A model generated the notes under the pieces. The model made no database searches. It worked only from the letters and a program-made list of their open reading frames with translations, and was not told where the DNA came from. Of a stretch of 55,500 nucleotides of DNA, positions 1-55,500 are shown piece after piece. The stretch lies in NCBI RefSeq assembly GCF_003290025.1, contig NZ_QNHG01000002.1:390055-445554 (forward strand), in the 5' to 3' direction. Position 1 is the first letter of the stretch. Each line of letters starts with the position of its first letter. Origin of the DNA: Pseudogemmobacter bohemicus. GTDB lineage: Bacteria > Pseudomonadota > Alphaproteobacteria > Rhodobacterales > Rhodobacteraceae. The position numbers were made by a program, and so were the translations under genes.

Positions 1-177
1 AGGATGAAGCGCTGTCAGGGTCCTGGCAGCACCATCACGCATGGATACCAGATCGCCGGGACGAAGATCGCACAGACGGGTCTTCCCCCCCGGCACTGCA
101 ATCATTCCTTCGGCATCAATGCCACCGGACAAGAAGGCACTTGCGACAGAAACCATTCTGGATTCAACCCATTCCAT
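1..177 (-). CDS. Hint-domain protein, 5' end only (runs off the window)
   Basis: The minus strand is open from an ATG at 177 to the window edge, giving 59 codons. The peptide contains IAVPGGKTRLCDLRPGDLV, which resembles the first block of the Hint (hedgehog/intein) domains found at the C-terminus of Rhodobacteraceae RTX proteins. The usual Cys-Phe pair at the start of that block is not visible; the sequence there reads LSGGIDAEGMI. If this is a Hint module it may therefore lack self-cleavage. The start leaves only a short leader before the domain, so this may be a stand-alone Hint protein. It is oriented away from the RTX-Hint gene at 1372. The call rests on motif resemblance over a short stretch. 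Confidence 0.5.
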   Translation of the reverse strand, partial: MEWVESRMVSVASAFLSGGIDAEGMIAVPGGKTRLCDLRPGDLVSMRDGAARTLTALHP

Positions 178-1371
178 AGGACCACTTTCTAAGTCAGGGA
201 GTTGAAGCTTGGCGATGCGTCTGTAACAGGTTGAGAACTGAACCAACGTCGTCCTGATCCGATTTACGGGTAATGCACTGCCCCCGAGCGGGCGACTCAC
301 TCATGGAACTGACCGGGATTTCTCAGGCTCGCCCGATCATTCAATGCATTAAATTTGCGCCATAGATTCGGATCGGTAAATTACGAATAACTACCTAAGT
401 CGCTTCACCGTGTGAATCGCCCGTCATTTAAGGCTTTTTTCTGACGAACATCGCCACAAAGGGGACATAATTCGGGCGCATAATCCGTGAAAATCGAGTC
501 CAATGTTTCAAAATATTAAAAATATCCTGGAGCGATTCCTGCCCGGGCAGAGCAGGCGCAGGGCGCGAGGTTTTATCTGGATTGAAGTATCAGATAGCGT
601 GACGCGTGATTGCGCGATAAGGGAAATGCTGAGGCCCGCAGGGTTTCAGAGATGGCGGATGACGTGACGTGAAGACGTCGGAGATGTTCGGGGCCATCGA
701 CATCAGCTGTTAGTTTTAACGAGTGATTGTCAGCCATCAACCAATCCGTCTGTAAGATGGGTGCGGATCATTTTCGCCTCGGGGTGTCAGTCGTATCTGC
801 TTCCGGGATGCCCGGATCAGTTTCTGTGCGTAAACTGGTGAAAAAGTAACTTAATTATATCAGTATGTTGCTTCAGTGTTTCGCAATCATCAGAGCCCAT
901 CTGCACCTGTTGCAATGCCGCACGCCTGACTGCCTTCGCCTGCGGAGAAAGGGAGTCTTCCCTCTGATCAAAGCTGTAATCACGGACGAAGCCATTAAAT
1001 TACGGGGCAAGATATCCGAAGAAACCGGTACAATCCTGTGCCGGTTGCATTGAGCGGCGTGATGGACAGATTTATGATTCATAAATCAATCTTATGATAT
1101 CGCAGATTGCCTGGTCTCTGCGTTAAATCCAGTCTTAATAAAGGCCACTCTATGACCTGTTGGCCATAATTCGTTCGCGCTTTATTCGCCCTTAAGACTG
1201 TCAGATCCATGGCAAAACCAAGTCCCCGCCCCGGAAATAACAGTGAAGCACATAGGTAATGCTACAGAATTTATGACTCAGGCCCGGAATTATAAACTGA
1301 GTCATCCAGTCTGAGCACGGCATGTGTGGCCGGTTGTGGGTGCTTGAAGACAGATCAGGAGTTACGGACAG
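178..1371. other. Long intergenic region without a convincing gene
   Basis: About 1.2 kb lies between two divergently oriented Hint-domain genes. It is visibly richer in A+T than its neighbours, and its short open frames (for example 865-1053 on plus) lack a ribosome site and recognisable content. It probably carries the promoters of the flanking genes. A GGAG at about 1357 serves the gene at 1372. No tRNA, known RNA or repeat was recognised. Confidence 0.5.
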
Positions 1372-4005
1372 ATGCCGACGACATTCAACTGGATCTACCT
1401 TGGTGTTCCCACGAATACTCTCGGTGCTACGATTTACATAGATATCAACGAGACCGGCGATACCAGTGCTGAAAATGCTGCGGCCCTGAACGGGCAGACC
1501 TTCGGTACGGCAGGAAACCCGCTTTATAACAATATTACTTCGACCACTATGAACGGCACCGGCAGCTTTCTGAATCAGAATACCGGGCAGACCTTTTTGA
1601 CGACTTACGGCGGCACCACCGGCACCCTGACACATGATGCCATTGCAACCTATAATATCACGCTGACCTACGCCGATGGCACCACCGCCACGACAACGGG
1701 TATTCTGGTGCAATCAACGACCGGACAATTGTTCCTGGCTCCCTCGCTTTCGGCAAATGCTGCGCATATTGCCAAGCCGATTGTGTCGTTGAACATCGAC
1801 TCTGTCCTCTCCAGTGTAGGGAGCTTAGCCCTGGACAGGCCCATGGTGGGCTGGGACGATGGCTGGGTGCAGGGCACGGACGGCAATGACACGATCGGGC
1901 CGGGCACTGTCGAGCCTGTGGGACGCGGTTCAGATGTCATTGACGGTGGTGACGGTGTGACCTCGGCTGGCACGGGCTGGAATGATGACCGGATTGACGC
2001 TGGTGGGGGCAATGATGTGGTCTATGCCGGGCTGGGCAATGACCTCGCCTATGGCGGCGGCGGCAATGAAAGTCTGTTCGGCGGCGATGGGAACGATACT
2101 CTCGACGGCGGCACCGGCAATGATACGATCAATGGCGGTGCGGGCAATGACCTGCTGAATGGCGGCAACGATGCCGACACTTTCCTGATCACAGGGGCGA
2201 ATTTCGGCACCGATACGATCGTCGGCGGCGAGGGCGGCACCGATCTCGACAGGATTGATACCAGCGGTGTCAGCGGCAATATCACTGTCAACTATAGCGG
2301 TGTCGAGGCCGGGAGCCTGAGCTCTTCGACCGGCGGCACCGCGGGCTTCTCCGAGATCGAGGCGATCACCACCGGCGGCGGCAATGACACGATCAATGCC
2401 GGATCCAATACGGCGAATTCCAGCTATGTGCTGGGTGCAGGGAATGACTCGGTCATCGGCGGCAGCGGCAATGAGGCCATCGACGGCGGTATCGGCGATG
2501 ACATTTTGTCTGGTGGTGGCGGCAATGACAACATTCAGGGTGGCACCGGCCAGGATCTGATCGACGGTGGCACCGGCAATGACACCATCGACGGCGGCGA
2601 TGGCAATGACGTGCTGTCGGGCGGCGATGATGATGACAGGATCCTTGGTGGCCAGGGCAATGATACCATCGACGGTGGCTCGGGTGCCGATCTGATCTAT
2701 GGCGGTGACGGCGATGACTCCATCAATGGCGGCATCGGCAATGATACGATCTACGCCGGCACCGGCTCTGGCGAGACGAACTATATCGAGGGCGGGCAGG
2801 GCGATGATCTGCTCCATGGTTCTGATGGCACCGACACCCTGAGCGGTGGAGCAGGCGCCGATATCCTGCATGGCAATCTCGGGAATGACAGCCTGATCGG
2901 GGGTGACGGGACCGACAGTCTTTATGGCGGCCAGGGCGATGATATCCTCTCGGGCGGTGCGGATGGTGACAGTCTGGACGGCGGTGACGGCAATGACCGC
3001 CTGACCGGAGGCAGCGGCGCCGATACGCTGACCGGGGGCACTGGCAATGATGTCTTTATCATCGACACGGGTGGCGACCTGATCACCGATTTCGGCGCCG
3101 GCAATACCGGCAGCATCGATGATGGCGACAATACGAACAACGATTTCGTCGACCTCTCGGCCTATTACAACGAGACCACACTTGCCGCCTGGAACGCCGC
3201 TAACCCCGGCAATACCTATGGCAACCCACTGGCCTGGATGCGGGCGGATCAGGCTGATGGCATCCTTCAGCAGGTCGGCGGTCTCCAGATCCAGAACGGT
3301 GGTGTCGCCGTTGCAGCCGGCCAGCTAAGCGCAGATACCACCGGCGTTACCTGCTTTACCCGGGGCACGATGATCAAAACCTCGCTGGGGGAGGTGGCCG
3401 TCGAAGATCTTCGTGTTGGCCAGCATCTGGTGCTGACTGTCGACAGCGGATACCGGCCGTTTTCCTGGATTGGATCACGAGCACTTACTGCCGGGGATCT
3501 GGCCCGGTATCCGAACCTTCTGCCCATCCGCATCCGCGCGCATGCGCTTGGCCCGGACAACCCTGTGCAGGATCTGGTTGTCTCGCCGCAGCACCGCATT
3601 CTGGTCAACTCGCGGCTGGTCAGAAACATCTCGGGGGAGATGACAGCGCTGGTGGCTGCAAAACATCTCGTCGGCCTGCCCGGTATCGCAATCGCCCATG
3701 ACATGGAGCGGGTGGAATACTGGCATTTCCTGTTCGACGGTCACGAGATCGTCTGGTCAAATGGGGCGCAGACGGAGTCCCTCTACACGGGGAAAGAAGC
3801 CCTGAAATCCCTCAGCCCGGAGGCGCGGCGCGAGATATTCCAGATTTTTCCCAACCTTGAGCGCCCGGAATGCGTCAGTGAACCGATACCGGCACGTCGT
3901 CTTCTGACTGGCCGCGAGGGTCGCGAGCTGACAAGGCGCAATCTGCGCAAGGCGTCCAGACTTGTAGAAGTACCTGCAACTTCAGTAAGTGCCCATATGG
4001 TTTAG
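1372..4005 (+). CDS. RTX calcium-binding repeat protein with C-terminal Hint domain
   Basis: The product is 877 residues. Residues 1-180 form a non-repeat head. From about 185 to 560 there are many glycine/aspartate nonapeptides of the GGxGNDxL type, the calcium-binding beta-roll of proteins exported by type I secretion. From Cys661 (CFTRGTMI) a Hint domain follows, with the later block VSPQHRILVNSRLV supplying the conserved His. No Sec signal is present, as expected for type I export. The C-terminal Hint module may autoprocess or anchor the protein, but its role in this family is not established. No type I secretion ABC/MFP genes lie in the window. A GGAG sits about 12 bases before the ATG. 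The head (MPTTFNWIYLG) resembles other Rhodobacteraceae RTX-Hint proteins. Confidence 0.85.
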   Translation: MPTTFNWIYLGVPTNTLGATIYIDINETGDTSAENAAALNGQTFGTAGNPLYNNITSTTMNGTGSFLNQNTGQTFLTTYGGTTGTLTHDAIATYNITLTYADGTTATTTGILVQSTTGQLFLAPSLSANAAHIAKPIVSLNIDSVLSSVGSLALDRPMVGWDDGWVQGTDGNDTIGPGTVEPVGRGSDVIDGGDGVTSAGTGWNDDRIDAGGGNDVVYAGLGNDLAYGGGGNESLFGGDGNDTLDGGTGNDTINGGAGNDLLNGGNDADTFLITGANFGTDTIVGGEGGTDLDRIDTSGVSGNITVNYSGVEAGSLSSSTGGTAGFSEIEAITTGGGNDTINAGSNTANSSYVLGAGNDSVIGGSGNEAIDGGIGDDILSGGGGNDNIQGGTGQDLIDGGTGNDTIDGGDGNDVLSGGDDDDRILGGQGNDTIDGGSGADLIYGGDGDDSINGGIGNDTIYAGTGSGETNYIEGGQGDDLLHGSDGTDTLSGGAGADILHGNLGNDSLIGGDGTDSLYGGQGDDILSGGADGDSLDGGDGNDRLTGGSGADTLTGGTGNDVFIIDTGGDLITDFGAGNTGSIDDGDNTNNDFVDLSAYYNETTLAAWNAANPGNTYGNPLAWMRADQADGILQQVGGLQIQNGGVAVAAGQLSADTTGVTCFTRGTMIKTSLGEVAVEDLRVGQHLVLTVDSGYRPFSWIGSRALTAGDLARYPNLLPIRIRAHALGPDNPVQDLVVSPQHRILVNSRLVRNISGEMTALVAAKHLVGLPGIAIAHDMERVEYWHFLFDGHEIVWSNGAQTESLYTGKEALKSLSPEARREIFQIFPNLERPECVSEPIPARRLLTGREGRELTRRNLRKASRLVEVPATSVSAHMV

Positions 4006-4175
4006 GTGTTTGGTCCCACGGCTATTTGGCGCGATCCTTTCTTTGGAATGGGCGCACCACGGCCCCCCGGACTATCCGGGCAAAAATACAGCGATCAAAG
4101 GTCGAGGACCTGCCCGCCAGTGCTTCATGCGCGGGTCTGAGGACCCGCAGAGCTGAGCCTGGCAAGAACCCCAGG

Positions 4176-4720
4176 TCATGGTGACAAATGGCGGAGCAAG
4201 AGCCTGATGCAGGCGATGCCTGCGAAGCCGGGGAAACTGTCTGCGGTTCTGTCGCAGCGGGTTTCCGGCCGGCGGCTGTTCTGCGACGTGTTGAGGCAGC
4301 ACTCGACCAATTCGCGCAAGGTTCAGATGGTCATGTCTACAGGCTTGCGCCCTTTTCGGTTCTCTTGCATCGGGTGAGGAGGTTCTGAAACCTGTCCGGT
4401 GGATTGTTTTCCCGACGCAAGGGCAGGGCGTTGCGGATCTCGATGTTTCCCGAATTTTATCAGAGCGATAGCCGCTTTCGGTCACGAGAACGGCTGGCTG
4501 TGGCAGTTGTCCGCCATCACCAGATCATAGCCGGTGCGGTCGGACTCCTGCCCGGGGTGATCCCGGTTCTCATCGGGGGGCCTGTGCCGTTGACGCGGAT
4601 GCGGATGCGGGTCGGGAACCCACCTCTCGAACGGCCAGGAGCCTCTTATCGGCAGTCCCCTTTTTGCGCCTGCCGCATGATGATGGGCGCGGATCGGAGC
4701 CCGTGCTTCCAGGATTCTCA
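4176..4720 (-). pseudogene. IS5-family transposase remnant, C-terminal two thirds
   Basis: Reading the minus strand across at least two frame changes recovers successive IS5-family motifs: PIRAHHHAAGAKRG, GGFPTRIRIRVNGTG, TGYDLVMADN, ESGYRSDKIRE, then RELVECCLNTSQNSRR and a terminal LLLRHLS just before a stop at 4176. This is the usual order of the second half of an IS5/IS427-type DDE transposase. No single frame stays open, so it is not functional. The N-terminal third is missing; DNA upstream switches to an iolC fragment at 4785-4956. Terminal inverted repeats were not identified. Confidence 0.7.
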
Positions 4721-4784
4721 GCGCCCGGCGCAACCCATGGTCACCCGGCGCGACGAACCGCCATCCGGACCGCGTAGCGGTGTT

Positions 4785-4956
4785 TCATCTCTGCGACAGC
4801 GGCCCATCGGTGCCGCGCCCCGCCAGCCAGTCCTGCGCGACCGGGCCGAAGATCATCCGGCCGACGGCAAAGCCGCGCACCAGCGGATAGCGGCAGCGAC
4901 GCGGAAGCTCGCGGCCAGCTCCGCCTCCGGCGCGTCAGGGCCGAGGACCACGATGC
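4785..4956 (-). pseudogene. iolC: Fragment of the 3' end of iolC (5-dehydro-2-deoxygluconokinase)
   Basis: The minus strand encodes VLGPDAPEAELAASFRVAA, then after a one-base frame change RYPLVRGFAVGRMIF and DWLAGR, ending at a TGA at 4785. These match the C-terminal (DUF2090-like) part of the inositol catabolic kinase IolC, where 'GFAVGRTIF...WLAG' is typical. Only about 57 codons remain, with a frameshift. The fragment is fused directly to an IS5-type transposase piece (KAHR|IVVLG), and a different IS5-type piece lies on the other side. It looks like scar tissue from IS-mediated rearrangement. No other inositol genes are in the window. Confidence 0.65.
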
Positions 4957-5255
4957 GATGCGCTTTCAGACAGGTTGCATCAATCATAATCGTCTGCCCG
5001 TCGGCAGACTCAGCCGCCGGGTCGTGCAGCATTCGGGGGAGCACCCCATCCGGCTCCAGCGCTTCCATCGGTTGCAAAGTGTCTTCGGTGTGCCGTATTC
5101 GCGGGGCCGTCGCGCCAGAAAAAGCCATTACGATTGCTGAATATTATGCTGCTGAGACCGCGACGATCACCGATACAGGGGCGGTCACGGCTCCTTGGGG
5201 GAAACGGCTCAGGCCGAGCCATCTGCGCCTCCGTCAGCCAGAAGAGGGCTCATCA
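4957..5255 (-). pseudogene. IS5-family transposase remnant, N-terminal part
   Basis: Starting near 5255 on the minus strand one reads LFWLTEAQMARPEPFPP, DDRR-like GDRRGLSSIIF, NRNGFFWRDGPA, then after a frameshift TLQPMEALEPDGVLPRML and TIMIDATCLKAHR. This is the standard opening of IS427-group transposases up to the first DDE aspartate region. It stops abruptly at KAHR, where iolC sequence begins. The 3' portion has the same DNA as the piece at 11838-11975, which lies in the opposite orientation beyond the signalling cassette. Confidence 0.7.
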
Positions 5256-5480
5256 GCAGGGCCTTCCGGGCTCATCTGAATCATCGGACAAGATCACAAT
5301 CAAGGGATCCTGACCCTATGCCAGGGCTGGCTTTTTGCGGTATATCGGCTTACTCCCCCAAGGTGATCGCGTGTTATTATGAACCCGCTAAGGAATAGTC
5401 ATGTAAACCATGACGTGACCAACCTCCTGCGGGGGTTCCTCTGAGCCGGCAGTTGGCTCCGATACGGGGAGGAGTACAGG

Positions 5481-8400
5481 ATGAAGACTGACCAAAACGG
5501 CCAGCGTACGGTTTTTGGCCTCGTCGCCATCGTGATGATTATCGCGATCTGCTTCATCGCGGATCTGAACATCCCACTCGGCCATGCGGTCTGGCTGGGC
5601 TATCTGCTGGCGCTGACGATCAGCTTCTCCCTGCGGTTCATCTGGTTGCCATCGGTGATCGCGGTTGTCGGTATCGTGCTGCTGATCCTCGGCTATTTGC
5701 TGGATCCGCGGGAGGTCAATGTTGAAATCGCGTTGTCGAACCGGGGCCTTGCCGCCACAGCGCTGATATTCCTCGCGGTTGCCGGGACTTTTATGGTGCG
5801 AAACCGCCTGCGTATCGCGGCCGAAGACTGGCGCAAGAATATCGAAATGCGGCTGGCGAAAGAGCTTGAGGGCGATCTGAGCCGGACGCAGATCGGTGAG
5901 AAGGTTCTGCGGCTGATTGCCGGGACGCTTGAGGCGCGGGCAGCGGTCCTGTGGGAAAAGCAGCAGGACAGCCTGATCCCGGTCGCGTCCTGGGGCACAG
6001 TCAACACGCCCGAGGCGCTGCATGCGGGACAGCCCGGTCGTGAGGCCGGCCATCTGCGCCGGGCGCTTCGGGAAGACGAAACCGTGGTGCTGGTGGCGGC
6101 GGGTGAGGCGGCACTTGACTGGGGTTCGGGCCTGATGCATGGCCGCACCGCCTGTTCCGTGATCGTGCCAACGCGCGAGAATGGCACGGTGAACGGCGTG
6201 ATGGAGATCGGTCTTGACCGTGAGCCGACCGATACCGTGCGCGAACTGATCGCCAGCCTCGGCGACAAGGTCGGGGTCGAGCTGCGCTCGGCGCATTACC
6301 GGGAAGAGGTGCAGCTATTGCTGGATGAAACCCGCCAGCAATCCGAGGAGTTGCGCAGCCATTCCGAGCGGCTCTCGGATACCAATGCCGAGCTGGAGGA
6401 GCAGGCCGAGGCGCTCAAACGCAGCGAGGCGCTGATGCGCGACCAGCAGGCGGCGCTGGAAGAGCAGAATGCCCAGCTTGAACAGCAGACCTCCGAACTG
6501 GAAGAACAGCGCGACGCTCTTGCCAAATCGGGGCAGAAACTGGCGGAACAGGCCGAGGAGCTGGCGCGCGAAAGCCGCTACAAATCCGAATTCGTCGCCA
6601 ATATGTCGCATGAGCTGCGGACACCGCTGAACGCGCTTCTGATCATGGCGCGACTCCTGAGCGAGAACCGTGGCGGCAATCTGACGGGCGAACAGGTCCG
6701 CTGGGCTGAAACGGTGGAAAGCTCGGGCAAGGATCTGCTGCGGCTGATCAATGACATCCTGGATCTCGCCCGGATCGAGGCGGGCAAGGTTGAGATCGCA
6801 CCAGAGCCCAGCGACCCGCGCGACATTGTCCGGCGCATTTCGCGCGCCTTCACCTTCGCGGCACAGGAAAAGGGCCTCACGCTTGAGACAGAGATTGCCG
6901 GGGATATTCCGGGGATCGTCACCGATCCCGCGCGGGTCGAACAGATTTTGCGCAATTTCGTCGGCAATGCGCTGAAATTCACCGATCACGGCTCGGTCAC
7001 GCTTTCGCTGACGCGTGAGGGTGAGGGGGTGTGTTTCCGGGTGAAGGATACCGGGATCGGCATCGACCCCGGACAGCACAAGGCGGTGTTCGAGGCGTTC
7101 CGCCAGGCGGATGGTTCGATCTCGCGCCGTTTTGGCGGCACCGGGCTTGGCCTTGCGATCTCGCGCGATCTCGCCGGGCTGCTGGAGGGGCAGATCACGC
7201 TGGAGAGCAGCCCGGGTGAGGGCAGCACCTTCTCTCTGACCCTGCCGGATGTGCTAAAAGGGGTCAGCCAGGCCAGCCCCGCAGTTCCGGGGCCCGGCCT
7301 TGCCGCCCAACGCCCGCAGCCGCCAACGCCCGTGCCGGAGCGCAGCCCGGCCCTGACCACCTCCCTGAGCGATGATCGCGACGCTTTGGGCGACGACGAG
7401 CACCGTCTGCTGATTGTCGAGGATGATCCGGCCTTCGCCCGCATCCTTTTTGACCTCGCGCATGAGCGGGGGTTCCGCGCGATCGTGGTCGCCAGCGCCG
7501 ATGAGGCGGTGCGCGCCGCACAGACCCATCTGCCCCAGGGCGTGATCCTTGATATGGGTCTGCCGGATCATTCCGGCCTGACCGTGCTGGACCGGCTGAA
7601 ACGTGCGCCCGCGACGCGGCATATCCCGGTTCATGTCGTCTCCGCCGCCGATCACACCCGCGATGCGATGGCGAAGGGCGCGGTGAACTACCTGATGAAG
7701 CCGGTTGCGCGCGAATCCCTTGTCGAGGCGCTCGACAGTATCGAGGCCCAGGCCAATACCCATATCCGCCGCCTCTTGGTGGTCGAGGATGACCCTGCGC
7801 AGCTTTCGGGGATCAAGGCGCTGCTGGGATCAGACGCTGTCGAAGTCACCGGGGCAGCCACCACAGCCGCCGCCCTGACGGCGTGCCGCAACAAGACATT
7901 CGACTGTATCGTTTTGGATATGAACCTGCCCGACGGGACCGGTTTCGACCTTCTCGAACAGCTCGGCCAGGATGAGACAGCATCTTTCCCGCCGGTGATC
8001 GTCTATACCGCCCGCGCCCTGACCGATGCCGAAGAGCAGCGTTTGCGCCGCTATTCGCAATCCATCATCGTCAAGGGCGCGAAATCGCCCGAACGGCTGA
8101 TTGATGAGGTTACGCTGTTTCTCCACCAGGTGGTCTCGGATCTGCCGCAGCGCCAGCGCGACATGCTGGCGGCCTCGCTGAATCGCGATGCGGAACTGGA
8201 CGGGCGCAGGATCCTGGTGGTCGAGGATGATGTCCGCAACATCTACGCCCTGACCGGCGTGCTGGAGCCGCACGGCGTTGATGTCCGCATCGCCCGCAAC
8301 GGCCGCGAGGCGCTGGATATGCTGGGCCGGGTGAGCAACGGGGGCGAGCCGCCGGTCGATCTGGTGCTGATGGATGTGATGATGCCCGAGATGGACGGGC

Positions 8401-8585
8401 TGACCGCGACGAAAGAGATCAGGCGCATTCCGGACTGGCGCGCTTTGCCGATCATCATGCTGACGGCGAAAGCCATGGCGGATGATCAGGCCAAATGCCT
8501 TGCCGCCGGGGCGAATGATTACCTTGCCAAACCGCTCGACGTGGACAAGCTTTTGTCGCTGATCCGGGTCTGGATGCCGAAATGA
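5481..8585 (+). CDS. Membrane hybrid sensor histidine kinase with three receiver domains
   Basis: The product is 1034 residues. About four membrane segments lie within residues 8-110, a GAF-like domain covers roughly 130-275, and a long Glu/Gln/Leu-rich coiled coil spans about 285-365. The HisKA dimerisation domain carries His377 in SHELRTPLN. The ATPase domain follows, with NALKF (about 495), DTGIGID and GGTGLGL boxes. Three receiver domains have predicted phospho-aspartates at 691 (ILDMGLPD), 813 (VLDMNLPDG) and 965 (LMDVMMPEMDG). The architecture suggests a phosphorelay. GGGGAGGAG precedes the ATG. The stop overlaps the methyltransferase gene start (ATGA), so the two are translationally coupled. 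The signal is unknown. Confidence 0.88.
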   Translation: MKTDQNGQRTVFGLVAIVMIIAICFIADLNIPLGHAVWLGYLLALTISFSLRFIWLPSVIAVVGIVLLILGYLLDPREVNVEIALSNRGLAATALIFLAVAGTFMVRNRLRIAAEDWRKNIEMRLAKELEGDLSRTQIGEKVLRLIAGTLEARAAVLWEKQQDSLIPVASWGTVNTPEALHAGQPGREAGHLRRALREDETVVLVAAGEAALDWGSGLMHGRTACSVIVPTRENGTVNGVMEIGLDREPTDTVRELIASLGDKVGVELRSAHYREEVQLLLDETRQQSEELRSHSERLSDTNAELEEQAEALKRSEALMRDQQAALEEQNAQLEQQTSELEEQRDALAKSGQKLAEQAEELARESRYKSEFVANMSHELRTPLNALLIMARLLSENRGGNLTGEQVRWAETVESSGKDLLRLINDILDLARIEAGKVEIAPEPSDPRDIVRRISRAFTFAAQEKGLTLETEIAGDIPGIVTDPARVEQILRNFVGNALKFTDHGSVTLSLTREGEGVCFRVKDTGIGIDPGQHKAVFEAFRQADGSISRRFGGTGLGLAISRDLAGLLEGQITLESSPGEGSTFSLTLPDVLKGVSQASPAVPGPGLAAQRPQPPTPVPERSPALTTSLSDDRDALGDDEHRLLIVEDDPAFARILFDLAHERGFRAIVVASADEAVRAAQTHLPQGVILDMGLPDHSGLTVLDRLKRAPATRHIPVHVVSAADHTRDAMAKGAVNYLMKPVARESLVEALDSIEAQANTHIRRLLVVEDDPAQLSGIKALLGSDAVEVTGAATTAAALTACRNKTFDCIVLDMNLPDGTGFDLLEQLGQDETASFPPVIVYTARALTDAEEQRLRRYSQSIIVKGAKSPERLIDEVTLFLHQVVSDLPQRQRDMLAASLNRDAELDGRRILVVEDDVRNIYALTGVLEPHGVDVRIARNGREALDMLGRVSNGGEPPVDLVLMDVMMPEMDGLTATKEIRRIPDWRALPIIMLTAKAMADDQAKCLAAGANDYLAKPLDVDKLLSLIRVWMPK

Positions 8586-9445
8586 CGGTCCCGGTTTCCG
8601 CCAGCGACAGGATCAGCGATATCGAGACGGACCTGTTTCTGGACGCGTTGCGGCGGCGCTATCATTACGATTTCAGCTCTTACGCCCGCTCGTCTTTGAT
8701 GCGGCGGGTGGAGGTGGCGCGGACGCGGCTCGGCTGTGACAGCATTTCCGCGATGCAGGGCAGGGTGCTGCGCGAGCCGGATCTGCTCCATGACATCATC
8801 GACGCGATGACGGTCCAGGTCAGCGACCTCTTCCGCGATCCTGGCTATTATCTCGCACTGCGCCAGAAGGTGATCCCGCATCTGCGCACCTTCCCTTCGC
8901 TCAAGGTCTGGGTGCCGGGCTGCGCCAATGGCGAAGAGCTCTATTCGCTGGCCATTCTTTTTGCCGAAGAAGGTTTGCTGGAGCGCACGATGTTCTATGC
9001 GACCGAAATCAACCGCCGCGCACTCGCCAAGGCCTCGGCCGGCATCTATGAGACCGCCCGCATCCCGAGATTCAGCGAGAATTACCGCGCTGCGGGCGGC
9101 AAGACCACGCTTTCCGACTATTATACCGCCGCCTATGGCGCGGCGGCCTTTCACCGCCAGCTCCGCCAGCGCACGCTGTTTTCCGAACATGACCTCGCGA
9201 CGGATCAGGTCTTCTCCGAGATGCATCTGATCTCATGCCGCAACGTATTGATCTATTTCGATGAAACGCTACAGAACAGGGTTCTGGGGCTTTTCGCGGA
9301 TTCACTTGTGCGTGGCGGTTTTCTGGGTCTCGGCTCGCATGAAACCCTGCGGTTCTCCTGCATGAAAGCGGCCTTCAGCGCCCATGACGAGGGTGAACGG
9401 CTCTGGCGCCGCACGAATATCGAAAAGTTAGAACATGCCTCATAA
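8582..9445 (+). CDS. CheR-type protein-glutamate O-methyltransferase
   Basis: The 287-residue product has an N-terminal CheR helical domain (about 1-70). A SAM-dependent methyltransferase domain follows, with VWVPGCANGEELYSLAI as the SAM-binding motif, SDLFRDPGYY before it, and LISCRNVLIYFD later. These are characteristic of CheR. Classical CheR methylates chemoreceptor glutamates, but here no receptors, CheA, CheW or CheB are present. The gene overlaps the hybrid kinase upstream by four bases and the HWE kinase downstream by eleven. It probably belongs to a non-chemotactic signalling module in which the substrate is one of the kinases or an unlinked partner. That role is inference. Confidence 0.85.
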   Translation: MTVPVSASDRISDIETDLFLDALRRRYHYDFSSYARSSLMRRVEVARTRLGCDSISAMQGRVLREPDLLHDIIDAMTVQVSDLFRDPGYYLALRQKVIPHLRTFPSLKVWVPGCANGEELYSLAILFAEEGLLERTMFYATEINRRALAKASAGIYETARIPRFSENYRAAGGKTTLSDYYTAAYGAAAFHRQLRQRTLFSEHDLATDQVFSEMHLISCRNVLIYFDETLQNRVLGLFADSLVRGGFLGLGSHETLRFSCMKAAFSAHDEGERLWRRTNIEKLEHAS

Positions 9446-11255
9446 AGCCATCCGCTTCCTGCTGGTCGACGATATCCCCGAGAACCTGCTCGCGCTGGAG
9501 ACGCTCTTGCAGCGCGACGGGCTGGAGATCCACAAGGCGCGCTCTGCTTCCGAGGCGCTGGAGCTGATGCTGCGCTACAATTTCCACCTCGCCTTTGTCG
9601 ATGTGCAGATGCCCGTTACCAATGGCTATGAACTTGCCGAGCTGATGCGCGGCACCGAGCGGACCCGCGAGATCCCGATCATCTTCGTAACCGCCGCCGA
9701 CCATAACGAGATCCGCCATTTCCAGGGCTATGAGGCCGGCGGGATCGACTATATCTACAAGCCGATCGACCCGATCATCCTGTGCTCCAAGGCCGAGGTT
9801 TTCTACCGGCTTGCGCAGCAGACCATCAACCTCGAACGCCAGCGCGACGAGCTGCGCGAAAGCGCGCGGGCGCGCGATCTTGCCATCGCCGCTTTGCGCG
9901 CCCATGCTGACAATTCGCCGCTCGGGCTGATCGAATGCGATGCGCGCCTCGTGCTGCGTGGCTGGTCGGGCGGTGCCGAACGGATATTCGGTATTGCTGC
10001 GGATCGGCTTCTGGGCCGGGATCTGGGCCGCGCCGGTTGTTTCCAGGCGGAGACGCTCGCGCAGTTCCGGGACTGGATCGCCAGCGCCGGCACGGTCGCG
10101 CGGCACAGCGCCGAGGTGGTGGCCACCGGCGCGAATGGTGAGATCAATTGCGAAATCCATGGCTCTGTGGTGATCGACCCGGCCACCGGCAGCCATTCGC
10201 TGTCGCTCCAGGTGCTGGAGACGACCGAGCGCCATCAGGCCGAAAAGGTCCGCGCCCTTCTGGTGGGGGAGCTGAACCACCGGATCAAGAACACGCTCGC
10301 CAATGTGCAGGCGATCATGCGGCAGACGCTGCGGACATCCTCGACCCTGCCGGAGTTCAATCAGCGCTTTTCCGGTCGTCTCCAGGCCCTGGCACGGGCG
10401 CATTCCATCCTTTCGGATGTCACATGGTCGAAGGCCTCGCTGGGGCAGCTGGTCCGGGATCAGATCGAGGCAGGAACGCTCGACCGCGATTGCATTGATG
10501 TCAGCGGCCCGGAGGTTGCGCTCTCGCCCGAAGTGACGCTGCGCCTTGCACTGATCCTGCATGAGCTGGGGACCAATGCGGCAAAATATGGCGCGCTGTC
10601 GCAGCCCTCGGGGCGGGTGGCGCTGTCCTGGAGTATCGGTGCCGAAGGGCTGAACGTGACCTGGCAGGAGGCCGGCGGCCCCGCCGTCACCGCGCCCACA
10701 AGGCGCGGTTTTGGTTCGGATCTGATCCGCAATGGCGTCGGCGATGGCCTTGTCGAGGTCGACTGGCGGCAAAGCGGCGTGGTCTGGCGTATCCTGATCC
10801 ATTCCGGCTTCACCCGCGAAGGGGCGGCGCGCGGCCCAGAGGCAAAAGCCGACAACCCCGCCACGACACCGCGCGACGGGATCCGAGACAGCCGGGTGCT
10901 GCTGGTCGAGGATGAGCCGCTGATCGCGATGGAGCTGTCCGATGTGATCGAAGATGCCGGCGCGAAGGTGGTGAAGGTCGCGGCCAGCCTTGATGAGGCG
11001 ATGGTCGCGGCGCGCACGCTGGATATCGACATGGCGCTGCTGGATGGCAATCTGCGCGGCGCGCCGGTGGATGTGGTCGCCCATACATTGCGGCTGCGTG
11101 GTGTGCCGTTTTGCTTCATCAGCGGTTACAGCCGCGAACAGCTGCCGCGCGATTTTCAGGACGCGCCGCTTTTGACCAAACCGGTGGAGCAGGACAAACT
11201 GCTGCAAGTCATGCTGGAGTTGCAATCAGGCAAATGGACGCCGGTGACGGGCTGA
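9435..11255 (+). CDS. REC - HWE/HisKA_2 histidine kinase - REC protein
   Basis: The product is 606 residues. The N-terminal receiver has Asp56 in FVDVQMPVTNGYE. A short helical linker leads to a PAS-like stretch (about 150-265). The HWE-type kinase core carries His282 in GELNHRIKNTL, with the conserved helix ARAHSILSD and the late HELGTNAAKYGAL box. A C-terminal receiver has Asp537 in ALLDGNLRG and the lysine of LLTKPVEQDK. HWE kinases often feed general stress or light responses in alphaproteobacteria. No membrane segment is present. The start overlaps cheR by eleven bases. This is the third gene of the cassette and is followed by about 0.9 kb of decayed DNA. Confidence 0.87.
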   Translation: MPHKAIRFLLVDDIPENLLALETLLQRDGLEIHKARSASEALELMLRYNFHLAFVDVQMPVTNGYELAELMRGTERTREIPIIFVTAADHNEIRHFQGYEAGGIDYIYKPIDPIILCSKAEVFYRLAQQTINLERQRDELRESARARDLAIAALRAHADNSPLGLIECDARLVLRGWSGGAERIFGIAADRLLGRDLGRAGCFQAETLAQFRDWIASAGTVARHSAEVVATGANGEINCEIHGSVVIDPATGSHSLSLQVLETTERHQAEKVRALLVGELNHRIKNTLANVQAIMRQTLRTSSTLPEFNQRFSGRLQALARAHSILSDVTWSKASLGQLVRDQIEAGTLDRDCIDVSGPEVALSPEVTLRLALILHELGTNAAKYGALSQPSGRVALSWSIGAEGLNVTWQEAGGPAVTAPTRRGFGSDLIRNGVGDGLVEVDWRQSGVVWRILIHSGFTREGAARGPEAKADNPATTPRDGIRDSRVLLVEDEPLIAMELSDVIEDAGAKVVKVAASLDEAMVAARTLDIDMALLDGNLRGAPVDVVAHTLRLRGVPFCFISGYSREQLPRDFQDAPLLTKPVEQDKLLQVMLELQSGKWTPVTG

Positions 11256-12170
11256 TCCGAACCGGTGCTTCACCAAACGCGCTGATCCCGGCAGCCCATA
11301 CAGAGATTGATGCCGGCTGCCAGCGCTGATCCCTGGTTCTTGCAGGATTCAATGCATTTTCAACCTCTTACCGATTGGGGTCTCCCAGAGACGCAATATA
11401 GCTCCCGGCGCCACTACTGACTTCCTCCGGTTTCTGGCGCGCAGCCCTGACCTGTGATTTCGCCGCTGCGGGGCCGGGCCCGCGAAGCAGCATCCCATCA
11501 TCAAAGGCGCGGAGGCCGGCCCCGGGGGCGCCCCCTCAGCGGCGAGATGGCTGTCGGAGAGGGGGGCGCCGCTGCCATGATCGGGGGACGCAGGCTCGTC
11601 AGAAAGGGTCACATTCAGATCATCCTCATCAAGGTCCAGATCAATGCCAGCGCCCTCTTCCGTCGCATCGGCGCCCGGCATAGAGGCCGGGAAACCGGCC
11701 CGGAGGAAAGACGCCATCTTCCCGGATTCCCACCTGAGGCGCGGCGACCATCTCGTCATCGCCCGTCGTGCTGAATTCGACGGCAATGCGGCCACAGAAT
11801 TGCTTTATGGCCACGAGGTCGCGCAGGTTGTCGAAATCACCCATGCCGCAGATGGGGGAGCTCCTCCGAATGCTGCATGGCCTGGCGGCTGAGGCTGCCG
11901 ACGGACAGACGATCGTGACTGATGCAACCTGTCTGAAAGCGCATCGCAGGGCCTCCAGCCTGCGGGTGAAAAAGGGGAAGCCGAAGACCCCAGCCCCGCT
12001 GCCGCGACCTGCAGATCGGAAAGGCTGCGCGGGTCCGGGACCGCCGAGGGCGAAAGATCAGGCAGCAGAACCCGCGGGTCCAGCGGGTCCAGCGCGTGCA
12101 GCTCTGTTCGGCCTGACAGCGGCACCGCCGGCCCCGACAGCGCAATCGCGATGATCGCCGCTGCAAAGGG
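11256..12170. other. Decayed region after the signalling cassette
   Basis: Apart from the transposase fragment at 11838-11975 I recognise no gene here. On the minus strand, frames covering 11844-11349 can be joined by one frameshift near 11710 to give an acidic peptide (IKQFCGRIAVEFSTTGD, later LDLDEDDLNV). It looks like former coding sequence but matches no family I can name. A proline-rich minus-strand frame around 11990-12125 is similarly unassignable. The region separates the kinase cassette from the recombinase remnant and is probably rearrangement debris. Confidence 0.4.
11838..11975 (+). pseudogene. IS5-family transposase fragment, inverted relative to the one at 4957
   Basis: The plus strand reads MGELLRMLHGLAAEAADGQ, TIVTDATCLKAHR and ASSLRVKKG, the middle of an IS427-group transposase. 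About 27 consecutive bases around TDATCLKAH are identical to the copy at 4957-5255. Both ends are truncated. The copy points away from the signalling cassette, as the first copy does on the other side. Confidence 0.65.
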
Positions 12171-13046
12171 CTACAACCCCGCCGCCCTGGTGAGGTTGAC
12201 CCTGAACCTGTCGCGTCTGCGCTGATAGCGTCGGGTCATTTCTGCGCTTGCATGGCCGAGTTGTTTCTGGACATGGCGCTCATCGACTTCGGCCGATGAG
12301 GCGAGGCCGGCGCGGAGGCTGTGGCCGGAGAAGAGGGCAGGGCGGTCGCCCTCGGGCAGGTCGCCGCGCAGCCCTGCCGCCCGGGCGGCGCGTTTGACCA
12401 GTCTGGCCACCTCGCGGTCATTGAGGCGGAGCGGCCCTGGTTCCTTCCCGCCGCCGGTGATGCGGCGAAACAGCGGCCCCTGGCTGATGCGCGCGAATCT
12501 CAGCCAAAGCTCCAGCGCGTCGAGCGGGCAGGTGGCGGGCGAGGAGCCGCGTCCGATCTCGACCTCGCGCCAGCCGGTTTTGCCGCGAAGCGTGACCAGC
12601 AGCCCGCCCGGCAGCAGTTCGATCCAGCCGCGCCCGTCCTCTGTCTGGTCGCGGCCCGCATCGAGGCCGGTGATCTCCGAGCGCCTGAGGCCCCCGGCAA
12701 AGCCGATCAGCAACATGGCGCGGTCGCGCAACCCGCGCAGGGTGCTGCGGTCGCAGGTCTCCAGCATGGCCATGAGATCCCCGGGCAGGATCGCCTCCTT
12801 CTGCCTGGGCGGGGCGGCATGGCTGTTGCGGATCCCTGCGAGGACGGTGGCGATATGGCGGTCGCGCCGGTCCAGCGTCAGGCCGCGTTGGGTATAGGCC
12901 CAGGTCAGCGCCGAGAGCCGGCGCTCGATGGTCGGGACCGCGTTCTTGCGCCCCCCGATCGACGTCGCGCCGGACGCACAGGCGGTGATGTAAAGCCCGA
13001 CGATCTGCGGGTCCGGTCGGATCGGGGCGGCATACAGACGTGCAGA
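12171..13046 (-). pseudogene. Tyrosine recombinase/integrase lacking its N-terminus
   Basis: The frame is open on the minus strand from 13046 to 12171, but the first ATG is at 12773 (200 codons). Codons upstream of that ATG are clearly part of the protein: IVGLYITACASG, TIERRLSALTWAYTQ and TVLAGIRNSHAAPPRQKEA form the core-binding domain. The catalytic domain has Arg in GGLRRSEI, Lys in RGKTG, HSLRAG, QLGH and the nucleophile Tyr in MTRRYQRRRD. A TGA just before 13046 and the absence of a start for the full domain indicate loss or a frameshift of the 5' end. An N-terminally short protein from 12773 could still be made but would lack DNA-core binding. It may once have driven integration of this island. 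Confidence 0.7.
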
Positions 13047-13189
13047 TCAGCCATCACCAAGAGATAAGAAGTCGCGATAATTTGAACGCTGCACGCTGCG
13101 GCCAATTGTCAGAGACATAATGCCCAATCGCTAAATTTTACGCGTTGGCCGATCTGGTGCGATAGAATCTGTGTGAGGTCATTGTTGAT

Positions 13190-14908
13190 ATGACCGCACT
13201 GGCGAACAATGCGGATGGTCTTGTGAAATCCGACCGATCGAACCGGGATAAAAGCCGTGACCCGGCAAGGCTGAAGGGATCTCTGACAATGCGGAAAGCC
13301 ACAAGGCTTTCGGTTTCGTCTGTGATTGTCTGGCCGGTGCAGGCGGCGCTGATCGCCTGGACCATTTCGGATCTGATCGCGGGCGAGGTGCCGGCCTGGT
13401 ATGCGGCGCTGCTGTTCATCCTGCTCAGCGGGCTGCGGGCGGGCCTCGACTGGCGGGCCGAGGCGGCGGCGCAGGTCGAGGCGGCGAGGACCATCGCTGA
13501 TCTGCGGTTGCAACTGCTGGATTCGGCGGTCTGGCGTTCACCTGCGGGACCGGGCGAGGATGCGGCCGCGCAGGCGGCCCTGATGGGCGAGAAGGCGGCC
13601 ATGCTGCGCCCCTGGCTGGAGAAGTTCCTGCCCGCCATGGGCCGTGCCAGGATCGTCCCGGTGGTGATCCTGGCGCTGGTCGCGAGCCAGAGCTGGACGG
13701 CAGCGCTGGCTCTGGCGGTCACCGGGCCGCTGATTCCGGTCTTCATGATGCTGATCGGCTATGCGGCGCAGGCGGCCTCGCGCGATCATCTGGTCGAAGC
13801 GGGGGCGCTGAACCGGCTGCTGATCGACCGCATCGCAGCCCTTGCCGACCTGAGGTTTCTGGGCGCCGTGGGGCAGGCCGGAGCCGATCTGGAAACCCGT
13901 GCCGCTGATCTGCGCGCGCGGGTGATGAAGGTTCTGCGCCTCGCCTTCCTGTCCTCGACGGTGCTGGAACTGATGGCTTCGCTCGGGGTGGCGCTGGTCG
14001 CGGTGCAGATGGGGGTCTCGCTCCTCGGGCTGGTGTCCTGGGGCGGGTGGGGCGGACAGATCAGCGCCTTCGGGGCGATCTTTGTCCTTTTGATCGTGCC
14101 GGATTTCTATCAGCCGATGCGGGATCTGGCAGCGTCCTGGCATGATCGGGCGGCGGCTCTGGCGGTGCTGGACGAGGCGCGGGCCGCGCTGGCGCAGGAC
14201 GGGCCGCGCATCCTGGGCGAGGGCGCAGTCCCCGCCGCCCGCAGCGACAGGCCCTTGCCGCTGCGCTGGCAGGGTCTGGTGATTTCGCCCGGACAGGGTG
14301 CCGCGATTGCTGTGCCGGACGGATGCCTGTTGCCCCGGACGGCCACGGCGGTCACCGGGCCAAGCGGGATCGGCAAGACCACATTGCTGGCCACGCTAGC
14401 GGGGCTGCGCCCGGCACTGTCCGGCACCATCCGCTTTGGCGATGTCGGGCTTTCGGACGCGACGGTCGCGGGTCTGCGCGGCGCGACCGGCTGGCTGCCG
14501 CAGCAGCCGCGCTTTCCGGCGATGAGCCTGCGCCGCTGGCTGCGCCTTGCCGCGCCGGAGGCCACCGACGACGCCCTGATCGAGGCGCTGCATCGCGCCC
14601 GCGCCGGTCATGTCCTGGCCGCGCTGCCGCAGGGCCTTGGCACCCGCCTTGGCGAGACCGGCGGCGGTGTCTCGGGCGGCGAGGCGCGCCGGCTGATGAT
14701 CGCCCGCGCGCTGCTTGCGCCCCCGGCGCTTCTGCTGGCGGATGAGCCGACCGCGGATCTGGATGCGACCTCTGCGCAAGAGATTACCGGGGCGCTGCTG
14801 GCGCTGCGCGGCTCGGGCAGCGCGCTGCTGATCGCGACACATGACGCAGGGCTGATCGAGGCGATGGATCACGTCATCGCGCTACACCCCGGGAGGGCGG
14901 CCGCATGA
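13190..14908 (+). CDS. cydD: Thiol reductant ABC exporter subunit CydD
   Basis: The 572-residue half-transporter starts with a six-helix ABC exporter domain (about 40-330). A nucleotide-binding domain follows, with Walker A GPSGIGKTTLL, signature VSGGEARR and Walker B LLLADEPTADLD. With CydC it exports cysteine/glutathione to the periplasm and is needed to assemble cytochrome bd. The start at 13190 gives the usual leader before the first helix; an internal ATG at 13289 has a good GAAGGGA site and would shorten it by 33 residues. The stop overlaps cydC by four bases. It is the first gene of cydDCABX, transcribed away from the recombinase remnant. Confidence 0.9.
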   Translation: MTALANNADGLVKSDRSNRDKSRDPARLKGSLTMRKATRLSVSSVIVWPVQAALIAWTISDLIAGEVPAWYAALLFILLSGLRAGLDWRAEAAAQVEAARTIADLRLQLLDSAVWRSPAGPGEDAAAQAALMGEKAAMLRPWLEKFLPAMGRARIVPVVILALVASQSWTAALALAVTGPLIPVFMMLIGYAAQAASRDHLVEAGALNRLLIDRIAALADLRFLGAVGQAGADLETRAADLRARVMKVLRLAFLSSTVLELMASLGVALVAVQMGVSLLGLVSWGGWGGQISAFGAIFVLLIVPDFYQPMRDLAASWHDRAAALAVLDEARAALAQDGPRILGEGAVPAARSDRPLPLRWQGLVISPGQGAAIAVPDGCLLPRTATAVTGPSGIGKTTLLATLAGLRPALSGTIRFGDVGLSDATVAGLRGATGWLPQQPRFPAMSLRRWLRLAAPEATDDALIEALHRARAGHVLAALPQGLGTRLGETGGGVSGGEARRLMIARALLAPPALLLADEPTADLDATSAQEITGALLALRGSGSALLIATHDAGLIEAMDHVIALHPGRAAA

Positions 14909-16632
14909 GACATCTTGCCGCCGTCATCCGGGAACTGAACGAAGGCAATGGCCGGCATCTGCGGCGCGCGGCCGTTCTGGCGGCGCTGGTGCCGCTTGCG
15001 GGGGCAGCGCTTCTGGGCCTCTCGGGATGGTTCATCGCCGCATCCGCGATGGCGGGTGCGGCCGGGCTTGGCCTTGTCTTCGACTTCCTGCGCCCCTCGG
15101 GTGGCATCCGAACGCTGACGCTGATCCGCGCCGCCTCGCGCTATGGCGAGCGGCTGCTGGGGCATGATGCCACGCTGCGGGCATTGGAACGGCTGCGGCT
15201 GCGGCTGTTCCGTGATCTTTCCGCTGTGCCGCTTCATACGCTGGCGCGGCGTCATTCGGCGCAGATGCTCAACCGGCTGACCGCCGATGTCGAGGCGCTT
15301 GAGGGGGTGCTGATCCGTCTTGTCTTCCCGACGATTGCGGCGGCGCTGTCGCTGCTGGTCGGGCTGGGGGTGATCTGGATCATCGGGGGGGGGGCGCTTG
15401 CCGGGGCGCTGGCGGCCATCTGGGCGACGGGGATCCTGTGTCTGGCACGGCTGGCGGGGCCTGGACAGCGCGCCCATGCCCGCCGGGAAGAGGCGGCGCT
15501 GCAGGCGATCCGCGCGCGTTCAGCCGGGCTTTTGGCGCTGCGCGGGGATCTGCTGATGCAGGGGCTGCTGCCGCAGGGTCTTGATCAGACAAAGGCGGCG
15601 ATCACCCGCGCAACCAAGGCGCGCGGCGGCCAGGATCTGACGGGTCGTCTGGCCGGGGTGGTGATGCATCTCACGCCGGGCATGGCGATTGCCGCAACCC
15701 TGGCCCTGGGGGGCAGCCTTTCGCCGGCGCTGCTGCTGACGGTGATCCTGATCAATCTTGCCCTGACCGAATGCCTTCGGCTGTTGTGGCGTGGCTGGTC
15801 CGAGCGCGGGCGGATCGAACTGGCGGCCCGCAATCTGGCGCGGCGGGTCCCGGATGCCCGGCCAGCACCGGCGGTGATGCCAGCACCCCTTCGCCCTGGC
15901 GCAGTCCTGCTGACGGTCAGCAAGCTTGTGGTGCGCGCCCATGACAGCGGCAGGGAGCTGAGCGCAGCCCTGGATTTCACGCTGGACCCTGGTGAGACCC
16001 TGGCGATCCATGCGCCATCGGGCGCGGGGAAATCCACCCTTCTGGGCATGCTGGCAGGAGCAGCCGCGTCAAAGCCGGGCGAGATCACCCTTCTGGGCCG
16101 CGATCTGTGCCAATGGCCCGAATCCGATCTGCGCGCCCGGCTGACGCTGGTGCCGCAGCGGCCCGCGCTGATCGCCGGATCGCTGGCCGACAATCTCCGC
16201 ATTGCCGATCCGCAGGCCGATGACGCGGCACTTGCGGCGGTGATGCAGGCTGTGGCCCTGTCGCATTTTCTCACAACGCCCGAAGGGCTCGGGCGGCAAT
16301 TGGGCGAGCGTGGTGCCGGCCTTTCCGGCGGTGAGACCCGGCGTCTGGCGCTGGCGCGCGCGCTGTTGCGGCAGCCGGACATCCTTCTGATCGACGAACC
16401 GACCGAGGGGCTGGACCCGGCCAATGCGGCGGCTGTCCTGCAGGGGCTGCGCGCCTGTCTGCCCCGGTCGGGGATCATTCTCGTCTCGCATCGCGAAAGC
16501 GATCTGGCCGGCGCCGACCGGCGCCTGCAACTGCCACCGGCTGACCGTGACAGTCAGATGCCACCAGCCGCGCCAACCCCTTCCCCACATCACACTCCGG
16601 GGCACCGCCCCCCTCAGAAAGGAGGCTCCTGA
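14905..16632 (+). CDS. cydC: Thiol reductant ABC exporter subunit CydC
   Basis: The 575-residue partner of CydD has a membrane domain at about 20-310. The ATPase domain carries Walker A APSGAGKSTLLGML, signature LSGGETRRLALARALL and Walker B ILLIDEPTEGLD. The heterodimer supplies the reducing periplasm needed for heme loading of cytochrome bd. The start overlaps cydD (ATGAG) and the stop shares one base with the cydA ATG, showing tight translational coupling. The last 30 residues are proline/histidine-rich and probably not structured. Confidence 0.9.
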   Translation: MRHLAAVIRELNEGNGRHLRRAAVLAALVPLAGAALLGLSGWFIAASAMAGAAGLGLVFDFLRPSGGIRTLTLIRAASRYGERLLGHDATLRALERLRLRLFRDLSAVPLHTLARRHSAQMLNRLTADVEALEGVLIRLVFPTIAAALSLLVGLGVIWIIGGGALAGALAAIWATGILCLARLAGPGQRAHARREEAALQAIRARSAGLLALRGDLLMQGLLPQGLDQTKAAITRATKARGGQDLTGRLAGVVMHLTPGMAIAATLALGGSLSPALLLTVILINLALTECLRLLWRGWSERGRIELAARNLARRVPDARPAPAVMPAPLRPGAVLLTVSKLVVRAHDSGRELSAALDFTLDPGETLAIHAPSGAGKSTLLGMLAGAAASKPGEITLLGRDLCQWPESDLRARLTLVPQRPALIAGSLADNLRIADPQADDAALAAVMQAVALSHFLTTPEGLGRQLGERGAGLSGGETRRLALARALLRQPDILLIDEPTEGLDPANAAAVLQGLRACLPRSGIILVSHRESDLAGADRRLQLPPADRDSQMPPAAPTPSPHHTPGHRPPQKGGS

Positions 16633-18236
16633 TGGAATTTGACGTCGTTGACCTGTCACGACTGCAATTTGCCGTGACGGCCATGTATCACTTCATCTTC
16701 GTGCCGCTGACCCTTGGCCTGTCGCTGCTCGTGGCGATCATGGAGACGGTCTATGTTATGACCCGCCGCCCCGTCTGGCGGCAGATGACGAAATTCTGGG
16801 GCACGCTTTTCGGCATCAACTTCGTGCTGGGCGTCGCCACCGGGATCACGATGGAATTCCAGTTCGGCATGAACTGGAGCTATTACAGTGTCTATGTCGG
16901 CGATGTGTTCGGGGCTCCGCTGGCGCTGGAAGGGCTGATGGCCTTTTTCCTTGAGGCGACCTTTGTGGGCCTCTGGTTCTTCGGCTGGGACCGGCTTTCG
17001 GCCCGCGCCCATTGCATCGTGGCCTGGTGCGTGGCGATCGGCAGCAATTTCTCGGCGCTGTGGATCCTGATCGCCAATGGCTGGATGCAGAACCCGGTCG
17101 GCGCGGTGTTCAACCCCGATACGATGCGGATGGAGATCGAGAGCTTCTTCGAGGTCATCTTCAACCCGGTCGCCCAGGCGAAATTCGTCCATACCGTCAG
17201 CGCGGGCTATGTCGCGGCCTCGATCTTCGTCATCGGGGTTTCGAGCTGGTTCCTGATCAAGGGGCGCCACACCGAACTGGCGCGGCGGTCGATCACGGTC
17301 GCCTGTTCCTTCGGTCTGGCCTCTGTCATGGCGGTGATCGTTCTGGGGGATGAAAGCGGCTACGAGACCACCCATGCGCAACGCATGAAGCTGGCCGCGA
17401 TGGAGGGCATGTGGGAAACGCAGGCAGCCCCCGCATCCTTCACGCTTTTCGGTCTGCCCGACCAGGAGGCGCGCGAGACGCGCTATGCGGTGCATGTTCC
17501 CTATGTCATGGGGCTGATCGGCACGCGGTCCCTGACCGAGGAAATTGCCGGTATCGAAGATCTGGTGAAGGAGTCGGAAGAGCGTGTCCGCTCCGGCATC
17601 ATCGCCTGGGACGCCCTCCAGACCATTCGCACTCAGCGCGCGGACACCCCGCCCGGGGTGCGCGAAACCTTCGAGGCGAACGGCGGCAACCTGGGCTACG
17701 GCATGCTGCTGATGCGCTATGTCGAGGATCCGCGCGACGCCACCGAGGCCCAGATCGCCCAGGCCGCCGCAGATACGATCCCGACGGTCTGGCCGCTGTT
17801 CTGGTCCTTCCGCATCATGGTCGGCGCGGGGTTCCTGATGCTCGGCTTCCTGGCCTATATGTTCTGGCGCACCAATTTCCGCCAGGGGCGCTATCCCAAC
17901 TGGGTCCTGCGCGGCGCCGTCCTGATGATCCCGGTTCCCTGGATCGCCATCGAGGCCGGCTGGTTCGTGGCCGAGTTCGGGCGCCAGCCCTGGACGGTGG
18001 ACGGTCTGCTTCCGACCTTCCTGTCGGCCAGCCGCCTGTCGGTTGCCGATCTGCTGATCACGCTGGCGGGCTTTGTCACGCTTTACACGGTGCTTCTGGT
18101 GATCGAGGTCCGGCTGATGCTGGCCGCGATCCGCAAAGGTCCGGTGCAGGATGCGGAAGAAACCGACGCCTGGAACAAAGCGCATCAGGCCCGCCTTTCC
18201 GGCGTGCTTGCCACCGATATCAAGCCTGCGGAGTGA
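16632..18236 (+). CDS. cydA: Cytochrome bd ubiquinol oxidase subunit I
   Basis: The 534-residue multi-helix membrane protein has the expected N-terminus: [16 protein letters not shown] holds His20, the heme b595-side ligand. [10 protein letters not shown] holds the histidine equivalent to E. coli His186, and SFRIMVG is probably the methionine ligand region of heme b558. [13 protein letters not shown] is the classic CydA signature. The length and the inserted periplasmic loop (about 255-390) fit a long-Q-loop CydA rather than short CioA. It oxidises quinol and reduces oxygen with high affinity, aiding growth at low oxygen or under stress. A GGAGG lies just upstream inside the cydC tail. Confidence 0.93.
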
Positions 18237-18243
18237 CCCGAGC

Positions 18244-19404
18244 ATGATCCTGCATGAATTTATCAGCTATGAGATGCTGCGTCTGATCTGGTGGGGGCTG
18301 ATGGGGTTCCTCCTGATCGGCTTTGCGATGACCGATGGCTTTGACATGGGGGTTGGCGCGCTGTTGCCCTTTGCGGCCCGCACCGATGTCGAGCGGCGCA
18401 TTGCCATCAATACAATCGGCCCGGTCTGGGAGGGCAACCAGGTCTGGCTGATCCTTGGCGGCGGCGCGATCTTCGCCGCCTGGCCACCGCTTTATGCGGT
18501 CAGCTTTTCGGGGTTCTATCTTGCGATGTTCCTGATCCTGGCGGCCCTGATCCTGCGGCCCGTCGGGTTCAAATACCGCAACAAGAAAGAGGATCCGAAA
18601 TGGCGGACCCGCTGGGACTGGGCGCTGTTCATCGGCGGCGCGGTTCCGGCGCTGACCTTCGGGATCGCGGTCGGAAATGCGCTTCAGGGGGTGCCTTTCC
18701 AGCTGACAGAGATGATGGTGCCGCTTTACCCCGGCAATGCGCTGATGAAGCTGCTCGCGCTGCTCAATCCGTTTGCGCTGCTGGTTGGTATTGTCAGCCT
18801 GACCATGCTGATCACCCATGGCGCGGCCTGGCTTTCGTTCAAGGCGGAAGGCATGGTCGCGGTCCGGGCGCGCCGGATCGGGGTCGTGACCGGGGGGATT
18901 GCGATCCTCGGGTTCCTGGCGGCCGGGCTCTGGCTGGCCTTCGGCATTCCGGCCTATCACTATGTTGGAGTGGTTGATCCCGCAGGCCCGTCCAACCCGC
19001 ATCTGACTGCGATGGCACGGGGCGGGTCCTGGCTTGCGGCCTATCAGATCCGGCCCTGGATCGCGGTTGCGCCGGTGCTGGGGGTGATCGGTATCGCCTT
19101 GGCCGCATTCGGTCTGTCACGCGGGGCCGGCGGCTGGTCGCTCCTCGCCTCGAAACTGGGTATTCTCGGCGTGATCTCAACCGTCGGGCTGACGATGTTT
19201 CCCTTCATCCTGCCGTCGTCGCTGGATCCGAAATCCTCGCTGACCGTCTGGAATGCCTCGTCGTCGCACCAGACCCTGTTCATCATGCTGGGCGCCACGC
19301 TGATCTTCATGCCGATCATTCTGGCCTATACCGCCTGGGTATACCGGGTGCTCTGGGGCAAGGTCGGCGCGGACGAGCTGACAAAAAATCCCAATGCCTA
19401 TTGA
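18244..19404 (+). CDS. cydB: Cytochrome bd ubiquinol oxidase subunit II
   Basis: The product is 386 residues. An N-terminal [19 protein letters not shown] is followed by [15 protein letters not shown] and [17 protein letters not shown], hallmark CydB sequences, with eight to nine membrane helices. It pairs with CydA. I chose the ATG at 18244, seven bases after the cydA stop; an earlier in-frame ATG at 18151 lies inside cydA and would add a non-homologous leader. cydX follows 18 bases downstream. Confidence 0.93.
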
Positions 19405-19422
19405 CCCGGAAGGAACTCTGAA

Positions 19423-19539
19423 ATGTGGTATTTCGCCTGGATGCTCGGGCTGCCGGTGGCAGCGATGTTCGCAGTCATCAATGCGATGTGGTTTGAAATG
19501 AGCGAGGACCGTCGCCATTCCGGCGCATCGGAAGACTGA
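19423..19539 (+). CDS. cydX: Cytochrome bd small subunit CydX
   Basis: This 38-residue single-helix protein begins MWYFAWMLGLPVAAMFAV, followed by a short charged tail (FEMSEDRRHS). The MWYFAWxLG start is diagnostic for CydX/CbdX, which stabilises the hemes of the bd oxidase. AAGGAAC precedes the ATG by a few bases. It completes the operon cydDCABX and is short enough to be missed by default gene callers. Confidence 0.9.
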   Translation: MWYFAWMLGLPVAAMFAVINAMWFEMSEDRRHSGASED

Positions 19540-19565
19540 GACCAGACCCTCATGCGGGGTAAGGC

Positions 19566-19588
19566 GCTGCTCGCGGTTCGCGGGCAGC
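19566..19588 (+). terminator. Hairpin after cydX
   Basis: GCTGCTCGCG and CGCGGGCAGC pair over ten positions (one G-T wobble) around a GTT loop, 26 bases after the cydX stop. There is no strong T-run after it, so it may be a weak terminator or a 3'-end protecting hairpin. Confidence 0.4.
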
Positions 19589-19751
19589 GACCGGCTTTCC
19601 TGGGGTATCCCCCTGCTTCCCTGAAACACGACCGGCTCCGCCATTTTACACGGTGCTGACAATGACGGTGAGCTGTTCGGGCGGTTGCGCCACCAGGCCA
19701 GACTGCTCTGGCCGCTTCCGGGTCAGCAAATTGCGCATGCGAAGTTTTCCC

Positions 19752-19782
19752 TTGTACCTATAGTTGCCAGAGGTGTCATAGG
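19752..19782 (+). promoter_or_regulatory. MerR-family promoter/operator upstream of the CDF exporter
   Basis: TTGTAC (-35) and CATAGG (-10) are separated by 19 bases holding CTATAGTTGCCAGAG, a slightly imperfect version of the dyad used by ZntR/CadR/PbrR-type MerR activators. The overlong spacer is typical of MerR control. It lies 48 bases before the CDF start. It is one of five such sites in the window and the least symmetric. Confidence 0.7.
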
Positions 19783-19829
19783 ATGATTCTTCAGCAGCCA
19801 ACCCGCTGATGCGGCGCAGGAGAATTAAG

Positions 19830-20765
19830 ATGAGCACCTCCGGATCGGATCACGCGGCCCATGGCCCGGATGACGGCCATGACCACGCCGAGGTCGTGAC
19901 GGCCGACAACGAGAGACGCATCCGCTTTGTCTTCATCTTCACCGCATCTTACGCAGCCATACAAGCGGTGGGCGGCTGGATTTCCGGCTCGCTCGCGCTT
20001 ATCGCGGATTCCGGCCATATGGTGTCAGATGCGGCGGCACTTCTGCTGGCGCTGATCGCCTATCGCGTGGCGCGGCGACCGGCGGATGGCACACGCACCT
20101 ACGGCTTTCACCGGGTGCGGGTGCTGGCGGCGCTGGCCAATGGCGCGTCGCTGCTGCTGCTGGTGGCATGGATCACATGGGAGGCGATCCAGCGTTTCAA
20201 TGCGCCGGTCGAGGTCATGGCCTGGCCGATGCTGATCGTGGCGACCATCGGCCTCCTCGTGAACCTTGGAGGCGTCTGGATCCTGTCGCGCGGGCGCAAG
20301 AGCGACAGCAACCTGCGCGGCGCGATGCTGCATGTGATGGGTGATCTGCTGGGTTCGGTGGGCGCGATTGCTGCCGCCATTGGCATCATGCTGACAGGCT
20401 GGGCGATACTCGACCCGCTCTTGTCGGTGCTGGTCTCGGTTCTGGTGGTGCGCTCGGCCTGGGGGCTGGTGCGCGACTCGTTGCGGGTTCTGTTGCAGGC
20501 GGTGCCGCGCGGCTTCGATGCACGCGTGGCCGAGGCGAAACTGGCAGACGAACTGCCCGAAGTGGCCGAGGCCGGGCATTTCCACGCCTGGACCCTGACG
20601 GATGAAACCGTAGTGGCCACGGTGCATGTGACACCCTCTCCCGGGGCTGATCCGCTGGTGCTGCCCGCCCTGGTTGCCAACTGGCTGAAGGCGCGCCATG
20701 ACATCGACCATGTGACGGTTCAGGTCGACCCGCCCGGTGCGCTCTGGCGTGGACAGGGGCTGTGA
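19830..20765 (+). CDS. Cation diffusion facilitator (Zn/Cd/Co-type exporter)
   Basis: The product is 311 residues with six membrane helices and a His/Asp-rich N-terminus (HAAHGPDDGHDHAE). ADSGHMVSDAAALLLAL provides the first half of the transport-site motif and HVMGDLLGSVG the second. A cytoplasmic C-terminal domain (about 215-300) is present. CDF proteins exchange cytosolic divalent metal for protons. I chose 19830 because AGGAG lies about 8 bases upstream; an ATG at 19809 precedes that site. The gene is closest to the CzcD/ZitB group. The preceding MerR-type promoter implies metal induction. Confidence 0.88.
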   Translation: MSTSGSDHAAHGPDDGHDHAEVVTADNERRIRFVFIFTASYAAIQAVGGWISGSLALIADSGHMVSDAAALLLALIAYRVARRPADGTRTYGFHRVRVLAALANGASLLLLVAWITWEAIQRFNAPVEVMAWPMLIVATIGLLVNLGGVWILSRGRKSDSNLRGAMLHVMGDLLGSVGAIAAAIGIMLTGWAILDPLLSVLVSVLVVRSAWGLVRDSLRVLLQAVPRGFDARVAEAKLADELPEVAEAGHFHAWTLTDETVVATVHVTPSPGADPLVLPALVANWLKARHDIDHVTVQVDPPGALWRGQGL

Positions 20766-20805
20766 TCCCTGACACATCCGTGACCATTGTTCACGCAATC
20801 GGGAT

Positions 20806-20836
20806 TTGAACCTGTAGTGACTACAGGGTGCAGAAG
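20806..20836 (+). promoter_or_regulatory. MerR-family promoter/operator upstream of the zinc-ribbon gene
   Basis: TTGAAC, a 19-base spacer containing CTGTAGTGACTACAG (near-perfect dyad), and CAGAAG as -10. The site lies 44 bases upstream of the gene at 20881, whose ribosome site is GAGGTG. It closely matches the sites at 43334, 44821 and 53821 (minus). Confidence 0.75.
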
Positions 20837-20880
20837 GGCCATGCCCGCAGCCCGGGTATTGATTCTACACGAGGTGCAAC

Positions 20881-21264
20881 ATGGACCCTGTTTTTGCAGC
20901 CGAACCCGCTCGCCGCACCGGCGGCCTGCTCTGTCCGCATTGCCGGGTCGATCTGGTGATGTCTGACCGTCAGGGCATCGAGATCGACTATTGCCCGCAA
21001 TGCCGGGGTGTCTGGCTGGACCGGGGCGAGCTGGACAAGATCATCGAACGCAGCACGGCCGAAGCGCCTGCCCCCCGGCAGGCAGGGCCGCTGCGCGACG
21101 ATCAGCGCGCGCAGGTCCGGAATCAGGGCACCCGGTATCAGGATGATTATGACGACGATCGCGACTACAGGTCGGACAGCCACGACTCGGATCGTGGGCG
21201 CGACCGGCATGGCAAGGACCGGCGCGACCACAGTGGTTCTTTCCTGCGGCGGCTGTTCGACTGA
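20881..21264 (+). CDS. Zinc-ribbon (zf-TFIIB family) protein
   Basis: The product is 127 residues. Two CxxC pairs, CPHC and CPQC, flank a short beta segment, followed by RGVWLDRGELDKI, the signature of the zf-TFIIB domain found in many small bacterial proteins of unknown biochemical role. After residue 65 the protein becomes strongly Asp/Arg-rich (YDDDRDYR, RDRHGKDRRDH) and ends in FLRRLFD. It could be a metal-binding or nucleic-acid-binding protein. Its own MerR-type promoter suggests induction by heavy metal. Confidence 0.82.
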   Translation: MDPVFAAEPARRTGGLLCPHCRVDLVMSDRQGIEIDYCPQCRGVWLDRGELDKIIERSTAEAPAPRQAGPLRDDQRAQVRNQGTRYQDDYDDDRDYRSDSHDSDRGRDRHGKDRRDHSGSFLRRLFD

Positions 21265-21653
21265 GGCCGGTCATGGCCTGGATCTCCGGTTGCCAGAGGC
21301 TCTGCGCGCCATCGACCGCCAGGCCCGTGAGGCCAAATCCAGGGACTGCGCGGCAGTCGTGCCCGATCTGAACAGGTTCCTCCCGCACCCCGCCGCGCCG
21401 CGATCGGGACACCGGGTGTCACGGTCTGCCGACCTTCTTCCCGGACGGCTGACCCCTGAGGATTGCACGTTTCGAAGCCCTGGCCACGGAAATCCTCAGA
21501 CCGGTTTCCGGCGCTGGCAAGCTGCGGCTGACAGAGTAATTTTTGCGGATACAGCACGTCTGACAATACCGTGAGCAGGGGATGAGGCATCTTGAACCTC
21601 AGGTGGCTTGAGGTTGTAGGCGCTGTCCCTGAGAAACGGAGACGGACACCGGA
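21265..21653. other. Gap between the zinc-ribbon gene and a small membrane gene
   Basis: About 390 bases. A plus-strand frame stays open to 21574 but has no ribosome site and no recognisable content, and alternative frames are broken. It may be former coding DNA. No operator or terminator was recognised. Confidence 0.4.
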
Positions 21654-21824
21654 ATGATAGCTGTATTCGCATTCATTGCAGGCGGGCTTTGGGGCGCCTT
21701 TCTGGCTTATCGCCGGGGCGGAGCGCTTGCCGACATGGCACAACACGGTGCGGCATGCGCTATTGCCCTCGGGCTTGTTGCCATGATCGCCAGCATTGTC
21801 ATGGCGCGCTTTCTCGAGGTCTGA
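21654..21824 (+). CDS. Small two-helix membrane protein ('apolipoprotein acyltransferase' family of Rhodobacteraceae)
   Basis: The product is 56 residues: an N-terminal helix IAVFAFIAGGLWGAFLAY, the turn RRGGALADMAQ, and a second helix ACAIALGLVAMIASIVMAR. This pattern is shared by small conserved Rhodobacteraceae proteins that databases often label apolipoprotein acyltransferase, a name with no real support at this size. Its stop is five bases before a decayed SCO1 gene. The same island carries lspA and lipoproteins, so a membrane or lipoprotein role is possible but unproven. Confidence 0.6.
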   Translation: MIAVFAFIAGGLWGAFLAYRRGGALADMAQHGAACAIALGLVAMIASIVMARFLEV

Positions 21825-21828
21825 TCCG

Positions 21829-22229
21829 ATGTTGTTGCGAAAGACACAGGCATTCCTGCTGGTTGCCGCTGGCGGCGCCGTTACAGCCAATGATACCGCG
21901 AGCCGGTATTGCCCGCCGCGCGACTGCTCACAGAACAGGCGGAGTTCCGTCCGGCCTTCGCGCGGCCGGATGCAGCGGGCGAAGCCAGGGAAATTCCATC
22001 CGGGTTCTCCGGCTTCATCCATTGTCCCGATATTCGCCCAACCATGCAGTGCAAGGGCGCAGAGGTCCCGGACGATCCGGGTGGGGGCGAGGAGCTTGTG
22101 CAGCCTCTGCTCCTTTCGATTGCCCCCTGCGGCTTCCTGTTTCGCTCCGATGGGGCCTTCACCAGCATCATGGGCTTCGGTGAAGACCCGCAATGCGCCG
22201 TTCCGAAAATCCGGCCTATCCTGACCTGA
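21829..22229 (+). pseudogene. Degenerate SCO1/SenC copper chaperone gene
   Basis: The remains follow the order of the intact SCO1 at 47219-47830: a hydrophobic start (MLLRKTQAFLLVAAGG), then after a frameshift a garbled GFSGFIHCPDIRPTM in place of GFTWCPDVCPT, a missing centre, and a well-preserved tail, GFLFRSDGAFTSIMGF then EDPQCAVPKI. The tail aligns base by base with the intact copy. The second copper-binding Cys of CxxxC is lost (CPDIRP), so it cannot bind copper normally. It sits between two intact genes and probably forms part of their transcript. Confidence 0.75.
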
Positions 22230-22245
22230 AAGGACATCCTGCCAG

Positions 22246-23490
22246 ATGCCTCGTTCCCAATTCGCTATTCTTGCGCTTGTTGCGCTTGCCACGACAGCCG
22301 CAAATGCGGAAATCCCTGCCACGCGCCCGATGCCCTCGCCCCTTGCCGATATGGCGGCGGACAGCGTGGCCGATGCCGGGAGCAGTATCGCGGAACCCCG
22401 GGCTGCTGCGATGGCAGGGCTCACGGGCGATACAGTGATCGAACATGGTGAATCGCTGGACCGCGTGCTCTCCCGGCTGGGCATCCGTCCTGAGGTTCGG
22501 GCAGAAATCGCGATGGCATTTGAAGATGTCTATGATCTGGGCGACCTGCGCCCGGGCGATGTCCTGAACTGGAAAATCTCACGCGAGGATCCGGGCCGCC
22601 TGGCATCGCTGCGCCTGCAGGTGTCTGGCGGTGTCGAAATCGAGCTGAGTTTTGCCGGCGGTATCGAGGCCAACCGTATCGACCCGACGATGATCACCCG
22701 CGAACGCAACGAGGTGCTGGTGCTCGACGGCACGCTTTATGATGCGCTGCTGGCGCGCAATGCGCCGGGGCGCTTTGCGGTGGACCTGGTCGCGCTGATG
22801 GCGGGTCAGGTCGATTTTCGCCGCGACATCAAAGGCGGCGAGACCTTCGCGCTGGTCTGGCAGGAAGATGCGCTGCCGGACGGGACAATCGCCGGCGAGC
22901 CGCGCCTGTCCTATGCGCGCCTCACAATCGGCGAGAATATATATGAGCTGGTGTCATCCGACCCGGCCAGCCCGATCATCCTGTTCGAGAACGGCACCGC
23001 CGTGCAGCGCAGCGCGCCCCCGATCATGGGCGCCAGGCTCTCTTCCGTTTTTGGCAATCGCAAACATCCCGTGCTGGGCGGACAGCGGATGCATACCGGC
23101 ATAGATTTCGCCGCTCCCATCGGAACGCCGGTGAATGCGACCGGAGCCGGCCGGGTGGTCTTTACCGGCTCCATCCGCGGTTACGGCACCACGGTCGATA
23201 TTGATCATGGCGGCGGGGTCATCACACGCTATGCCCATCTGTCAAAGATAAGCGATGCCCTGCGCAAGGGATCACGCGTAAGCGCGGGGGATCAGATCGG
23301 GGCAGTCGGGGCAACCGGGCTCGTTTCGGGGCCCAACCTGCATTACGAGGTGCGCGTCGACGGCCGCCCCGTCGATCCGATGCAGGATGAGGTGATGCCC
23401 GAGCAGGAAACCGCAAGTCCCGCCGATCTGGCCTTGCTGGAAACCGGGCGGGCCAGAACCGGCTTTGACCAAGCTGATCGCGATGGCTGA
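22246..23490 (+). CDS. Periplasmic M23-family metallopeptidase
   Basis: The product is 414 residues. A Sec signal (about 1-21, ending ANA) leads to a LysM/OapA-like region (55-115, GESLDRVLSRLGI). A central domain precedes the C-terminal LytM domain with FGNRKHPVLGGQRMHTGIDF (zinc ligands His and Asp), TRYAHLS and NLHYEVRVDG. Such enzymes cut peptidoglycan cross-bridges, or act in cell-wall remodelling when the ligands are intact, as here. AAGGA lies upstream. It heads a group with a CAP protein and two L,D-transpeptidases, pointing to envelope remodelling. Confidence 0.87.
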   Translation: MPRSQFAILALVALATTAANAEIPATRPMPSPLADMAADSVADAGSSIAEPRAAAMAGLTGDTVIEHGESLDRVLSRLGIRPEVRAEIAMAFEDVYDLGDLRPGDVLNWKISREDPGRLASLRLQVSGGVEIELSFAGGIEANRIDPTMITRERNEVLVLDGTLYDALLARNAPGRFAVDLVALMAGQVDFRRDIKGGETFALVWQEDALPDGTIAGEPRLSYARLTIGENIYELVSSDPASPIILFENGTAVQRSAPPIMGARLSSVFGNRKHPVLGGQRMHTGIDFAAPIGTPVNATGAGRVVFTGSIRGYGTTVDIDHGGGVITRYAHLSKISDALRKGSRVSAGDQIGAVGATGLVSGPNLHYEVRVDGRPVDPMQDEVMPEQETASPADLALLETGRARTGFDQADRDG

Positions 23491-23547
23491 AACACGCCTG
23501 CCCGGGTCGCGGGTGTTGTCCTGTCAATATGATGCAATGAGTGAGCG

Positions 23548-24090
23548 ATGCCTCTGATACTTCCACGGATCCCGTCTGGCGCCGCGCTTGGCCTGTTGTC
23601 GATGCTGAGCCTTGCCGCCTGTGCCAATTTCAGCCCTGCATCACCGCCACGACTCGATGAGGGCGGCGCGGCAGTCGAGGGTCTGTATCAGGTAACGGCC
23701 GAGAACATTACGCAGATCCGCGCGCGCGCGCTGGATACGCTTAACAATACACGGCAGGATTCGGGGCTCTCTGCCGTGATCTCCGACCCCTATCTGGAGC
23801 AGGCGGCGAACGGTCATTCGCGTTCAATGTCCGACCAGGGGCGTGCCTGGAATTTCGGAGCCGATGGCAGCTCACCGCCGGAACGCGCCCGCCGTGCCGG
23901 CTTTCAGGGAACCGTTCTGGGCGAGCTGGTTTCGGAAACCTATGAGACCGAAGTTCAGGCCATCGCGACATGGATGGGCAACGACCTGGCCCGGAAAACC
24001 CTGCTTGATCCGGCCGCGCGCCGTATCGGTTTCGGCCTGTGGCAGGACATATCGGGCAAGCTTTGGTGGACGCTTGTGGTGGCCGACTGA
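23548..24090 (+). CDS. CAP/SCP-domain lipoprotein
   Basis: The 180-residue product has a lipoprotein signal with lipobox LAAC (Cys26). The CAP domain begins at about residue 55, with LDTLNNTRQDSGL and LEQAANGHSRSMSDQGR, and ends with GFGLWQDISGKLWWTLVVAD. CAP proteins in bacteria are secreted and of unclear biochemical role; several associate with the cell wall. The stop TGA overlaps the start of the next gene (TGATGA), so it is coupled to an L,D-transpeptidase. Confidence 0.78.
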   Translation: MPLILPRIPSGAALGLLSMLSLAACANFSPASPPRLDEGGAAVEGLYQVTAENITQIRARALDTLNNTRQDSGLSAVISDPYLEQAANGHSRSMSDQGRAWNFGADGSSPPERARRAGFQGTVLGELVSETYETEVQAIATWMGNDLARKTLLDPAARRIGFGLWQDISGKLWWTLVVAD

Positions 24091-24689
24091 TGAAAGGAAC
24101 AGCCTTGATCCATACCGTAACCCGTCGGGGGCTTTTTGGCCTCGGAGCTGCGTCCATCGCCATGATTGCCGCACCTGCCGTGCTGCGGGCCCAGGATATT
24201 ACCTTTGTACCGCCTTCCGATGCGAAGCGGCACAACATCGCCAGCTTTCGCGGCCAGCGCTGGCAGGACCATTTTCAGAACCTGCGCAAGGGTGCGATCC
24301 TGTGCGATCTGGAATCGCGCGCCCTGCATTACTGGTCCGAGGACGAGAGCCTCTACCTCATACATCCTTCTTCCGTGCCGATGAGCGAGGAACTGACCCG
24401 CCGCGGCTATACGGAAATCGTCCTGAAGCGGCGCAATCCGACCTGGATCCCGACCCCCAATATGCGAAAGCGTGACCCAAGCCTGCCGCAATCAGTGGGT
24501 CCAGGCCCTAACAATCCGCTGGGCAGTCGCGCTCTGAACCTGAGCTGGCAATATTACCGCATTCATGGCATCGATAAGGTCGAGAAGATCGGCCGGCCCG
24601 CCTCGAACGGATGCGTCGGCATCTATAACGAATATATCGAGCGCCTGTTTGACCTGGTGGAGATCGGAACACAGGTCCGGCTGCTATAA
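24090..24689 (+). CDS. L,D-transpeptidase (YkuD domain), first copy
   Basis: The product is 199 residues. An N-terminal RRGLFGLGAASIAMIAAPA followed by VLRAQ resembles a Tat-type signal. The YkuD domain contains YRIHGI and the catalytic SNGCVGIYN. These enzymes form 3-3 peptidoglycan cross-links or tether lipoproteins. The start overlaps the CAP gene stop, and an earlier in-frame ATG at 24039 lies inside that gene and lacks a signal peptide. The product is related to, but clearly diverged from, the next gene. Confidence 0.87.
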   Translation: MKGTALIHTVTRRGLFGLGAASIAMIAAPAVLRAQDITFVPPSDAKRHNIASFRGQRWQDHFQNLRKGAILCDLESRALHYWSEDESLYLIHPSSVPMSEELTRRGYTEIVLKRRNPTWIPTPNMRKRDPSLPQSVGPGPNNPLGSRALNLSWQYYRIHGIDKVEKIGRPASNGCVGIYNEYIERLFDLVEIGTQVRLL

Positions 24690-24771
24690 TCCTGCCCGTG
24701 CACTAATTCCTTCCCGTGAACTCAGGCGCCTTGCCCCATGGTGCAGGTGGTAATATGAAAACATTCCCTAT

Positions 24772-25452
24772 ATGAGACCCGGAAAAATGCTGACCAGACG
24801 CCATTTTGTCATAACCACCGCCGCGCTTTTCTCACAGCCCCTTGCGCTGCCTGCCTTTGCGAAATCCAGCCCCGGCGAGTCGCAGATGGCGGCCTGGGAC
24901 GCCGAGGTGACGCCAGCGGGCTATGATCCGGCAACATCCAACCCCTGGGGTCTGAACCCGCGATTTCTGCCGCGGCTTGTCGAAGCGAACAGTGGTCTGA
25001 AGCCCGGCGACATACATGTCGATGCTGTTGCCCGATACCTCTATCACATTCAGAATGATGGCATGGCGATGCGCTATGGCGTCGCGATCGGGCGGGGCGA
25101 TCTTTACGAACCCGGCACCTATACGGTGCGTCGCAAGGCCAAATGGCCTCACTGGACGCCAACCGCGAATATGATTGCCCGCGAACCCGAAGTTTACGGA
25201 AAGTTCGCCGACGGGGTGGAGCCAGGTCCGTCAAATGCGCTCGGATCGCGTGCGCTCTATCTCTTTGTCGGTGATCGCGACACCTATCTGCGGATCCACG
25301 GCACGCCTCTGCCGCGCTCGATCGGATCGCGTGCAAGTTCCGGCTGTGTCAGAATGGTGATGGCGCATATCATCGGCCTGTATGAGCAGGTAGAGACCGG
25401 GGTGACAGCGGTGCTCTACCCCGGTGAAGACCGTATTACGGCGCGCAGCTGA
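24772..25452 (+). CDS. L,D-transpeptidase (YkuD domain), second copy
   Basis: The product is 226 residues. The leader RRHFVITTAALFSQPLALP ends near AFA. The YkuD domain has AIGRGDLYEPGTY, LRIHGTPLP and the catalytic SSGCVRM. The start may instead be the ATG at 24787, giving MLTRRHF; neither start has a strong ribosome site. It is the last gene of the cell-wall group, followed by a bidirectional terminator at 25466. Two paralogues side by side suggest different acceptors, for example cross-linking versus protein tethering, but this cannot be decided from sequence. Confidence 0.86.
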   Translation: MRPGKMLTRRHFVITTAALFSQPLALPAFAKSSPGESQMAAWDAEVTPAGYDPATSNPWGLNPRFLPRLVEANSGLKPGDIHVDAVARYLYHIQNDGMAMRYGVAIGRGDLYEPGTYTVRRKAKWPHWTPTANMIAREPEVYGKFADGVEPGPSNALGSRALYLFVGDRDTYLRIHGTPLPRSIGSRASSGCVRMVMAHIIGLYEQVETGVTAVLYPGEDRITARS

Positions 25453-25465
25453 TGATACGACTGGT

Positions 25466-25490
25466 CTGCCCTCTCCAGCAGAGAGGGCAG
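25466..25490. terminator. Bidirectional terminator between convergent genes
   Basis: CTGCCCTCTC and GAGAGGGCAG form a perfect ten-base stem with a CAGCA loop. It lies between the plus-strand L,D-transpeptidase (ends 25452) and the minus-strand lipoprotein (ends 25496). Confidence 0.75.
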
Positions 25491-25495
25491 GTCAC

Positions 25496-25750
25496 TCAGC
25501 TCTTTTGTACACAGATCGGGCGCCCGCGCTGCGACAACAGCGGGATCAGCGTGGTCTCGACCGGTCCGGTATGTTCATACCAGTAGCATCCATCTTCCGG
25601 CACAAGGCGCGCGCTAGCCAGATCCTGATTTGGTCCAACCAGGGCCAGAACTTCTTCGGAGAGAGGCGGCAAGGATGGTTCTGCGCCAGTTGTCGCAACA
25701 CAGCCGCTGAGCAGCCCCGCAATAAGCGCCAGTGTAGTCAGCCGTAACAT
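25496..25750 (-). CDS. Small lipoprotein
   Basis: The 84-residue product has a signal and lipobox (LALIAGLLSGC). The mature part, GPNQDLASARLVPEDGCYWY followed by EHTGPVETTLIPLLS, resembles a small conserved lipoprotein of Rhodobacteraceae without known function. I chose the ATG at 25750 because GGGGA lies 8 bases upstream; an earlier ATG at 25765 has no ribosome site. Two further cysteines (GCYW and PICVQ) may form a disulfide. Confidence 0.65.
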   Translation of the reverse strand: MLRLTTLALIAGLLSGCVATTGAEPSLPPLSEEVLALVGPNQDLASARLVPEDGCYWYEHTGPVETTLIPLLSQRGRPICVQKS

Positions 25751-25914
25751 TGCTCTTGTCCCCATATTAAATCAGACCCCTAAGGTGATTGATCCACGCC
25801 GGTCGCTCTGTAACCGCAAGGCTCCGGGGATTGATACCGGTGTGCCCATGGCCAGACAAGAACCCAGGCCAGACAGCTGAAGCTTTTTTGAACGGTTTCC
25901 TCGTTTCCTCGCCC

Positions 25915-26085
25915 CGCGACCAGAATATTGAGTGCAAGTGCAGTCGCTTTCTTCGCCGCCGGAGCGAAGCCTGCCAGAGCCATGCCGGCGATATACCCGG
26001 ATGCTCCGGTCTGACCGATAGCGGCATCGCTGAGAGCGATCAGCAGAAGCCCCAGGCCCATCCAAAGTCCGGACGTACCCATCAG
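25915..26085 (-). pseudogene. Fragment of a TauE/SafE-type permease
   Basis: The minus strand reads LLLIALSDAAIGQTGASGYI, then AGMALAGFAPAAKKATALAL and NILVA, matching the first membrane hairpin of the TauE/SafE subfamily with 'GHGGASGYLAVMALAGFAPE'. Sequence similarity ends after NILVA, so most of the permease is gone. TauE/SafE carriers are often controlled by persulfide-sensing ArsR proteins. A suitable inverted repeat lies just upstream (26166-26187), next to a rhodanese gene. Confidence 0.6.
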
Positions 26086-26165
26086 GGCCCCCAGCTCATG
26101 CCATCTGCCGTTAAGGCCCGCACCATCTGATGCGCAGCATGCGGGTCCATGTCTTGCGGCTGAAA

Positions 26166-26187
26166 TATTCAACTTGTCAATTGAATA
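26166..26187. promoter_or_regulatory. ATTC/GAAT inverted repeat, ArsR (BigR/SqrR-like) operator candidate
   Basis: TATTCAA and TTGAATA form a perfect seven-base inverted repeat with an eight-base centre. It sits between the TauE/SafE fragment (minus) and the rhodanese gene (plus). Persulfide-responsive ArsR regulators such as BigR and SqrR recognise AT-rich ATTC...GAAT dyads. The assignment is by resemblance and context. Confidence 0.5.
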
Positions 26188-26419
26188 GTAAAATGATTGT
26201 GGTGCAGGGTGACGGTGTTGCGGTGTTCAGGCCAACATGCCCCGGGTTCGGTTCCTGTCGGTCACGACATGATCCCGATCAGCCAGATGGCGAAAGCCTT
26301 CTGTAACATGATGGCCGGCAAACTGCCTGCCCTGACCGGGAATACGGAACGGCTGATGTCTGATATTACGCCGAAAATCCAAACTGACAGACCATAAGAA
26401 CACACGAAAGAATCCAAAT

Positions 26420-26713
26420 ATGAAGAAGCTCACACAAGAGGCCCTGTCCGAAAATCGTGATCGCTACGTTGTCATCGATGTGCGCAGTTCGGCTGAGTTT
26501 GAGGCAGGCCATGTTGATGGCGCGCTTCACATTCCGCTGGACGAACTGGAGGGGCGGATCCGGGATTTGCCGGTCGACAAGGTGCCTGTTGCCGTTTGCA
26601 ACCTCGGCGGTCGCAAGTCCGAAGAGGCCGCGAAGAAGCTGCATGAACTCGGTCGGGCGGACGGGATAGCGCTTGAGGGCGGCACAGCAGCCTGGCGGGG
26701 AAAAGGTGGCTGA
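26420..26713 (+). CDS. Single-domain rhodanese (sulfurtransferase)
   Basis: The 97-residue product has one rhodanese domain: VIDVRSSAEFEAGHVDGALH at the N-terminal side, and the active loop VAVCNLGGRKSEEAA with the catalytic Cys at about residue 59. It would transfer sulfane sulfur or detoxify persulfide or cyanide. No signal peptide is visible. The neighbouring TauE/SafE fragment and ATTC/GAAT repeat suggest a former sulfide-response locus. Confidence 0.85.
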   Translation: MKKLTQEALSENRDRYVVIDVRSSAEFEAGHVDGALHIPLDELEGRIRDLPVDKVPVAVCNLGGRKSEEAAKKLHELGRADGIALEGGTAAWRGKGG

Positions 26714-26717
26714 GCCC

Positions 26718-26940
26718 CTATGCTGACACAGCGATGGAGCGGCCTCCGGCGCGCCACTCCGGAAGTCCGCCATCCAGGCGTCTTGCCGCATATCCCATCC
26801 CGCGCAGATGCCTCACCGTCTGCGCGGCGAGCGCGCAGAACGGGCCTTGGCAACAGGCTATGATTTCGCGTTCCTGATCGTTGTTCAGAGAATCTGTCAG
26901 ATCGGAAAGGGTTGCGGGCCGCGCCCCCCTGTGTGAGCCG
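26718..26940 (-). pseudogene. Rhodanese-domain fragment (from an ArsR-rhodanese-like gene)
   Basis: The minus-strand frame gives REIIACCQGPFCALAAQTVR, then HLRGMGYAARRLDGGLPEWR, ending at a stop at 26718. It aligns with the C-terminal half of the ArsR-rhodanese protein encoded at 34590-35273 (REIIVYCRGPYCAQA, GFPEWR). The frame is interrupted by a TGA near 26940 and the HTH part is absent. It is convergent with the intact rhodanese at 26420, only five bases apart. Confidence 0.65.
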
Positions 26941-27327
26941 CGTCATGTTCGTCCATTGGACGCAGATGCAGAAGGATCACCCTTTCGTCGGAAAGGGCCT
27001 TTGGAAGCGCATCGCGACCATCGGATCGGGCGGTTCATTCCCCCGCAAGGCCACGCTCGAACTGACCCGGCCTGCACGAGCCTCGAGGCCTGCCTCCATT
27101 TGGGCACGCTGTTTGCGGATTGAGAACCGATTGGGCGCGGAAAGTGCCTTCACAACAAGGGCAAACCCTTCAGGAAACGCGGATTTGGGGTCTGCGTCAT
27201 CTGCATTCACCGCATCAGGTGAAGACGTGAGAGTAGGGCGCTGGTGCCGTCCGGGCAGGCTCCCTCTGATGGGACCGTTTCCCGGCAAAGGGATGTTGAC
27301 AAGACATGCCCAACAATACATCAGTCA
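26941..27327. other. Gap before the MFS exporter
   Basis: About 390 bases. A minus-strand frame (27321-26977) is open, with a short stretch such as ALVVKALSAPNRFSI, but I recognise nothing in it and see no ribosome site. TTGACA at 27296 could be a -35 element for the MFS gene, without a clear -10. Confidence 0.35.
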
Positions 27328-27342
27328 ATTCATTCATTGAAT
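27328..27342. promoter_or_regulatory. ATTCA/TGAAT repeat upstream of MFS gene
   Basis: ATTCA and TGAAT flank five bases (TTCAT), giving another ATTC...GAAT dyad 33 bases before the MFS start. It resembles the repeats at 26166 and 35279 and may bind the same or a related ArsR-family regulator. Confidence 0.4.
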
Positions 27343-27375
27343 AAGATCATGTGACCTTGTTGAGGGCGGGAATCG

Positions 27376-28563
27376 ATGCTCGGAAACAGAATGCACCGCC
27401 AGGTTTTCCTCCTGGCCTCCGCACAAGCGCTTTTCCAGACAGTCTCGGTGCTGGTGATGACGGTCGGCGGACTTGCCGGGGCGCAGATCACTCCCAGGCC
27501 CGAACTTGCCACAATGCCGATTGCGGCCATGTTCCTCGGCACTGCGCTGATGACCTTTCCGGCGTCGCATCTTATGGCACGCTTCGGCCGAAGGGCGGGA
27601 TTTCTGCTTGGGGCGGCGCTTGGCATCGCAGGGGGCGTCATCGCGGCCGCCGGGATCTGGCTCTCGCAGCTATACCTGCTGTCGTTCGGGACCATGCTGG
27701 TCGGAAGCTACCAGGCCTTCGCGCAATTCTACAGATTTGCGGCCAGTGAGGTCGCCGATGATGCGTTCCGTTCCCGTGCAATTTCTTACGTGATGGCCGG
27801 CGGTATCGTGGCCGCGCTGCTGGGACCGTTGCTGGGGCGCCTTGGCGGTTCGCTGCTGACCCCGGCCTATCTTGGCTCGTTCCTCATTCTGGCCGTTGTC
27901 TCCCTTTTGGCCGTCGGCGTGCTGATGGGGCTGAAAGAACCGGCTGCCAAAGCCCAGCTTCAATATGATGGTCCGGGGCGTTCCTGGGCAGAGATCGTCA
28001 CACAGCCCGCATATCTGGTGGCGCTGTTCAGCGCATTGACCGGCTACGGCGTGATGATCCTTGCAATGACGGCGACCCCGATTGCCATGAAGCATCACCA
28101 GCACGATCTCGCGGCATCCGCCACGGTGATCCAGATGCATGTGCTCGGTATGTTCCTGCCATCCTTCTTTACCGGGGCGCTTATCGCCCGTTTCGGGGTG
28201 GTCCAGATCATGCTGGCCGGGGTGGCGATCCTTGCCGCCCATGTCGCGCTGACCTTTACCGGCACCGGCTTTACATCCTTCGCCTCGGCGCTGGTCATGC
28301 TGGGGATCGGCTGGAACTTTCTCTATATTGGCGGCACCACCCTGCTGACGACGACCTACAGCCCGGCCGAGAAAAGCCGGGCGCAGGCCACCAACGACAT
28401 GACCATTTTCGCAGTCGGTCTGGCCTGTTCGTTCAGCGCAGGCGGTCTGTTGCAACTGTTCGGCTGGCAGATGCTGAACGCAATCCTGCTGCCCTGGCTC
28501 GCGCTCGCTGCATTGGCGCTGATCTGGTTCGCTTTGCGCGGACGGGCGACACAGACCCCCTGA
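27376..28563 (+). CDS. MFS transporter
   Basis: The 395-residue product has about twelve membrane helices. The A-like motif HLMARFGRRAGFLLG lies between helices 2 and 3. FAQFYRFAASEVADDAFRSR is typical of a subgroup of uncharacterised MFS exporters. The substrate cannot be read from sequence. GAGGG lies about ten bases before the ATG. The gene is followed 14 bases later by a ProX-type deacylase and then a PLP lyase gene, so the three may be co-transcribed. Confidence 0.82.
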   Translation: MLGNRMHRQVFLLASAQALFQTVSVLVMTVGGLAGAQITPRPELATMPIAAMFLGTALMTFPASHLMARFGRRAGFLLGAALGIAGGVIAAAGIWLSQLYLLSFGTMLVGSYQAFAQFYRFAASEVADDAFRSRAISYVMAGGIVAALLGPLLGRLGGSLLTPAYLGSFLILAVVSLLAVGVLMGLKEPAAKAQLQYDGPGRSWAEIVTQPAYLVALFSALTGYGVMILAMTATPIAMKHHQHDLAASATVIQMHVLGMFLPSFFTGALIARFGVVQIMLAGVAILAAHVALTFTGTGFTSFASALVMLGIGWNFLYIGGTTLLTTTYSPAEKSRAQATNDMTIFAVGLACSFSAGGLLQLFGWQMLNAILLPWLALAALALIWFALRGRATQTP

Positions 28564-28577
28564 AAGTGAGAGACATC

Positions 28578-29117
28578 ATGGAAGATATGAGTCCTGCAAA
28601 AGAGGGCGAGAAAGCCGCCCGCGCGCGGCTTGTTGCCCGCCTGCGCGAGTTGAACATCGCGGTACCGACCGTGCCTTACCCCGCGCACAAGACCGTCGAG
28701 GAAGGCAAGGCGCTGCGTGGCGCAATGACCGGCACCTTCACCAAGAACCTGCTGATCAAGGACAAAAAGGCCCGCCATTTTCTGCTGTCCTTCCATGAAG
28801 ACCGGATGATCGACCTCAAGACCCTGCATCGCAGGATCGGCGGCAAGGGTCAGGTCGGCTTCGCCCCGGCCGAGCGGGTTCAGGAATACCTCGGCGTGCA
28901 GCCCGGCGCGCTGACGCCCCTCGGGCTGATTAATGACACCACCCAGGCCGTGACGCCGGTGATCGACGCCGGGCTGATGGGGGCGGAACAGCTGAATTTC
29001 CATCCGCTGATCAACACCGAAAGCACCGGCCTGCATCCGCAGGAGTTGCTGAGCTTCATCCGCTCCTGCGGGCATGAGCCGCTGATCGTCGATTTCGATA
29101 TGCCGCTGCCGGACTAG
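28578..29117 (+). CDS. YbaK/ProX-type aminoacyl-tRNA deacylase
   Basis: The product is 179 residues. Conserved blocks include KNLLIKDKKARHFLL (catalytic lysine region), ERVQEYLGVQPGALTPLGLI and NFHPLINTESTG, which match free-standing ProX domains that hydrolyse Ala-tRNA(Pro). I chose the ATG at 28578 with GAGAG upstream; an in-frame GTG at 28566 and an ATG at 28587 are alternatives. It lies between an MFS exporter and a sulfur amino acid enzyme, so editing of a misacylated tRNA may accompany amino acid export or use. Confidence 0.85.
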   Translation: MEDMSPAKEGEKAARARLVARLRELNIAVPTVPYPAHKTVEEGKALRGAMTGTFTKNLLIKDKKARHFLLSFHEDRMIDLKTLHRRIGGKGQVGFAPAERVQEYLGVQPGALTPLGLINDTTQAVTPVIDAGLMGAEQLNFHPLINTESTGLHPQELLSFIRSCGHEPLIVDFDMPLPD

Positions 29118-29147
29118 GCGCGGTTCCCTGCCAAACGGAGAAGACAG

Positions 29148-30326
29148 ATGACCGTTGATCCCAGACCCGGCCTTTCCACGCTTTGCGTGCATGGTGGCGC
29201 ACAACTCGATGTGCAGGGCGGCATCCATACGCCGCTTTACAACCATTCGACCTTCGGTTTCCCGTCGACAGCGGCGCTGCTTGATGTGGTCGAGGGTCGC
29301 ACCGAGGGGAACCTCTACACCCGCTACGGCCTGAACCCGACGATCAGGGCGACCGAGCGCAAGCTGGCGCTGCTGGAAGGCGGCGAAGGTGCGCTGGCCT
29401 TCAGCTCCGGCATGGCGGTCGAGGCGGCGACCTTCCTCGCCTTTTGAAAAACCGGCGACAACATCATCTGCATCGGCGATGTCTATGGCGGCACCTTCGA
29501 ACTTCTGGGCGACAACCTGCCCAATGTGGGGATCACCACCACCTTCCTGCTCGGCTCGGAAATCAACCGGCTTGCAGAGGTGCTGACAGACCGCACCCGC
29601 ATCGTGTTCTTCGAGACGCCGACCAACCCGCAGATGGAGATTATCAACATCGCCGGGGCGGTGAAAGTGGCCAGGGCGGCGGGGGCGCTGGTGGTGGTGG
29701 ACAACACCTTCGCCTCGCCGGTGAACCAGTCGCCGCTGGAGCTTGGCGCCGATCTGGTGATCCACTCGACCACCAAATACCTCGGCGGACACAGCGATCT
29801 GACCGGCTGCGTGGTGATCGGCCGGGGCGAGCTGCTGACCCCGATCTGGACCTGGCGCAAGAATCTTGGCCAGATGATGGCGCCCGAGGTGGCGTTCCTG
29901 CTGGCCCGCAGCCTGCGCACCCTCGCCGTGCGGGTCCACCACCAGAATGCCACCGCGATGGCGGTGGCGAAGTTCCTGCAAGCCCACCCGAAGGTGAAGC
30001 GCGCCAACTATCCCGGCCTGCCCGACTTTCCCGGCCACAACGTCGCCGCCTCGCAGATGAGCGGCTTTGGCGGCATGATCAGCTTCGTCTATGACGGCGA
30101 TGCGGCCGCCACGGCGGCAGTGGTGGACAGGCTGAAATATTTCACCATTGCTGCCAGCCTTGGCGGGGTCGAAAGCCTTGTGACCCAGCCAATCACCACC
30201 ACCCATTATGGCGTAACCCCCGAAGAACGCGCCCGGCGCGGCATCGTGGATGGCCTGGTGCGCCTGTCGGTCGGGCTGGAGGATGCCGGGGACCTGATTG
30301 CCGATCTGAAACAGGCACTCGACTGA
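29148..30326 (+). pseudogene. Cystathionine lyase/synthase-like PLP enzyme with one in-frame TGA
   Basis: One frame encodes a 393-codon Cys/Met-metabolism PLP enzyme except for TGA at 29445-29447 (codon 100). Before it: STLCVHGGAQLD, NPTIRATERKLALLEGGE and FSSGMAVEAATFLAF. After it: KTGDNIICIGDVYGGT, FFETPTNPQMEI, DNTFASPVNQSPLELGAD, the PLP lysine in HSTTKYLGGHSDLTG, and VESLVTQPITTTH. All catalytic features are present. The stop falls between TTTT and AAAAA. It may be a recent inactivating mutation, a sequencing error, or readthrough. Start codon region: GGAGAAGACAG then ATG. It could be cystathionine gamma-lyase, gamma-synthase or homocysteine desulfhydrase. Confidence 0.8.
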
Positions 30327-30337
30327 TCCGATTTTGC

Positions 30338-30359
30338 CGATGGGGCCACGGCCCCATCG
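30338..30359 (+). terminator. Hairpin after the PLP enzyme gene
   Basis: CGATGGGGCC and GGCCCCATCG pair perfectly with a two-base gap, 11 bases after the stop. The T-run after it is weak. It lies between convergent genes and may end both transcripts. Confidence 0.6.
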
Positions 30360-30468
30360 TCCCACTTTCGCGTTGAGACGGGGGCCATGCCGATCAGGGT
30401 TCCCGATGGTCTCTCTGCCGGTCGGCTGCCGAAGGCCGAAGACGTCTATAGCATGGGTGAAGCCAATG

Positions 30469-31779
30469 CTATGCCGCCGGCCAGGTCCGGTGTTGATCGT
30501 CGATAATCACAGCGTGTTGATGATGGCTCTTCGTCCCATGCATCCTCAGGTGAGGGTGGTCTGACGGCAGGTCGGGGTGGTGATGCGCAATCTCATCGGG
30601 TTCCGCTGCCGGCCAGAGGTGCCGCGCGAGCAGGATCCCTGCGGTGCCGATCAGCGCCATCATCACAAAGGTGGCCTCAATCCCGAAGGCTGCCCCAAAT
30701 CGCCCTGCGAGGAGATAGCAGATCAGCCAGCAGGCATGGGACAGTGCGAATTGCGCGGCGAAGATTGCAGGGCGGTCTTCGGGATGCGCAGAGCGGCGCA
30801 GCAGGCGGCCAGAAGGGGTCTGCGCAACGCTGTAGCCAAAACCGATCACCAGCCAAAGCCCCAGCAAGGCCGCATAGCTGCTGACCAGCGCGCCGATCGC
30901 GGTTCCGAAGACCAACAGGACCGCGCCACCGATCATAGCCCTGCGGTCCCCGATCCGATCCAGAAGCCGGGGGAGGGCGAAGGCGGCAATCATCGACCCG
31001 CCTCCAAAGGCTGCGAGCGCCCAGGCAACTTCGGCCTCGCCCAAACCGAAGCGCATCTTGACCAGCACCACCGTGTTCACGATCACCATCGCTCCGGCGG
31101 CTGAGACGGCAAGGCTGATCGCCAGCAGCCCACGCAGACGGGGGGTGGCGAGATAGATGCGCAATCCCCGCGTGGTGCGCTCCCAGATCCCGCGCTTTGG
31201 CCCGGGTATGGTGCCTGGCAGCGTCACACTGACAACCAGCAAGGCCGAGATCAGGAAGCCGAAGACCGTGCCGGAGAAGAGCGCGCTGAAGCTGACCACC
31301 ATCAGCAATGCCGCCGCCAGAACCGGCGAAAGCAGGCTTTCAAGATCATAGGCCAGCCGCGAGAGGGACAGGGCGCGGGTATAGTCCGCCTCGTCAGGCA
31401 GGATGTCGGGGATCACGGCCTGAAAGGTCGGGGTGAAGCCGGCGGATGCGGCCTGCAGCACGAAAATCAGCAGGTAAATCTGCCAGATCTCGCTGACGAA
31501 AGGCAGAAGCAGCGCAATCGCTGCCCGGACCAGGTCCAGGCTCACCAGCACCACCCGGCGCGGCAGACGGTCAGACAGCGCCTGCGCAACCGGTGCCACC
31601 CCGACATAGGCGATCATCTTGACCGCCAGCGCGGTTCCCAGAACGGCCCCGGCATTGGCTCCGGCCAGATCATAGGCCAGCAGTCCAAGCGCCACAGTCA
31701 TCAATCCCGTGCCGATCAGGGCGATGACCTGAGCCGCAAACAGATGGCGATAGGTGCGGTTTTGCAAAACCGAAAGCAT
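30469..31779 (-). CDS. MFS exporter with His-rich C-terminal tail (Ni/Co type)
   Basis: The product is 436 residues with about twelve helices and MFS motifs (SDRLPRRVVLVSLD near helix 2-3, DRIGDRRAMIGG in the second half). The last 45 residues are rich in histidine (EIAHHHPDLP, DHPHLRMHG, KSHHQHAV), as in NreB-type nickel exporters, where the tail binds metal. I chose the ATG at 31779 because GAGGAT lies six bases upstream; the longer frame to 31845 has no site and would run into the operator. Two G-tract operators and a DmeR-like regulator directly upstream support Ni(II)/Co(II) efflux. Confidence 0.83.
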   Translation of the reverse strand: MLSVLQNRTYRHLFAAQVIALIGTGLMTVALGLLAYDLAGANAGAVLGTALAVKMIAYVGVAPVAQALSDRLPRRVVLVSLDLVRAAIALLLPFVSEIWQIYLLIFVLQAASAGFTPTFQAVIPDILPDEADYTRALSLSRLAYDLESLLSPVLAAALLMVVSFSALFSGTVFGFLISALLVVSVTLPGTIPGPKRGIWERTTRGLRIYLATPRLRGLLAISLAVSAAGAMVIVNTVVLVKMRFGLGEAEVAWALAAFGGGSMIAAFALPRLLDRIGDRRAMIGGAVLLVFGTAIGALVSSYAALLGLWLVIGFGYSVAQTPSGRLLRRSAHPEDRPAIFAAQFALSHACWLICYLLAGRFGAAFGIEATFVMMALIGTAGILLARHLWPAAEPDEIAHHHPDLPSDHPHLRMHGTKSHHQHAVIIDDQHRTWPAA

Positions 31780-31843
31780 GGCATCCTCGTTGCCTGTCCT
31801 GGGACATCCGGCATCAGGATCCTGAATGAAGGAACTGCGCAGC

Positions 31844-31860
31844 ATCCCCCCAGGGGGGAT
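31844..31860. promoter_or_regulatory. G-tract palindrome, RcnR/DmeR-type operator 1
   Basis: ATCCCCCC-A-GGGGGGAT is a perfect 17-base palindrome between the regulator gene and the exporter start. CsoR/RcnR-family repressors bind A/T-flanked G-tracts of this kind. Confidence 0.75.
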
Positions 31861-31884
31861 ACACCCGAAGATATGAAAACCTCA

Positions 31885-31900
31885 ATCCCCCCTGGGGGAT
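31885..31900. promoter_or_regulatory. G-tract palindrome, RcnR/DmeR-type operator 2
   Basis: ATCCCCCCTGGGGGAT, almost identical to the site at 31844, with its centre 40-41 bases away (about four helical turns). It lies just after the regulator stop, 105 bases upstream of the exporter start. Confidence 0.75.
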
Positions 31901-31903
31901 ATT

Positions 31904-32173
31904 TCAGAGCAGCCTGGCGAGCGCCCGGATGTCTTCCGGCGCATGAGGACCGGCCTCATCATCTGCCATTCCCAGGCAGTGATCCATGTGGTCATGGATC
32001 ATCTGGCGCTTTGCCGCGACAAGACTGCGCTCAACCGCGAGCAATTGCCGGGCGGTGTCGAGGCACGGTTTGCCGTTCTCCAGCATCCCGATAACATGGC
32101 GCAAGTGCCCTTCCGCGCGCTTCAGGCGCTTGACGATGTCGGGGTGGGTGATGTGATCATGCGAATGTGCCAT
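31904..32173 (-). CDS. DmeR/RcnR-like Ni/Co-responsive repressor (CsoR family)
   Basis: The 89-residue all-helical protein begins MAHSHDHITHPDIVKRLKRA, followed by EGHLRHVIGMLENGKPCLDT and MIHDHMDHCLGM. N-terminal His, a Cys near 35 and His near 60-64 correspond to the metal ligands of RcnR. The N-terminal His cluster and 'IHDHMDHCL' match the DmeR subgroup that controls cobalt/nickel efflux in rhizobia. I chose the ATG at 32173, since the longer frame to 32224 would cross a G-tract operator. It probably represses itself and the MFS exporter and is released by Ni(II) or Co(II). Confidence 0.85.
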   Translation of the reverse strand: MAHSHDHITHPDIVKRLKRAEGHLRHVIGMLENGKPCLDTARQLLAVERSLVAAKRQMIHDHMDHCLGMADDEAGPHAPEDIRALARLL

Positions 32174-32185
32174 GATGACAGGACT

Positions 32186-32202
32186 ATCCCCGGATGGGGG
32201 AT
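32186..32202. promoter_or_regulatory. G-tract palindrome, RcnR/DmeR-type operator 3
   Basis: ATCCCC-GGATG-GGGGAT lies 13 bases before the regulator start and resembles operators 1 and 2. It would allow autoregulation. Confidence 0.65.
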
Positions 32203-32229
32203 CCGGCAATGCGTAAGCGGGCATGGAAC

Positions 32230-32255
32230 GGCTGGCGCGATGATCCGCGCCAGCC
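32230..32255. terminator. Strong hairpin
   Basis: GGCTGGCGCG and CGCGCCAGCC form a perfect ten-base stem with a six-base loop, just after the stop (32265) of a minus-strand remnant and upstream of the regulator. There is no U-tract; it may separate the two transcripts. Confidence 0.5.
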
Positions 32256-32264
32256 GCAGAGATG

Positions 32265-32460
32265 TCAGGGCCGTTTCATCTCGGCATAATCGCCACCTGT
32301 TCGGATGGTCAGCGTCACCGGTTCCCCGGTGCGGTTGCGCCAGAAACAGCCGTGGTTGCCGGTGAAAGCCGCCGTCAGTTCGCCTGCCTGACCGGGAAAG
32401 CCGTGACCCTGTTCATAGCTGGTGGAATTGCCCCCACCATCCGCGTGGGCAGCCGAACAA
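32265..32460 (-). pseudogene. 3' fragment of a 'transmembrane anchor'-type protein
   Basis: The minus frame ends GFPGQAGELTAAFTGNHGCF, then WRNRTGEPVTLTIRTGGDY and AEMKRP before a stop at 32265. 'FTGxHGWFWxNxxxxPVTVxLxTxGxY' is the C-terminal signature of proteins annotated transmembrane anchor protein, often linked to HupE/UreJ and metal-efflux genes. The frame is interrupted upstream by a stop near 32480 and the N-terminal helix is not found. It is a remnant next to a Ni/Co system, and a HupE/UreJ remnant lies at 36144. Confidence 0.5.
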
Positions 32461-32712
32461 GTATTTTCCAGCCTTGTCAGATTGATGACACAGCGATCTT
32501 GTCCTGCGTTGGCTGCAGCGCCAGTCGCGGCTCTTGTGTCTGGGCAGACGGCCCGTATCCCGTCCCCATGATCATCAGTATATGCACCGGGTTATGCGCC
32601 GGAATGCAGCGATCACTTTCGACCTGGCCGAGCGTGCTTTACGGCCACTGCGGCCCGGCGCAGGGTTTCTGGCTCAGGGTGCGCAGAACAGCACGCGATA
32701 GCGAATTGCAAT

Positions 32713-32737
32713 CGTTGTGATCGCAATCTACACAACG
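32713..32737. promoter_or_regulatory. Inverted repeat upstream of arsR
   Basis: CGTTGTG and CACAACG form a perfect seven-base inverted repeat with an eleven-base centre, ending 17 bases before the arsR start and next to its AAGGAG. Position and symmetry fit an autoregulatory ArsR operator. Confidence 0.55.
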
Positions 32738-32754
32738 CTAAAAGGAGTATTGAA

Positions 32755-33111
32755 TTGAATCAGGATGAGGCGCTTCGTGGGTTCGCCGCAATTGCACAGG
32801 AAACGAGGCTCAGAATCGTTCGGGCCCTGGTCACCGCCGGCGCGGACGGGCTCGCATCGGGTGCCATTGCGAACGGGCTGGATGGCTCGCCCCAGCGGAC
32901 CTCCTTTCATCTGAAAGAACTCGAGAATGCCGGGCTGATTGAAAGCCGGCGTGAGGGAAAATCCATCGTCTACAGCGCCCGCTTTCCTGCGCTTTCATCC
33001 CTCGTGGCCTTCCTGATGCATGACTGTTGCCATGGCCACTGCAAACACTGTGATGAGGCAATCGCGCTCTTCGCGAAATGTGAAGGCAGGCCAACCGCGC
33101 CGGGCCGCTGA
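32755..33111 (+). CDS. arsR: ArsR-family repressor
   Basis: The 118-residue winged-helix protein has TRLRIVRALVTAGADGL, the recognition region SPQRTSFHLKELENAGLI and the wing SRREGKSIVYSA. A C-terminal cysteine group (DCCHGHCKHC) is a likely As(III)/metal site. The start appears to be TTG at 32755, because AAGGAG at about 32741 fits it and no ATG is near. It lies 57 bases upstream of an arsenite-permease-like gene, so control of arsenic efflux is the natural reading. Confidence 0.85.
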   Translation: MNQDEALRGFAAIAQETRLRIVRALVTAGADGLASGAIANGLDGSPQRTSFHLKELENAGLIESRREGKSIVYSARFPALSSLVAFLMHDCCHGHCKHCDEAIALFAKCEGRPTAPGR

Positions 33112-33168
33112 CTTCCCTGTTTGCTCTGGCTGTAACGGGGGCCTGGGCGACATATCAGGACCAAAAAA

Positions 33169-34131
33169 ATGCGAGATATTCTGGAACGCCATCAGGTGTT
33201 GATCTACTTCGGCCTGGTCGCGCTCGCCGCGATCACGGGCCTCCTTGTCCCGACAATGGGCAGGCTGGATATCGCGATCAATCCCGCGTTGGCCCTCATG
33301 CTTTTCGTGACCTTTCTCCAGGTGCCCCTCCCGGATATTGGCAAAGGCTTTCGGGAGACCCGCTTTCTGGGTGCCCTGCTGGTCAGTAACTTTGTGATCG
33401 CCCCAGTCCTGGCCTACATCCTGCTGCAGTTCAGCCCTGACGATGCGATGCTCCGTCTTGGTATCCTGATGGTGCTACTGACGCCCTGTATCGACTATGT
33501 CATCACTTTCGCCCATCTGGGCCGGGCAGATGCAAGGCTGCTGCTGACATCCACCCCAATCCTGCTGCTGGTTCAGATGGCTTTGCTGCCGCTTTATCTG
33601 CGCCTCATGCTGGGCGATGAGGCGGCGGGCCTCATAAGCATGGCCCCCTTTCTTCATGCATTCACCGGGCTGATTATGATGCCTTTGATCTGTGCGGGCC
33701 TGGTTCAGCTTTGGGCAAAACATTCCCGGGCGGGACAAGGCATCAGCAATGTGCTGGGGCTGTTGCCGGTGCCGGCGACCGGCCTCGTCCTGTTCCTGGT
33801 CGTCGGGGCCACAGTGCCTGTCCTCGGTGCAGCCAGCCGGGCTTCCCTGACCGCCCTGCCCATCTATGTGGCCTTTGCGGTCATCGCGCCTGCCCTCGGC
33901 TGGGGTGTTGCGCGGGTTTTCACCCTGAACTCCCCTGCGGGGCGAGCCGTAAGCTTTTCGACCGCAACACGGAACTCTCTCGTCGTGCTTCCGCTCGCAC
34001 TGGCCGTCCCGGGGGCGATCCCGGTTCTGCCAGCGGTGATCGTGACGCAGACCCTTGTTGAACTCGTAGCCTCCCTGATCTACATTCGGATCCTGCCTCG
34101 GGTAGGGATGACCGGCAAAACTCCAGGATGA
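33169..34131 (+). CDS. Arsenite/bile-acid-symporter family permease (ACR3-like)
   Basis: The 320-residue product has nine to ten membrane helices of the BASS/ACR3 fold: ALALMLFVTFLQVP (discontinuous helix region), LGILMVLLTPCIDYVITFAH, with the Cys-containing TPCIDY motif in place of the APCTAM of canonical ACR3, and FSTATRNSLVVLPLALA. It belongs to the arsenic-resistance-protein branch. Expected to export As(III) or a related oxyanion. It is probably co-transcribed with the upstream arsR. No arsenate reductase gene is intact nearby. Confidence 0.82.
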   Translation: MRDILERHQVLIYFGLVALAAITGLLVPTMGRLDIAINPALALMLFVTFLQVPLPDIGKGFRETRFLGALLVSNFVIAPVLAYILLQFSPDDAMLRLGILMVLLTPCIDYVITFAHLGRADARLLLTSTPILLLVQMALLPLYLRLMLGDEAAGLISMAPFLHAFTGLIMMPLICAGLVQLWAKHSRAGQGISNVLGLLPVPATGLVLFLVVGATVPVLGAASRASLTALPIYVAFAVIAPALGWGVARVFTLNSPAGRAVSFSTATRNSLVVLPLALAVPGAIPVLPAVIVTQTLVELVASLIYIRILPRVGMTGKTPG

Positions 34132-34230
34132 AAGGCGGGATGCCGACCCGATGCTGCGCCTCCCGGGCCGGAGATGGAAAGCGGTTGGGCATGCCTGGAT
34201 GACAGCGACGAGCCGCGCGGGATCCTTGAT

Positions 34231-34342
34231 ATGCCGCTAACCCCGACCTCCCTGTCCGATCCCCGAACTCTGGGTTTCGACGAGATCATCGACATGCGCG
34301 CGCCATCGGAATTTGCCATCGATCACCTGCCTGGCGCAAGCC
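34231..34342 (+). pseudogene. mnmH: 5' fragment of mnmH (tRNA 2-selenouridine synthase)
   Basis: The reading frame MPLTPTSLSDPRTLGFDEII followed by DMRAPSEFAIDHLPGAS matches the N-terminus of MnmH/SelU, whose rhodanese domain starts 'FDxxIDVRSPxEFxxDHxPGA'. Similarity stops at PGAS, exactly where minus-strand permease sequence begins. Only about 37 of roughly 350 codons remain. Confidence 0.65.
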
Positions 34343-34344
34343 GC

Positions 34345-34580
34345 CCGGCTGGACAGGCGAGACCCGTTTTGCGTTTTGTCTGGCCGACCACGCCGCAGAA
34401 AAGCAGCAATGAAGATCGCGGTCAGGATCAGAACGACGGTCGGGGCGGGCGCGGAGTTCAGGAAAAAACTGGCGTTAACGCGGCCCGGCATGGAGATGAG
34501 ACAGACCACGACCGAGACCACGAGCATTTTTCCGAAACTGCGGGTGAGCAGGAATGCAATCGCGCCCCGCCACCCCGACG
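34345..34580 (-). pseudogene. 3' fragment of a metal ABC transporter permease (Mn/Zn/Fe type)
   Basis: Minus strand: GWRGAIAFLLTRSFGKMLVV, then SVVVCLISMP and SFFLNSAPAPTVVLILTAIF. The last block matches the C-terminal helix pair of SitC/SitD/ZnuB-like permeases ('SFFLDSAPAPTIVLILTALF'). The N-terminal two thirds are absent. It is jammed between the mnmH fragment and the ArsR-rhodanese gene, ten bases after the latter's stop. Confidence 0.5.
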
Positions 34581-34589
34581 CCAGAGGTT

Positions 34590-35273
34590 TCAGGCCACGT
34601 CCGGGATATGAACCGGGAAACCGAAAGCACGCCATTCGGGGAAGCCATCTTCCAGACGGATCGCAGTTCTTCCCTGGGATCGCAGGAAACCGACCGCTTC
34701 ATAGGCCTGCGCGCAATAGGGGCCCCGGCAATAGACGATGATTTCGCGACCTGCCGGCAGATCTTCCAGGTGGTTATGAAGGTCAAACATCGGGATGTTT
34801 GACGCACCAGGAATATGGCTCACCGCAAACTCGTCCTCGGCGCGCACGTCTATGACAAGGCTGCCCCCCGCACGAAGCCTTTCGGCCAGTTCCTCACGAC
34901 GAAGCGGAGGGCTTGCGTCGTGATTGCGGAAATGCGTGTTCAGCGCGCGGTCTACGGCAGCGTCATGTTTCTCTGCCGCCTGACCAAGTGCCTTAATGAG
35001 AAGCACGATCTCTGCCGTCCCGTTCAGGCTGTAGCGGGCAAACTTGCCCTCTCTCTCGGTGCGCACGATACCCGCGCGGCGCAAAATTTGCAGATGCCGG
35101 GAGGTATTCGCAAAGGCCATGCCCGAGCGCAGACTCAGATCCTCAACCGTCCGGGGCCCCTGCGCCAGATGCTCCAGCAGTTCCAGGCGATTCACATGAC
35201 CGACAGCCTGCGCCAGTGAGGCGAGGCTCTCGAATATCTCCTGTTTCGGTGTGGTGCAGGCCGGAAACAGCAT
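34590..35273 (-). CDS. ArsR-rhodanese fusion regulator
   Basis: The product is 227 residues. Residues 20-105 form an ArsR winged helix (HVNRLELLEHLAQGP, ANTSRHLQILRRAGIV, REGKFARYSL). Residues 120-225 form a rhodanese domain with VIDVRAEDEFAVSHIPGA and the catalytic-loop Cys in IVYCRGPYCAQAYEAV. This fusion is known in bacteria as a candidate sulfur-state sensor. The rhodanese domain could carry a persulfide that informs the HTH. A perfect inverted repeat overlaps its promoter region. No intact target gene follows directly. Confidence 0.87.
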   Translation of the reverse strand: MLFPACTTPKQEIFESLASLAQAVGHVNRLELLEHLAQGPRTVEDLSLRSGMAFANTSRHLQILRRAGIVRTEREGKFARYSLNGTAEIVLLIKALGQAAEKHDAAVDRALNTHFRNHDASPPLRREELAERLRAGGSLVIDVRAEDEFAVSHIPGASNIPMFDLHNHLEDLPAGREIIVYCRGPYCAQAYEAVGFLRSQGRTAIRLEDGFPEWRAFGFPVHIPDVA

Positions 35274-35278
35274 AGGGG

Positions 35279-35304
35279 CTCATTCATAACTATCGTTGAA
35301 TGAG
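35279..35304. promoter_or_regulatory. Operator candidate of the ArsR-rhodanese gene
   Basis: CTCATTCA and TGAATGAG make a perfect eight-base inverted repeat around ten bases, beginning six bases before the start codon of the gene at 35273. It contains the same ATTC/GAAT half-sites as the repeats at 26166 and 27328. Confidence 0.6.
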
Positions 35305-35791
35305 GGTAGCAACCACCGACAGCCGGCACAATCCTGCGTGCCGTTCAATTTGTATAACCCGGAACGCCCATCGAGGATGGAAGCCGCCCGTACAATGTCA
35401 GGCACGATCCTCATGCGGATGAATCCTGGGGGCAAACATACAGGCTGCCAATCACGCGGCACTCCGGCATCAGGCCGCTGGCGCATTACAGCCGTAGCGT
35501 TATCAGTGTTGATACGGCTGCATTGTTCCTGGTCGTTACTGTCGCGGCACAAGAACTTGCAGGCAATGATCACGCCGATGGACGAGAGAAGACCTGAGTG
35601 GATGGTCGTGCCCCTTTAGCCGCACGGACGAGCCACAGTGCGAGGATGTGACTGTCTGGACGCAGGGGATCCCCCGGGGCAGGCTGCGCAGAGACCGGGT
35701 CCATATCGGCACAGGCATTTGCAGCACAAGCATCCGCTCAACCCCGCCCCCTCGGAGCATGCCGGGGGCGCGCTTCCCCTGAACAGGGATA
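35305..35791. other. Gap upstream of the ArsR-rhodanese gene
   Basis: About 490 bases without a convincing gene. A minus-strand frame from 35573 to 35280 contains a plausible-looking stretch (RMRIVPDIVRAASILDG, then SGLYKLNGTQDCAGCRW) that may be a gene remnant, but I cannot name a family and there is no ribosome site. No terminator or further operator was seen. Confidence 0.35.
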
Positions 35792-36106
35792 GTGCTTTGT
35801 CTGGCTCTGTGCTTCTCGCTTTTCAGCCAGGCTTACAGCCATGCTCCGGAAGCCCTGGTGGAAGGGCAGTGTGTCATGGCGGCAATCGAAGAGCATGGTC
35901 ATGCCCATGGCCCGGTTGGCCAAAATGCCGCAGACCACGGCCATCAGACCGCAGAGATCGTCGTAGCTGCTGAAACCATATCCCCGATCCTTTCCCACCG
36001 CCGGCCGCACGGCCTGCGGGCGGCAACCCGCCCGAGGGCATCGCGCGGGATGGCCTCAGGCAACCTCCGAGACCTGCTGCTGTCTGAGCCGGGCCTGATG
36101 GCCTGA
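35792..36106 (+). CDS. Unrecognised secreted His-rich small protein (possible remnant)
   Basis: This 104-codon frame starts at GTG with a hydrophobic leader (LCLALCFSLFSQAYS) that could be a signal peptide, then an acidic His-containing region (EEHGHAHGPVGQ, DHGHQTAE). The C-terminal third is Arg-rich and lacks obvious structure. It precedes a broken HupE/UreJ gene by 37 bases. Histidine clusters after a signal peptide suggest periplasmic metal binding, but I do not recognise the family and it may be a frameshifted relic. Confidence 0.35.
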   Translation: MLCLALCFSLFSQAYSHAPEALVEGQCVMAAIEEHGHAHGPVGQNAADHGHQTAEIVVAAETISPILSHRRPHGLRAATRPRASRGMASGNLRDLLLSEPGLMA

Positions 36107-36143
36107 CAGATCAACAACATCTTTGGAAAAAACACTGAACTCC

Positions 36144-36350
36144 ATGCGAACTGCCCGCGTCACGCGGTTGCAGGCGCGCGGGCTGGTGGCAGGTCTCCTG
36201 CTGTTCAGCCTCTGCCTGCTGGTGGCTGGGGCCGCCTTTGCCCATGCCGTCACCCTGGGTGACCAAGGCTATATCCAGGAAGTCACCGGGTGAAGGTCAT
36301 GCCCTTCATCTGTCTCGGGGCCAAACACATGGTGACCGGATTCGATCGCG
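36144..36350 (+). pseudogene. 5' fragment of a HupE/UreJ-family protein
   Basis: ATG at 36144 opens a signal peptide (GLLLFSLCLLVAGAAFAHA) followed by VTLGDQGYIQEVTG and then TGA at 36291. In another frame the protein continues VKVMPFICLGAKHMVTGFD, which is the normal next block of HupE/UreJ-type Ni/Co carriers before the HLLFL helix. After that, similarity ends. It therefore has a frameshift and is truncated. It is consistent with loss of a second Ni/Co gene near the DmeR-type system. Confidence 0.7.
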
Positions 36351-36362
36351 GTTTGAAGAATG

Positions 36363-36707
36363 TCAGCCGTTGATCTGAAACAAAGCCCAGGCAACGAGAA
36401 ATGAAAGCACCGGGGCCAGAAGACCCGCACGCATGACAAGGGTGAAACCCCCGGCTCTGCTCTCATCCGCGCGACTTGCCCGGACGAGGACAGAGGCCCA
36501 TGCCCACCAAAAATACAGCCCCGGAAGTATCCATGGCCCCCAGAAGCCTGATATGGCCGCTGTCTGTGGCGAGGTGTCGGGGGAGGGATGCAGCAGAAAG
36601 ACTGCGACCGGCAGCGCAATCGCGGCAAGAAAGAAGGCCGCCAGCCCCAGCAGGGCCAGCCGCCAGAGCGCCACAGACCGATCCGGATCGGCGAGCAGGT
36701 TTTTCAT
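36363..36707 (-). CDS. Small three-helix membrane protein of the phnDCE-like operon
   Basis: The product is 114 residues with helices LALLGLAAFFLAAIALPVA, GPWILPGLYFWWAWASVLV and GLLAPVLSFLVAWALFQI. I recognise no family. The ATG at 36707 overlaps the stop of the upstream permease gene (TGATG), so it is translationally coupled and is probably the last gene of the operon beginning at 40993. A GTG at 36710 is an alternative start. Confidence 0.65.
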   Translation of the reverse strand: MKNLLADPDRSVALWRLALLGLAAFFLAAIALPVAVFLLHPSPDTSPQTAAISGFWGPWILPGLYFWWAWASVLVRASRADESRAGGFTLVMRAGLLAPVLSFLVAWALFQING

Positions 36708-37492
36708 CACCGCAACCGGCGCCGCAGCGCATTGTTGACCAGTTCGATCATCACAATGATCGCGATCACCACAAGCGCCAGCGTTGCCACCTTGTCGTAT
36801 TGGAAGGAGCGCACATAGGTCTGGATATAGAAACCGATCCCCCCGGCACCCACGATGCCAAGGATCAGGGACTCGCGCAGGTTCATCTCGAACCGGAACA
36901 GCGTATCGCGCAGGATATCCGGGGCGATTTGCGGCCAGGCCCCAAAACGCATGCGCTGGACAAAAGAGGCGCCGGCGCTTTCCAGCGCCTCGACCGGCTC
37001 GGGCGCGATGCTTTCAATGGCCTCGGAATAGAATTTGGCCAGCATGCCCGTTGCATGAAAGGCGATGGCCAGGATCCCCGGCAAGGCGCCAAGGCCAACC
37101 GCCCCCACCATCAACATGGCGACGAGTATCAGAGGGATGCCCCGGATGACCGCCAGCAGGGCCTTGACCGGCACATGAACCCAGGCAGGCGTAAGGTTCT
37201 GGGCACCCAGAATGCCGAAGCCGATCGACAGCACGATACAACCGACCGTGCCCAGAATGGCGATACGCAGGGTTTCCGCCGTTGAAGCCCATGCCACCGA
37301 AAGCACCGACAGATCGGGCGGCACCATCCGGCCCAGAAACTCGACGATCCGCGGGCCGCTTTCGGCAAGGCGGCTGAGCTCCAGCTCCGGGTCAGCGGCG
37401 GCCCAGATCAGCACAGCAGCGACCACAGCCCAGGTGACAAAGCTGCCAAATGCGCTGCGCCGGATCCCCTCATAGTCACGCGGCGCGGACAT
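36707..37492 (-). CDS. PhnE-like ABC transporter permease
   Basis: The product is 261 residues with about six helices. The EAA-type loop APEPVEALESAGASFVQRM and RESLILGIVGAGGIGFYI are typical of PhnE permeases of the phosphonate/phosphate-type ABC family. I chose the ATG at 37492, which overlaps the ATPase gene end by 17 bases; upstream codons in the frame belong to that gene. Classic PhnE imports phosphonates. Here the operon has Fur-type boxes and a di-heme cytochrome rather than C-P lyase genes, so another substrate, possibly iron-related, is more likely. Confidence 0.8.
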   Translation of the reverse strand: MSAPRDYEGIRRSAFGSFVTWAVVAAVLIWAAADPELELSRLAESGPRIVEFLGRMVPPDLSVLSVAWASTAETLRIAILGTVGCIVLSIGFGILGAQNLTPAWVHVPVKALLAVIRGIPLILVAMLMVGAVGLGALPGILAIAFHATGMLAKFYSEAIESIAPEPVEALESAGASFVQRMRFGAWPQIAPDILRDTLFRFEMNLRESLILGIVGAGGIGFYIQTYVRSFQYDKVATLALVVIAIIVMIELVNNALRRRLR

Positions 37493-38237
37493 CTGACGCC
37501 CCCTTGTAGATCGCGGCGAGCCTCTCCTCATCCAGATCGGCGGGTCTCCCGTCGAAGACAATGCGCCCGGCATCCATGGCGATGAAGCGATCAACATGGG
37601 GCGCGATAAGCTGCGGCTGGTGCGAGGACAGGATCAGGGTCGCCCCGCGCTGGCGGACGATGGCTTGCAAAAGCTGCAAGACGGTTGCGGCGGTTTCCGG
37701 GTCAAGGCTGCTGATCGGCTCATCGGCCAGGATCATCGCGGGTTCCTGCGCCAGACAGCGCGCAATGGCGACCCGTTGCCTTTGCCCGCCACTCAGCCTG
37801 TCAACGCGCCGCCCTGCCAGATCGGCCAGGCCCACCTCGGCCAGCGCGGCATGGGCGATCTGATGGTCCCGGGGTGAAAACCGCCCCGTCAGACTGGCCC
37901 AGGGAGAGATATGCCCAAGGCGTCCGTTCAGCACATTGGCGTGCAGATCAAGGCGTTCGACCAGGGCATAGCTTTGGAAGATGAACCCCACCTGCCGGCG
38001 CCATGCGCGGGGCGGACGGCGGGTGGGGTCAAGCTCCTGGTCCAGCACCCTGGCCCGGCCCTGCCAGCCCCGAAGCCGCCCGTCCAACAGCCGCATCAGC
38101 GTGCTTTTCCCGGCACCGGAGGCGCCGATCAGCGCCACCCGCTGGCCCTGCGGAATGCGCAGATCCGGCACCGAAAGCGCGGCTGCCGTTGTGGCCTGAT
38201 AGGCAAAGGAAATGCTTTTCAGCGCAACCGCATCCAT
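37476..38237 (-). CDS. PhnC-like ABC transporter ATPase
   Basis: The 253-residue ATPase has Walker A IGASGAGKSTLMRLLDG, the Q-loop in GFIFQSYALVERLDLHANVL (PhnC-like), signature RLSGGQRQRVAIARCLAQ, Walker B MILADEPISSLDPE and the H-loop SSHQ. The start at 38237 lies four bases after the binding-protein gene stop; upstream in-frame codons lie inside that gene. It energises the PhnE-like permease. Confidence 0.85.
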   Translation of the reverse strand: MDAVALKSISFAYQATTAAALSVPDLRIPQGQRVALIGASGAGKSTLMRLLDGRLRGWQGRARVLDQELDPTRRPPRAWRRQVGFIFQSYALVERLDLHANVLNGRLGHISPWASLTGRFSPRDHQIAHAALAEVGLADLAGRRVDRLSGGQRQRVAIARCLAQEPAMILADEPISSLDPETAATVLQLLQAIVRQRGATLILSSHQPQLIAPHVDRFIAMDAGRIVFDGRPADLDEERLAAIYKGASDVRAA

Positions 38238-38241
38238 TGGA

Positions 38242-39126
38242 TTACTGCAAAAGCCCCCAGGCACGCGCCATCTGCCGGACCTCTTCATAAGACGCCAGAT
38301 CGGCGGGCACATAGCCGTCGGGATTGTAGACATAGCGCAGCAGCGGGCGCAGTTCCGGCTCATTCAGCCGCATCATTGCCGTGACAAAGGCGGCCTGCAG
38401 CGCGGGGTCCAGATCGGGGCGCGCGATGACACTGTGCGAGGGGATGGGGCGCGACTCTGCGATCCATGTCACCTCAACCTGCTGTGCCGGGGTGAGCAGA
38501 AGGTCAGCATACTGGCTGCTGCCCGCCGCATCGACCAGACCATTGGCCAAAGCCTGAATGGATTGCTGATAACCCCCCGCAAAAATCACCCGGTCAAAGA
38601 AAGTGCCGGGATCGCCGCCGCGCTTGATCAGCCCGGCCTCGGCGAACAGATCCAGCGGGTAGAAATAGCCCGATTCCGAGATCGGGTCAGCGAAGGCGAT
38701 CTTCTTGCCGCGCAACTGGTCCAGCGTGGTGATGCCGCTGTCACGGCGCACGAAAATCCGCGACGTGTAGCTTGGTTTGCCGAAATAGACCTCCTGCAGG
38801 ATGGCCACGGCACCGGCATATTCATTGGCCAGAACGTAAGGCAGGGCGCCCAGGAAGGAGATATCGGCATCGCCATTGCGCAGGGCCTCGACCGCTGCCG
38901 CATGATCCGAGGTGACAAAGCCCCGGACAGGCATGCCAAGCTCGGCACTCAGCCAGTCGGTGATGCCCTTGATGTCATCCAGCAGCTTTTGCGGATCTTC
39001 CTGCGGGACGAAGGCCAGTGTCAGCCCCTCCGATTGCGCAAGCGCGACCTGGGGGGCAAGCCCAAGCGCCAGTCCCCCCAGAAGCAACCCGCGCCGACCG
39101 ATGGCCAGATCAATACATGTCTTCAT
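38242..39126 (-). CDS. PhnD-like periplasmic substrate-binding protein
   Basis: The 294-residue protein has a Tat-like signal (GRRGLLLGGLALGLAPQVALA). LTLAFVPQEDPQKLLDDIKG and ADISFLGALPYVLANEYAG match the phosphonate-binding-like (PhnD/PtxB) fold. The ATG at 39126 overlaps the cytochrome gene by 17 bases. The ligand is not known. The Asp/Ser residues that grip phosphonate in PhnD cannot be checked here by eye with confidence. Confidence 0.82.
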   Translation of the reverse strand: MKTCIDLAIGRRGLLLGGLALGLAPQVALAQSEGLTLAFVPQEDPQKLLDDIKGITDWLSAELGMPVRGFVTSDHAAAVEALRNGDADISFLGALPYVLANEYAGAVAILQEVYFGKPSYTSRIFVRRDSGITTLDQLRGKKIAFADPISESGYFYPLDLFAEAGLIKRGGDPGTFFDRVIFAGGYQQSIQALANGLVDAAGSSQYADLLLTPAQQVEVTWIAESRPIPSHSVIARPDLDPALQAAFVTAMMRLNEPELRPLLRYVYNPDGYVPADLASYEEVRQMARAWGLLQ

Positions 39127-40993
39127 CGTGGCGCTCCTGCAGATCCTTGAAACTGGCCCAGATTTCGCCCGCGCCATCCCAGTCATCGCGGCCGACCGCA
39201 GCACGCATCCCGTCCAGCAAACCGGCCATTTCCAGAACCCGCGTGCGCGCCGCGCTGTTGACCATCGCGGTCGAATCGAGAGCAAGATCGCCGGCCACCG
39301 TCTCCAGCATGAGAATGGCGTTTTCCGCGTCCCGGCTTTTTGCCAGCGTGTCATAGGTGCTGGCGAAGGTCGTCAGCTCTTCCCATGCGAGGCGGAACGC
39401 GGAATTGCGGCCCTCGAAAGTCTGATAGGGCTCGTCTGCTGCGCCGATCGCTTCCAGATAGGCGGTCAGATCGGCGCGTTCATTTTCGCCGAGTTCAAGC
39501 TTGTAGCGGGTGTCGAACCAGTCAACGACACTGGCAAGTGTGGGCAGTGAGCCGTCGTGGAAATAGGGTGCGGTGTAGACGGTGCCGAGCAGGGTTGGCG
39601 TGTCGAAGGCACCATCGCGCGCGCCCTCATAACTGCCGGTTTTCGAGCCGATATCATAAGCCTTACGGTCGAGGAAGTTCGATGACGGCACATGGCAGGA
39701 GGAACAGGCCATGCCGTCCATCTGCGGAAAGGGTTTGCGGAACAGCGCTTCACCGCGCAACTCGGCCTCACTGGCGCCTGCGGTCAGGCGACCGAGATTG
39801 TCGATGCGCGCATTCGGCAGAAAGTCGAACTCCAGCATGTAGGCCAGCAACGCATCGAGCTGATACGGGGTCGGCTCAGGCCCGCCGAACTCGTTGACGA
39901 TGACATTGCGGTTGAATTCATTGAGGCTGGCAAAGCGCCCGTCGCGACCATAGGGCGCCGTGAACCGCGTCCCCCGCAGCGAGGGAATATCGAGGCTGTC
40001 GCCGCGCCAGTCATTGAAGCCGGGGTTGAAGAAAGATCCGCGCACATCCGCCGCACCGGGTTGATGGCTGATGCCGGGGATAAAGAAGCGCTGGTTGATG
40101 TCGCTGCGGTTATGGCAGGTGGAGCAGGTGATCCCCAGGGATTTTGCCGGTTCGCCAAAGATATTGGGGCTGTCGAACAGCATGTCGCCGTAAGCCACCA
40201 GCGGCAGATCGGTCTCGTCAATGCCACGTTCTTCAAAATTCAGAACCAGCATCGGGAAAGGATCCTGATCCATCAGATCGCTGCCCGGCGGCAGCCAGGG
40301 GGCGACCTGAACCTCTCCCTTTGCAGCGACAATGGTTTCCGGCAAGGGGGTCAGGCCATCCCGCTCGGTAAAATCTGCGGGTTCAAAATTTGCCAGCAGG
40401 TAGGTTTCGATCGTGGCGCGCGCCTCGGCAAAGTCCTGAGCATTTCCCGCAATCGCGCCCACGCCCATGATCCCGGCACTGCCGGCTGCTCCGACAATGT
40501 CCAGCCATGCCGCACCGACCCGACGCCCGCCTTCCGGATCGACCTCCATCACGAAGCTTTCGAACCCGCGATAATAGGCCTGCGCCTCACGGATCTTGCG
40601 CTGCGCAAGCCCCGGATCGGCCAGCCCCGCTTCGGCTTCTGCCAGCGCCTGACGTGTCATAACAGAAAGGCCGCGTGTCGAGGCTTCATACAGAGCCTGC
40701 GCGTCTTCGGCTTCGATTGCGGCCAGAACCGCTGCGCCAATTCCATCGGGCAGCGCATCGAAGTAGCCCTGCCCCGGGCGGGCAATCGAGGCACTTGGCA
40801 GGGGGGCCGCGTAGGATTCACGAATGCGATCCCATTGTGGCGGAACCAGATCCGCAAGGAACAGGCCGGTGCGGTAGCTGGCCGTCGCAGGATGCCAGGG
40901 CACTTCCTTCACAACATCGGCTGACGCGGAGAAGGCAGACAGGCAGGCCGCCAGGGCAAGTGTCGCCGCCGTGGCTCTCAATATGGATCGCAT
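39110..40993 (-). CDS. Di-heme cytochrome c peroxidase-like (MauG/CcpA family) protein
   Basis: The product is 627 residues with signal peptide LRATAATLALAACLSAFSAS. Residues 25-260 form a long N-terminal extension without recognised domain. Two c-type heme motifs, CSTCH (about 290) and CSSCH (about 430), lie in a CCP/MauG-like region (GISHQPGAADVRGSFFNPG, SLRGTRFTAPYGRDGRF, GTVYTAPYFHDGSLPTL). Canonical CCP proteins are about 320-350 residues, so this is nearly twice as long. The start at 40993 has AAAGGG upstream. It is the first gene of a coupled operon with an ABC importer and is preceded by two Fur-type boxes. An iron-linked redox step before uptake is a reasonable inference. Confidence 0.8.
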   Translation of the reverse strand: MRSILRATAATLALAACLSAFSASADVVKEVPWHPATASYRTGLFLADLVPPQWDRIRESYAAPLPSASIARPGQGYFDALPDGIGAAVLAAIEAEDAQALYEASTRGLSVMTRQALAEAEAGLADPGLAQRKIREAQAYYRGFESFVMEVDPEGGRRVGAAWLDIVGAAGSAGIMGVGAIAGNAQDFAEARATIETYLLANFEPADFTERDGLTPLPETIVAAKGEVQVAPWLPPGSDLMDQDPFPMLVLNFEERGIDETDLPLVAYGDMLFDSPNIFGEPAKSLGITCSTCHNRSDINQRFFIPGISHQPGAADVRGSFFNPGFNDWRGDSLDIPSLRGTRFTAPYGRDGRFASLNEFNRNVIVNEFGGPEPTPYQLDALLAYMLEFDFLPNARIDNLGRLTAGASEAELRGEALFRKPFPQMDGMACSSCHVPSSNFLDRKAYDIGSKTGSYEGARDGAFDTPTLLGTVYTAPYFHDGSLPTLASVVDWFDTRYKLELGENERADLTAYLEAIGAADEPYQTFEGRNSAFRLAWEELTTFASTYDTLAKSRDAENAILMLETVAGDLALDSTAMVNSAARTRVLEMAGLLDGMRAAVGRDDWDGAGEIWASFKDLQERHDEDMY

Positions 40994-41119
40994 AGTGCCC
41001 TTTCTGGCATAAGTGCTCGGAGGGGTAGCAGCCTGTGTCGAATTCATGCCGCCGGAAAACCGCAGCCTTGTTGCGCCATGGTCCGGCGCAGCACAGCCAT
41101 GTGGCGTCGCCAGTTTGTA

Positions 41120-41165
41120 TTGCAAATCATTCGCAACAGTCAATGAAATTGCGAAGCATTCTCAA
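41120..41165 (-). promoter_or_regulatory. Two Fur-type boxes upstream of the di-heme cytochrome operon
   Basis: On the minus strand, TTGAGAATGCTTCGCAA (41165-41149) and TTGCGAATGATTTGCAA (41136-41120) are 17-base near-palindromes matching the Fur 7-1-7 pattern (GAGAATGATTCTC and TGCAAATNATTTGCA variants). They lie about 125-170 bases before the start at 40993. Iron-dependent repression is the usual meaning; a Mur or Irr role is possible in alphaproteobacteria. Confidence 0.7.
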
Positions 41166-41300
41166 CTAATTTCAAAATCCGGAAAGGCCATGGCTGTGTG
41201 CCCTGTCTGCCGGGACCGACCATGGAAGGCCGCAATGCCGGTTGAGGGGCCATTCGTGCAAACGGAGGCGGCCGGGCTGATCCCCGGCTCAACACAGACA

Positions 41301-41333
41301 GGGGCGGGCCGGCCTGATCGAATGGCCCGCCCC
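41301..41333. terminator. Terminator after the PepSY gene
   Basis: GGGGCGGGCC and GGCCCGCCCC form a perfect ten-base stem with a 13-base loop, 20 bases after the PepSY gene stop. A T-rich stretch follows on the plus side only. Confidence 0.65.
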
Positions 41334-41353
41334 TTTATTCCTGTGTTTGCGGC

Positions 41354-42742
41354 TCAGGCCGGGATACCAGGCCTCGTTCCAGCGAGGCGTTGCGCAATCA
41401 GATCAAGCGCAAGCATGACCAGAAGGGAGAGGCCGGTCAGGGGGAAGATCAGCCCGCCGACTCCAAGGATCAGGAAAAGCCCGACAAAGGCCTTGCGATC
41501 CGTCGGCAGCGGCGGCACGCCAAGCTTGCCCGAGGGCCTGCGCTTCCACCACATCACGCCTGCGGAAACCGCAAGGAATACGATTGCCGCGCAAACCAGC
41601 GTCAGGATGATCTGGTTCCACAAACCAAAGGTCTGGCCCATATGGGTATTGATCCCGAATTCCAGCCACTTCGCCGCAGCACCGTAATCGGCATAGCTGA
41701 GATCGACCATCGGCATGCCGCTATACTGATCAAGATGGATCATCCGCTGCTGGCTCAGGTCATCGGGATAGACCGAGGCCGAATAAACCCCGGTCTCCGA
41801 TTGCGGCAGCGCGACCGAGAAGCCGCGATGCAGACCTTCGGCCTGCACAATCTCGACAATGGCATCAAGCCCGATCGGCTCCATCCCGGCCATCATCGGG
41901 CTGGTCTCCGGGACCTGGGCCTGCTCCAGCGACCAGGAGGTTTGCGCGATATGGTTGGAGTGATCCTCTGACATCGGCACGCCGATATAGAGGCCGTTCG
42001 GGTAGCCGTAATTCCCGCCATTGGCCATTTCATTGACCTTTGCGCCCCAGACAGACGACCAGGGCATGCCCGTCACAGCCAGGAAGACGATAAATCCGCC
42101 GACGAAGATCCCCGTGACAGCATGGGCGTCGCGCCAGAATACCCGCCGCGCCGGTGTGCCGCGGACCGAGACAACGCCGCCGCGCTGGCCGCGAGGCCAC
42201 CAAAGCCAGATCCCTGTCAGCACCAGAAGGATCGACCAGCCGCCGACGATCTCGATGATCATCCTTGGGGTGGCGCCGAACAGGCGGAACGAGTGCAGAT
42301 AACGGACAGTCCATGCAAAGGTACTGCGGTCCGGACGCACCTCGAGGACCTTGCCGCTGTACTGATCGACATAGACCGCCATGCGCTCCCCTGTTTCGGG
42401 CTGGATGGTGATCTCGGTGGAAAGCCCGTCATGCGCAGGGTCAGTGTATTTCAACGCCGTTCCGGGCTGGGCTGCAAGCGCGGCATCGACAATCTCTGAC
42501 GGCGCAAGTCTGGCGCCCTCCACCGGGGTGACCTGCATGAAGCGCGCATGAACCAGCGGGTCGATCTCATCCTTGAAAAGGTAGATCGCTCCGGTGATGG
42601 CGAGGGTGATCATAAAGGGCAGGACCAACAGGCCTGCATAAAAATGCCAGCGCCAGACGGCGCGATAGATGTTTGAGGCCTGCGCAGGCGTCGCAGCGGC
42701 CTGCAGGGCACTTTGAGCCCCGTTGGTTGCATGGTTGTTCAT
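41354..42742 (-). CDS. PepSY-associated transmembrane protein (iron/siderophore reductase-like)
   Basis: The product is 462 residues with four main membrane helices. The first sits at about 30-50 (FYAGLLVLPFMITLAITGAI). PepSY-like periplasmic segments follow, then RYLHSFRLFGATPRMIIEIV, then LVLTGIWLWWPRG. Later helices include VCAAIVFLAVSAGVMWWKRR. The conserved helix-loop His (WHFYAGL, LHSFRLFG, AHAVTGIFVGG) could bind heme, as in PiuB/FoxB-type inner-membrane proteins linked to siderophore iron release. It sits directly upstream, in the same orientation, of the Fur-box operon, supporting a role in iron assimilation. Confidence 0.85.
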   Translation of the reverse strand: MNNHATNGAQSALQAAATPAQASNIYRAVWRWHFYAGLLVLPFMITLAITGAIYLFKDEIDPLVHARFMQVTPVEGARLAPSEIVDAALAAQPGTALKYTDPAHDGLSTEITIQPETGERMAVYVDQYSGKVLEVRPDRSTFAWTVRYLHSFRLFGATPRMIIEIVGGWSILLVLTGIWLWWPRGQRGGVVSVRGTPARRVFWRDAHAVTGIFVGGFIVFLAVTGMPWSSVWGAKVNEMANGGNYGYPNGLYIGVPMSEDHSNHIAQTSWSLEQAQVPETSPMMAGMEPIGLDAIVEIVQAEGLHRGFSVALPQSETGVYSASVYPDDLSQQRMIHLDQYSGMPMVDLSYADYGAAAKWLEFGINTHMGQTFGLWNQIILTLVCAAIVFLAVSAGVMWWKRRPSGKLGVPPLPTDRKAFVGLFLILGVGGLIFPLTGLSLLVMLALDLIAQRLAGTRPGIPA

Positions 42743-42780
42743 CTGGGTATCCGTTCTGAAAGGTCTGGGATGAGCTGGTT

Positions 42781-43188
42781 TCAGAACGCTGATGGGGGCC
42801 CCGTAGCTGGCGGCAGCCCGGTTTCAGCTGCCACCAGCAGGATGGTTGGCGGCAGCCCGGGCGCAATGCTCCCGGCAGTTGCAATCGCTGGCAGGATCGG
42901 GGTGTCAATCGGCAGGTCGAGGCCTGGATGGGCCATCGCCCAGGTGCATTGATCCGGGCTGGCAGCAGGTGTGCGGCTTCCCCCGTCCGCTGTGGCAACT
43001 GGTTCCATCGTGACCGCATCGACGGGCATTTCAATCATGCCCTGGCCGGTACAGATCACCAGCATGATGATGCCGTTTGAGCCTATGACCGGCATGACGC
43101 CCTTGCCGATCAGCGCCGTCGCCGAGAAGGGCAACAACATTGCCCAAAATGCGATCACACGCAGATATGAAAGCGGCGTCGGGCCCAT
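42781..43188 (-). CDS. DUF2946-like membrane/secreted protein
   Basis: The product is 135 residues. An N-terminal helix (LRVIAFWAMLLPFSATALIG) leads to GSNGIIMLVICTGQG, a Pro/Ala-rich linker, DQCTWAMAHPGLDLP and a second hydrophobic stretch. The pattern 'helix - LVICTGDG - CPWAxAH' is seen in DUF2946 proteins, often near copper or iron uptake genes. It is 38 bases upstream of the PepSY gene and likely co-transcribed. Function unknown. Confidence 0.65.
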   Translation of the reverse strand: MGPTPLSYLRVIAFWAMLLPFSATALIGKGVMPVIGSNGIIMLVICTGQGMIEMPVDAVTMEPVATADGGSRTPAASPDQCTWAMAHPGLDLPIDTPILPAIATAGSIAPGLPPTILLVAAETGLPPATGPPSAF

Positions 43189-43333
43189 TGCTGCACTCTA
43201 GCCGTAGGGAGGAATTCGGACAATGCGTCAGGATGACAAAGTTGCCACACCCTGATCCGGCGAATGTTGCCAACAGATTCCGCAGCCTAGCGGAAATGTG
43301 ATCGGGTGTCGCCGCAAAATACGAAAACAGGCC

Positions 43334-43364
43334 TTGAGTCTATAGTTACTACAGGACCCAGCTT
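43334..43364 (+). promoter_or_regulatory. MerR-family promoter/operator upstream of the Mrp subunit C gene
   Basis: TTGAGT, a 19-base spacer with CTATAGTTACTACAG, and CAGCTT as -10. It is one of the five shared sites, 67 bases before the ATG at 43432. Confidence 0.72.
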
Positions 43365-43431
43365 TCCTGTGAGCCTGGTCTTCGCTGCCAACGTCAACGT
43401 GAATCGCGCTCAATCAGAACGGAGCGTCGCG

Positions 43432-43773
43432 ATGGAACTTGTCCTGTCTGCAGCAATCGGAGTGCTCAGTGGCTCCGGGATCTGGCTGCTCCTGCGGCCT
43501 CGGACCTTTCAGGTGATCTGCGGCCTGATCCTTCTGTCATATGCCGTCAATCTGTTCATCTTCTCGATGGGCAGACTGACGGTCGGGCGCGCTCCAATCA
43601 TGCCGGAAGGCGGGTATGTCGACGCTGCCGCCTATGCCGATCCACTCCCACAAGCCCTGGTTCTGACAGCGATTGTGATCAGCTTCGCGGCGACTGCTTT
43701 GTTCCTGGTGGTGATCATCGTCGCACGCGGGATGACCGGCACAGACCATGTTGATGGCAAGGAGAGCAAATGA
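43432..43773 (+). CDS. mnhC: Mrp/Mnh-type Na+/H+ antiporter subunit C, without its partners
   Basis: The 113-residue NuoK-like protein has three helices: LVLSAAIGVLSGSGIWLLL, FQVICGLILLSYAVNLFIFS and LVLTAIVISFAATALFLVVI. DPLPQALVLTAIVIS is the subunit C signature. Mrp antiporters need six or seven subunits, yet none of the others is nearby. The gene seems complete. A 30-codon frame (43770-43862) overlaps its stop where mrpD would be expected to start, but that frame has no Mrp similarity. The gene is probably an operon relic kept, or recruited, under a metal-responsive MerR promoter, and may be co-transcribed with merR at 43856. Confidence 0.8.
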   Translation: MELVLSAAIGVLSGSGIWLLLRPRTFQVICGLILLSYAVNLFIFSMGRLTVGRAPIMPEGGYVDAAAYADPLPQALVLTAIVISFAATALFLVVIIVARGMTGTDHVDGKESK

Positions 43774-43855
43774 AATCCGTGGAAAGAGACCGGGCAGGGA
43801 AACCGGTGAAGCATCCGGTGGCTGCTGGCCTGCCACAGTCAGGTGAGGGAACGCG

Positions 43856-44296
43856 ATGCTGACAATTGGCAAGCTCTCGGAAGCCACCGGGGTCAAGGTC
43901 CCGACCATCCGCTATTATGAGCAAATCGCCCTGATGCCAAAGCCCGGGCGCACGGGTGGCAATCAAAGGCTCTATGGGCGCGAGGCGCTGGAGAGGTTGA
44001 GCTTTGTCCGTCATGCGCGCGATCTTGGATTTCCTCTTGAGGCGATACGCGAACTGCTCAGCCTCTCGGACCAGCCTGACCAAACCTGCGATGCTGCGGA
44101 TGCGATTGCGCGCAGGCAATTGGGCGCCGTAAAGGCCAGGATCGTGCGGCTCCTTGCGCTGCAACAAGAGCTGGAGCGCATGCTCGATCACAGCAGAGGT
44201 GGTCTGATTTCAGATTGCCGGGTGATCGAAGTGCTTGGAAATCACACGCTTTGCCGGGAAGAGTGCCGCGCAGGGACTGTCGTGAGTGAACATTAG
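43856..44296 (+). CDS. MerR-family metal-responsive regulator 1 (ZntR/CadR/PbrR type)
   Basis: The product is 146 residues. The winged helix is LTIGKLSEATGVKVPTIRYY, followed by the dimerisation helix (residues about 75-120). Metal-site cysteines are at TCDAADAI and at the C-terminus in SDCRVIEVLGNHTLCREEC, the arrangement of Zn/Cd/Pb sensors (Cys in the helix plus a CxnC loop). It should activate promoters with 19-base spacers, five of which are in the window. It is convergent with regulator 2. Confidence 0.87.
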   Translation: MLTIGKLSEATGVKVPTIRYYEQIALMPKPGRTGGNQRLYGREALERLSFVRHARDLGFPLEAIRELLSLSDQPDQTCDAADAIARRQLGAVKARIVRLLALQQELERMLDHSRGGLISDCRVIEVLGNHTLCREECRAGTVVSEH

Positions 44297-44334
44297 CCCG
44301 GTCGGCCTCGCTGCCTCCCGGGGGCATTCGGATT

Positions 44335-44757
44335 TCAGTTGGGGCCAGCGTTCCGGACCGGAGAAAGCGCGTCAATGATGCGGCAATCTGCAACTGTGCC
44401 ACAGCTGCATTGGGTGAGCATCCGGCTCAGCTCTGCTTGCAACGCTTTGAGATCAGAAAGCTTTTGCTCTACCTCAATGAGATGCTCACGGGTGATCGCA
44501 TCCACAGAATCGCAGGAGCGGAACCGGTCGTCCGACAGGCGCAACAATTCGCGGATCTGATCGAGCGAAAAGCCTAGCGCGCGGGCGCGGCGAATGAAGC
44601 TGAGCCGGTTGAGATGCTCGACCTCATAGGCGCGGTAATTGCCTTCCGTGCGCCCGGGCTCGGGCAAGAGCCCCGATTTTTCATAGAAGCGGATCGTCTC
44701 CACCTTGGTTTCAGTAAGTCGCGACAGGGTGCCAATGGTCAGGCTTTGCGCTTTCAC
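44335..44757 (-). CDS. MerR-family metal-responsive regulator 2
   Basis: The 140-residue product has HTH LTIGTLSRLTETKVETIRFY and the effector region RSCDSVDAITREHL. A C-terminal cysteine cluster CSCGTVADCRIID fits a PbrR/ZntR-type metal pocket. The start appears to be GTG at 44757, eight bases after GGGAG. It is divergent from the HMA/P-type ATPase genes across the MerR site at 44821, the classical arrangement, so it is the best candidate regulator of those genes. Confidence 0.87.
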   Translation of the reverse strand: MKAQSLTIGTLSRLTETKVETIRFYEKSGLLPEPGRTEGNYRAYEVEHLNRLSFIRRARALGFSLDQIRELLRLSDDRFRSCDSVDAITREHLIEVEQKLSDLKALQAELSRMLTQCSCGTVADCRIIDALSPVRNAGPN

Positions 44758-44820
44758 AACAGAATCTCCCGGATGCGGCCTGCAGGGCATTTGCCGCGAT
44801 CTCGCAGTGTATTTTCAGAC

Positions 44821-44851
44821 TTGACCCTATAGTAACTACAGAGATTAGTTT
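44821..44851 (+). promoter_or_regulatory. MerR-family promoter/operator of the HMA-ATPase operon
   Basis: TTGACC, a 19-base spacer with CTATAGTAACTACAG (near-perfect dyad), and TAGTTT. It lies between divergent merR (44757) and the HMA gene (44884), and is the closest of the five to published Pb/Zn/Cd operators of this class. Confidence 0.8.
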
Positions 44852-44883
44852 CGATTCGTCAATTCGACTCCAAGGAGAAAATC

Positions 44884-45096
44884 ATGTCGGAAACCATCCA
44901 GTTCAAGATCGAGGGCATGGATTGCGGCTCTTGCGTCAAGCAGATCGAAGCCGCCGTCGGTGCGGTCGCGGGCGTCGAGACCGTGAAGGTTTCTCTCGCA
45001 GAGAATAATGCAACCGTGTCCTTCGACCCCACCAAAACCAGCAAGGCGGCTGTCATTGAGGTTGTCGAAGACGAAGGGTTTGATGTGCCGGCATGA
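44884..45096 (+). CDS. Heavy-metal-associated (HMA) chaperone
   Basis: The 70-residue ferredoxin-like domain has the metal site GMDCGSC at residues 12-18 and ends DEGFDVPA. It binds soft or divalent metal and passes it to an ATPase. AAGGAG precedes the ATG. The stop overlaps the P-type ATPase start, so the pair is coupled. Confidence 0.88.
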   Translation: MSETIQFKIEGMDCGSCVKQIEAAVGAVAGVETVKVSLAENNATVSFDPTKTSKAAVIEVVEDEGFDVPA

Positions 45097-47165
45097 CGAC
45101 ACTTGAGCTTCCCATCGGGGGAATGGACTGCTCGGCCTGTGCCAAGAAGGTGCAGCGGGCGGTCAGCAAAATGCCGGGCGTGTCGAAGATCGAAGTCCTG
45201 CTGAACGCCGAAAAGGCGGTCATCGAGATCGATCCGAAACAGGTCACGCGTGAGGCCTTGCAGGCCATGATCGAGCGGGTCGGTTTCACCGTCCCGCAGG
45301 TCGAAGAGCCTGATTATGTAAAGCAGGGCAATGACTTCCAGCGCCAGATGTTCATGGTGCTGGGGCTGGTCTTTGGCGTGATCCTGCTTTTGGTCGTGGC
45401 GGGCGAGGGGCTTGGCCTCTTTGACGCCGTGACCGACCGGGTGCCCATGTGGGCCGGCACATTGGTGGTGGTGGCCTTTGGCGCCTCGATCTTCTGGGGC
45501 GTCATCAAATCGGCGATGCGCCTTGAAGTCACCAGCCACACGCTGATGAGCATCGGCGCTGTGGCCGCACTGGTTACCGGGCAATGGGCCACAGGCGCGA
45601 TTGTCATTTTCTTCATGCGCATCGGGGTCTTTGTCGAGCGTTTCACCAGCGAGAAAGCCCGCAAGCTTCTGAAGGAGCTGAACGCTCTGGCGCCCACGAT
45701 GGCGCGGGTGGAGAGGGATGGCGAAGAGGTTGAGATCCCGGTCGAGCAGGTTGTGGTCGGTGACACCATCATCGTCCGCCCGGGCGAGCGGGTGCCGGTC
45801 GATGGCACCGTGATCGACGGGCAGGCGACTTTCGATCAGGCGGCGATCACCGGCGAAAGCATGCCGGTCGAGGCCGAAGCCGGAGACCGCGTCTTTGCCG
45901 CGACCCTGGCCAAGCTTGGCCATGTGCGGCTGCGGGCCGAACGCATCGGGCGCGACACGACCTTTGGCCGCACGGTCAAGCTGGTCGAAGAGGCCGAGGC
46001 CAATCGCGGCGAGATGCAGCTCCTGGCCGACAAGTTCAGCGCCTGGTATCTGCCGGTCGTGATCGTGATTGCGCTCCTGACCTACTATCTCAGCGGCAAT
46101 GTGATGGCGGTGGTCGCGGTTCTGGTGGTGGCGTGTTCGTGCTCGTTCGCTCTGGCCACACCGATTGCCATGATGGCCTCGATCGGGGCGGCGGCGAAAC
46201 GCGGCCTTCTCATCAAGGGCGGGAAATATGTCGAAGCGATCCGGGCCGCAGATGTGGTTCTGGTCGACAAGACCGGCACCCTGACCACGGGCAAGCCGCA
46301 GATCACCGATATCGTCTCGTTCGATGGTCGCAGCCAGGAGGAACTCTTGCAACTCGCCGCCACGGCCGAGCGGCATTCAGAGCACCCTCTGGCCGAGGCT
46401 GTGCGCCTTCATGCCCGCGAACAAGGCGTGCGTGCAGGTGAGCCCGAGCGGTTCGAGGCGGTTCCCGGCAAGGGGATCAAGGCCGTGATCGGTGGCCAGG
46501 CGGTGGATATCGGCAACCGGCGCCTTGTGGCGGTGGATGAAAACCAGCCCGATATCGCGCGGCTTGAATCCGAGGGCAAGACGCTGTTGATCCTTGCGGT
46601 CGATGGCAAACCCGCAGGGATCATTGCGGCGATGGATACGGTCCGGCCCGAAGTGGGAACCGCGATCGAGGAAATCCGCAAGCTGGGCATCACCCGGATC
46701 GAGCTGTTGACGGGTGACAACGCGCGCACGGCCACAGCCATCGCAGGCCCGCTGGGGATCGGTTTTCAGGCCAATCTTCTGCCTGAAGACAAGATCCGTG
46801 TGGTGCGCGAATATCAGGCCAAAGGTCACCGCGTTGTCATGGTGGGCGATGGCGTGAACGATGCGCCGGCGCTGGCGCAGGCCGAGGTGGGCATCGCCAT
46901 GGGCGGTGGTACCGATGTGGCCATGGAAGCGGCGCATATCGTGCTGATGCGTGAAGATTGGGGGCTGGTCGCCGACTGCTTCCGTATCGCGCGGCGCACG
47001 ATGGGTGTGGTGCGGATGAACATCGCCTTCACCGCGCTTTACAACATGGTTGGCCTTACCCTCGCTGCAACTGGGGTCATCCCGCCGGTTGTCGCCGCTG
47101 CAGCGCAGTCGATCCCGGATATTGGCATTCTTGCCAATTCCTCGCGGCTGATCCGGCAGAAGTAA
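45093..47165 (+). CDS. PIB-type metal ATPase with atypical CSC membrane motif
   Basis: The product is 690 residues. An N-terminal HMA domain has GMDCSAC. Membrane helices flank TGESMPV, the phosphorylation site DKTGTLT (Asp392), the HP motif SEHPLAE and GDGVNDAPAL. The ion-selectivity motif in helix 6 is CSC (Cys348, Cys350; ACSCSFALATP) rather than CPC, so the usual proline is a serine. The helix 8 region PPVVAAAAQSIPDIGILANS differs from both the Cu(I) and Zn(II) types. The metal is therefore uncertain. It is co-transcribed with the HMA chaperone under a MerR promoter and followed by a strong terminator. Confidence 0.88.
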   Translation: MTTLELPIGGMDCSACAKKVQRAVSKMPGVSKIEVLLNAEKAVIEIDPKQVTREALQAMIERVGFTVPQVEEPDYVKQGNDFQRQMFMVLGLVFGVILLLVVAGEGLGLFDAVTDRVPMWAGTLVVVAFGASIFWGVIKSAMRLEVTSHTLMSIGAVAALVTGQWATGAIVIFFMRIGVFVERFTSEKARKLLKELNALAPTMARVERDGEEVEIPVEQVVVGDTIIVRPGERVPVDGTVIDGQATFDQAAITGESMPVEAEAGDRVFAATLAKLGHVRLRAERIGRDTTFGRTVKLVEEAEANRGEMQLLADKFSAWYLPVVIVIALLTYYLSGNVMAVVAVLVVACSCSFALATPIAMMASIGAAAKRGLLIKGGKYVEAIRAADVVLVDKTGTLTTGKPQITDIVSFDGRSQEELLQLAATAERHSEHPLAEAVRLHAREQGVRAGEPERFEAVPGKGIKAVIGGQAVDIGNRRLVAVDENQPDIARLESEGKTLLILAVDGKPAGIIAAMDTVRPEVGTAIEEIRKLGITRIELLTGDNARTATAIAGPLGIGFQANLLPEDKIRVVREYQAKGHRVVMVGDGVNDAPALAQAEVGIAMGGGTDVAMEAAHIVLMREDWGLVADCFRIARRTMGVVRMNIAFTALYNMVGLTLAATGVIPPVVAAAAQSIPDIGILANSSRLIRQK

Positions 47166-47166
47166 C

Positions 47167-47199
47167 GCAAAAGGCCCGTGGGAAACCACGGGCCTTTTT
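47167..47199. terminator. Strong rho-independent terminator
   Basis: An AAGGCCCGTGG / CCACGGGCCTT stem with a GAAA loop, followed by TTTTT. It ends the ATPase operon and, in the other direction, the minus-strand SCO operon (last stop at 47219). Confidence 0.9.
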
Positions 47200-47218
47200 C
47201 ACATCGCTTGTGCCGTTA

Positions 47219-47830
47219 TCAGGCGAGGATACGCTTGATTTTCGGGACCGCGAATTGCGGGTCTTCGTGGAAGTCGATGATGCTGGCAAAGCGGCCATCC
47301 GGGTAGAACAGGAAGACACCGGCCGTATGGTTCATGGTGTAATCCCCATCATCGCGCGGAACCTTTTCATAGCGAATACGGAACTCGGCTGCGGTCAGGG
47401 CAATTTCCTCGGGCGAGCCGGTCAGGCCCAGGATCCGCGGATCGAACATGGCGACATACTCGCTCATCACCTCGGGCGTATCGCGCTCGGAATCGACACT
47501 GATCAGCGCAATGGTCAGCTTATCCGCCTCACTTCCCAGCTCCTCAAGCCAGCCCGCGATATTCATCAGCGTGGTGGGGCAGACATCCGGGCACCAGGTG
47601 AAGCCAAAGAACACCAGGGCCGGCCTGCCGACCCAGTCACCCGGACCCACCCTGGCCGAGAGGTGACTGGTCAGCTGCCAGCTCATCGCCGTCAGGGGAA
47701 GGGGCAGATCGGCAGAGGGGGGGGCAGGTGCGACACCAGACCGGCTGCGCCAGGCACCAAGCGCCAGGGTGCCCGCCGCCAGGGCCAGAATGCCCCCCGT
47801 GCCGAGGATCAGCTGGCGTCTTGTCGGCAT
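47219..47830 (-). CDS. SCO1/SenC copper chaperone, copy 1
   Basis: The 203-residue product has an N-terminal membrane anchor (LILGTGGILALAAGTLALGA). The thioredoxin-like fold has the copper site CPDVCP in FFGFTWCPDVCPT and the third ligand His in YTMNHTAGVFLFYPDG. It delivers copper to, or reduces, the CuA/CuB site of respiratory oxidases, or handles envelope thiols. The start overlaps the PCuAC gene end by 22 bases. The degenerate gene at 21829 is a close relative. Confidence 0.9.
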   Translation of the reverse strand: MPTRRQLILGTGGILALAAGTLALGAWRSRSGVAPAPPSADLPLPLTAMSWQLTSHLSARVGPGDWVGRPALVFFGFTWCPDVCPTTLMNIAGWLEELGSEADKLTIALISVDSERDTPEVMSEYVAMFDPRILGLTGSPEEIALTAAEFRIRYEKVPRDDGDYTMNHTAGVFLFYPDGRFASIIDFHEDPQFAVPKIKRILA

Positions 47831-48288
47831 GTGGGCTCCCTCGCGGTAAGCGCCTCAACGGCAACCTCGATTTCAACGGTTCCGGCACGCTCGAAGGTCA
47901 GCGTGGCGGGGAAAGTATCGCCTTTCGCAAGCGCAGCGGTCAGCCCCATCAGCATTCCGTGATACCCGCCGGGGGCAAGCGACACGCTGCCATTCGCGGG
48001 CACAGGGATGGCCGGCGCATGCGGCATGCTGGCGATACCGTCGGTAACGACGGTTTCATGCAGCATCGGCATTTCGGCCGCAGGGGTCGCGATACCCGTC
48101 AGATTGTCGGCCTCGGCGCCGGTATTGGTAACCGTGAAGTAGATGATGCCGGGGCGGGCGTCGCCAATGGTGGCCTTCGACCAGGCCGCGTCGATCACCA
48201 GATCTCCAACGGTCCATTGAGGACAGGATCCGGCGATCGCGGAAGAGGCGATCAGCAAAAATGGCACCGAATACAGAAGGGTCTTCAT
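47809..48288 (-). CDS. PCuAC-type periplasmic copper chaperone
   Basis: The 159-residue protein has signal LLYSVPFLLIASSAIA. The PCuAC fold contains AAEMPMLHETVVTDGIASM, PVPANGSVSLAPGGYHGMLM and GLTAALAKGDTFPATLTFE, giving the H(M)x10Mx21HxM copper(I) site (MLHE...M...YHGMLM). It loads copper into oxidase CuA sites with SCO. It lies between two SCO1 genes and ends unusually in TCRQDAS. Confidence 0.9.
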   Translation of the reverse strand: MKTLLYSVPFLLIASSAIAGSCPQWTVGDLVIDAAWSKATIGDARPGIIYFTVTNTGAEADNLTGIATPAAEMPMLHETVVTDGIASMPHAPAIPVPANGSVSLAPGGYHGMLMGLTAALAKGDTFPATLTFERAGTVEIEVAVEALTAREPTCRQDAS

Positions 48289-48290
48289 CG

Positions 48291-48887
48291 TCACAGCCTT
48301 TCCTGGAGGTCCTGGGTTATTTCTGCCGCCGGAGTTCCATAACCATACTGGCGCAGCCATTCTCCGTCCGGCCCGACCAGATAAAGGGCGGGGCTGTGCG
48401 ACATCGTATAGCCGTCAGGCGCGTTGGGGTCGGCTTCGCGGCTGAAGTGAATGCGAAAGCTCTCGGCGGCGGCTTTGGTTTGCGCCTCGCTGCCTGCAAG
48501 TCCTAGGATCGAGGGATGGAACATCCCGACATATTCCCCAAGCCCCAGTTCAGTATCGCGCACAGGGTCAATGGAAATGAAAATGGGCTGCACCCTGGCG
48601 GCATCGGCACCAAGAGCATCCATCACATCGGCCACTTCGGTCATGGTGGTCGGGCAGACATCCGGACAATTGGTGAACCCAAAGAACACCAGGAGATACT
48701 TCCCGCGGAATTCAGCGCTGGTGCGCTGCTTTCCGTTGGTGTCGGGCAGGTCGAATTCGGGCTGTAACGAGCCGATAACGGCCGGAGCAGAGCTTTGCTG
48801 CCGGCTTTGGAGGTAGAGCGCCCCGGAGGCAATGGCGGCGAGGCCAACAGCGCCCCAAAGGGCGAGGCGGATTTTGCGAAGGTTCAT
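48291..48887 (-). CDS. SCO1/SenC copper chaperone, copy 2
   Basis: The 198-residue product has an N-terminal anchor (LALWGAVGLAAIASGALYL). FFGFTNCPDVCPTTM is the copper site, and YTMSHSPALYLVGPDG contains the His ligand. It differs clearly from copy 1, so the two are not recent duplicates. The gene is coupled to the PCuAC gene, two bases away, and follows dsbA by 32 bases. Confidence 0.9.
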   Translation of the reverse strand: MNLRKIRLALWGAVGLAAIASGALYLQSRQQSSAPAVIGSLQPEFDLPDTNGKQRTSAEFRGKYLLVFFGFTNCPDVCPTTMTEVADVMDALGADAARVQPIFISIDPVRDTELGLGEYVGMFHPSILGLAGSEAQTKAAAESFRIHFSREADPNAPDGYTMSHSPALYLVGPDGEWLRQYGYGTPAAEITQDLQERL

Positions 48888-48919
48888 GCTCAGTCTCGGG
48901 CGTAGTGGCGCGTGATATG

Positions 48920-49579
48920 TTACTTGCTGCGCGCAACCGCGTCGCGGACAGTTGCCTGGAGGCTCTCGAAACTGACTTGTTGCAGTTGCTTGCCTTCGAA
49001 GAAGAAGGTTGGGGTCGCGCGCACTCCCAGGGCTTCGATATCCTCAAGATCCTGGCGCAAAATGGCGACGGTGCCCGGGTTTTGCGGCTCAGACGCGCGG
49101 GTTGAAATATCCATCCCAACGGAACCAGCGATCTGCCAGGCGAAATCAATGTTCGGCGCACTGTCGCTGCCCCATTCGGGCTGGCGCTCGAACAGGGCGT
49201 TCAGGACCTGCTCGAACTTGCCCTGGCGCCGGGCGGATTCAAGGATGGCCACAGCCTCGGCAGAGCCCTGATGGAACGGCGTATAGCGCAAGACGATGCG
49301 CAGCTCGGTCGGGAATTCCTTGCGCAGCGCTTCAAGCACCGGGTGGAAGGCCCGGCAGGCCTCACAGGACGGGTCAAAGAACTCAACCAGAGTTACAGCT
49401 GCATCTTTCGGTCCAAGGAAGGGGGCACCGGGGCGCAGCAGGATCTCGTTCAGATCGGGGACGGCTGCAAGGCGGGCTTCAGCCTCATCTGCCTGACGTT
49501 TTTTATTATACCATGTTCCACCGGCAAATACAGCCGCACCCAGGGTGATGGCACCAATGACAAAGCCGCGACGGTTCAT
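48920..49579 (-). CDS. DsbA-family thiol oxidoreductase
   Basis: The 219-residue product has a leader (FVIGAITLGAAVFAGGTWY) then a thioredoxin domain with active site CEAC in FFDPSCEACRAFHPVLEAL. ALGVRATPTFFFEGKQL carries the cis-proline. CEAC is not the classic DsbA CPHC, suggesting a different redox potential, closer to DsbA proteins of metal or oxidase assembly clusters. It lies near dsbB in the same operon. Confidence 0.87.
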   Translation of the reverse strand: MNRRGFVIGAITLGAAVFAGGTWYNKKRQADEAEARLAAVPDLNEILLRPGAPFLGPKDAAVTLVEFFDPSCEACRAFHPVLEALRKEFPTELRIVLRYTPFHQGSAEAVAILESARRQGKFEQVLNALFERQPEWGSDSAPNIDFAWQIAGSVGMDISTRASEPQNPGTVAILRQDLEDIEALGVRATPTFFFEGKQLQQVSFESLQATVRDAVARSK

Positions 49580-49725
49580 GTTGTTTCCTGTGACAAGTGC
49601 GAAGACGCAGTTCTAGTGGTTTTGGCTCGCGTAACCCCTGTAGCCGCTTCAGAGTCAAGAAATGAGTTTTCGACACACGGAACTGTGACCTGGGGCGGCG
49701 GCAGCGATCTGCGGCGGGATTGGCC

Positions 49726-49881
49726 TCAGACCATGGATGTGACCGAAAGGTCCCCTGCATAAGACCCCCCGGTCTGGGCAGCGCCTTGCCCGATCGGACC
49801 TTCCGGCGTCTCGTTAAGTTTGCTTATCACCAGAGCGAGCAAAACGAAGAATATCACAATCCAGATGCAGGCGTTGGGCAT
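49726..49881 (-). CDS. Small single-helix membrane protein (candidate)
   Basis: The 51-codon frame encodes MPNACIWIVIFFVLLALVIS, then KLNETPEGPIGQGAAQTGGS and a short tail ending TSMV. One clear membrane helix with a short polar tail fits a small membrane protein. It fills part of the gap between dsbB and dsbA in the operon direction. The ribosome site is poor and an overlapping ATG in another frame lies three bases upstream, so this could be chance. Confidence 0.4.
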   Translation of the reverse strand: MPNACIWIVIFFVLLALVISKLNETPEGPIGQGAAQTGGSYAGDLSVTSMV

Positions 49882-49955
49882 TCATCGGGGGCGGGGCCCC
49901 CGAAGGCGTGCAGGCACGATGCCGGCTGTGATGGCAGTTGCCCGCTTTCCAAGGC

Positions 49956-50369
49956 TCATACAGAACGTGCCTTCGGGAGCAGCAGCAGTGAAATGGCGGC
50001 AAAGGCTGCGAGCGAAAGGAACGGAATTGGCAGGCCCAGAATGCTCTGTGCAGCGCGGTCTGTGCAGGACGGGCCGTTCGCGGTACAGGGCGCCAGTGGT
50101 TCGGGGATCAGGCCGGTATAGAGACCACTGTGCCACACGGCGATGCCAAACCCGACAAGTGCCAGGGGCAAGGCGTATAGCCGACCGCGCGGGTCGTTTG
50201 ACCAAAGCGCCACCCCCAAAACCACGACAAGCGGGAACATCGCAATGCGCTGATACCAGCAAAGTGTGCAGGGCATCTGGCCCAGAATCTCTCCGATGAA
50301 CAGGGCGGAGAGCGTTGCGGTAAGGGCGATCAGAAAGGCCATCATCTGGCGTGTGGCAATTTCAGGCAT
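49956..50369 (-). CDS. DsbB-family disulfide bond protein
   Basis: The 137-residue product has four helices. CTLC in GQMPCTLCWYQRIAM is the quinone-side CxxC, and PCTANGPSCTD supplies the second Cys pair. It re-oxidises DsbA with quinone. I chose the ATG at 50369 with AAGGAG seven bases upstream. It overlaps lspA by eight bases. Confidence 0.88.
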   Translation of the reverse strand: MPEIATRQMMAFLIALTATLSALFIGEILGQMPCTLCWYQRIAMFPLVVVLGVALWSNDPRGRLYALPLALVGFGIAVWHSGLYTGLIPEPLAPCTANGPSCTDRAAQSILGLPIPFLSLAAFAAISLLLLPKARSV

Positions 50370-50838
50370 GCCCGGTCTCCTTTTTGTGGGAAAGGCCTGC
50401 GAGCAAAATCGCTGCAACGCCCAGGAAAATTGCAATATCGGCGCCGTTGAACGTTGGCCAGTGCCAGTCGCGCCAGTAGAAGTCAAGAAAGTCGGTCACG
50501 GCCCCCTGACGCAACCGGTCGAAGATATTGCCGCTTGAGCCGCCGACGATCAGCGCAAAGCCTGCGGTCTCCCAGGCCCGACCGGCGCGCAGGCCCAGCC
50601 AGGCCAGGCCAAGTGTGATGAGCCCGGTCAGAGCCGCCATGATCAGAGGCGTATCGGCCATCAGATCCGACAGCATGCCAAAACTCGCACCGGTGTTGAA
50701 CCCCAGTGTCAGGTTGAAGCCGGGAAAGATCGGAACCGGCTGGTGAAGATCCAGCGCGTAAAGCGCCGCTGCCTTCGTCGCCTGATCAAGGGCAAACGCG
50801 ACGAGGGCAAGCAAAAGGAAAAGTGTGATTCGAGTCAT
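50362..50838 (-). CDS. lspA: Lipoprotein signal peptidase LspA (PbrC-like)
   Basis: The 158-residue product has four helices. The catalytic aspartates lie in GGSSGNIFDR and FNGADIAIFLG; TLGFNTGASFGML is the third conserved block. LspA cleaves prolipoproteins. Position next to a Pb/Zn/Cd ATPase recalls the pbr operons, where pbrC encodes an LspA homologue. The window also contains metal-island lipoproteins that could be substrates. It is probably an accessory copy in addition to a housekeeping lspA. Confidence 0.92.
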   Translation of the reverse strand: MTRITLFLLLALVAFALDQATKAAALYALDLHQPVPIFPGFNLTLGFNTGASFGMLSDLMADTPLIMAALTGLITLGLAWLGLRAGRAWETAGFALIVGGSSGNIFDRLRQGAVTDFLDFYWRDWHWPTFNGADIAIFLGVAAILLAGLSHKKETGHA

Positions 50839-51464
50839 CAATCTGGCCTCCGAAGCCCAATCCACCGCGGTACGGATTGCAGGTAAGCGGCATAGTGTGG
50901 TCCATGGCGGCGCATCAGGGCACGCTCTTCACTGCGGATTTGCAGATTGGCCGCGATGAGAAACAGGAAAAATCCAAACCATCCGGGCAGGGAAGGGATA
51001 GCCAGCGCCACGCCCAGAAGCAGCAGGCTCTGCCCAAGAAAGGTCGGGTTGCGCGACAGGCGGAAAAGCCCGGTCGTCACCAGATCCCCCGTTGCCGAAT
51101 TGTCTCCGGCCTGGGGAACCCCCACACGCCAGGATGCGCCCATCCGCGATTGCGCGATCAGCGCCAGTGCGGTGCCAAGCGCCGCCAGTGCAAAGCCCGG
51201 AATATCAAGGTCCGGATAGACGGTTTCGCGCCAGAGAGGATCAGCCTTGTGCAGACCAGGAACGGCCAGCCACAGGAGCGGCCCCAGCAGCGCGAGAGCA
51301 AAGCCAAGCCGGAACGCCATGGCTGCCACGCGATCCCAGCCGCGCGCGCGCCTGAACAGCCACACCTGCTGACCCATTGTCATAAGCCGCCATGACCCGA
51401 CCGCGAAGGCCAGAAGATAGAAACAAAGAGCTGCGATTGCGGCCCAGCCGAAGAATGTTGGCAT
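50838..51464 (-). CDS. Isoprenylcysteine carboxyl methyltransferase-like membrane protein
   Basis: The 208-residue product has five to six helices. The C-terminal block GLFRLSRNPTFLGQSLLLLG and RSEERALMRRHGPHYAAYL matches the ICMT/PEMT-type fold, which binds SAM near the RNP and EE-H motifs. Prokaryotic substrates are unknown. An ATG at 51464 is preferred to the in-frame TTG at 51473. It overlaps lspA by one base and lies five bases after the ATPase stop. ICMT-like genes recur beside zinc/cadmium ATPases. Confidence 0.82.
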   Translation of the reverse strand: MPTFFGWAAIAALCFYLLAFAVGSWRLMTMGQQVWLFRRARGWDRVAAMAFRLGFALALLGPLLWLAVPGLHKADPLWRETVYPDLDIPGFALAALGTALALIAQSRMGASWRVGVPQAGDNSATGDLVTTGLFRLSRNPTFLGQSLLLLGVALAIPSLPGWFGFFLFLIAANLQIRSEERALMRRHGPHYAAYLQSVPRWIGLRRPD

Positions 51465-51469
51465 CGCGA

Positions 51470-53740
51470 TCAAGCCTCTCTTGAGGGATCAAAGCGCAAA
51501 AGCCGCAGCGCGTTCAGCGTCACAAACACGGTGGCCCCGGTGTCTGCCAGAATTGCAACCCAGAGCCCGGTCAGTCCCAGAACCGAGGTCACAAGAAACA
51601 CTGCCTTCAACCCCAGAGCCAGTATGACATTCTGCCGGATATTGCCCATTGTCCCACGGGCAAGCCGGATCAGTGCGGGCACGTCGACCACGCGGTCGCG
51701 CAAGATGGCGGCATCAGCGGTTTCAAGCGCCACATCCGTGCCGGAACCCATGGCGACCCCCACACTGGCCTGTTTCAGTGCAGGCGCATCATTGATGCCG
51801 TCCCCTATCATCATCACGCCGCCACCGCCGCTCATGTCGCGGATCACCAATAGCTTGGCCTCGGGCATCATTTCGGCCCGGTAGTCCATCCCCAGCTGCT
51901 CTGCGATGGCCTCGGCGGTGCGGGGATTGTCACCGGTGAGGATGACAGGCGCGATTCCCATAGCCTTGAGCTGGCGCATCGCATCGACCGCATCCGCGCG
52001 CGGCTCGTCGCGCAGGGCGATCAACCCCAGGGGCTGCGCCCGGCGGAAGACAGCAACCACGGTTTTCCCTTCGGATTCCAGCTGGGTTGCACGGTGGATA
52101 TGACCCCCGGCAATGCCGCGCAGCTCGGAGGCATGGCGCGGTGACGAGACCCACGCCCTGTCACCACCGACAAGCGCCTCGACCCCTTTCCCGACGATGG
52201 CGCGGGCCTCAGATGCTGGCAGCGCTTCCACTCCGGCTTCTTCGGCGCGCCGCAGGATCGCCAAAGCAAGCGGGTGCGACGAACCGGTTTCCACCCCGGC
52301 GGCAATGGCCAGAAGATCATTTTCGGTCACATGCGGAGCCGTGACAATGTCGGTGACTTTGGGCTTGCCATGCGTAAGGGTGCCGGTTTTGTCAAAGGCA
52401 ATCCGGCTGACATGGGCGGCAGCCTCGATCACCGCGCCTCCTTTCATCAACAACCCTTTCCGGGCACCGGAGGACAATGCCGAGGCAATTGAGGCCGGAA
52501 CCGAGATGACCAGCGCGCAGGGGCAACCGATCAGCAAAAGTGCAAGACCGCGATAGATCCAGGTGTCCCAGTCCCCACCAAAGGCCAGCGTCGGAACAAA
52601 GATCACCAGAAGCGCCACAATAACAATCGCGGGCATATACCAGCGCGAGAAACGGTCGATGAAGCGTTCTGTCGGTGCGCGCGCCTCCTCGGCCTCTTCG
52701 ACCAGCTGGATGATGCGGCTGATCGTATTGTCAGCGGCGGTCCTGGTCACGTTGATACGCAAGACCGCTTCGGTGTTGATCGAGCCGGCAAAGACATTTT
52801 CGCCCGGCCCCCGCGTCACCGGAATGCTTTCGCCGGTGACCGGGCTTTCATCGATGCCACTGGTGCCCTCGAAGATTTCACCATCGGCGGGGATGCGATC
52901 ACCGGGGCGTACAAAGACGCGCTGCCCGATCTCCAGGCTCGCAGCCGGCACTTCGCGGGTTTTGCCCCCCTCCTCCAGCAGGGCTGTTTTCGGCACCAGA
53001 TTGGCCAGCGCCCGGATGCTGTCGCGTGCCTTGCCGGCGGCCACGCCCTCCAGAACCTCGCCCACCGCAAAGAGGAAGACGACAAGTGCCGCCTCTTCGG
53101 CCGCGCCGATGAACAGGGCACCAATGGCCGCGATGGTCATAAGGCTTTCGATGGTAAAGGGCTGGCCAAGCCGTAAGGCTTCGAAAGCGCGCTTTGCCAC
53201 CGGGGCGACCCCGATGACACAGGCAACGGCGAAGGCCCAATAGCCCCATTCGGTCGATGTCAGCAGCTCGAAAATCCAGGCCAGACCAAGAAGCAGGCCG
53301 GTAAAGATCACCAACTGCCCCTTCCTGGTCTGATACCACGCCTTGCCCCGAGCGGCCGGAGTGCCATGCACATGGCCGGGGCTGCCGTGACCGATATCTG
53401 CGGCAGAATGCGACGGTGTTGCGCCGGCACGATCAGACCCTTCATGGGCGCCAGTGTCCGACTTTGCGGCAGGTGGTTCACCAGGCATTACAAAGGCTTT
53501 CTTGCCCTCTGCCTTTGCGCCCCGCGCCGCAATGCCGAAGCCAAGCCGTTTCACGATGCTTTCGATCTCGGAGGTTTTGGTCGTGCCGGGCACCAGGCTG
53601 AGCGTCAGCTTTTCGGCCATCAAAGCGACCTTCACATCGCTGACACCAGGCAGGTTCTCAACAGCCTTGGTCACCTTCACTGTGCATGAGGCGCAATCCA
53701 TACCGCTGACAGTCCACTCCTGCCGTCTCGCTTCGCTCAT
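51470..53740 (-). CDS. zntA: Zn/Cd/Pb-exporting P1B-type ATPase
   Basis: The product is 756 residues. An HMA domain (SGMDCASC) is followed by a His-containing linker (GHGSPGHVHG), TGESIPVTRGPGENVFAG, helix 6 with CPC in LIGCPCALVISVPAS (about residue 405), phosphorylation site DKTGTLTHG (about 449), SHPLALA, GDGINDAPAL, and the Zn-type helix 8 motif ADTGATVFVTLNALRLL. Together these indicate Zn(II)/Cd(II)/Pb(II) export. The ATG at 53740 follows the MerR-type promoter at 53821; an earlier start at 53776 is less likely. First gene of a nine-gene minus-strand run ending at 47219. Confidence 0.92.
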   Translation of the reverse strand: MSEARRQEWTVSGMDCASCTVKVTKAVENLPGVSDVKVALMAEKLTLSLVPGTTKTSEIESIVKRLGFGIAARGAKAEGKKAFVMPGEPPAAKSDTGAHEGSDRAGATPSHSAADIGHGSPGHVHGTPAARGKAWYQTRKGQLVIFTGLLLGLAWIFELLTSTEWGYWAFAVACVIGVAPVAKRAFEALRLGQPFTIESLMTIAAIGALFIGAAEEAALVVFLFAVGEVLEGVAAGKARDSIRALANLVPKTALLEEGGKTREVPAASLEIGQRVFVRPGDRIPADGEIFEGTSGIDESPVTGESIPVTRGPGENVFAGSINTEAVLRINVTRTAADNTISRIIQLVEEAEEARAPTERFIDRFSRWYMPAIVIVALLVIFVPTLAFGGDWDTWIYRGLALLLIGCPCALVISVPASIASALSSGARKGLLMKGGAVIEAAAHVSRIAFDKTGTLTHGKPKVTDIVTAPHVTENDLLAIAAGVETGSSHPLALAILRRAEEAGVEALPASEARAIVGKGVEALVGGDRAWVSSPRHASELRGIAGGHIHRATQLESEGKTVVAVFRRAQPLGLIALRDEPRADAVDAMRQLKAMGIAPVILTGDNPRTAEAIAEQLGMDYRAEMMPEAKLLVIRDMSGGGGVMMIGDGINDAPALKQASVGVAMGSGTDVALETADAAILRDRVVDVPALIRLARGTMGNIRQNVILALGLKAVFLVTSVLGLTGLWVAILADTGATVFVTLNALRLLRFDPSREA

Positions 53741-53790
53741 CACTGTCTCCGAGCCAGGCAACGCCCGGGTAATCATGTATATGATTCGGA

Positions 53791-53821
53791 CCCTTACAGC
53801 CTGTAGCAGCTATAGGATCAA
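53791..53821 (-). promoter_or_regulatory. MerR-family promoter/operator of the zntA operon
   Basis: On the minus strand TTGATC, a 19-base spacer with CTATAGCTGCTACAG, and TAAGGG. It ends 51 bases before the zntA start and is the last of the five related sites. Confidence 0.78.
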
Positions 53822-54224
53822 GAGGTTTTCGCACGCAGAACAGATGCCAATCACCTCTCCGTGCGCGTGGCATGGCCTGGCTTCATCCCAACCAGTGGTA
53901 TGTCGCGTTCCACTCCTCTCTCTGCATCTTCATACAGCGTCAGGTACCGAGGGCCGCAACTACCGCCGATGTGGTCACACGGTCAGGCGCAAGCCTGCTT
54001 GTTCCGAAACATCGCAGTGGGTCTGGCACTTCTCACCATTCATTCGCGATGCGAGATCAATATATGGGGTCCTTATCAGCGCCCCAGCCCCGGAAAGTCG
54101 TCGAAAAAGTTAAACACCAACCGAACAGCCGTTGCCACCAAGCTTCCGGGCGTCGTCTCCAAGAGTTGTGCCTGCAAAGTCTTGAAGTTTATCACTTCAA
54201 TTTTTAGCTTTGGAATAAATATAA
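53822..54224. other. Gap between zntA promoter and IS66 remnant
   Basis: About 400 bases whose plus-strand frames (53872-54207 and 53861-54271) stay open but lack a ribosome site and recognisable content. From about 54170 base composition becomes AT-rich, marking the edge of the IS66-like element. No inverted repeat end was identified. Confidence 0.4.
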
Positions 54225-55410
54225 ATGGCGCAACTGCACACAAAATCAACCCCGCGCACCAAGGTATTTAACATTTATGAACAGATGCTAATTAATGGAA
54301 CCAGGGTATCCATTGCGCTGAAAAAGAATGCCAATCCCGGACTGGTAAAGGACAGCATACTCCGGATCAACGACACAAGATTACAAAAGAGCTCTGAGAG
54401 ATCACATTGTTTGGGGCAAAGCGCATTTCCCATCGGATATATTTTCGCTGAAGATACCTCGCTTGATGAGCTGCCCGACCTTTTGTCTATGGATGATGCG
54501 GAGAAGATCGCGCAAGCTATCGACAGGGAAGAAGCCAATAGGCGGGCGCTCGCTGTGCAGCAGCTGGCCAGGCCATCAAAAGAGAAGAAACCTTCTGGAA
54601 AGGCGACTAGATGGTTACCGACAGATTTTCCGGTTGTTGAAGCAGATTCTCCTGTCAGGGCACCCGAGCGCTGTGACTGCGGCAGAAAGATGACTGCGAA
54701 GGAAACCCGGACGAAAACCATTCCAACAGTAGTTCCAACTCAACTTGCAATACAGAAGCCAAATTACCACCATATGCGATGTAACGGTTGCGGGCACCAA
54801 AAATGGGAAAAGTCACTCATGTTATTATGGGAAGATCCAACCATTCTCTGGATTACGCCGTCGAGACCGCCACTCTCAAATACGCATATAGCTTACCATT
54901 GCACGGGGTAGCGTGTACATGGTCCATGTCGGGATATTCAGTTTACGAAAGAACCCTTCGCGGCCTTACATCAAGACTTTAGTCATATGTCAGGCTTTTG
55001 GTATTTGCGATCAAAGATCGAATTAAGTCATCCTATTGCATACAGATGGATGAACCCCAAATTCTCACGATCGCGATGAAAAAGCGGCGTTATGATTGGG
55101 GCGCACTGTCAGATGAACGCAGGTGTAATCCGAGGGCGCATCCATGCGCGTCTTTCCGGTTCGAGGAAACCCGCAGGCGGCGCCCCGAAAGAGTTTTTAA
55201 CTGGATCAGCTTGCAAGGTTCTGACTTATGATGGGTATTCTGGTTATAATATCATCCAGCCTCAAATTATCATGGATGAGCCGCGAATTATACAAAGATG
55301 CAATATCCATGCCCGTAGGTATTTTGCCGACATCATGAAGTCTAAGAAAGACTGCGGCCCTTCTCGACCAGATTCTTGTGCATGCCGCCGAGGCCTGTAA
55401 CGTTGTCAAA
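54225..55410 (+). pseudogene. Degraded IS66-family transposase
   Basis: Successive pieces in different plus-strand frames follow IS66 order: an N-terminal part with DDAEKIAQAIDREEANR, a zinc-binding-like stretch (CDCGRKMTAKETRTKT, then NYHHMRCNGCGHQKW), a catalytic-domain piece (YCIQMDEPQILTIAMKK), and VLTYDGYSGYN followed by IIQRCNIHARRYFADIMKSK, corresponding to the 'DGYxxY...GCxAHxRRxF' block of IS66 transposases. Frames are interrupted many times. Composition is more AT-rich than the rest, suggesting foreign origin. Confidence 0.6.
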
Positions 55411-55441
55411 GCGACGCAACAGAGCCTTGTTGCAACGCCAT

Positions 55442-55499
55442 TCAGCTACCCGAGTGCAGACGATCAATCAGGGCGGCAAGTTCCGGGGTCGTTTCAGCC
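55442..55499 (-). CDS. C-terminal tail of a gene entering from the right edge
   Basis: The minus strand is open from the window edge to a stop at 55442, giving AETTPELAALIDRLHSGS. The peptide is too short to name. Codon usage is GC-rich again, unlike the IS66 remnant beside it. Confidence 0.3.
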   Translation of the reverse strand, partial: AETTPELAALIDRLHSGS

Positions 55500-55500
55500 T

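Follow-up and report, generated by a model that had tools for sequence, protein, structure and literature searches.

We propose that a CadR/PbrR-like MerR regulator acts in Pseudogemmobacter bohemicus at several promoters of one metal-resistance island and at one promoter elsewhere in the genome, a reading to which we give a probability of roughly 0.7. The island lies within the window, that is, the whole stretch of 55,500 nucleotides that was analysed. The proposal is supported by matrix and model searches that single out the sites, by the position of one regulator, MerR2, divergent from the site at 44821, and by relatives that repeat the architecture. MerR2 would occupy dyads in over-long (19-base) promoter spacers and, once loaded with a divalent, thiophilic metal ion (Pb, Cd, Zn or Hg), would untwist the spacer and so let RNA polymerase begin transcription; this metal-dependent activation by DNA distortion is assumed by analogy with the MerR mechanism and promoter geometry set out in the excerpted texts of PMC3431237 and PMC1526738. 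MerR2 may in this way turn on its own divergent HMA/CSC-type ATPase pair and also ZntA-LspA, the zinc-ribbon genes, the DsbA-like gene with the SCO run, and mrpC-MerR1, which would make MerR1 a secondary regulator produced from one MerR2-driven promoter. We infer the pairing of MerR proteins with sites, the acting metals and the ensuing transcription from sequence.

Promoter sites and their rarity

The following sites were found.

20806..20836, plus strand: MerR-type promoter, TTGAAC-19-CAGAAG, dyad CTGTAG-N3-CTACAG, 5' of the zinc-ribbon gene; 41.4 bits, E 3.7e-6
53791..53821, minus strand: MerR-type promoter, TTGATC-19-TAAGGG, 5' of zntA; 36.0 bits, E 1.0e-4
44821..44851, plus strand: MerR-type promoter, TTGACC-19-TAGTTT, between the divergent MerR2 and the HMA/ATPase pair; 36.0 bits, E 1.9e-4
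43334..43364, plus strand: MerR-type promoter, TTGAGT-19-CAGCTT, 5' of mrpC-MerR1; 30.5 bits, E 0.004
49628..49658, minus strand: sixth MerR-type promoter, overlooked earlier, TTGACT-19-TACGCG, 5' of the DsbA-like gene; 24.2 bits, E 0.029
19752..19782, plus strand: weak MerR-type candidate, TTGTAC-19-CATAGG, 5' of the CDF exporter; 16.0 to 19.1 bits
21592..21622, plus strand: weak candidate, overlooked earlier, TTGAAC-19-TAGGCG, dyad CCTCAGG-TGG-CTTGAGG, 5' of a small ORF and the cell-wall genes; 13.5 to 13.7 bits
C1:1621574, on another contig and outside the window: promoter overlooked earlier, 5' of the second zinc-ribbon gene; E 0.009

The initial annotation had described five near-identical promoters at 19752, 20806, 43334, 44821 and 53821 (minus), with exactly 19 bases between the hexamers. 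All five lie at these bases and on these strands, and all have this spacing; four are indeed alike (30.5-41.4 bits), whereas 19752 reaches only 16.0 bits. A 19-base spacer is present in all seven window sites and in the C1 site, in agreement with the 19 or 20 bases of MerR-type promoters, the weak -10 boxes having been placed by this spacing itself, and it encloses a dyad that is imperfect at 19752 and 49658. In the five initially annotated sites, 3-5 of the six -35 positions agree with TTGACA, and no more than 2-3 of the six -10 positions with TATAAT. The PbrR/pbr and CadR/cad dyad class is CTATAG/CTAGAG. Judged by sequence, 20806, 43334, 44821 and 53821 (minus) are clear candidates for CadR/PbrR-type MerR promoters with a 19-base spacer, and 19752, before the CDF gene, is a weak one.

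Scores come from a matrix built on 96 distinct sites of other organisms, which had been selected with the initial consensus (at most two mismatches) and are hence foreign but not fully independent. The same matrix found no place at 12 bits and one at 10 bits in 6 Mb of simulated sequence, and the next window score after the listed dyads, mirrors aside, was -0.9. Model R1, a profile built from 80 foreign sites and run against the genome (5.6 Mb) with rough E-values and a first pass that scored 150 of 474 candidates, returned six dyads at E<0.03, namely 20806, 53821, 44821, 43334, 49658 (minus) and C1:1621574. Five of these six, those of the window, sit in 1% of the genome, and 20806 is the top-scoring site of the whole genome; 19752 and 21592 were not recovered at E 10. 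The plain pattern with at most one mismatch has four genome matches, all in the window, against none for the reversed-pattern control. The counts change to 5 versus 2 at two mismatches, 20 versus 46 at three, and 13 versus 278 for the bare 15-mer with two mismatches. The outcome thus varies with strictness, and the case for 49658, 19752 and C1 comes not from pattern counts but from the matrix and the model. CTAG-like words are rare in bacteria, and the reversed pattern lacks them, so that this control may be inflated. Bare 15-mer matches at C1:1011419, C2:1051393 and C2:1394551 have no -35 box and were judged by eye to be coding; a 21-mer that appears five times in the three-mismatch scan resembles a mobile repeat and was dropped. 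The clustering of MerR-type promoters in one metal island, as first annotated, is thus borne out by four of four pattern matches at up to one mismatch and by five of the six dyads of model R1, and the check set with it, a motif equally dense by chance across the genome, went against chance for the strong sites in both pattern and model scans.

Two MerR regulators and their sites

The initial annotation had placed two ZntR/CadR-type MerR regulators in the island, and both were found.

44335..44790, minus strand: MerR2, CadR/PbrR-like regulator with Cys93, 128, 130 and 136, divergent from the HMA/P-type-ATPase pair
43856..44296, plus strand: MerR1, resembling regulators beside zntA in relatives, downstream of the 43334 promoter

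TIGR02047 (CadR-PbrR) is the best match for MerR2 (124.8 bits) and MerR1 (99.3 bits), both below its cut-off of 151.45, and we therefore describe the two as probably working like CadR-PbrR and do not file them as CadR or PbrR. On alignment, the three cysteines of the 79/114/123 type, which we take to be the metal ligands, are present in MerR2 as Cys93, 128 and 136, whereas MerR1 has Ser113 at the second ligand position, where 28 of 29 other MerR1 orthologue rows keep the cysteine. For PbrR itself, the excerpts of PMC3431237 name C79/C114/C123.

A possible, if tentative, alternative is that two regulons are interleaved here, MerR2 serving the HMA/ATPase pair, zntA, the zinc-ribbon gene and DsbA, and MerR1 serving mrpC-MerR1, CDF, the cell-wall group and the C1 zinc ribbon. 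In 37 of 106 loci from relatives, a MerR1-like protein (at least 60% identical) is indeed encoded no more than 1.5 kb upstream of a site; ZntA follows downstream in 24 of these, and the site consensus there is TTGAAG-CTATAG-N3-CTAGAG. A MerR1-type matrix is preferred over a MerR2-type one by C1 (28.3 vs 22.8), 19752 (16.2 vs 13.5) and 21592 (11.3 vs 7.5). Yet the five stronger window sites score 39.2/14.6, 31.2/21.7, 34.8/33.2, 27.2/23.1 and 16.7/4.1 on the MerR2-type and MerR1-type matrices, both built from sites found with one pattern; 44821 and 43334 are barely separated by the two, even the site of mrpC favours the MerR2-type matrix, and MerR1 here lacks the ligand cysteine that nearly all of its orthologues retain. 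The single MerR2 regulon may also be carried further: a trans-acting regulon of a MerR2-type sensor would have taken over zntA from MerR1, now a metal-induced second layer, would have drawn in the two zinc-ribbon paralogues, which lie on different contigs, and would drive a CSC-type (P1B-7) pump exporting Pb, Cd, Zn or Hg ions. We regard this fuller scenario as unlikely to hold in all its parts.

Genes behind the sites

The genes that follow the sites are these.

44884..45096, plus strand: HMA-domain metallochaperone
45093..47165, plus strand: P1B-type ATPase with a CSC motif (VVACSCSFALATP)
51470..53776, minus strand: ZntA-type ATPase, best match NF008262, 853 bits
50838..51473, minus strand: PEMT/ICMT-like membrane methyltransferase
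50362..50865, minus strand: LspA, signal peptidase II
48920..49579, minus strand: DsbA-like thiol oxidoreductase
47219..48887, minus strand: SCO1 - PCu(A)C - SCO1 run, downstream of the DsbA-like gene
19833..20765, plus strand: CDF exporter, ZitB-like
20881..21264, plus strand: TFIIB-type zinc-ribbon protein, PF13453
C1:1621702-1622043: second zinc-ribbon paralogue
22246..25452, plus strand: M23 peptidase, CAP-domain protein and two YkuD L,D-transpeptidases
43432..43773, plus strand: orphan MrpC, Na+/H+ antiporter subunit C, NF006573, 178 bits

P1B-7 ATPases have CSC in place of CPC. The ATPase at 45093..47165 carries CSC in its membrane metal site and, by this class definition, is presumably of the P1B-7 type. 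The HMA-ATPase pair recurs behind the same operator in three relatives' loci (L226, L228 and L231), and the apparent tie between the CSC-motif ATPase and a CadR/PbrR-type operator in four genomes is notable. The other pump is called only ZntA-type because its 853 bits fall below the NF008262 cut-off of 1005. The site at 53821 (minus) does stand 5' of zntA, but the zntA-led run first assigned to it probably splits in two, with the separate site 49658 (minus), and the stretch from DsbA through the SCO genes may comprise more than one transcript. In the closest CDF relative (G485), 12 kb of sequence contain no site that scores 5 bits or higher, and a plasmid search with 43200-47300 gave a single match, of 63 bases, in Gemmobacter fulvus.

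The zinc-ribbon protein and a cell-wall gene group had both been placed under 20806; the site lies just 5' of the zinc-ribbon gene, and the cell-wall group, with a weak candidate of its own at 21592, is less firmly tied to it than first annotated. The predicted link between promoter and zinc ribbon is notable in that it involves two paralogues here and one relative. Among 29 foreign zinc-ribbon loci the strict pattern found no site and the matrix found one (L085), so that the former result is partly a matter of sensitivity. A P1B or CDF gene is near the zinc ribbon (about 1.5 kb each side) in 3 of these 29 loci versus 0 of 29 MrpC control loci, numbers too small for a secure association. The orphan MrpC, likewise notable, is the sole Mrp subunit recognised at 43432..43773 and does not belong to a complete subunit operon there. 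It has an 82% copy elsewhere in the genome, in an mrp-like operon (C2:1007000-1014500, read from ORF order and sizes), and may be passenger cargo.

It is rather improbable, but conceivable, that only the pump promoters work and that the sites before the zinc-ribbon, MrpC and DsbA genes are remnants from the capture or rearrangement of genes, free of metal control. Such an origin would fit the 28 of 29 foreign zinc-ribbon loci without a site of at least 8 bits and the best 80 of 473 MerR2-relative loci, in none of which a zinc-ribbon or MrpC gene was found within 1.5 kb after a site; however, the zinc-ribbon site is the best of the genome, the C1 zinc-ribbon gene has its own site while the start regions of the two paralogues align best in coding sequence only, the G464 relative keeps the order site, zinc ribbon, CDF, and DsbA stands behind such sites in 10 of those best 80 loci (six of the ten being near-identical copies). 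The weakest explanation, which sees in the sites nothing but common AT-rich words resembling promoters, is excluded for 20806, 43334, 44821 and 53821 by the null scan, the concentration of dyads in the island and the presence of such sites 5' of the same gene kinds in relatives; it is extremely improbable for the set. Chance may, however, account for 19752 and 21592, which model R1 did not recover, and the control excess at three mismatches points the same way.

Relatives, precedents and significance

The initial annotation had considered the breadth of the regulon, envelope enzymes included, to be unusual, a view that relatives and published systems do not bear out. The best 80 of the 473 MerR2-relative loci (L224-L303, mostly Alphaproteobacteria, with several near-identical copies) contain 159 pattern matches versus none for the reversed control. 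In 63 of them an opposite-strand site lies between 150 bases before and 60 after the match start, at least two such dyads occur in 36, and at least three in 21 (span at most ~20 kb). Among the 144 dyads, a P1B ATPase gene in sense is present within 1.5 kb at 60, a CDF gene at 17, DsbA at 11 and LspA at 3, and 51 have none of the reference proteins after them. Besides pumps, DsbA/DsbB, SCO, LspA, MerT, FTR1 and a TonB receptor were found behind relatives' sites; ORFs were picked as the longest, some in the wrong frame, with unnamed clusters left out, and of ten hand-chosen ones searched in Pfam, eight bore these names, one was DUF930 and one had no match.

MerR metal regulons usually comprise few genes per genome, according to the excerpts of PMC1526738. 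In Cupriavidus metallidurans, according to PMC11580412, ZntR controls zntA, cdfX and its own gene, so that there, too, one MerR regulator acts at separate promoters that include a P1B ATPase, a CDF gene and the regulator itself. The present set differs in its number of promoters (at least five, the majority clustered in the island), in its thiol-redox, zinc-ribbon and MrpC genes, and in a regulator that scores nearer to CadR-PbrR than to ZntR. With the pbr and cad operons it shares the 19-base spacer and TTGACT -35 given for PpbrA, and an ATPase with a predicted signal peptidase, which the quoted sections report for pbr (PMC3431237) and as co-transcribed with cadA (PMC11580412); pbr and cad are described as one divergent operon each, whereas the present set is distributed among several promoters. 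The MerR2-type islands of the relatives share the divergent regulator with the same operator, an ATPase or CDF, DsbA/DsbB, SCO and LspA, and often hold two to five dyads; unlike in the present island, no zinc-ribbon or MrpC gene was found within 1.5 kb after a site in any of the 80. A word search of open-licence literature revealed no many-promoter MerR regulon announced in titles or the beginnings of abstracts, and no report linking dsbA with CadR.

The island therefore appears to be a good example of a recurrent arrangement, often shared by related bacteria, and not an oddity. These comparisons suggest that islands around MerR2-type regulators, mostly in Alphaproteobacteria, commonly hold several promoters, which tie pumps to periplasmic enzymes of thiol and copper handling. 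The substrate of P1B-7 ATPases is entered as unknown in Table 4 of PMC7558416, and a CSC-type ATPase placed under a CadR/PbrR-type operator in four genomes would offer a handle on it. The zinc-ribbon family becomes a candidate metal-stress protein.

MerR-type sites in the window and their rarity

The window (C2:390055-445554 of the 5.6-Mb, 16-contig P. bohemicus genome, G000) is a real island of a CadR/PbrR-like MerR regulon, in which regulation itself is predicted from sequence. The initial annotation had proposed five MerR-type promoters (19752, 20806, 43334, 44821 and 53821 on the minus strand), and all were found at exactly these bases with a 19-base spacer in each. Spacers of 19–20 bases are described for the MerR family in PMC1526738, and PpbrA, footprinted by PbrR, is given as TTGACT-19-TTAAAT in PMC3431237. 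The sites were scored with a matrix from loci around relatives of MerR2, one of two MerR proteins in the island: 76 of 80 such loci contain 144 dyads in all, and the 96 distinct sites in this set make up the matrix. These sites are foreign, yet were chosen with the consensus of the initial annotation at up to two mismatches, so that the matrix is not wholly independent.

Sites (window start base, strand, score with the foreign-site matrix) and regulators
20806, +, 41.4 bits, before the zinc-ribbon gene
53821, −, 36.0 bits, before genes for a ZntA-type ATPase, a PEMT/ICMT-like protein and LspA
44821, +, 36.0 bits, between MerR2 and the genes for an HMA protein and a P1B ATPase
43334, +, 30.5 bits, before MrpC and then MerR1
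49658, −, 24.2 bits, before genes for a DsbA-like protein, SCO1, PCu(A)C and SCO1; missing from the initial annotation
19752, +, 16.0 bits, before the CDF exporter gene
21592, +, 13.5 bits, before a small ORF and then an M23/CAP/YkuD run
43856-44296, +, MerR1
44335-44790, −, MerR2

The remaining high scores in the window come from the same dyads read in mirror orientation, after which the score drops to −0.9. Simulated sequence (6 Mb) contained no place at 12 bits or more and one at 10, and a further 48 fetched loci, covering 150,902 bases, gave a single high score, 22.0 at L085, followed by its mirror (−3.1) and the next place (−3.7). A genome-wide search with a profile built from 80 foreign sites returned 11 matches at E≤10 (rough E-values; 150 of 474 candidates scored). 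They represent six dyads, each matched on a single strand or on both; the window contains five of the six, and the other lies at C1:1621574. Sites 19752 and 21592 were absent from these matches.

The plain pattern gave 4 genomic matches at one mismatch against 0 for the reversed-pattern control, 5 against 2 at two mismatches and 20 against 46 at three; the bare 15-mer at two mismatches gave 13 against 278. Among 13 genomes of the genus, 8 (the present one included) had a site at up to two mismatches, with 16 matches and a control total of 28. The looser sites thus gain no support from counts alone. That the sites arose by chance is very improbable; the reversed-pattern controls make it slightly stronger, and slightly weaken the best explanation, namely a CadR/PbrR-like MerR regulon with several promoters in one island, to which we assign a probability of roughly 70%.

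Separately, the 21-mer TTGGGGTGATAGCAGCTACAG occurs at five places in the genome (two on C1, one each on C2, C3 and C8) and is probably a mobile repeat.

Regulators and the genes behind the sites

Both regulators match TIGR02047 (CadR-PbrR) best, each under its cut-off; CadR and PbrR form a single branch according to PMC1526738, which describes few genes per genome for MerR. Of 106 relatives' loci, 37 have a MerR1-like protein (at least 60%) no more than 1.5 kb upstream of a site, and in 24 of these ZntA follows downstream. Of the 80 MerR2 relatives, 63 have a site on the opposite strand between 150 bases before and 60 after the match start. In matrix comparison the five stronger window sites score better on the MerR2 type, by a narrow margin for 44821 and 43334, and the C1 site, 19752 and 21592 tend to the MerR1 type. 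MerR2 retains Cys at all three ligand positions; MerR1 has Ser at a position held by Cys in 28 of 29 other rows and by His in one (alignment of 31 rows, two of them the window protein itself). Several ZntR-like MerR proteins are reported in P. denitrificans (PMC5387054).

The order ZntA, PEMT/ICMT-like protein, LspA behind a site recurs in loci L104, L105 and L120. Control of zntA, cdfX and zntR by ZntR, and CadC as a predicted signal peptidase, are described in PMC11580412, and PbrC is assigned to pbr in PMC3431237. A second MrpC (82%) lies elsewhere in the genome inside an mrp-like operon (read from ORF order); within 43201-44000, DNA similarity to this copy spans 43412-43758 only. A second zinc-ribbon gene, on C1, is preceded by a dyad of its own, whose −35 is weak and whose −10 is good. 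When the start regions of both genes are aligned, the best match is confined to coding sequence.

Also present in the window, all on the minus strand, are a fusion of an ArsR-type helix-turn-helix with a rhodanese domain (34590-35273), a CsoR/RcnR-type metal-sensitive repressor (31904-32224) and a 200-aa phage-integrase-family ORF (12171-12773), possibly a trace of island movement. On C5 (320,875 bases) a same-scoring MerR gene occurs three times (44469, 139708, 260802), as does a P1B ATPase (34353, 129592, 250686); the copies are ~95 and ~121 kb apart, through either repetition of a segment or an artefact of assembly.

Recurrence in related bacteria

The initial annotation had called this breadth unusual; MerR regulon islands of this kind recur in related bacteria. 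Of 390 genomes drawn from the order, all belonging to one family, 79 have at least one site at up to one mismatch. The present genome has four such sites, as does G385; two of the G385 sites are copies of one sequence, beside which neither a MerR nor a target gene was found. Among the best 80 of 473 MerR2-relative loci, several of them near-identical and hence not independent, 36 carry at least two dyads and 21 at least three, and the pattern matched 159 times against 0 for the reversed control. Comparison with reference proteins (up to 1.5 kb downstream, in sense) placed a P1B ATPase after 60 of the 144 dyads in these loci, a CDF after 17, DsbA after 11 (10 loci, six near-identical), LspA after 3, zinc ribbon or MrpC after none, and no reference protein after 51. 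Ten chosen downstream proteins comprised DsbB, DsbD-type, SCO1, redoxin, MerT, FTR1, a TonB receptor, LspA, one DUF930 and one lacking a family match.

Six of 29 foreign CDF loci (L166, L171, L180, L181, L189 and L191) have an upstream site above 20 bits in the correct orientation, judged from coordinates; two more score 8–9 bits and 21 have no site. In genome G464 (L085/L171) a site is followed by a zinc-ribbon gene and then by a CDF gene. The closest CDF relative (78–81%) is L345 (G485:C15), on a contig whose ORFs resemble conjugation genes by eye; no MerR site was found near it. So far, MrpC and, nearly, the zinc ribbon are private to the present genome.

The P1B ATPase behind 44821 has CSC instead of CPC as its metal site. 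For P1B-7 ATPases, PMC7558416 and PMC4932525 describe the substrate as unknown, with no biochemical study, and the CSC-type pump is the testable point of the island.
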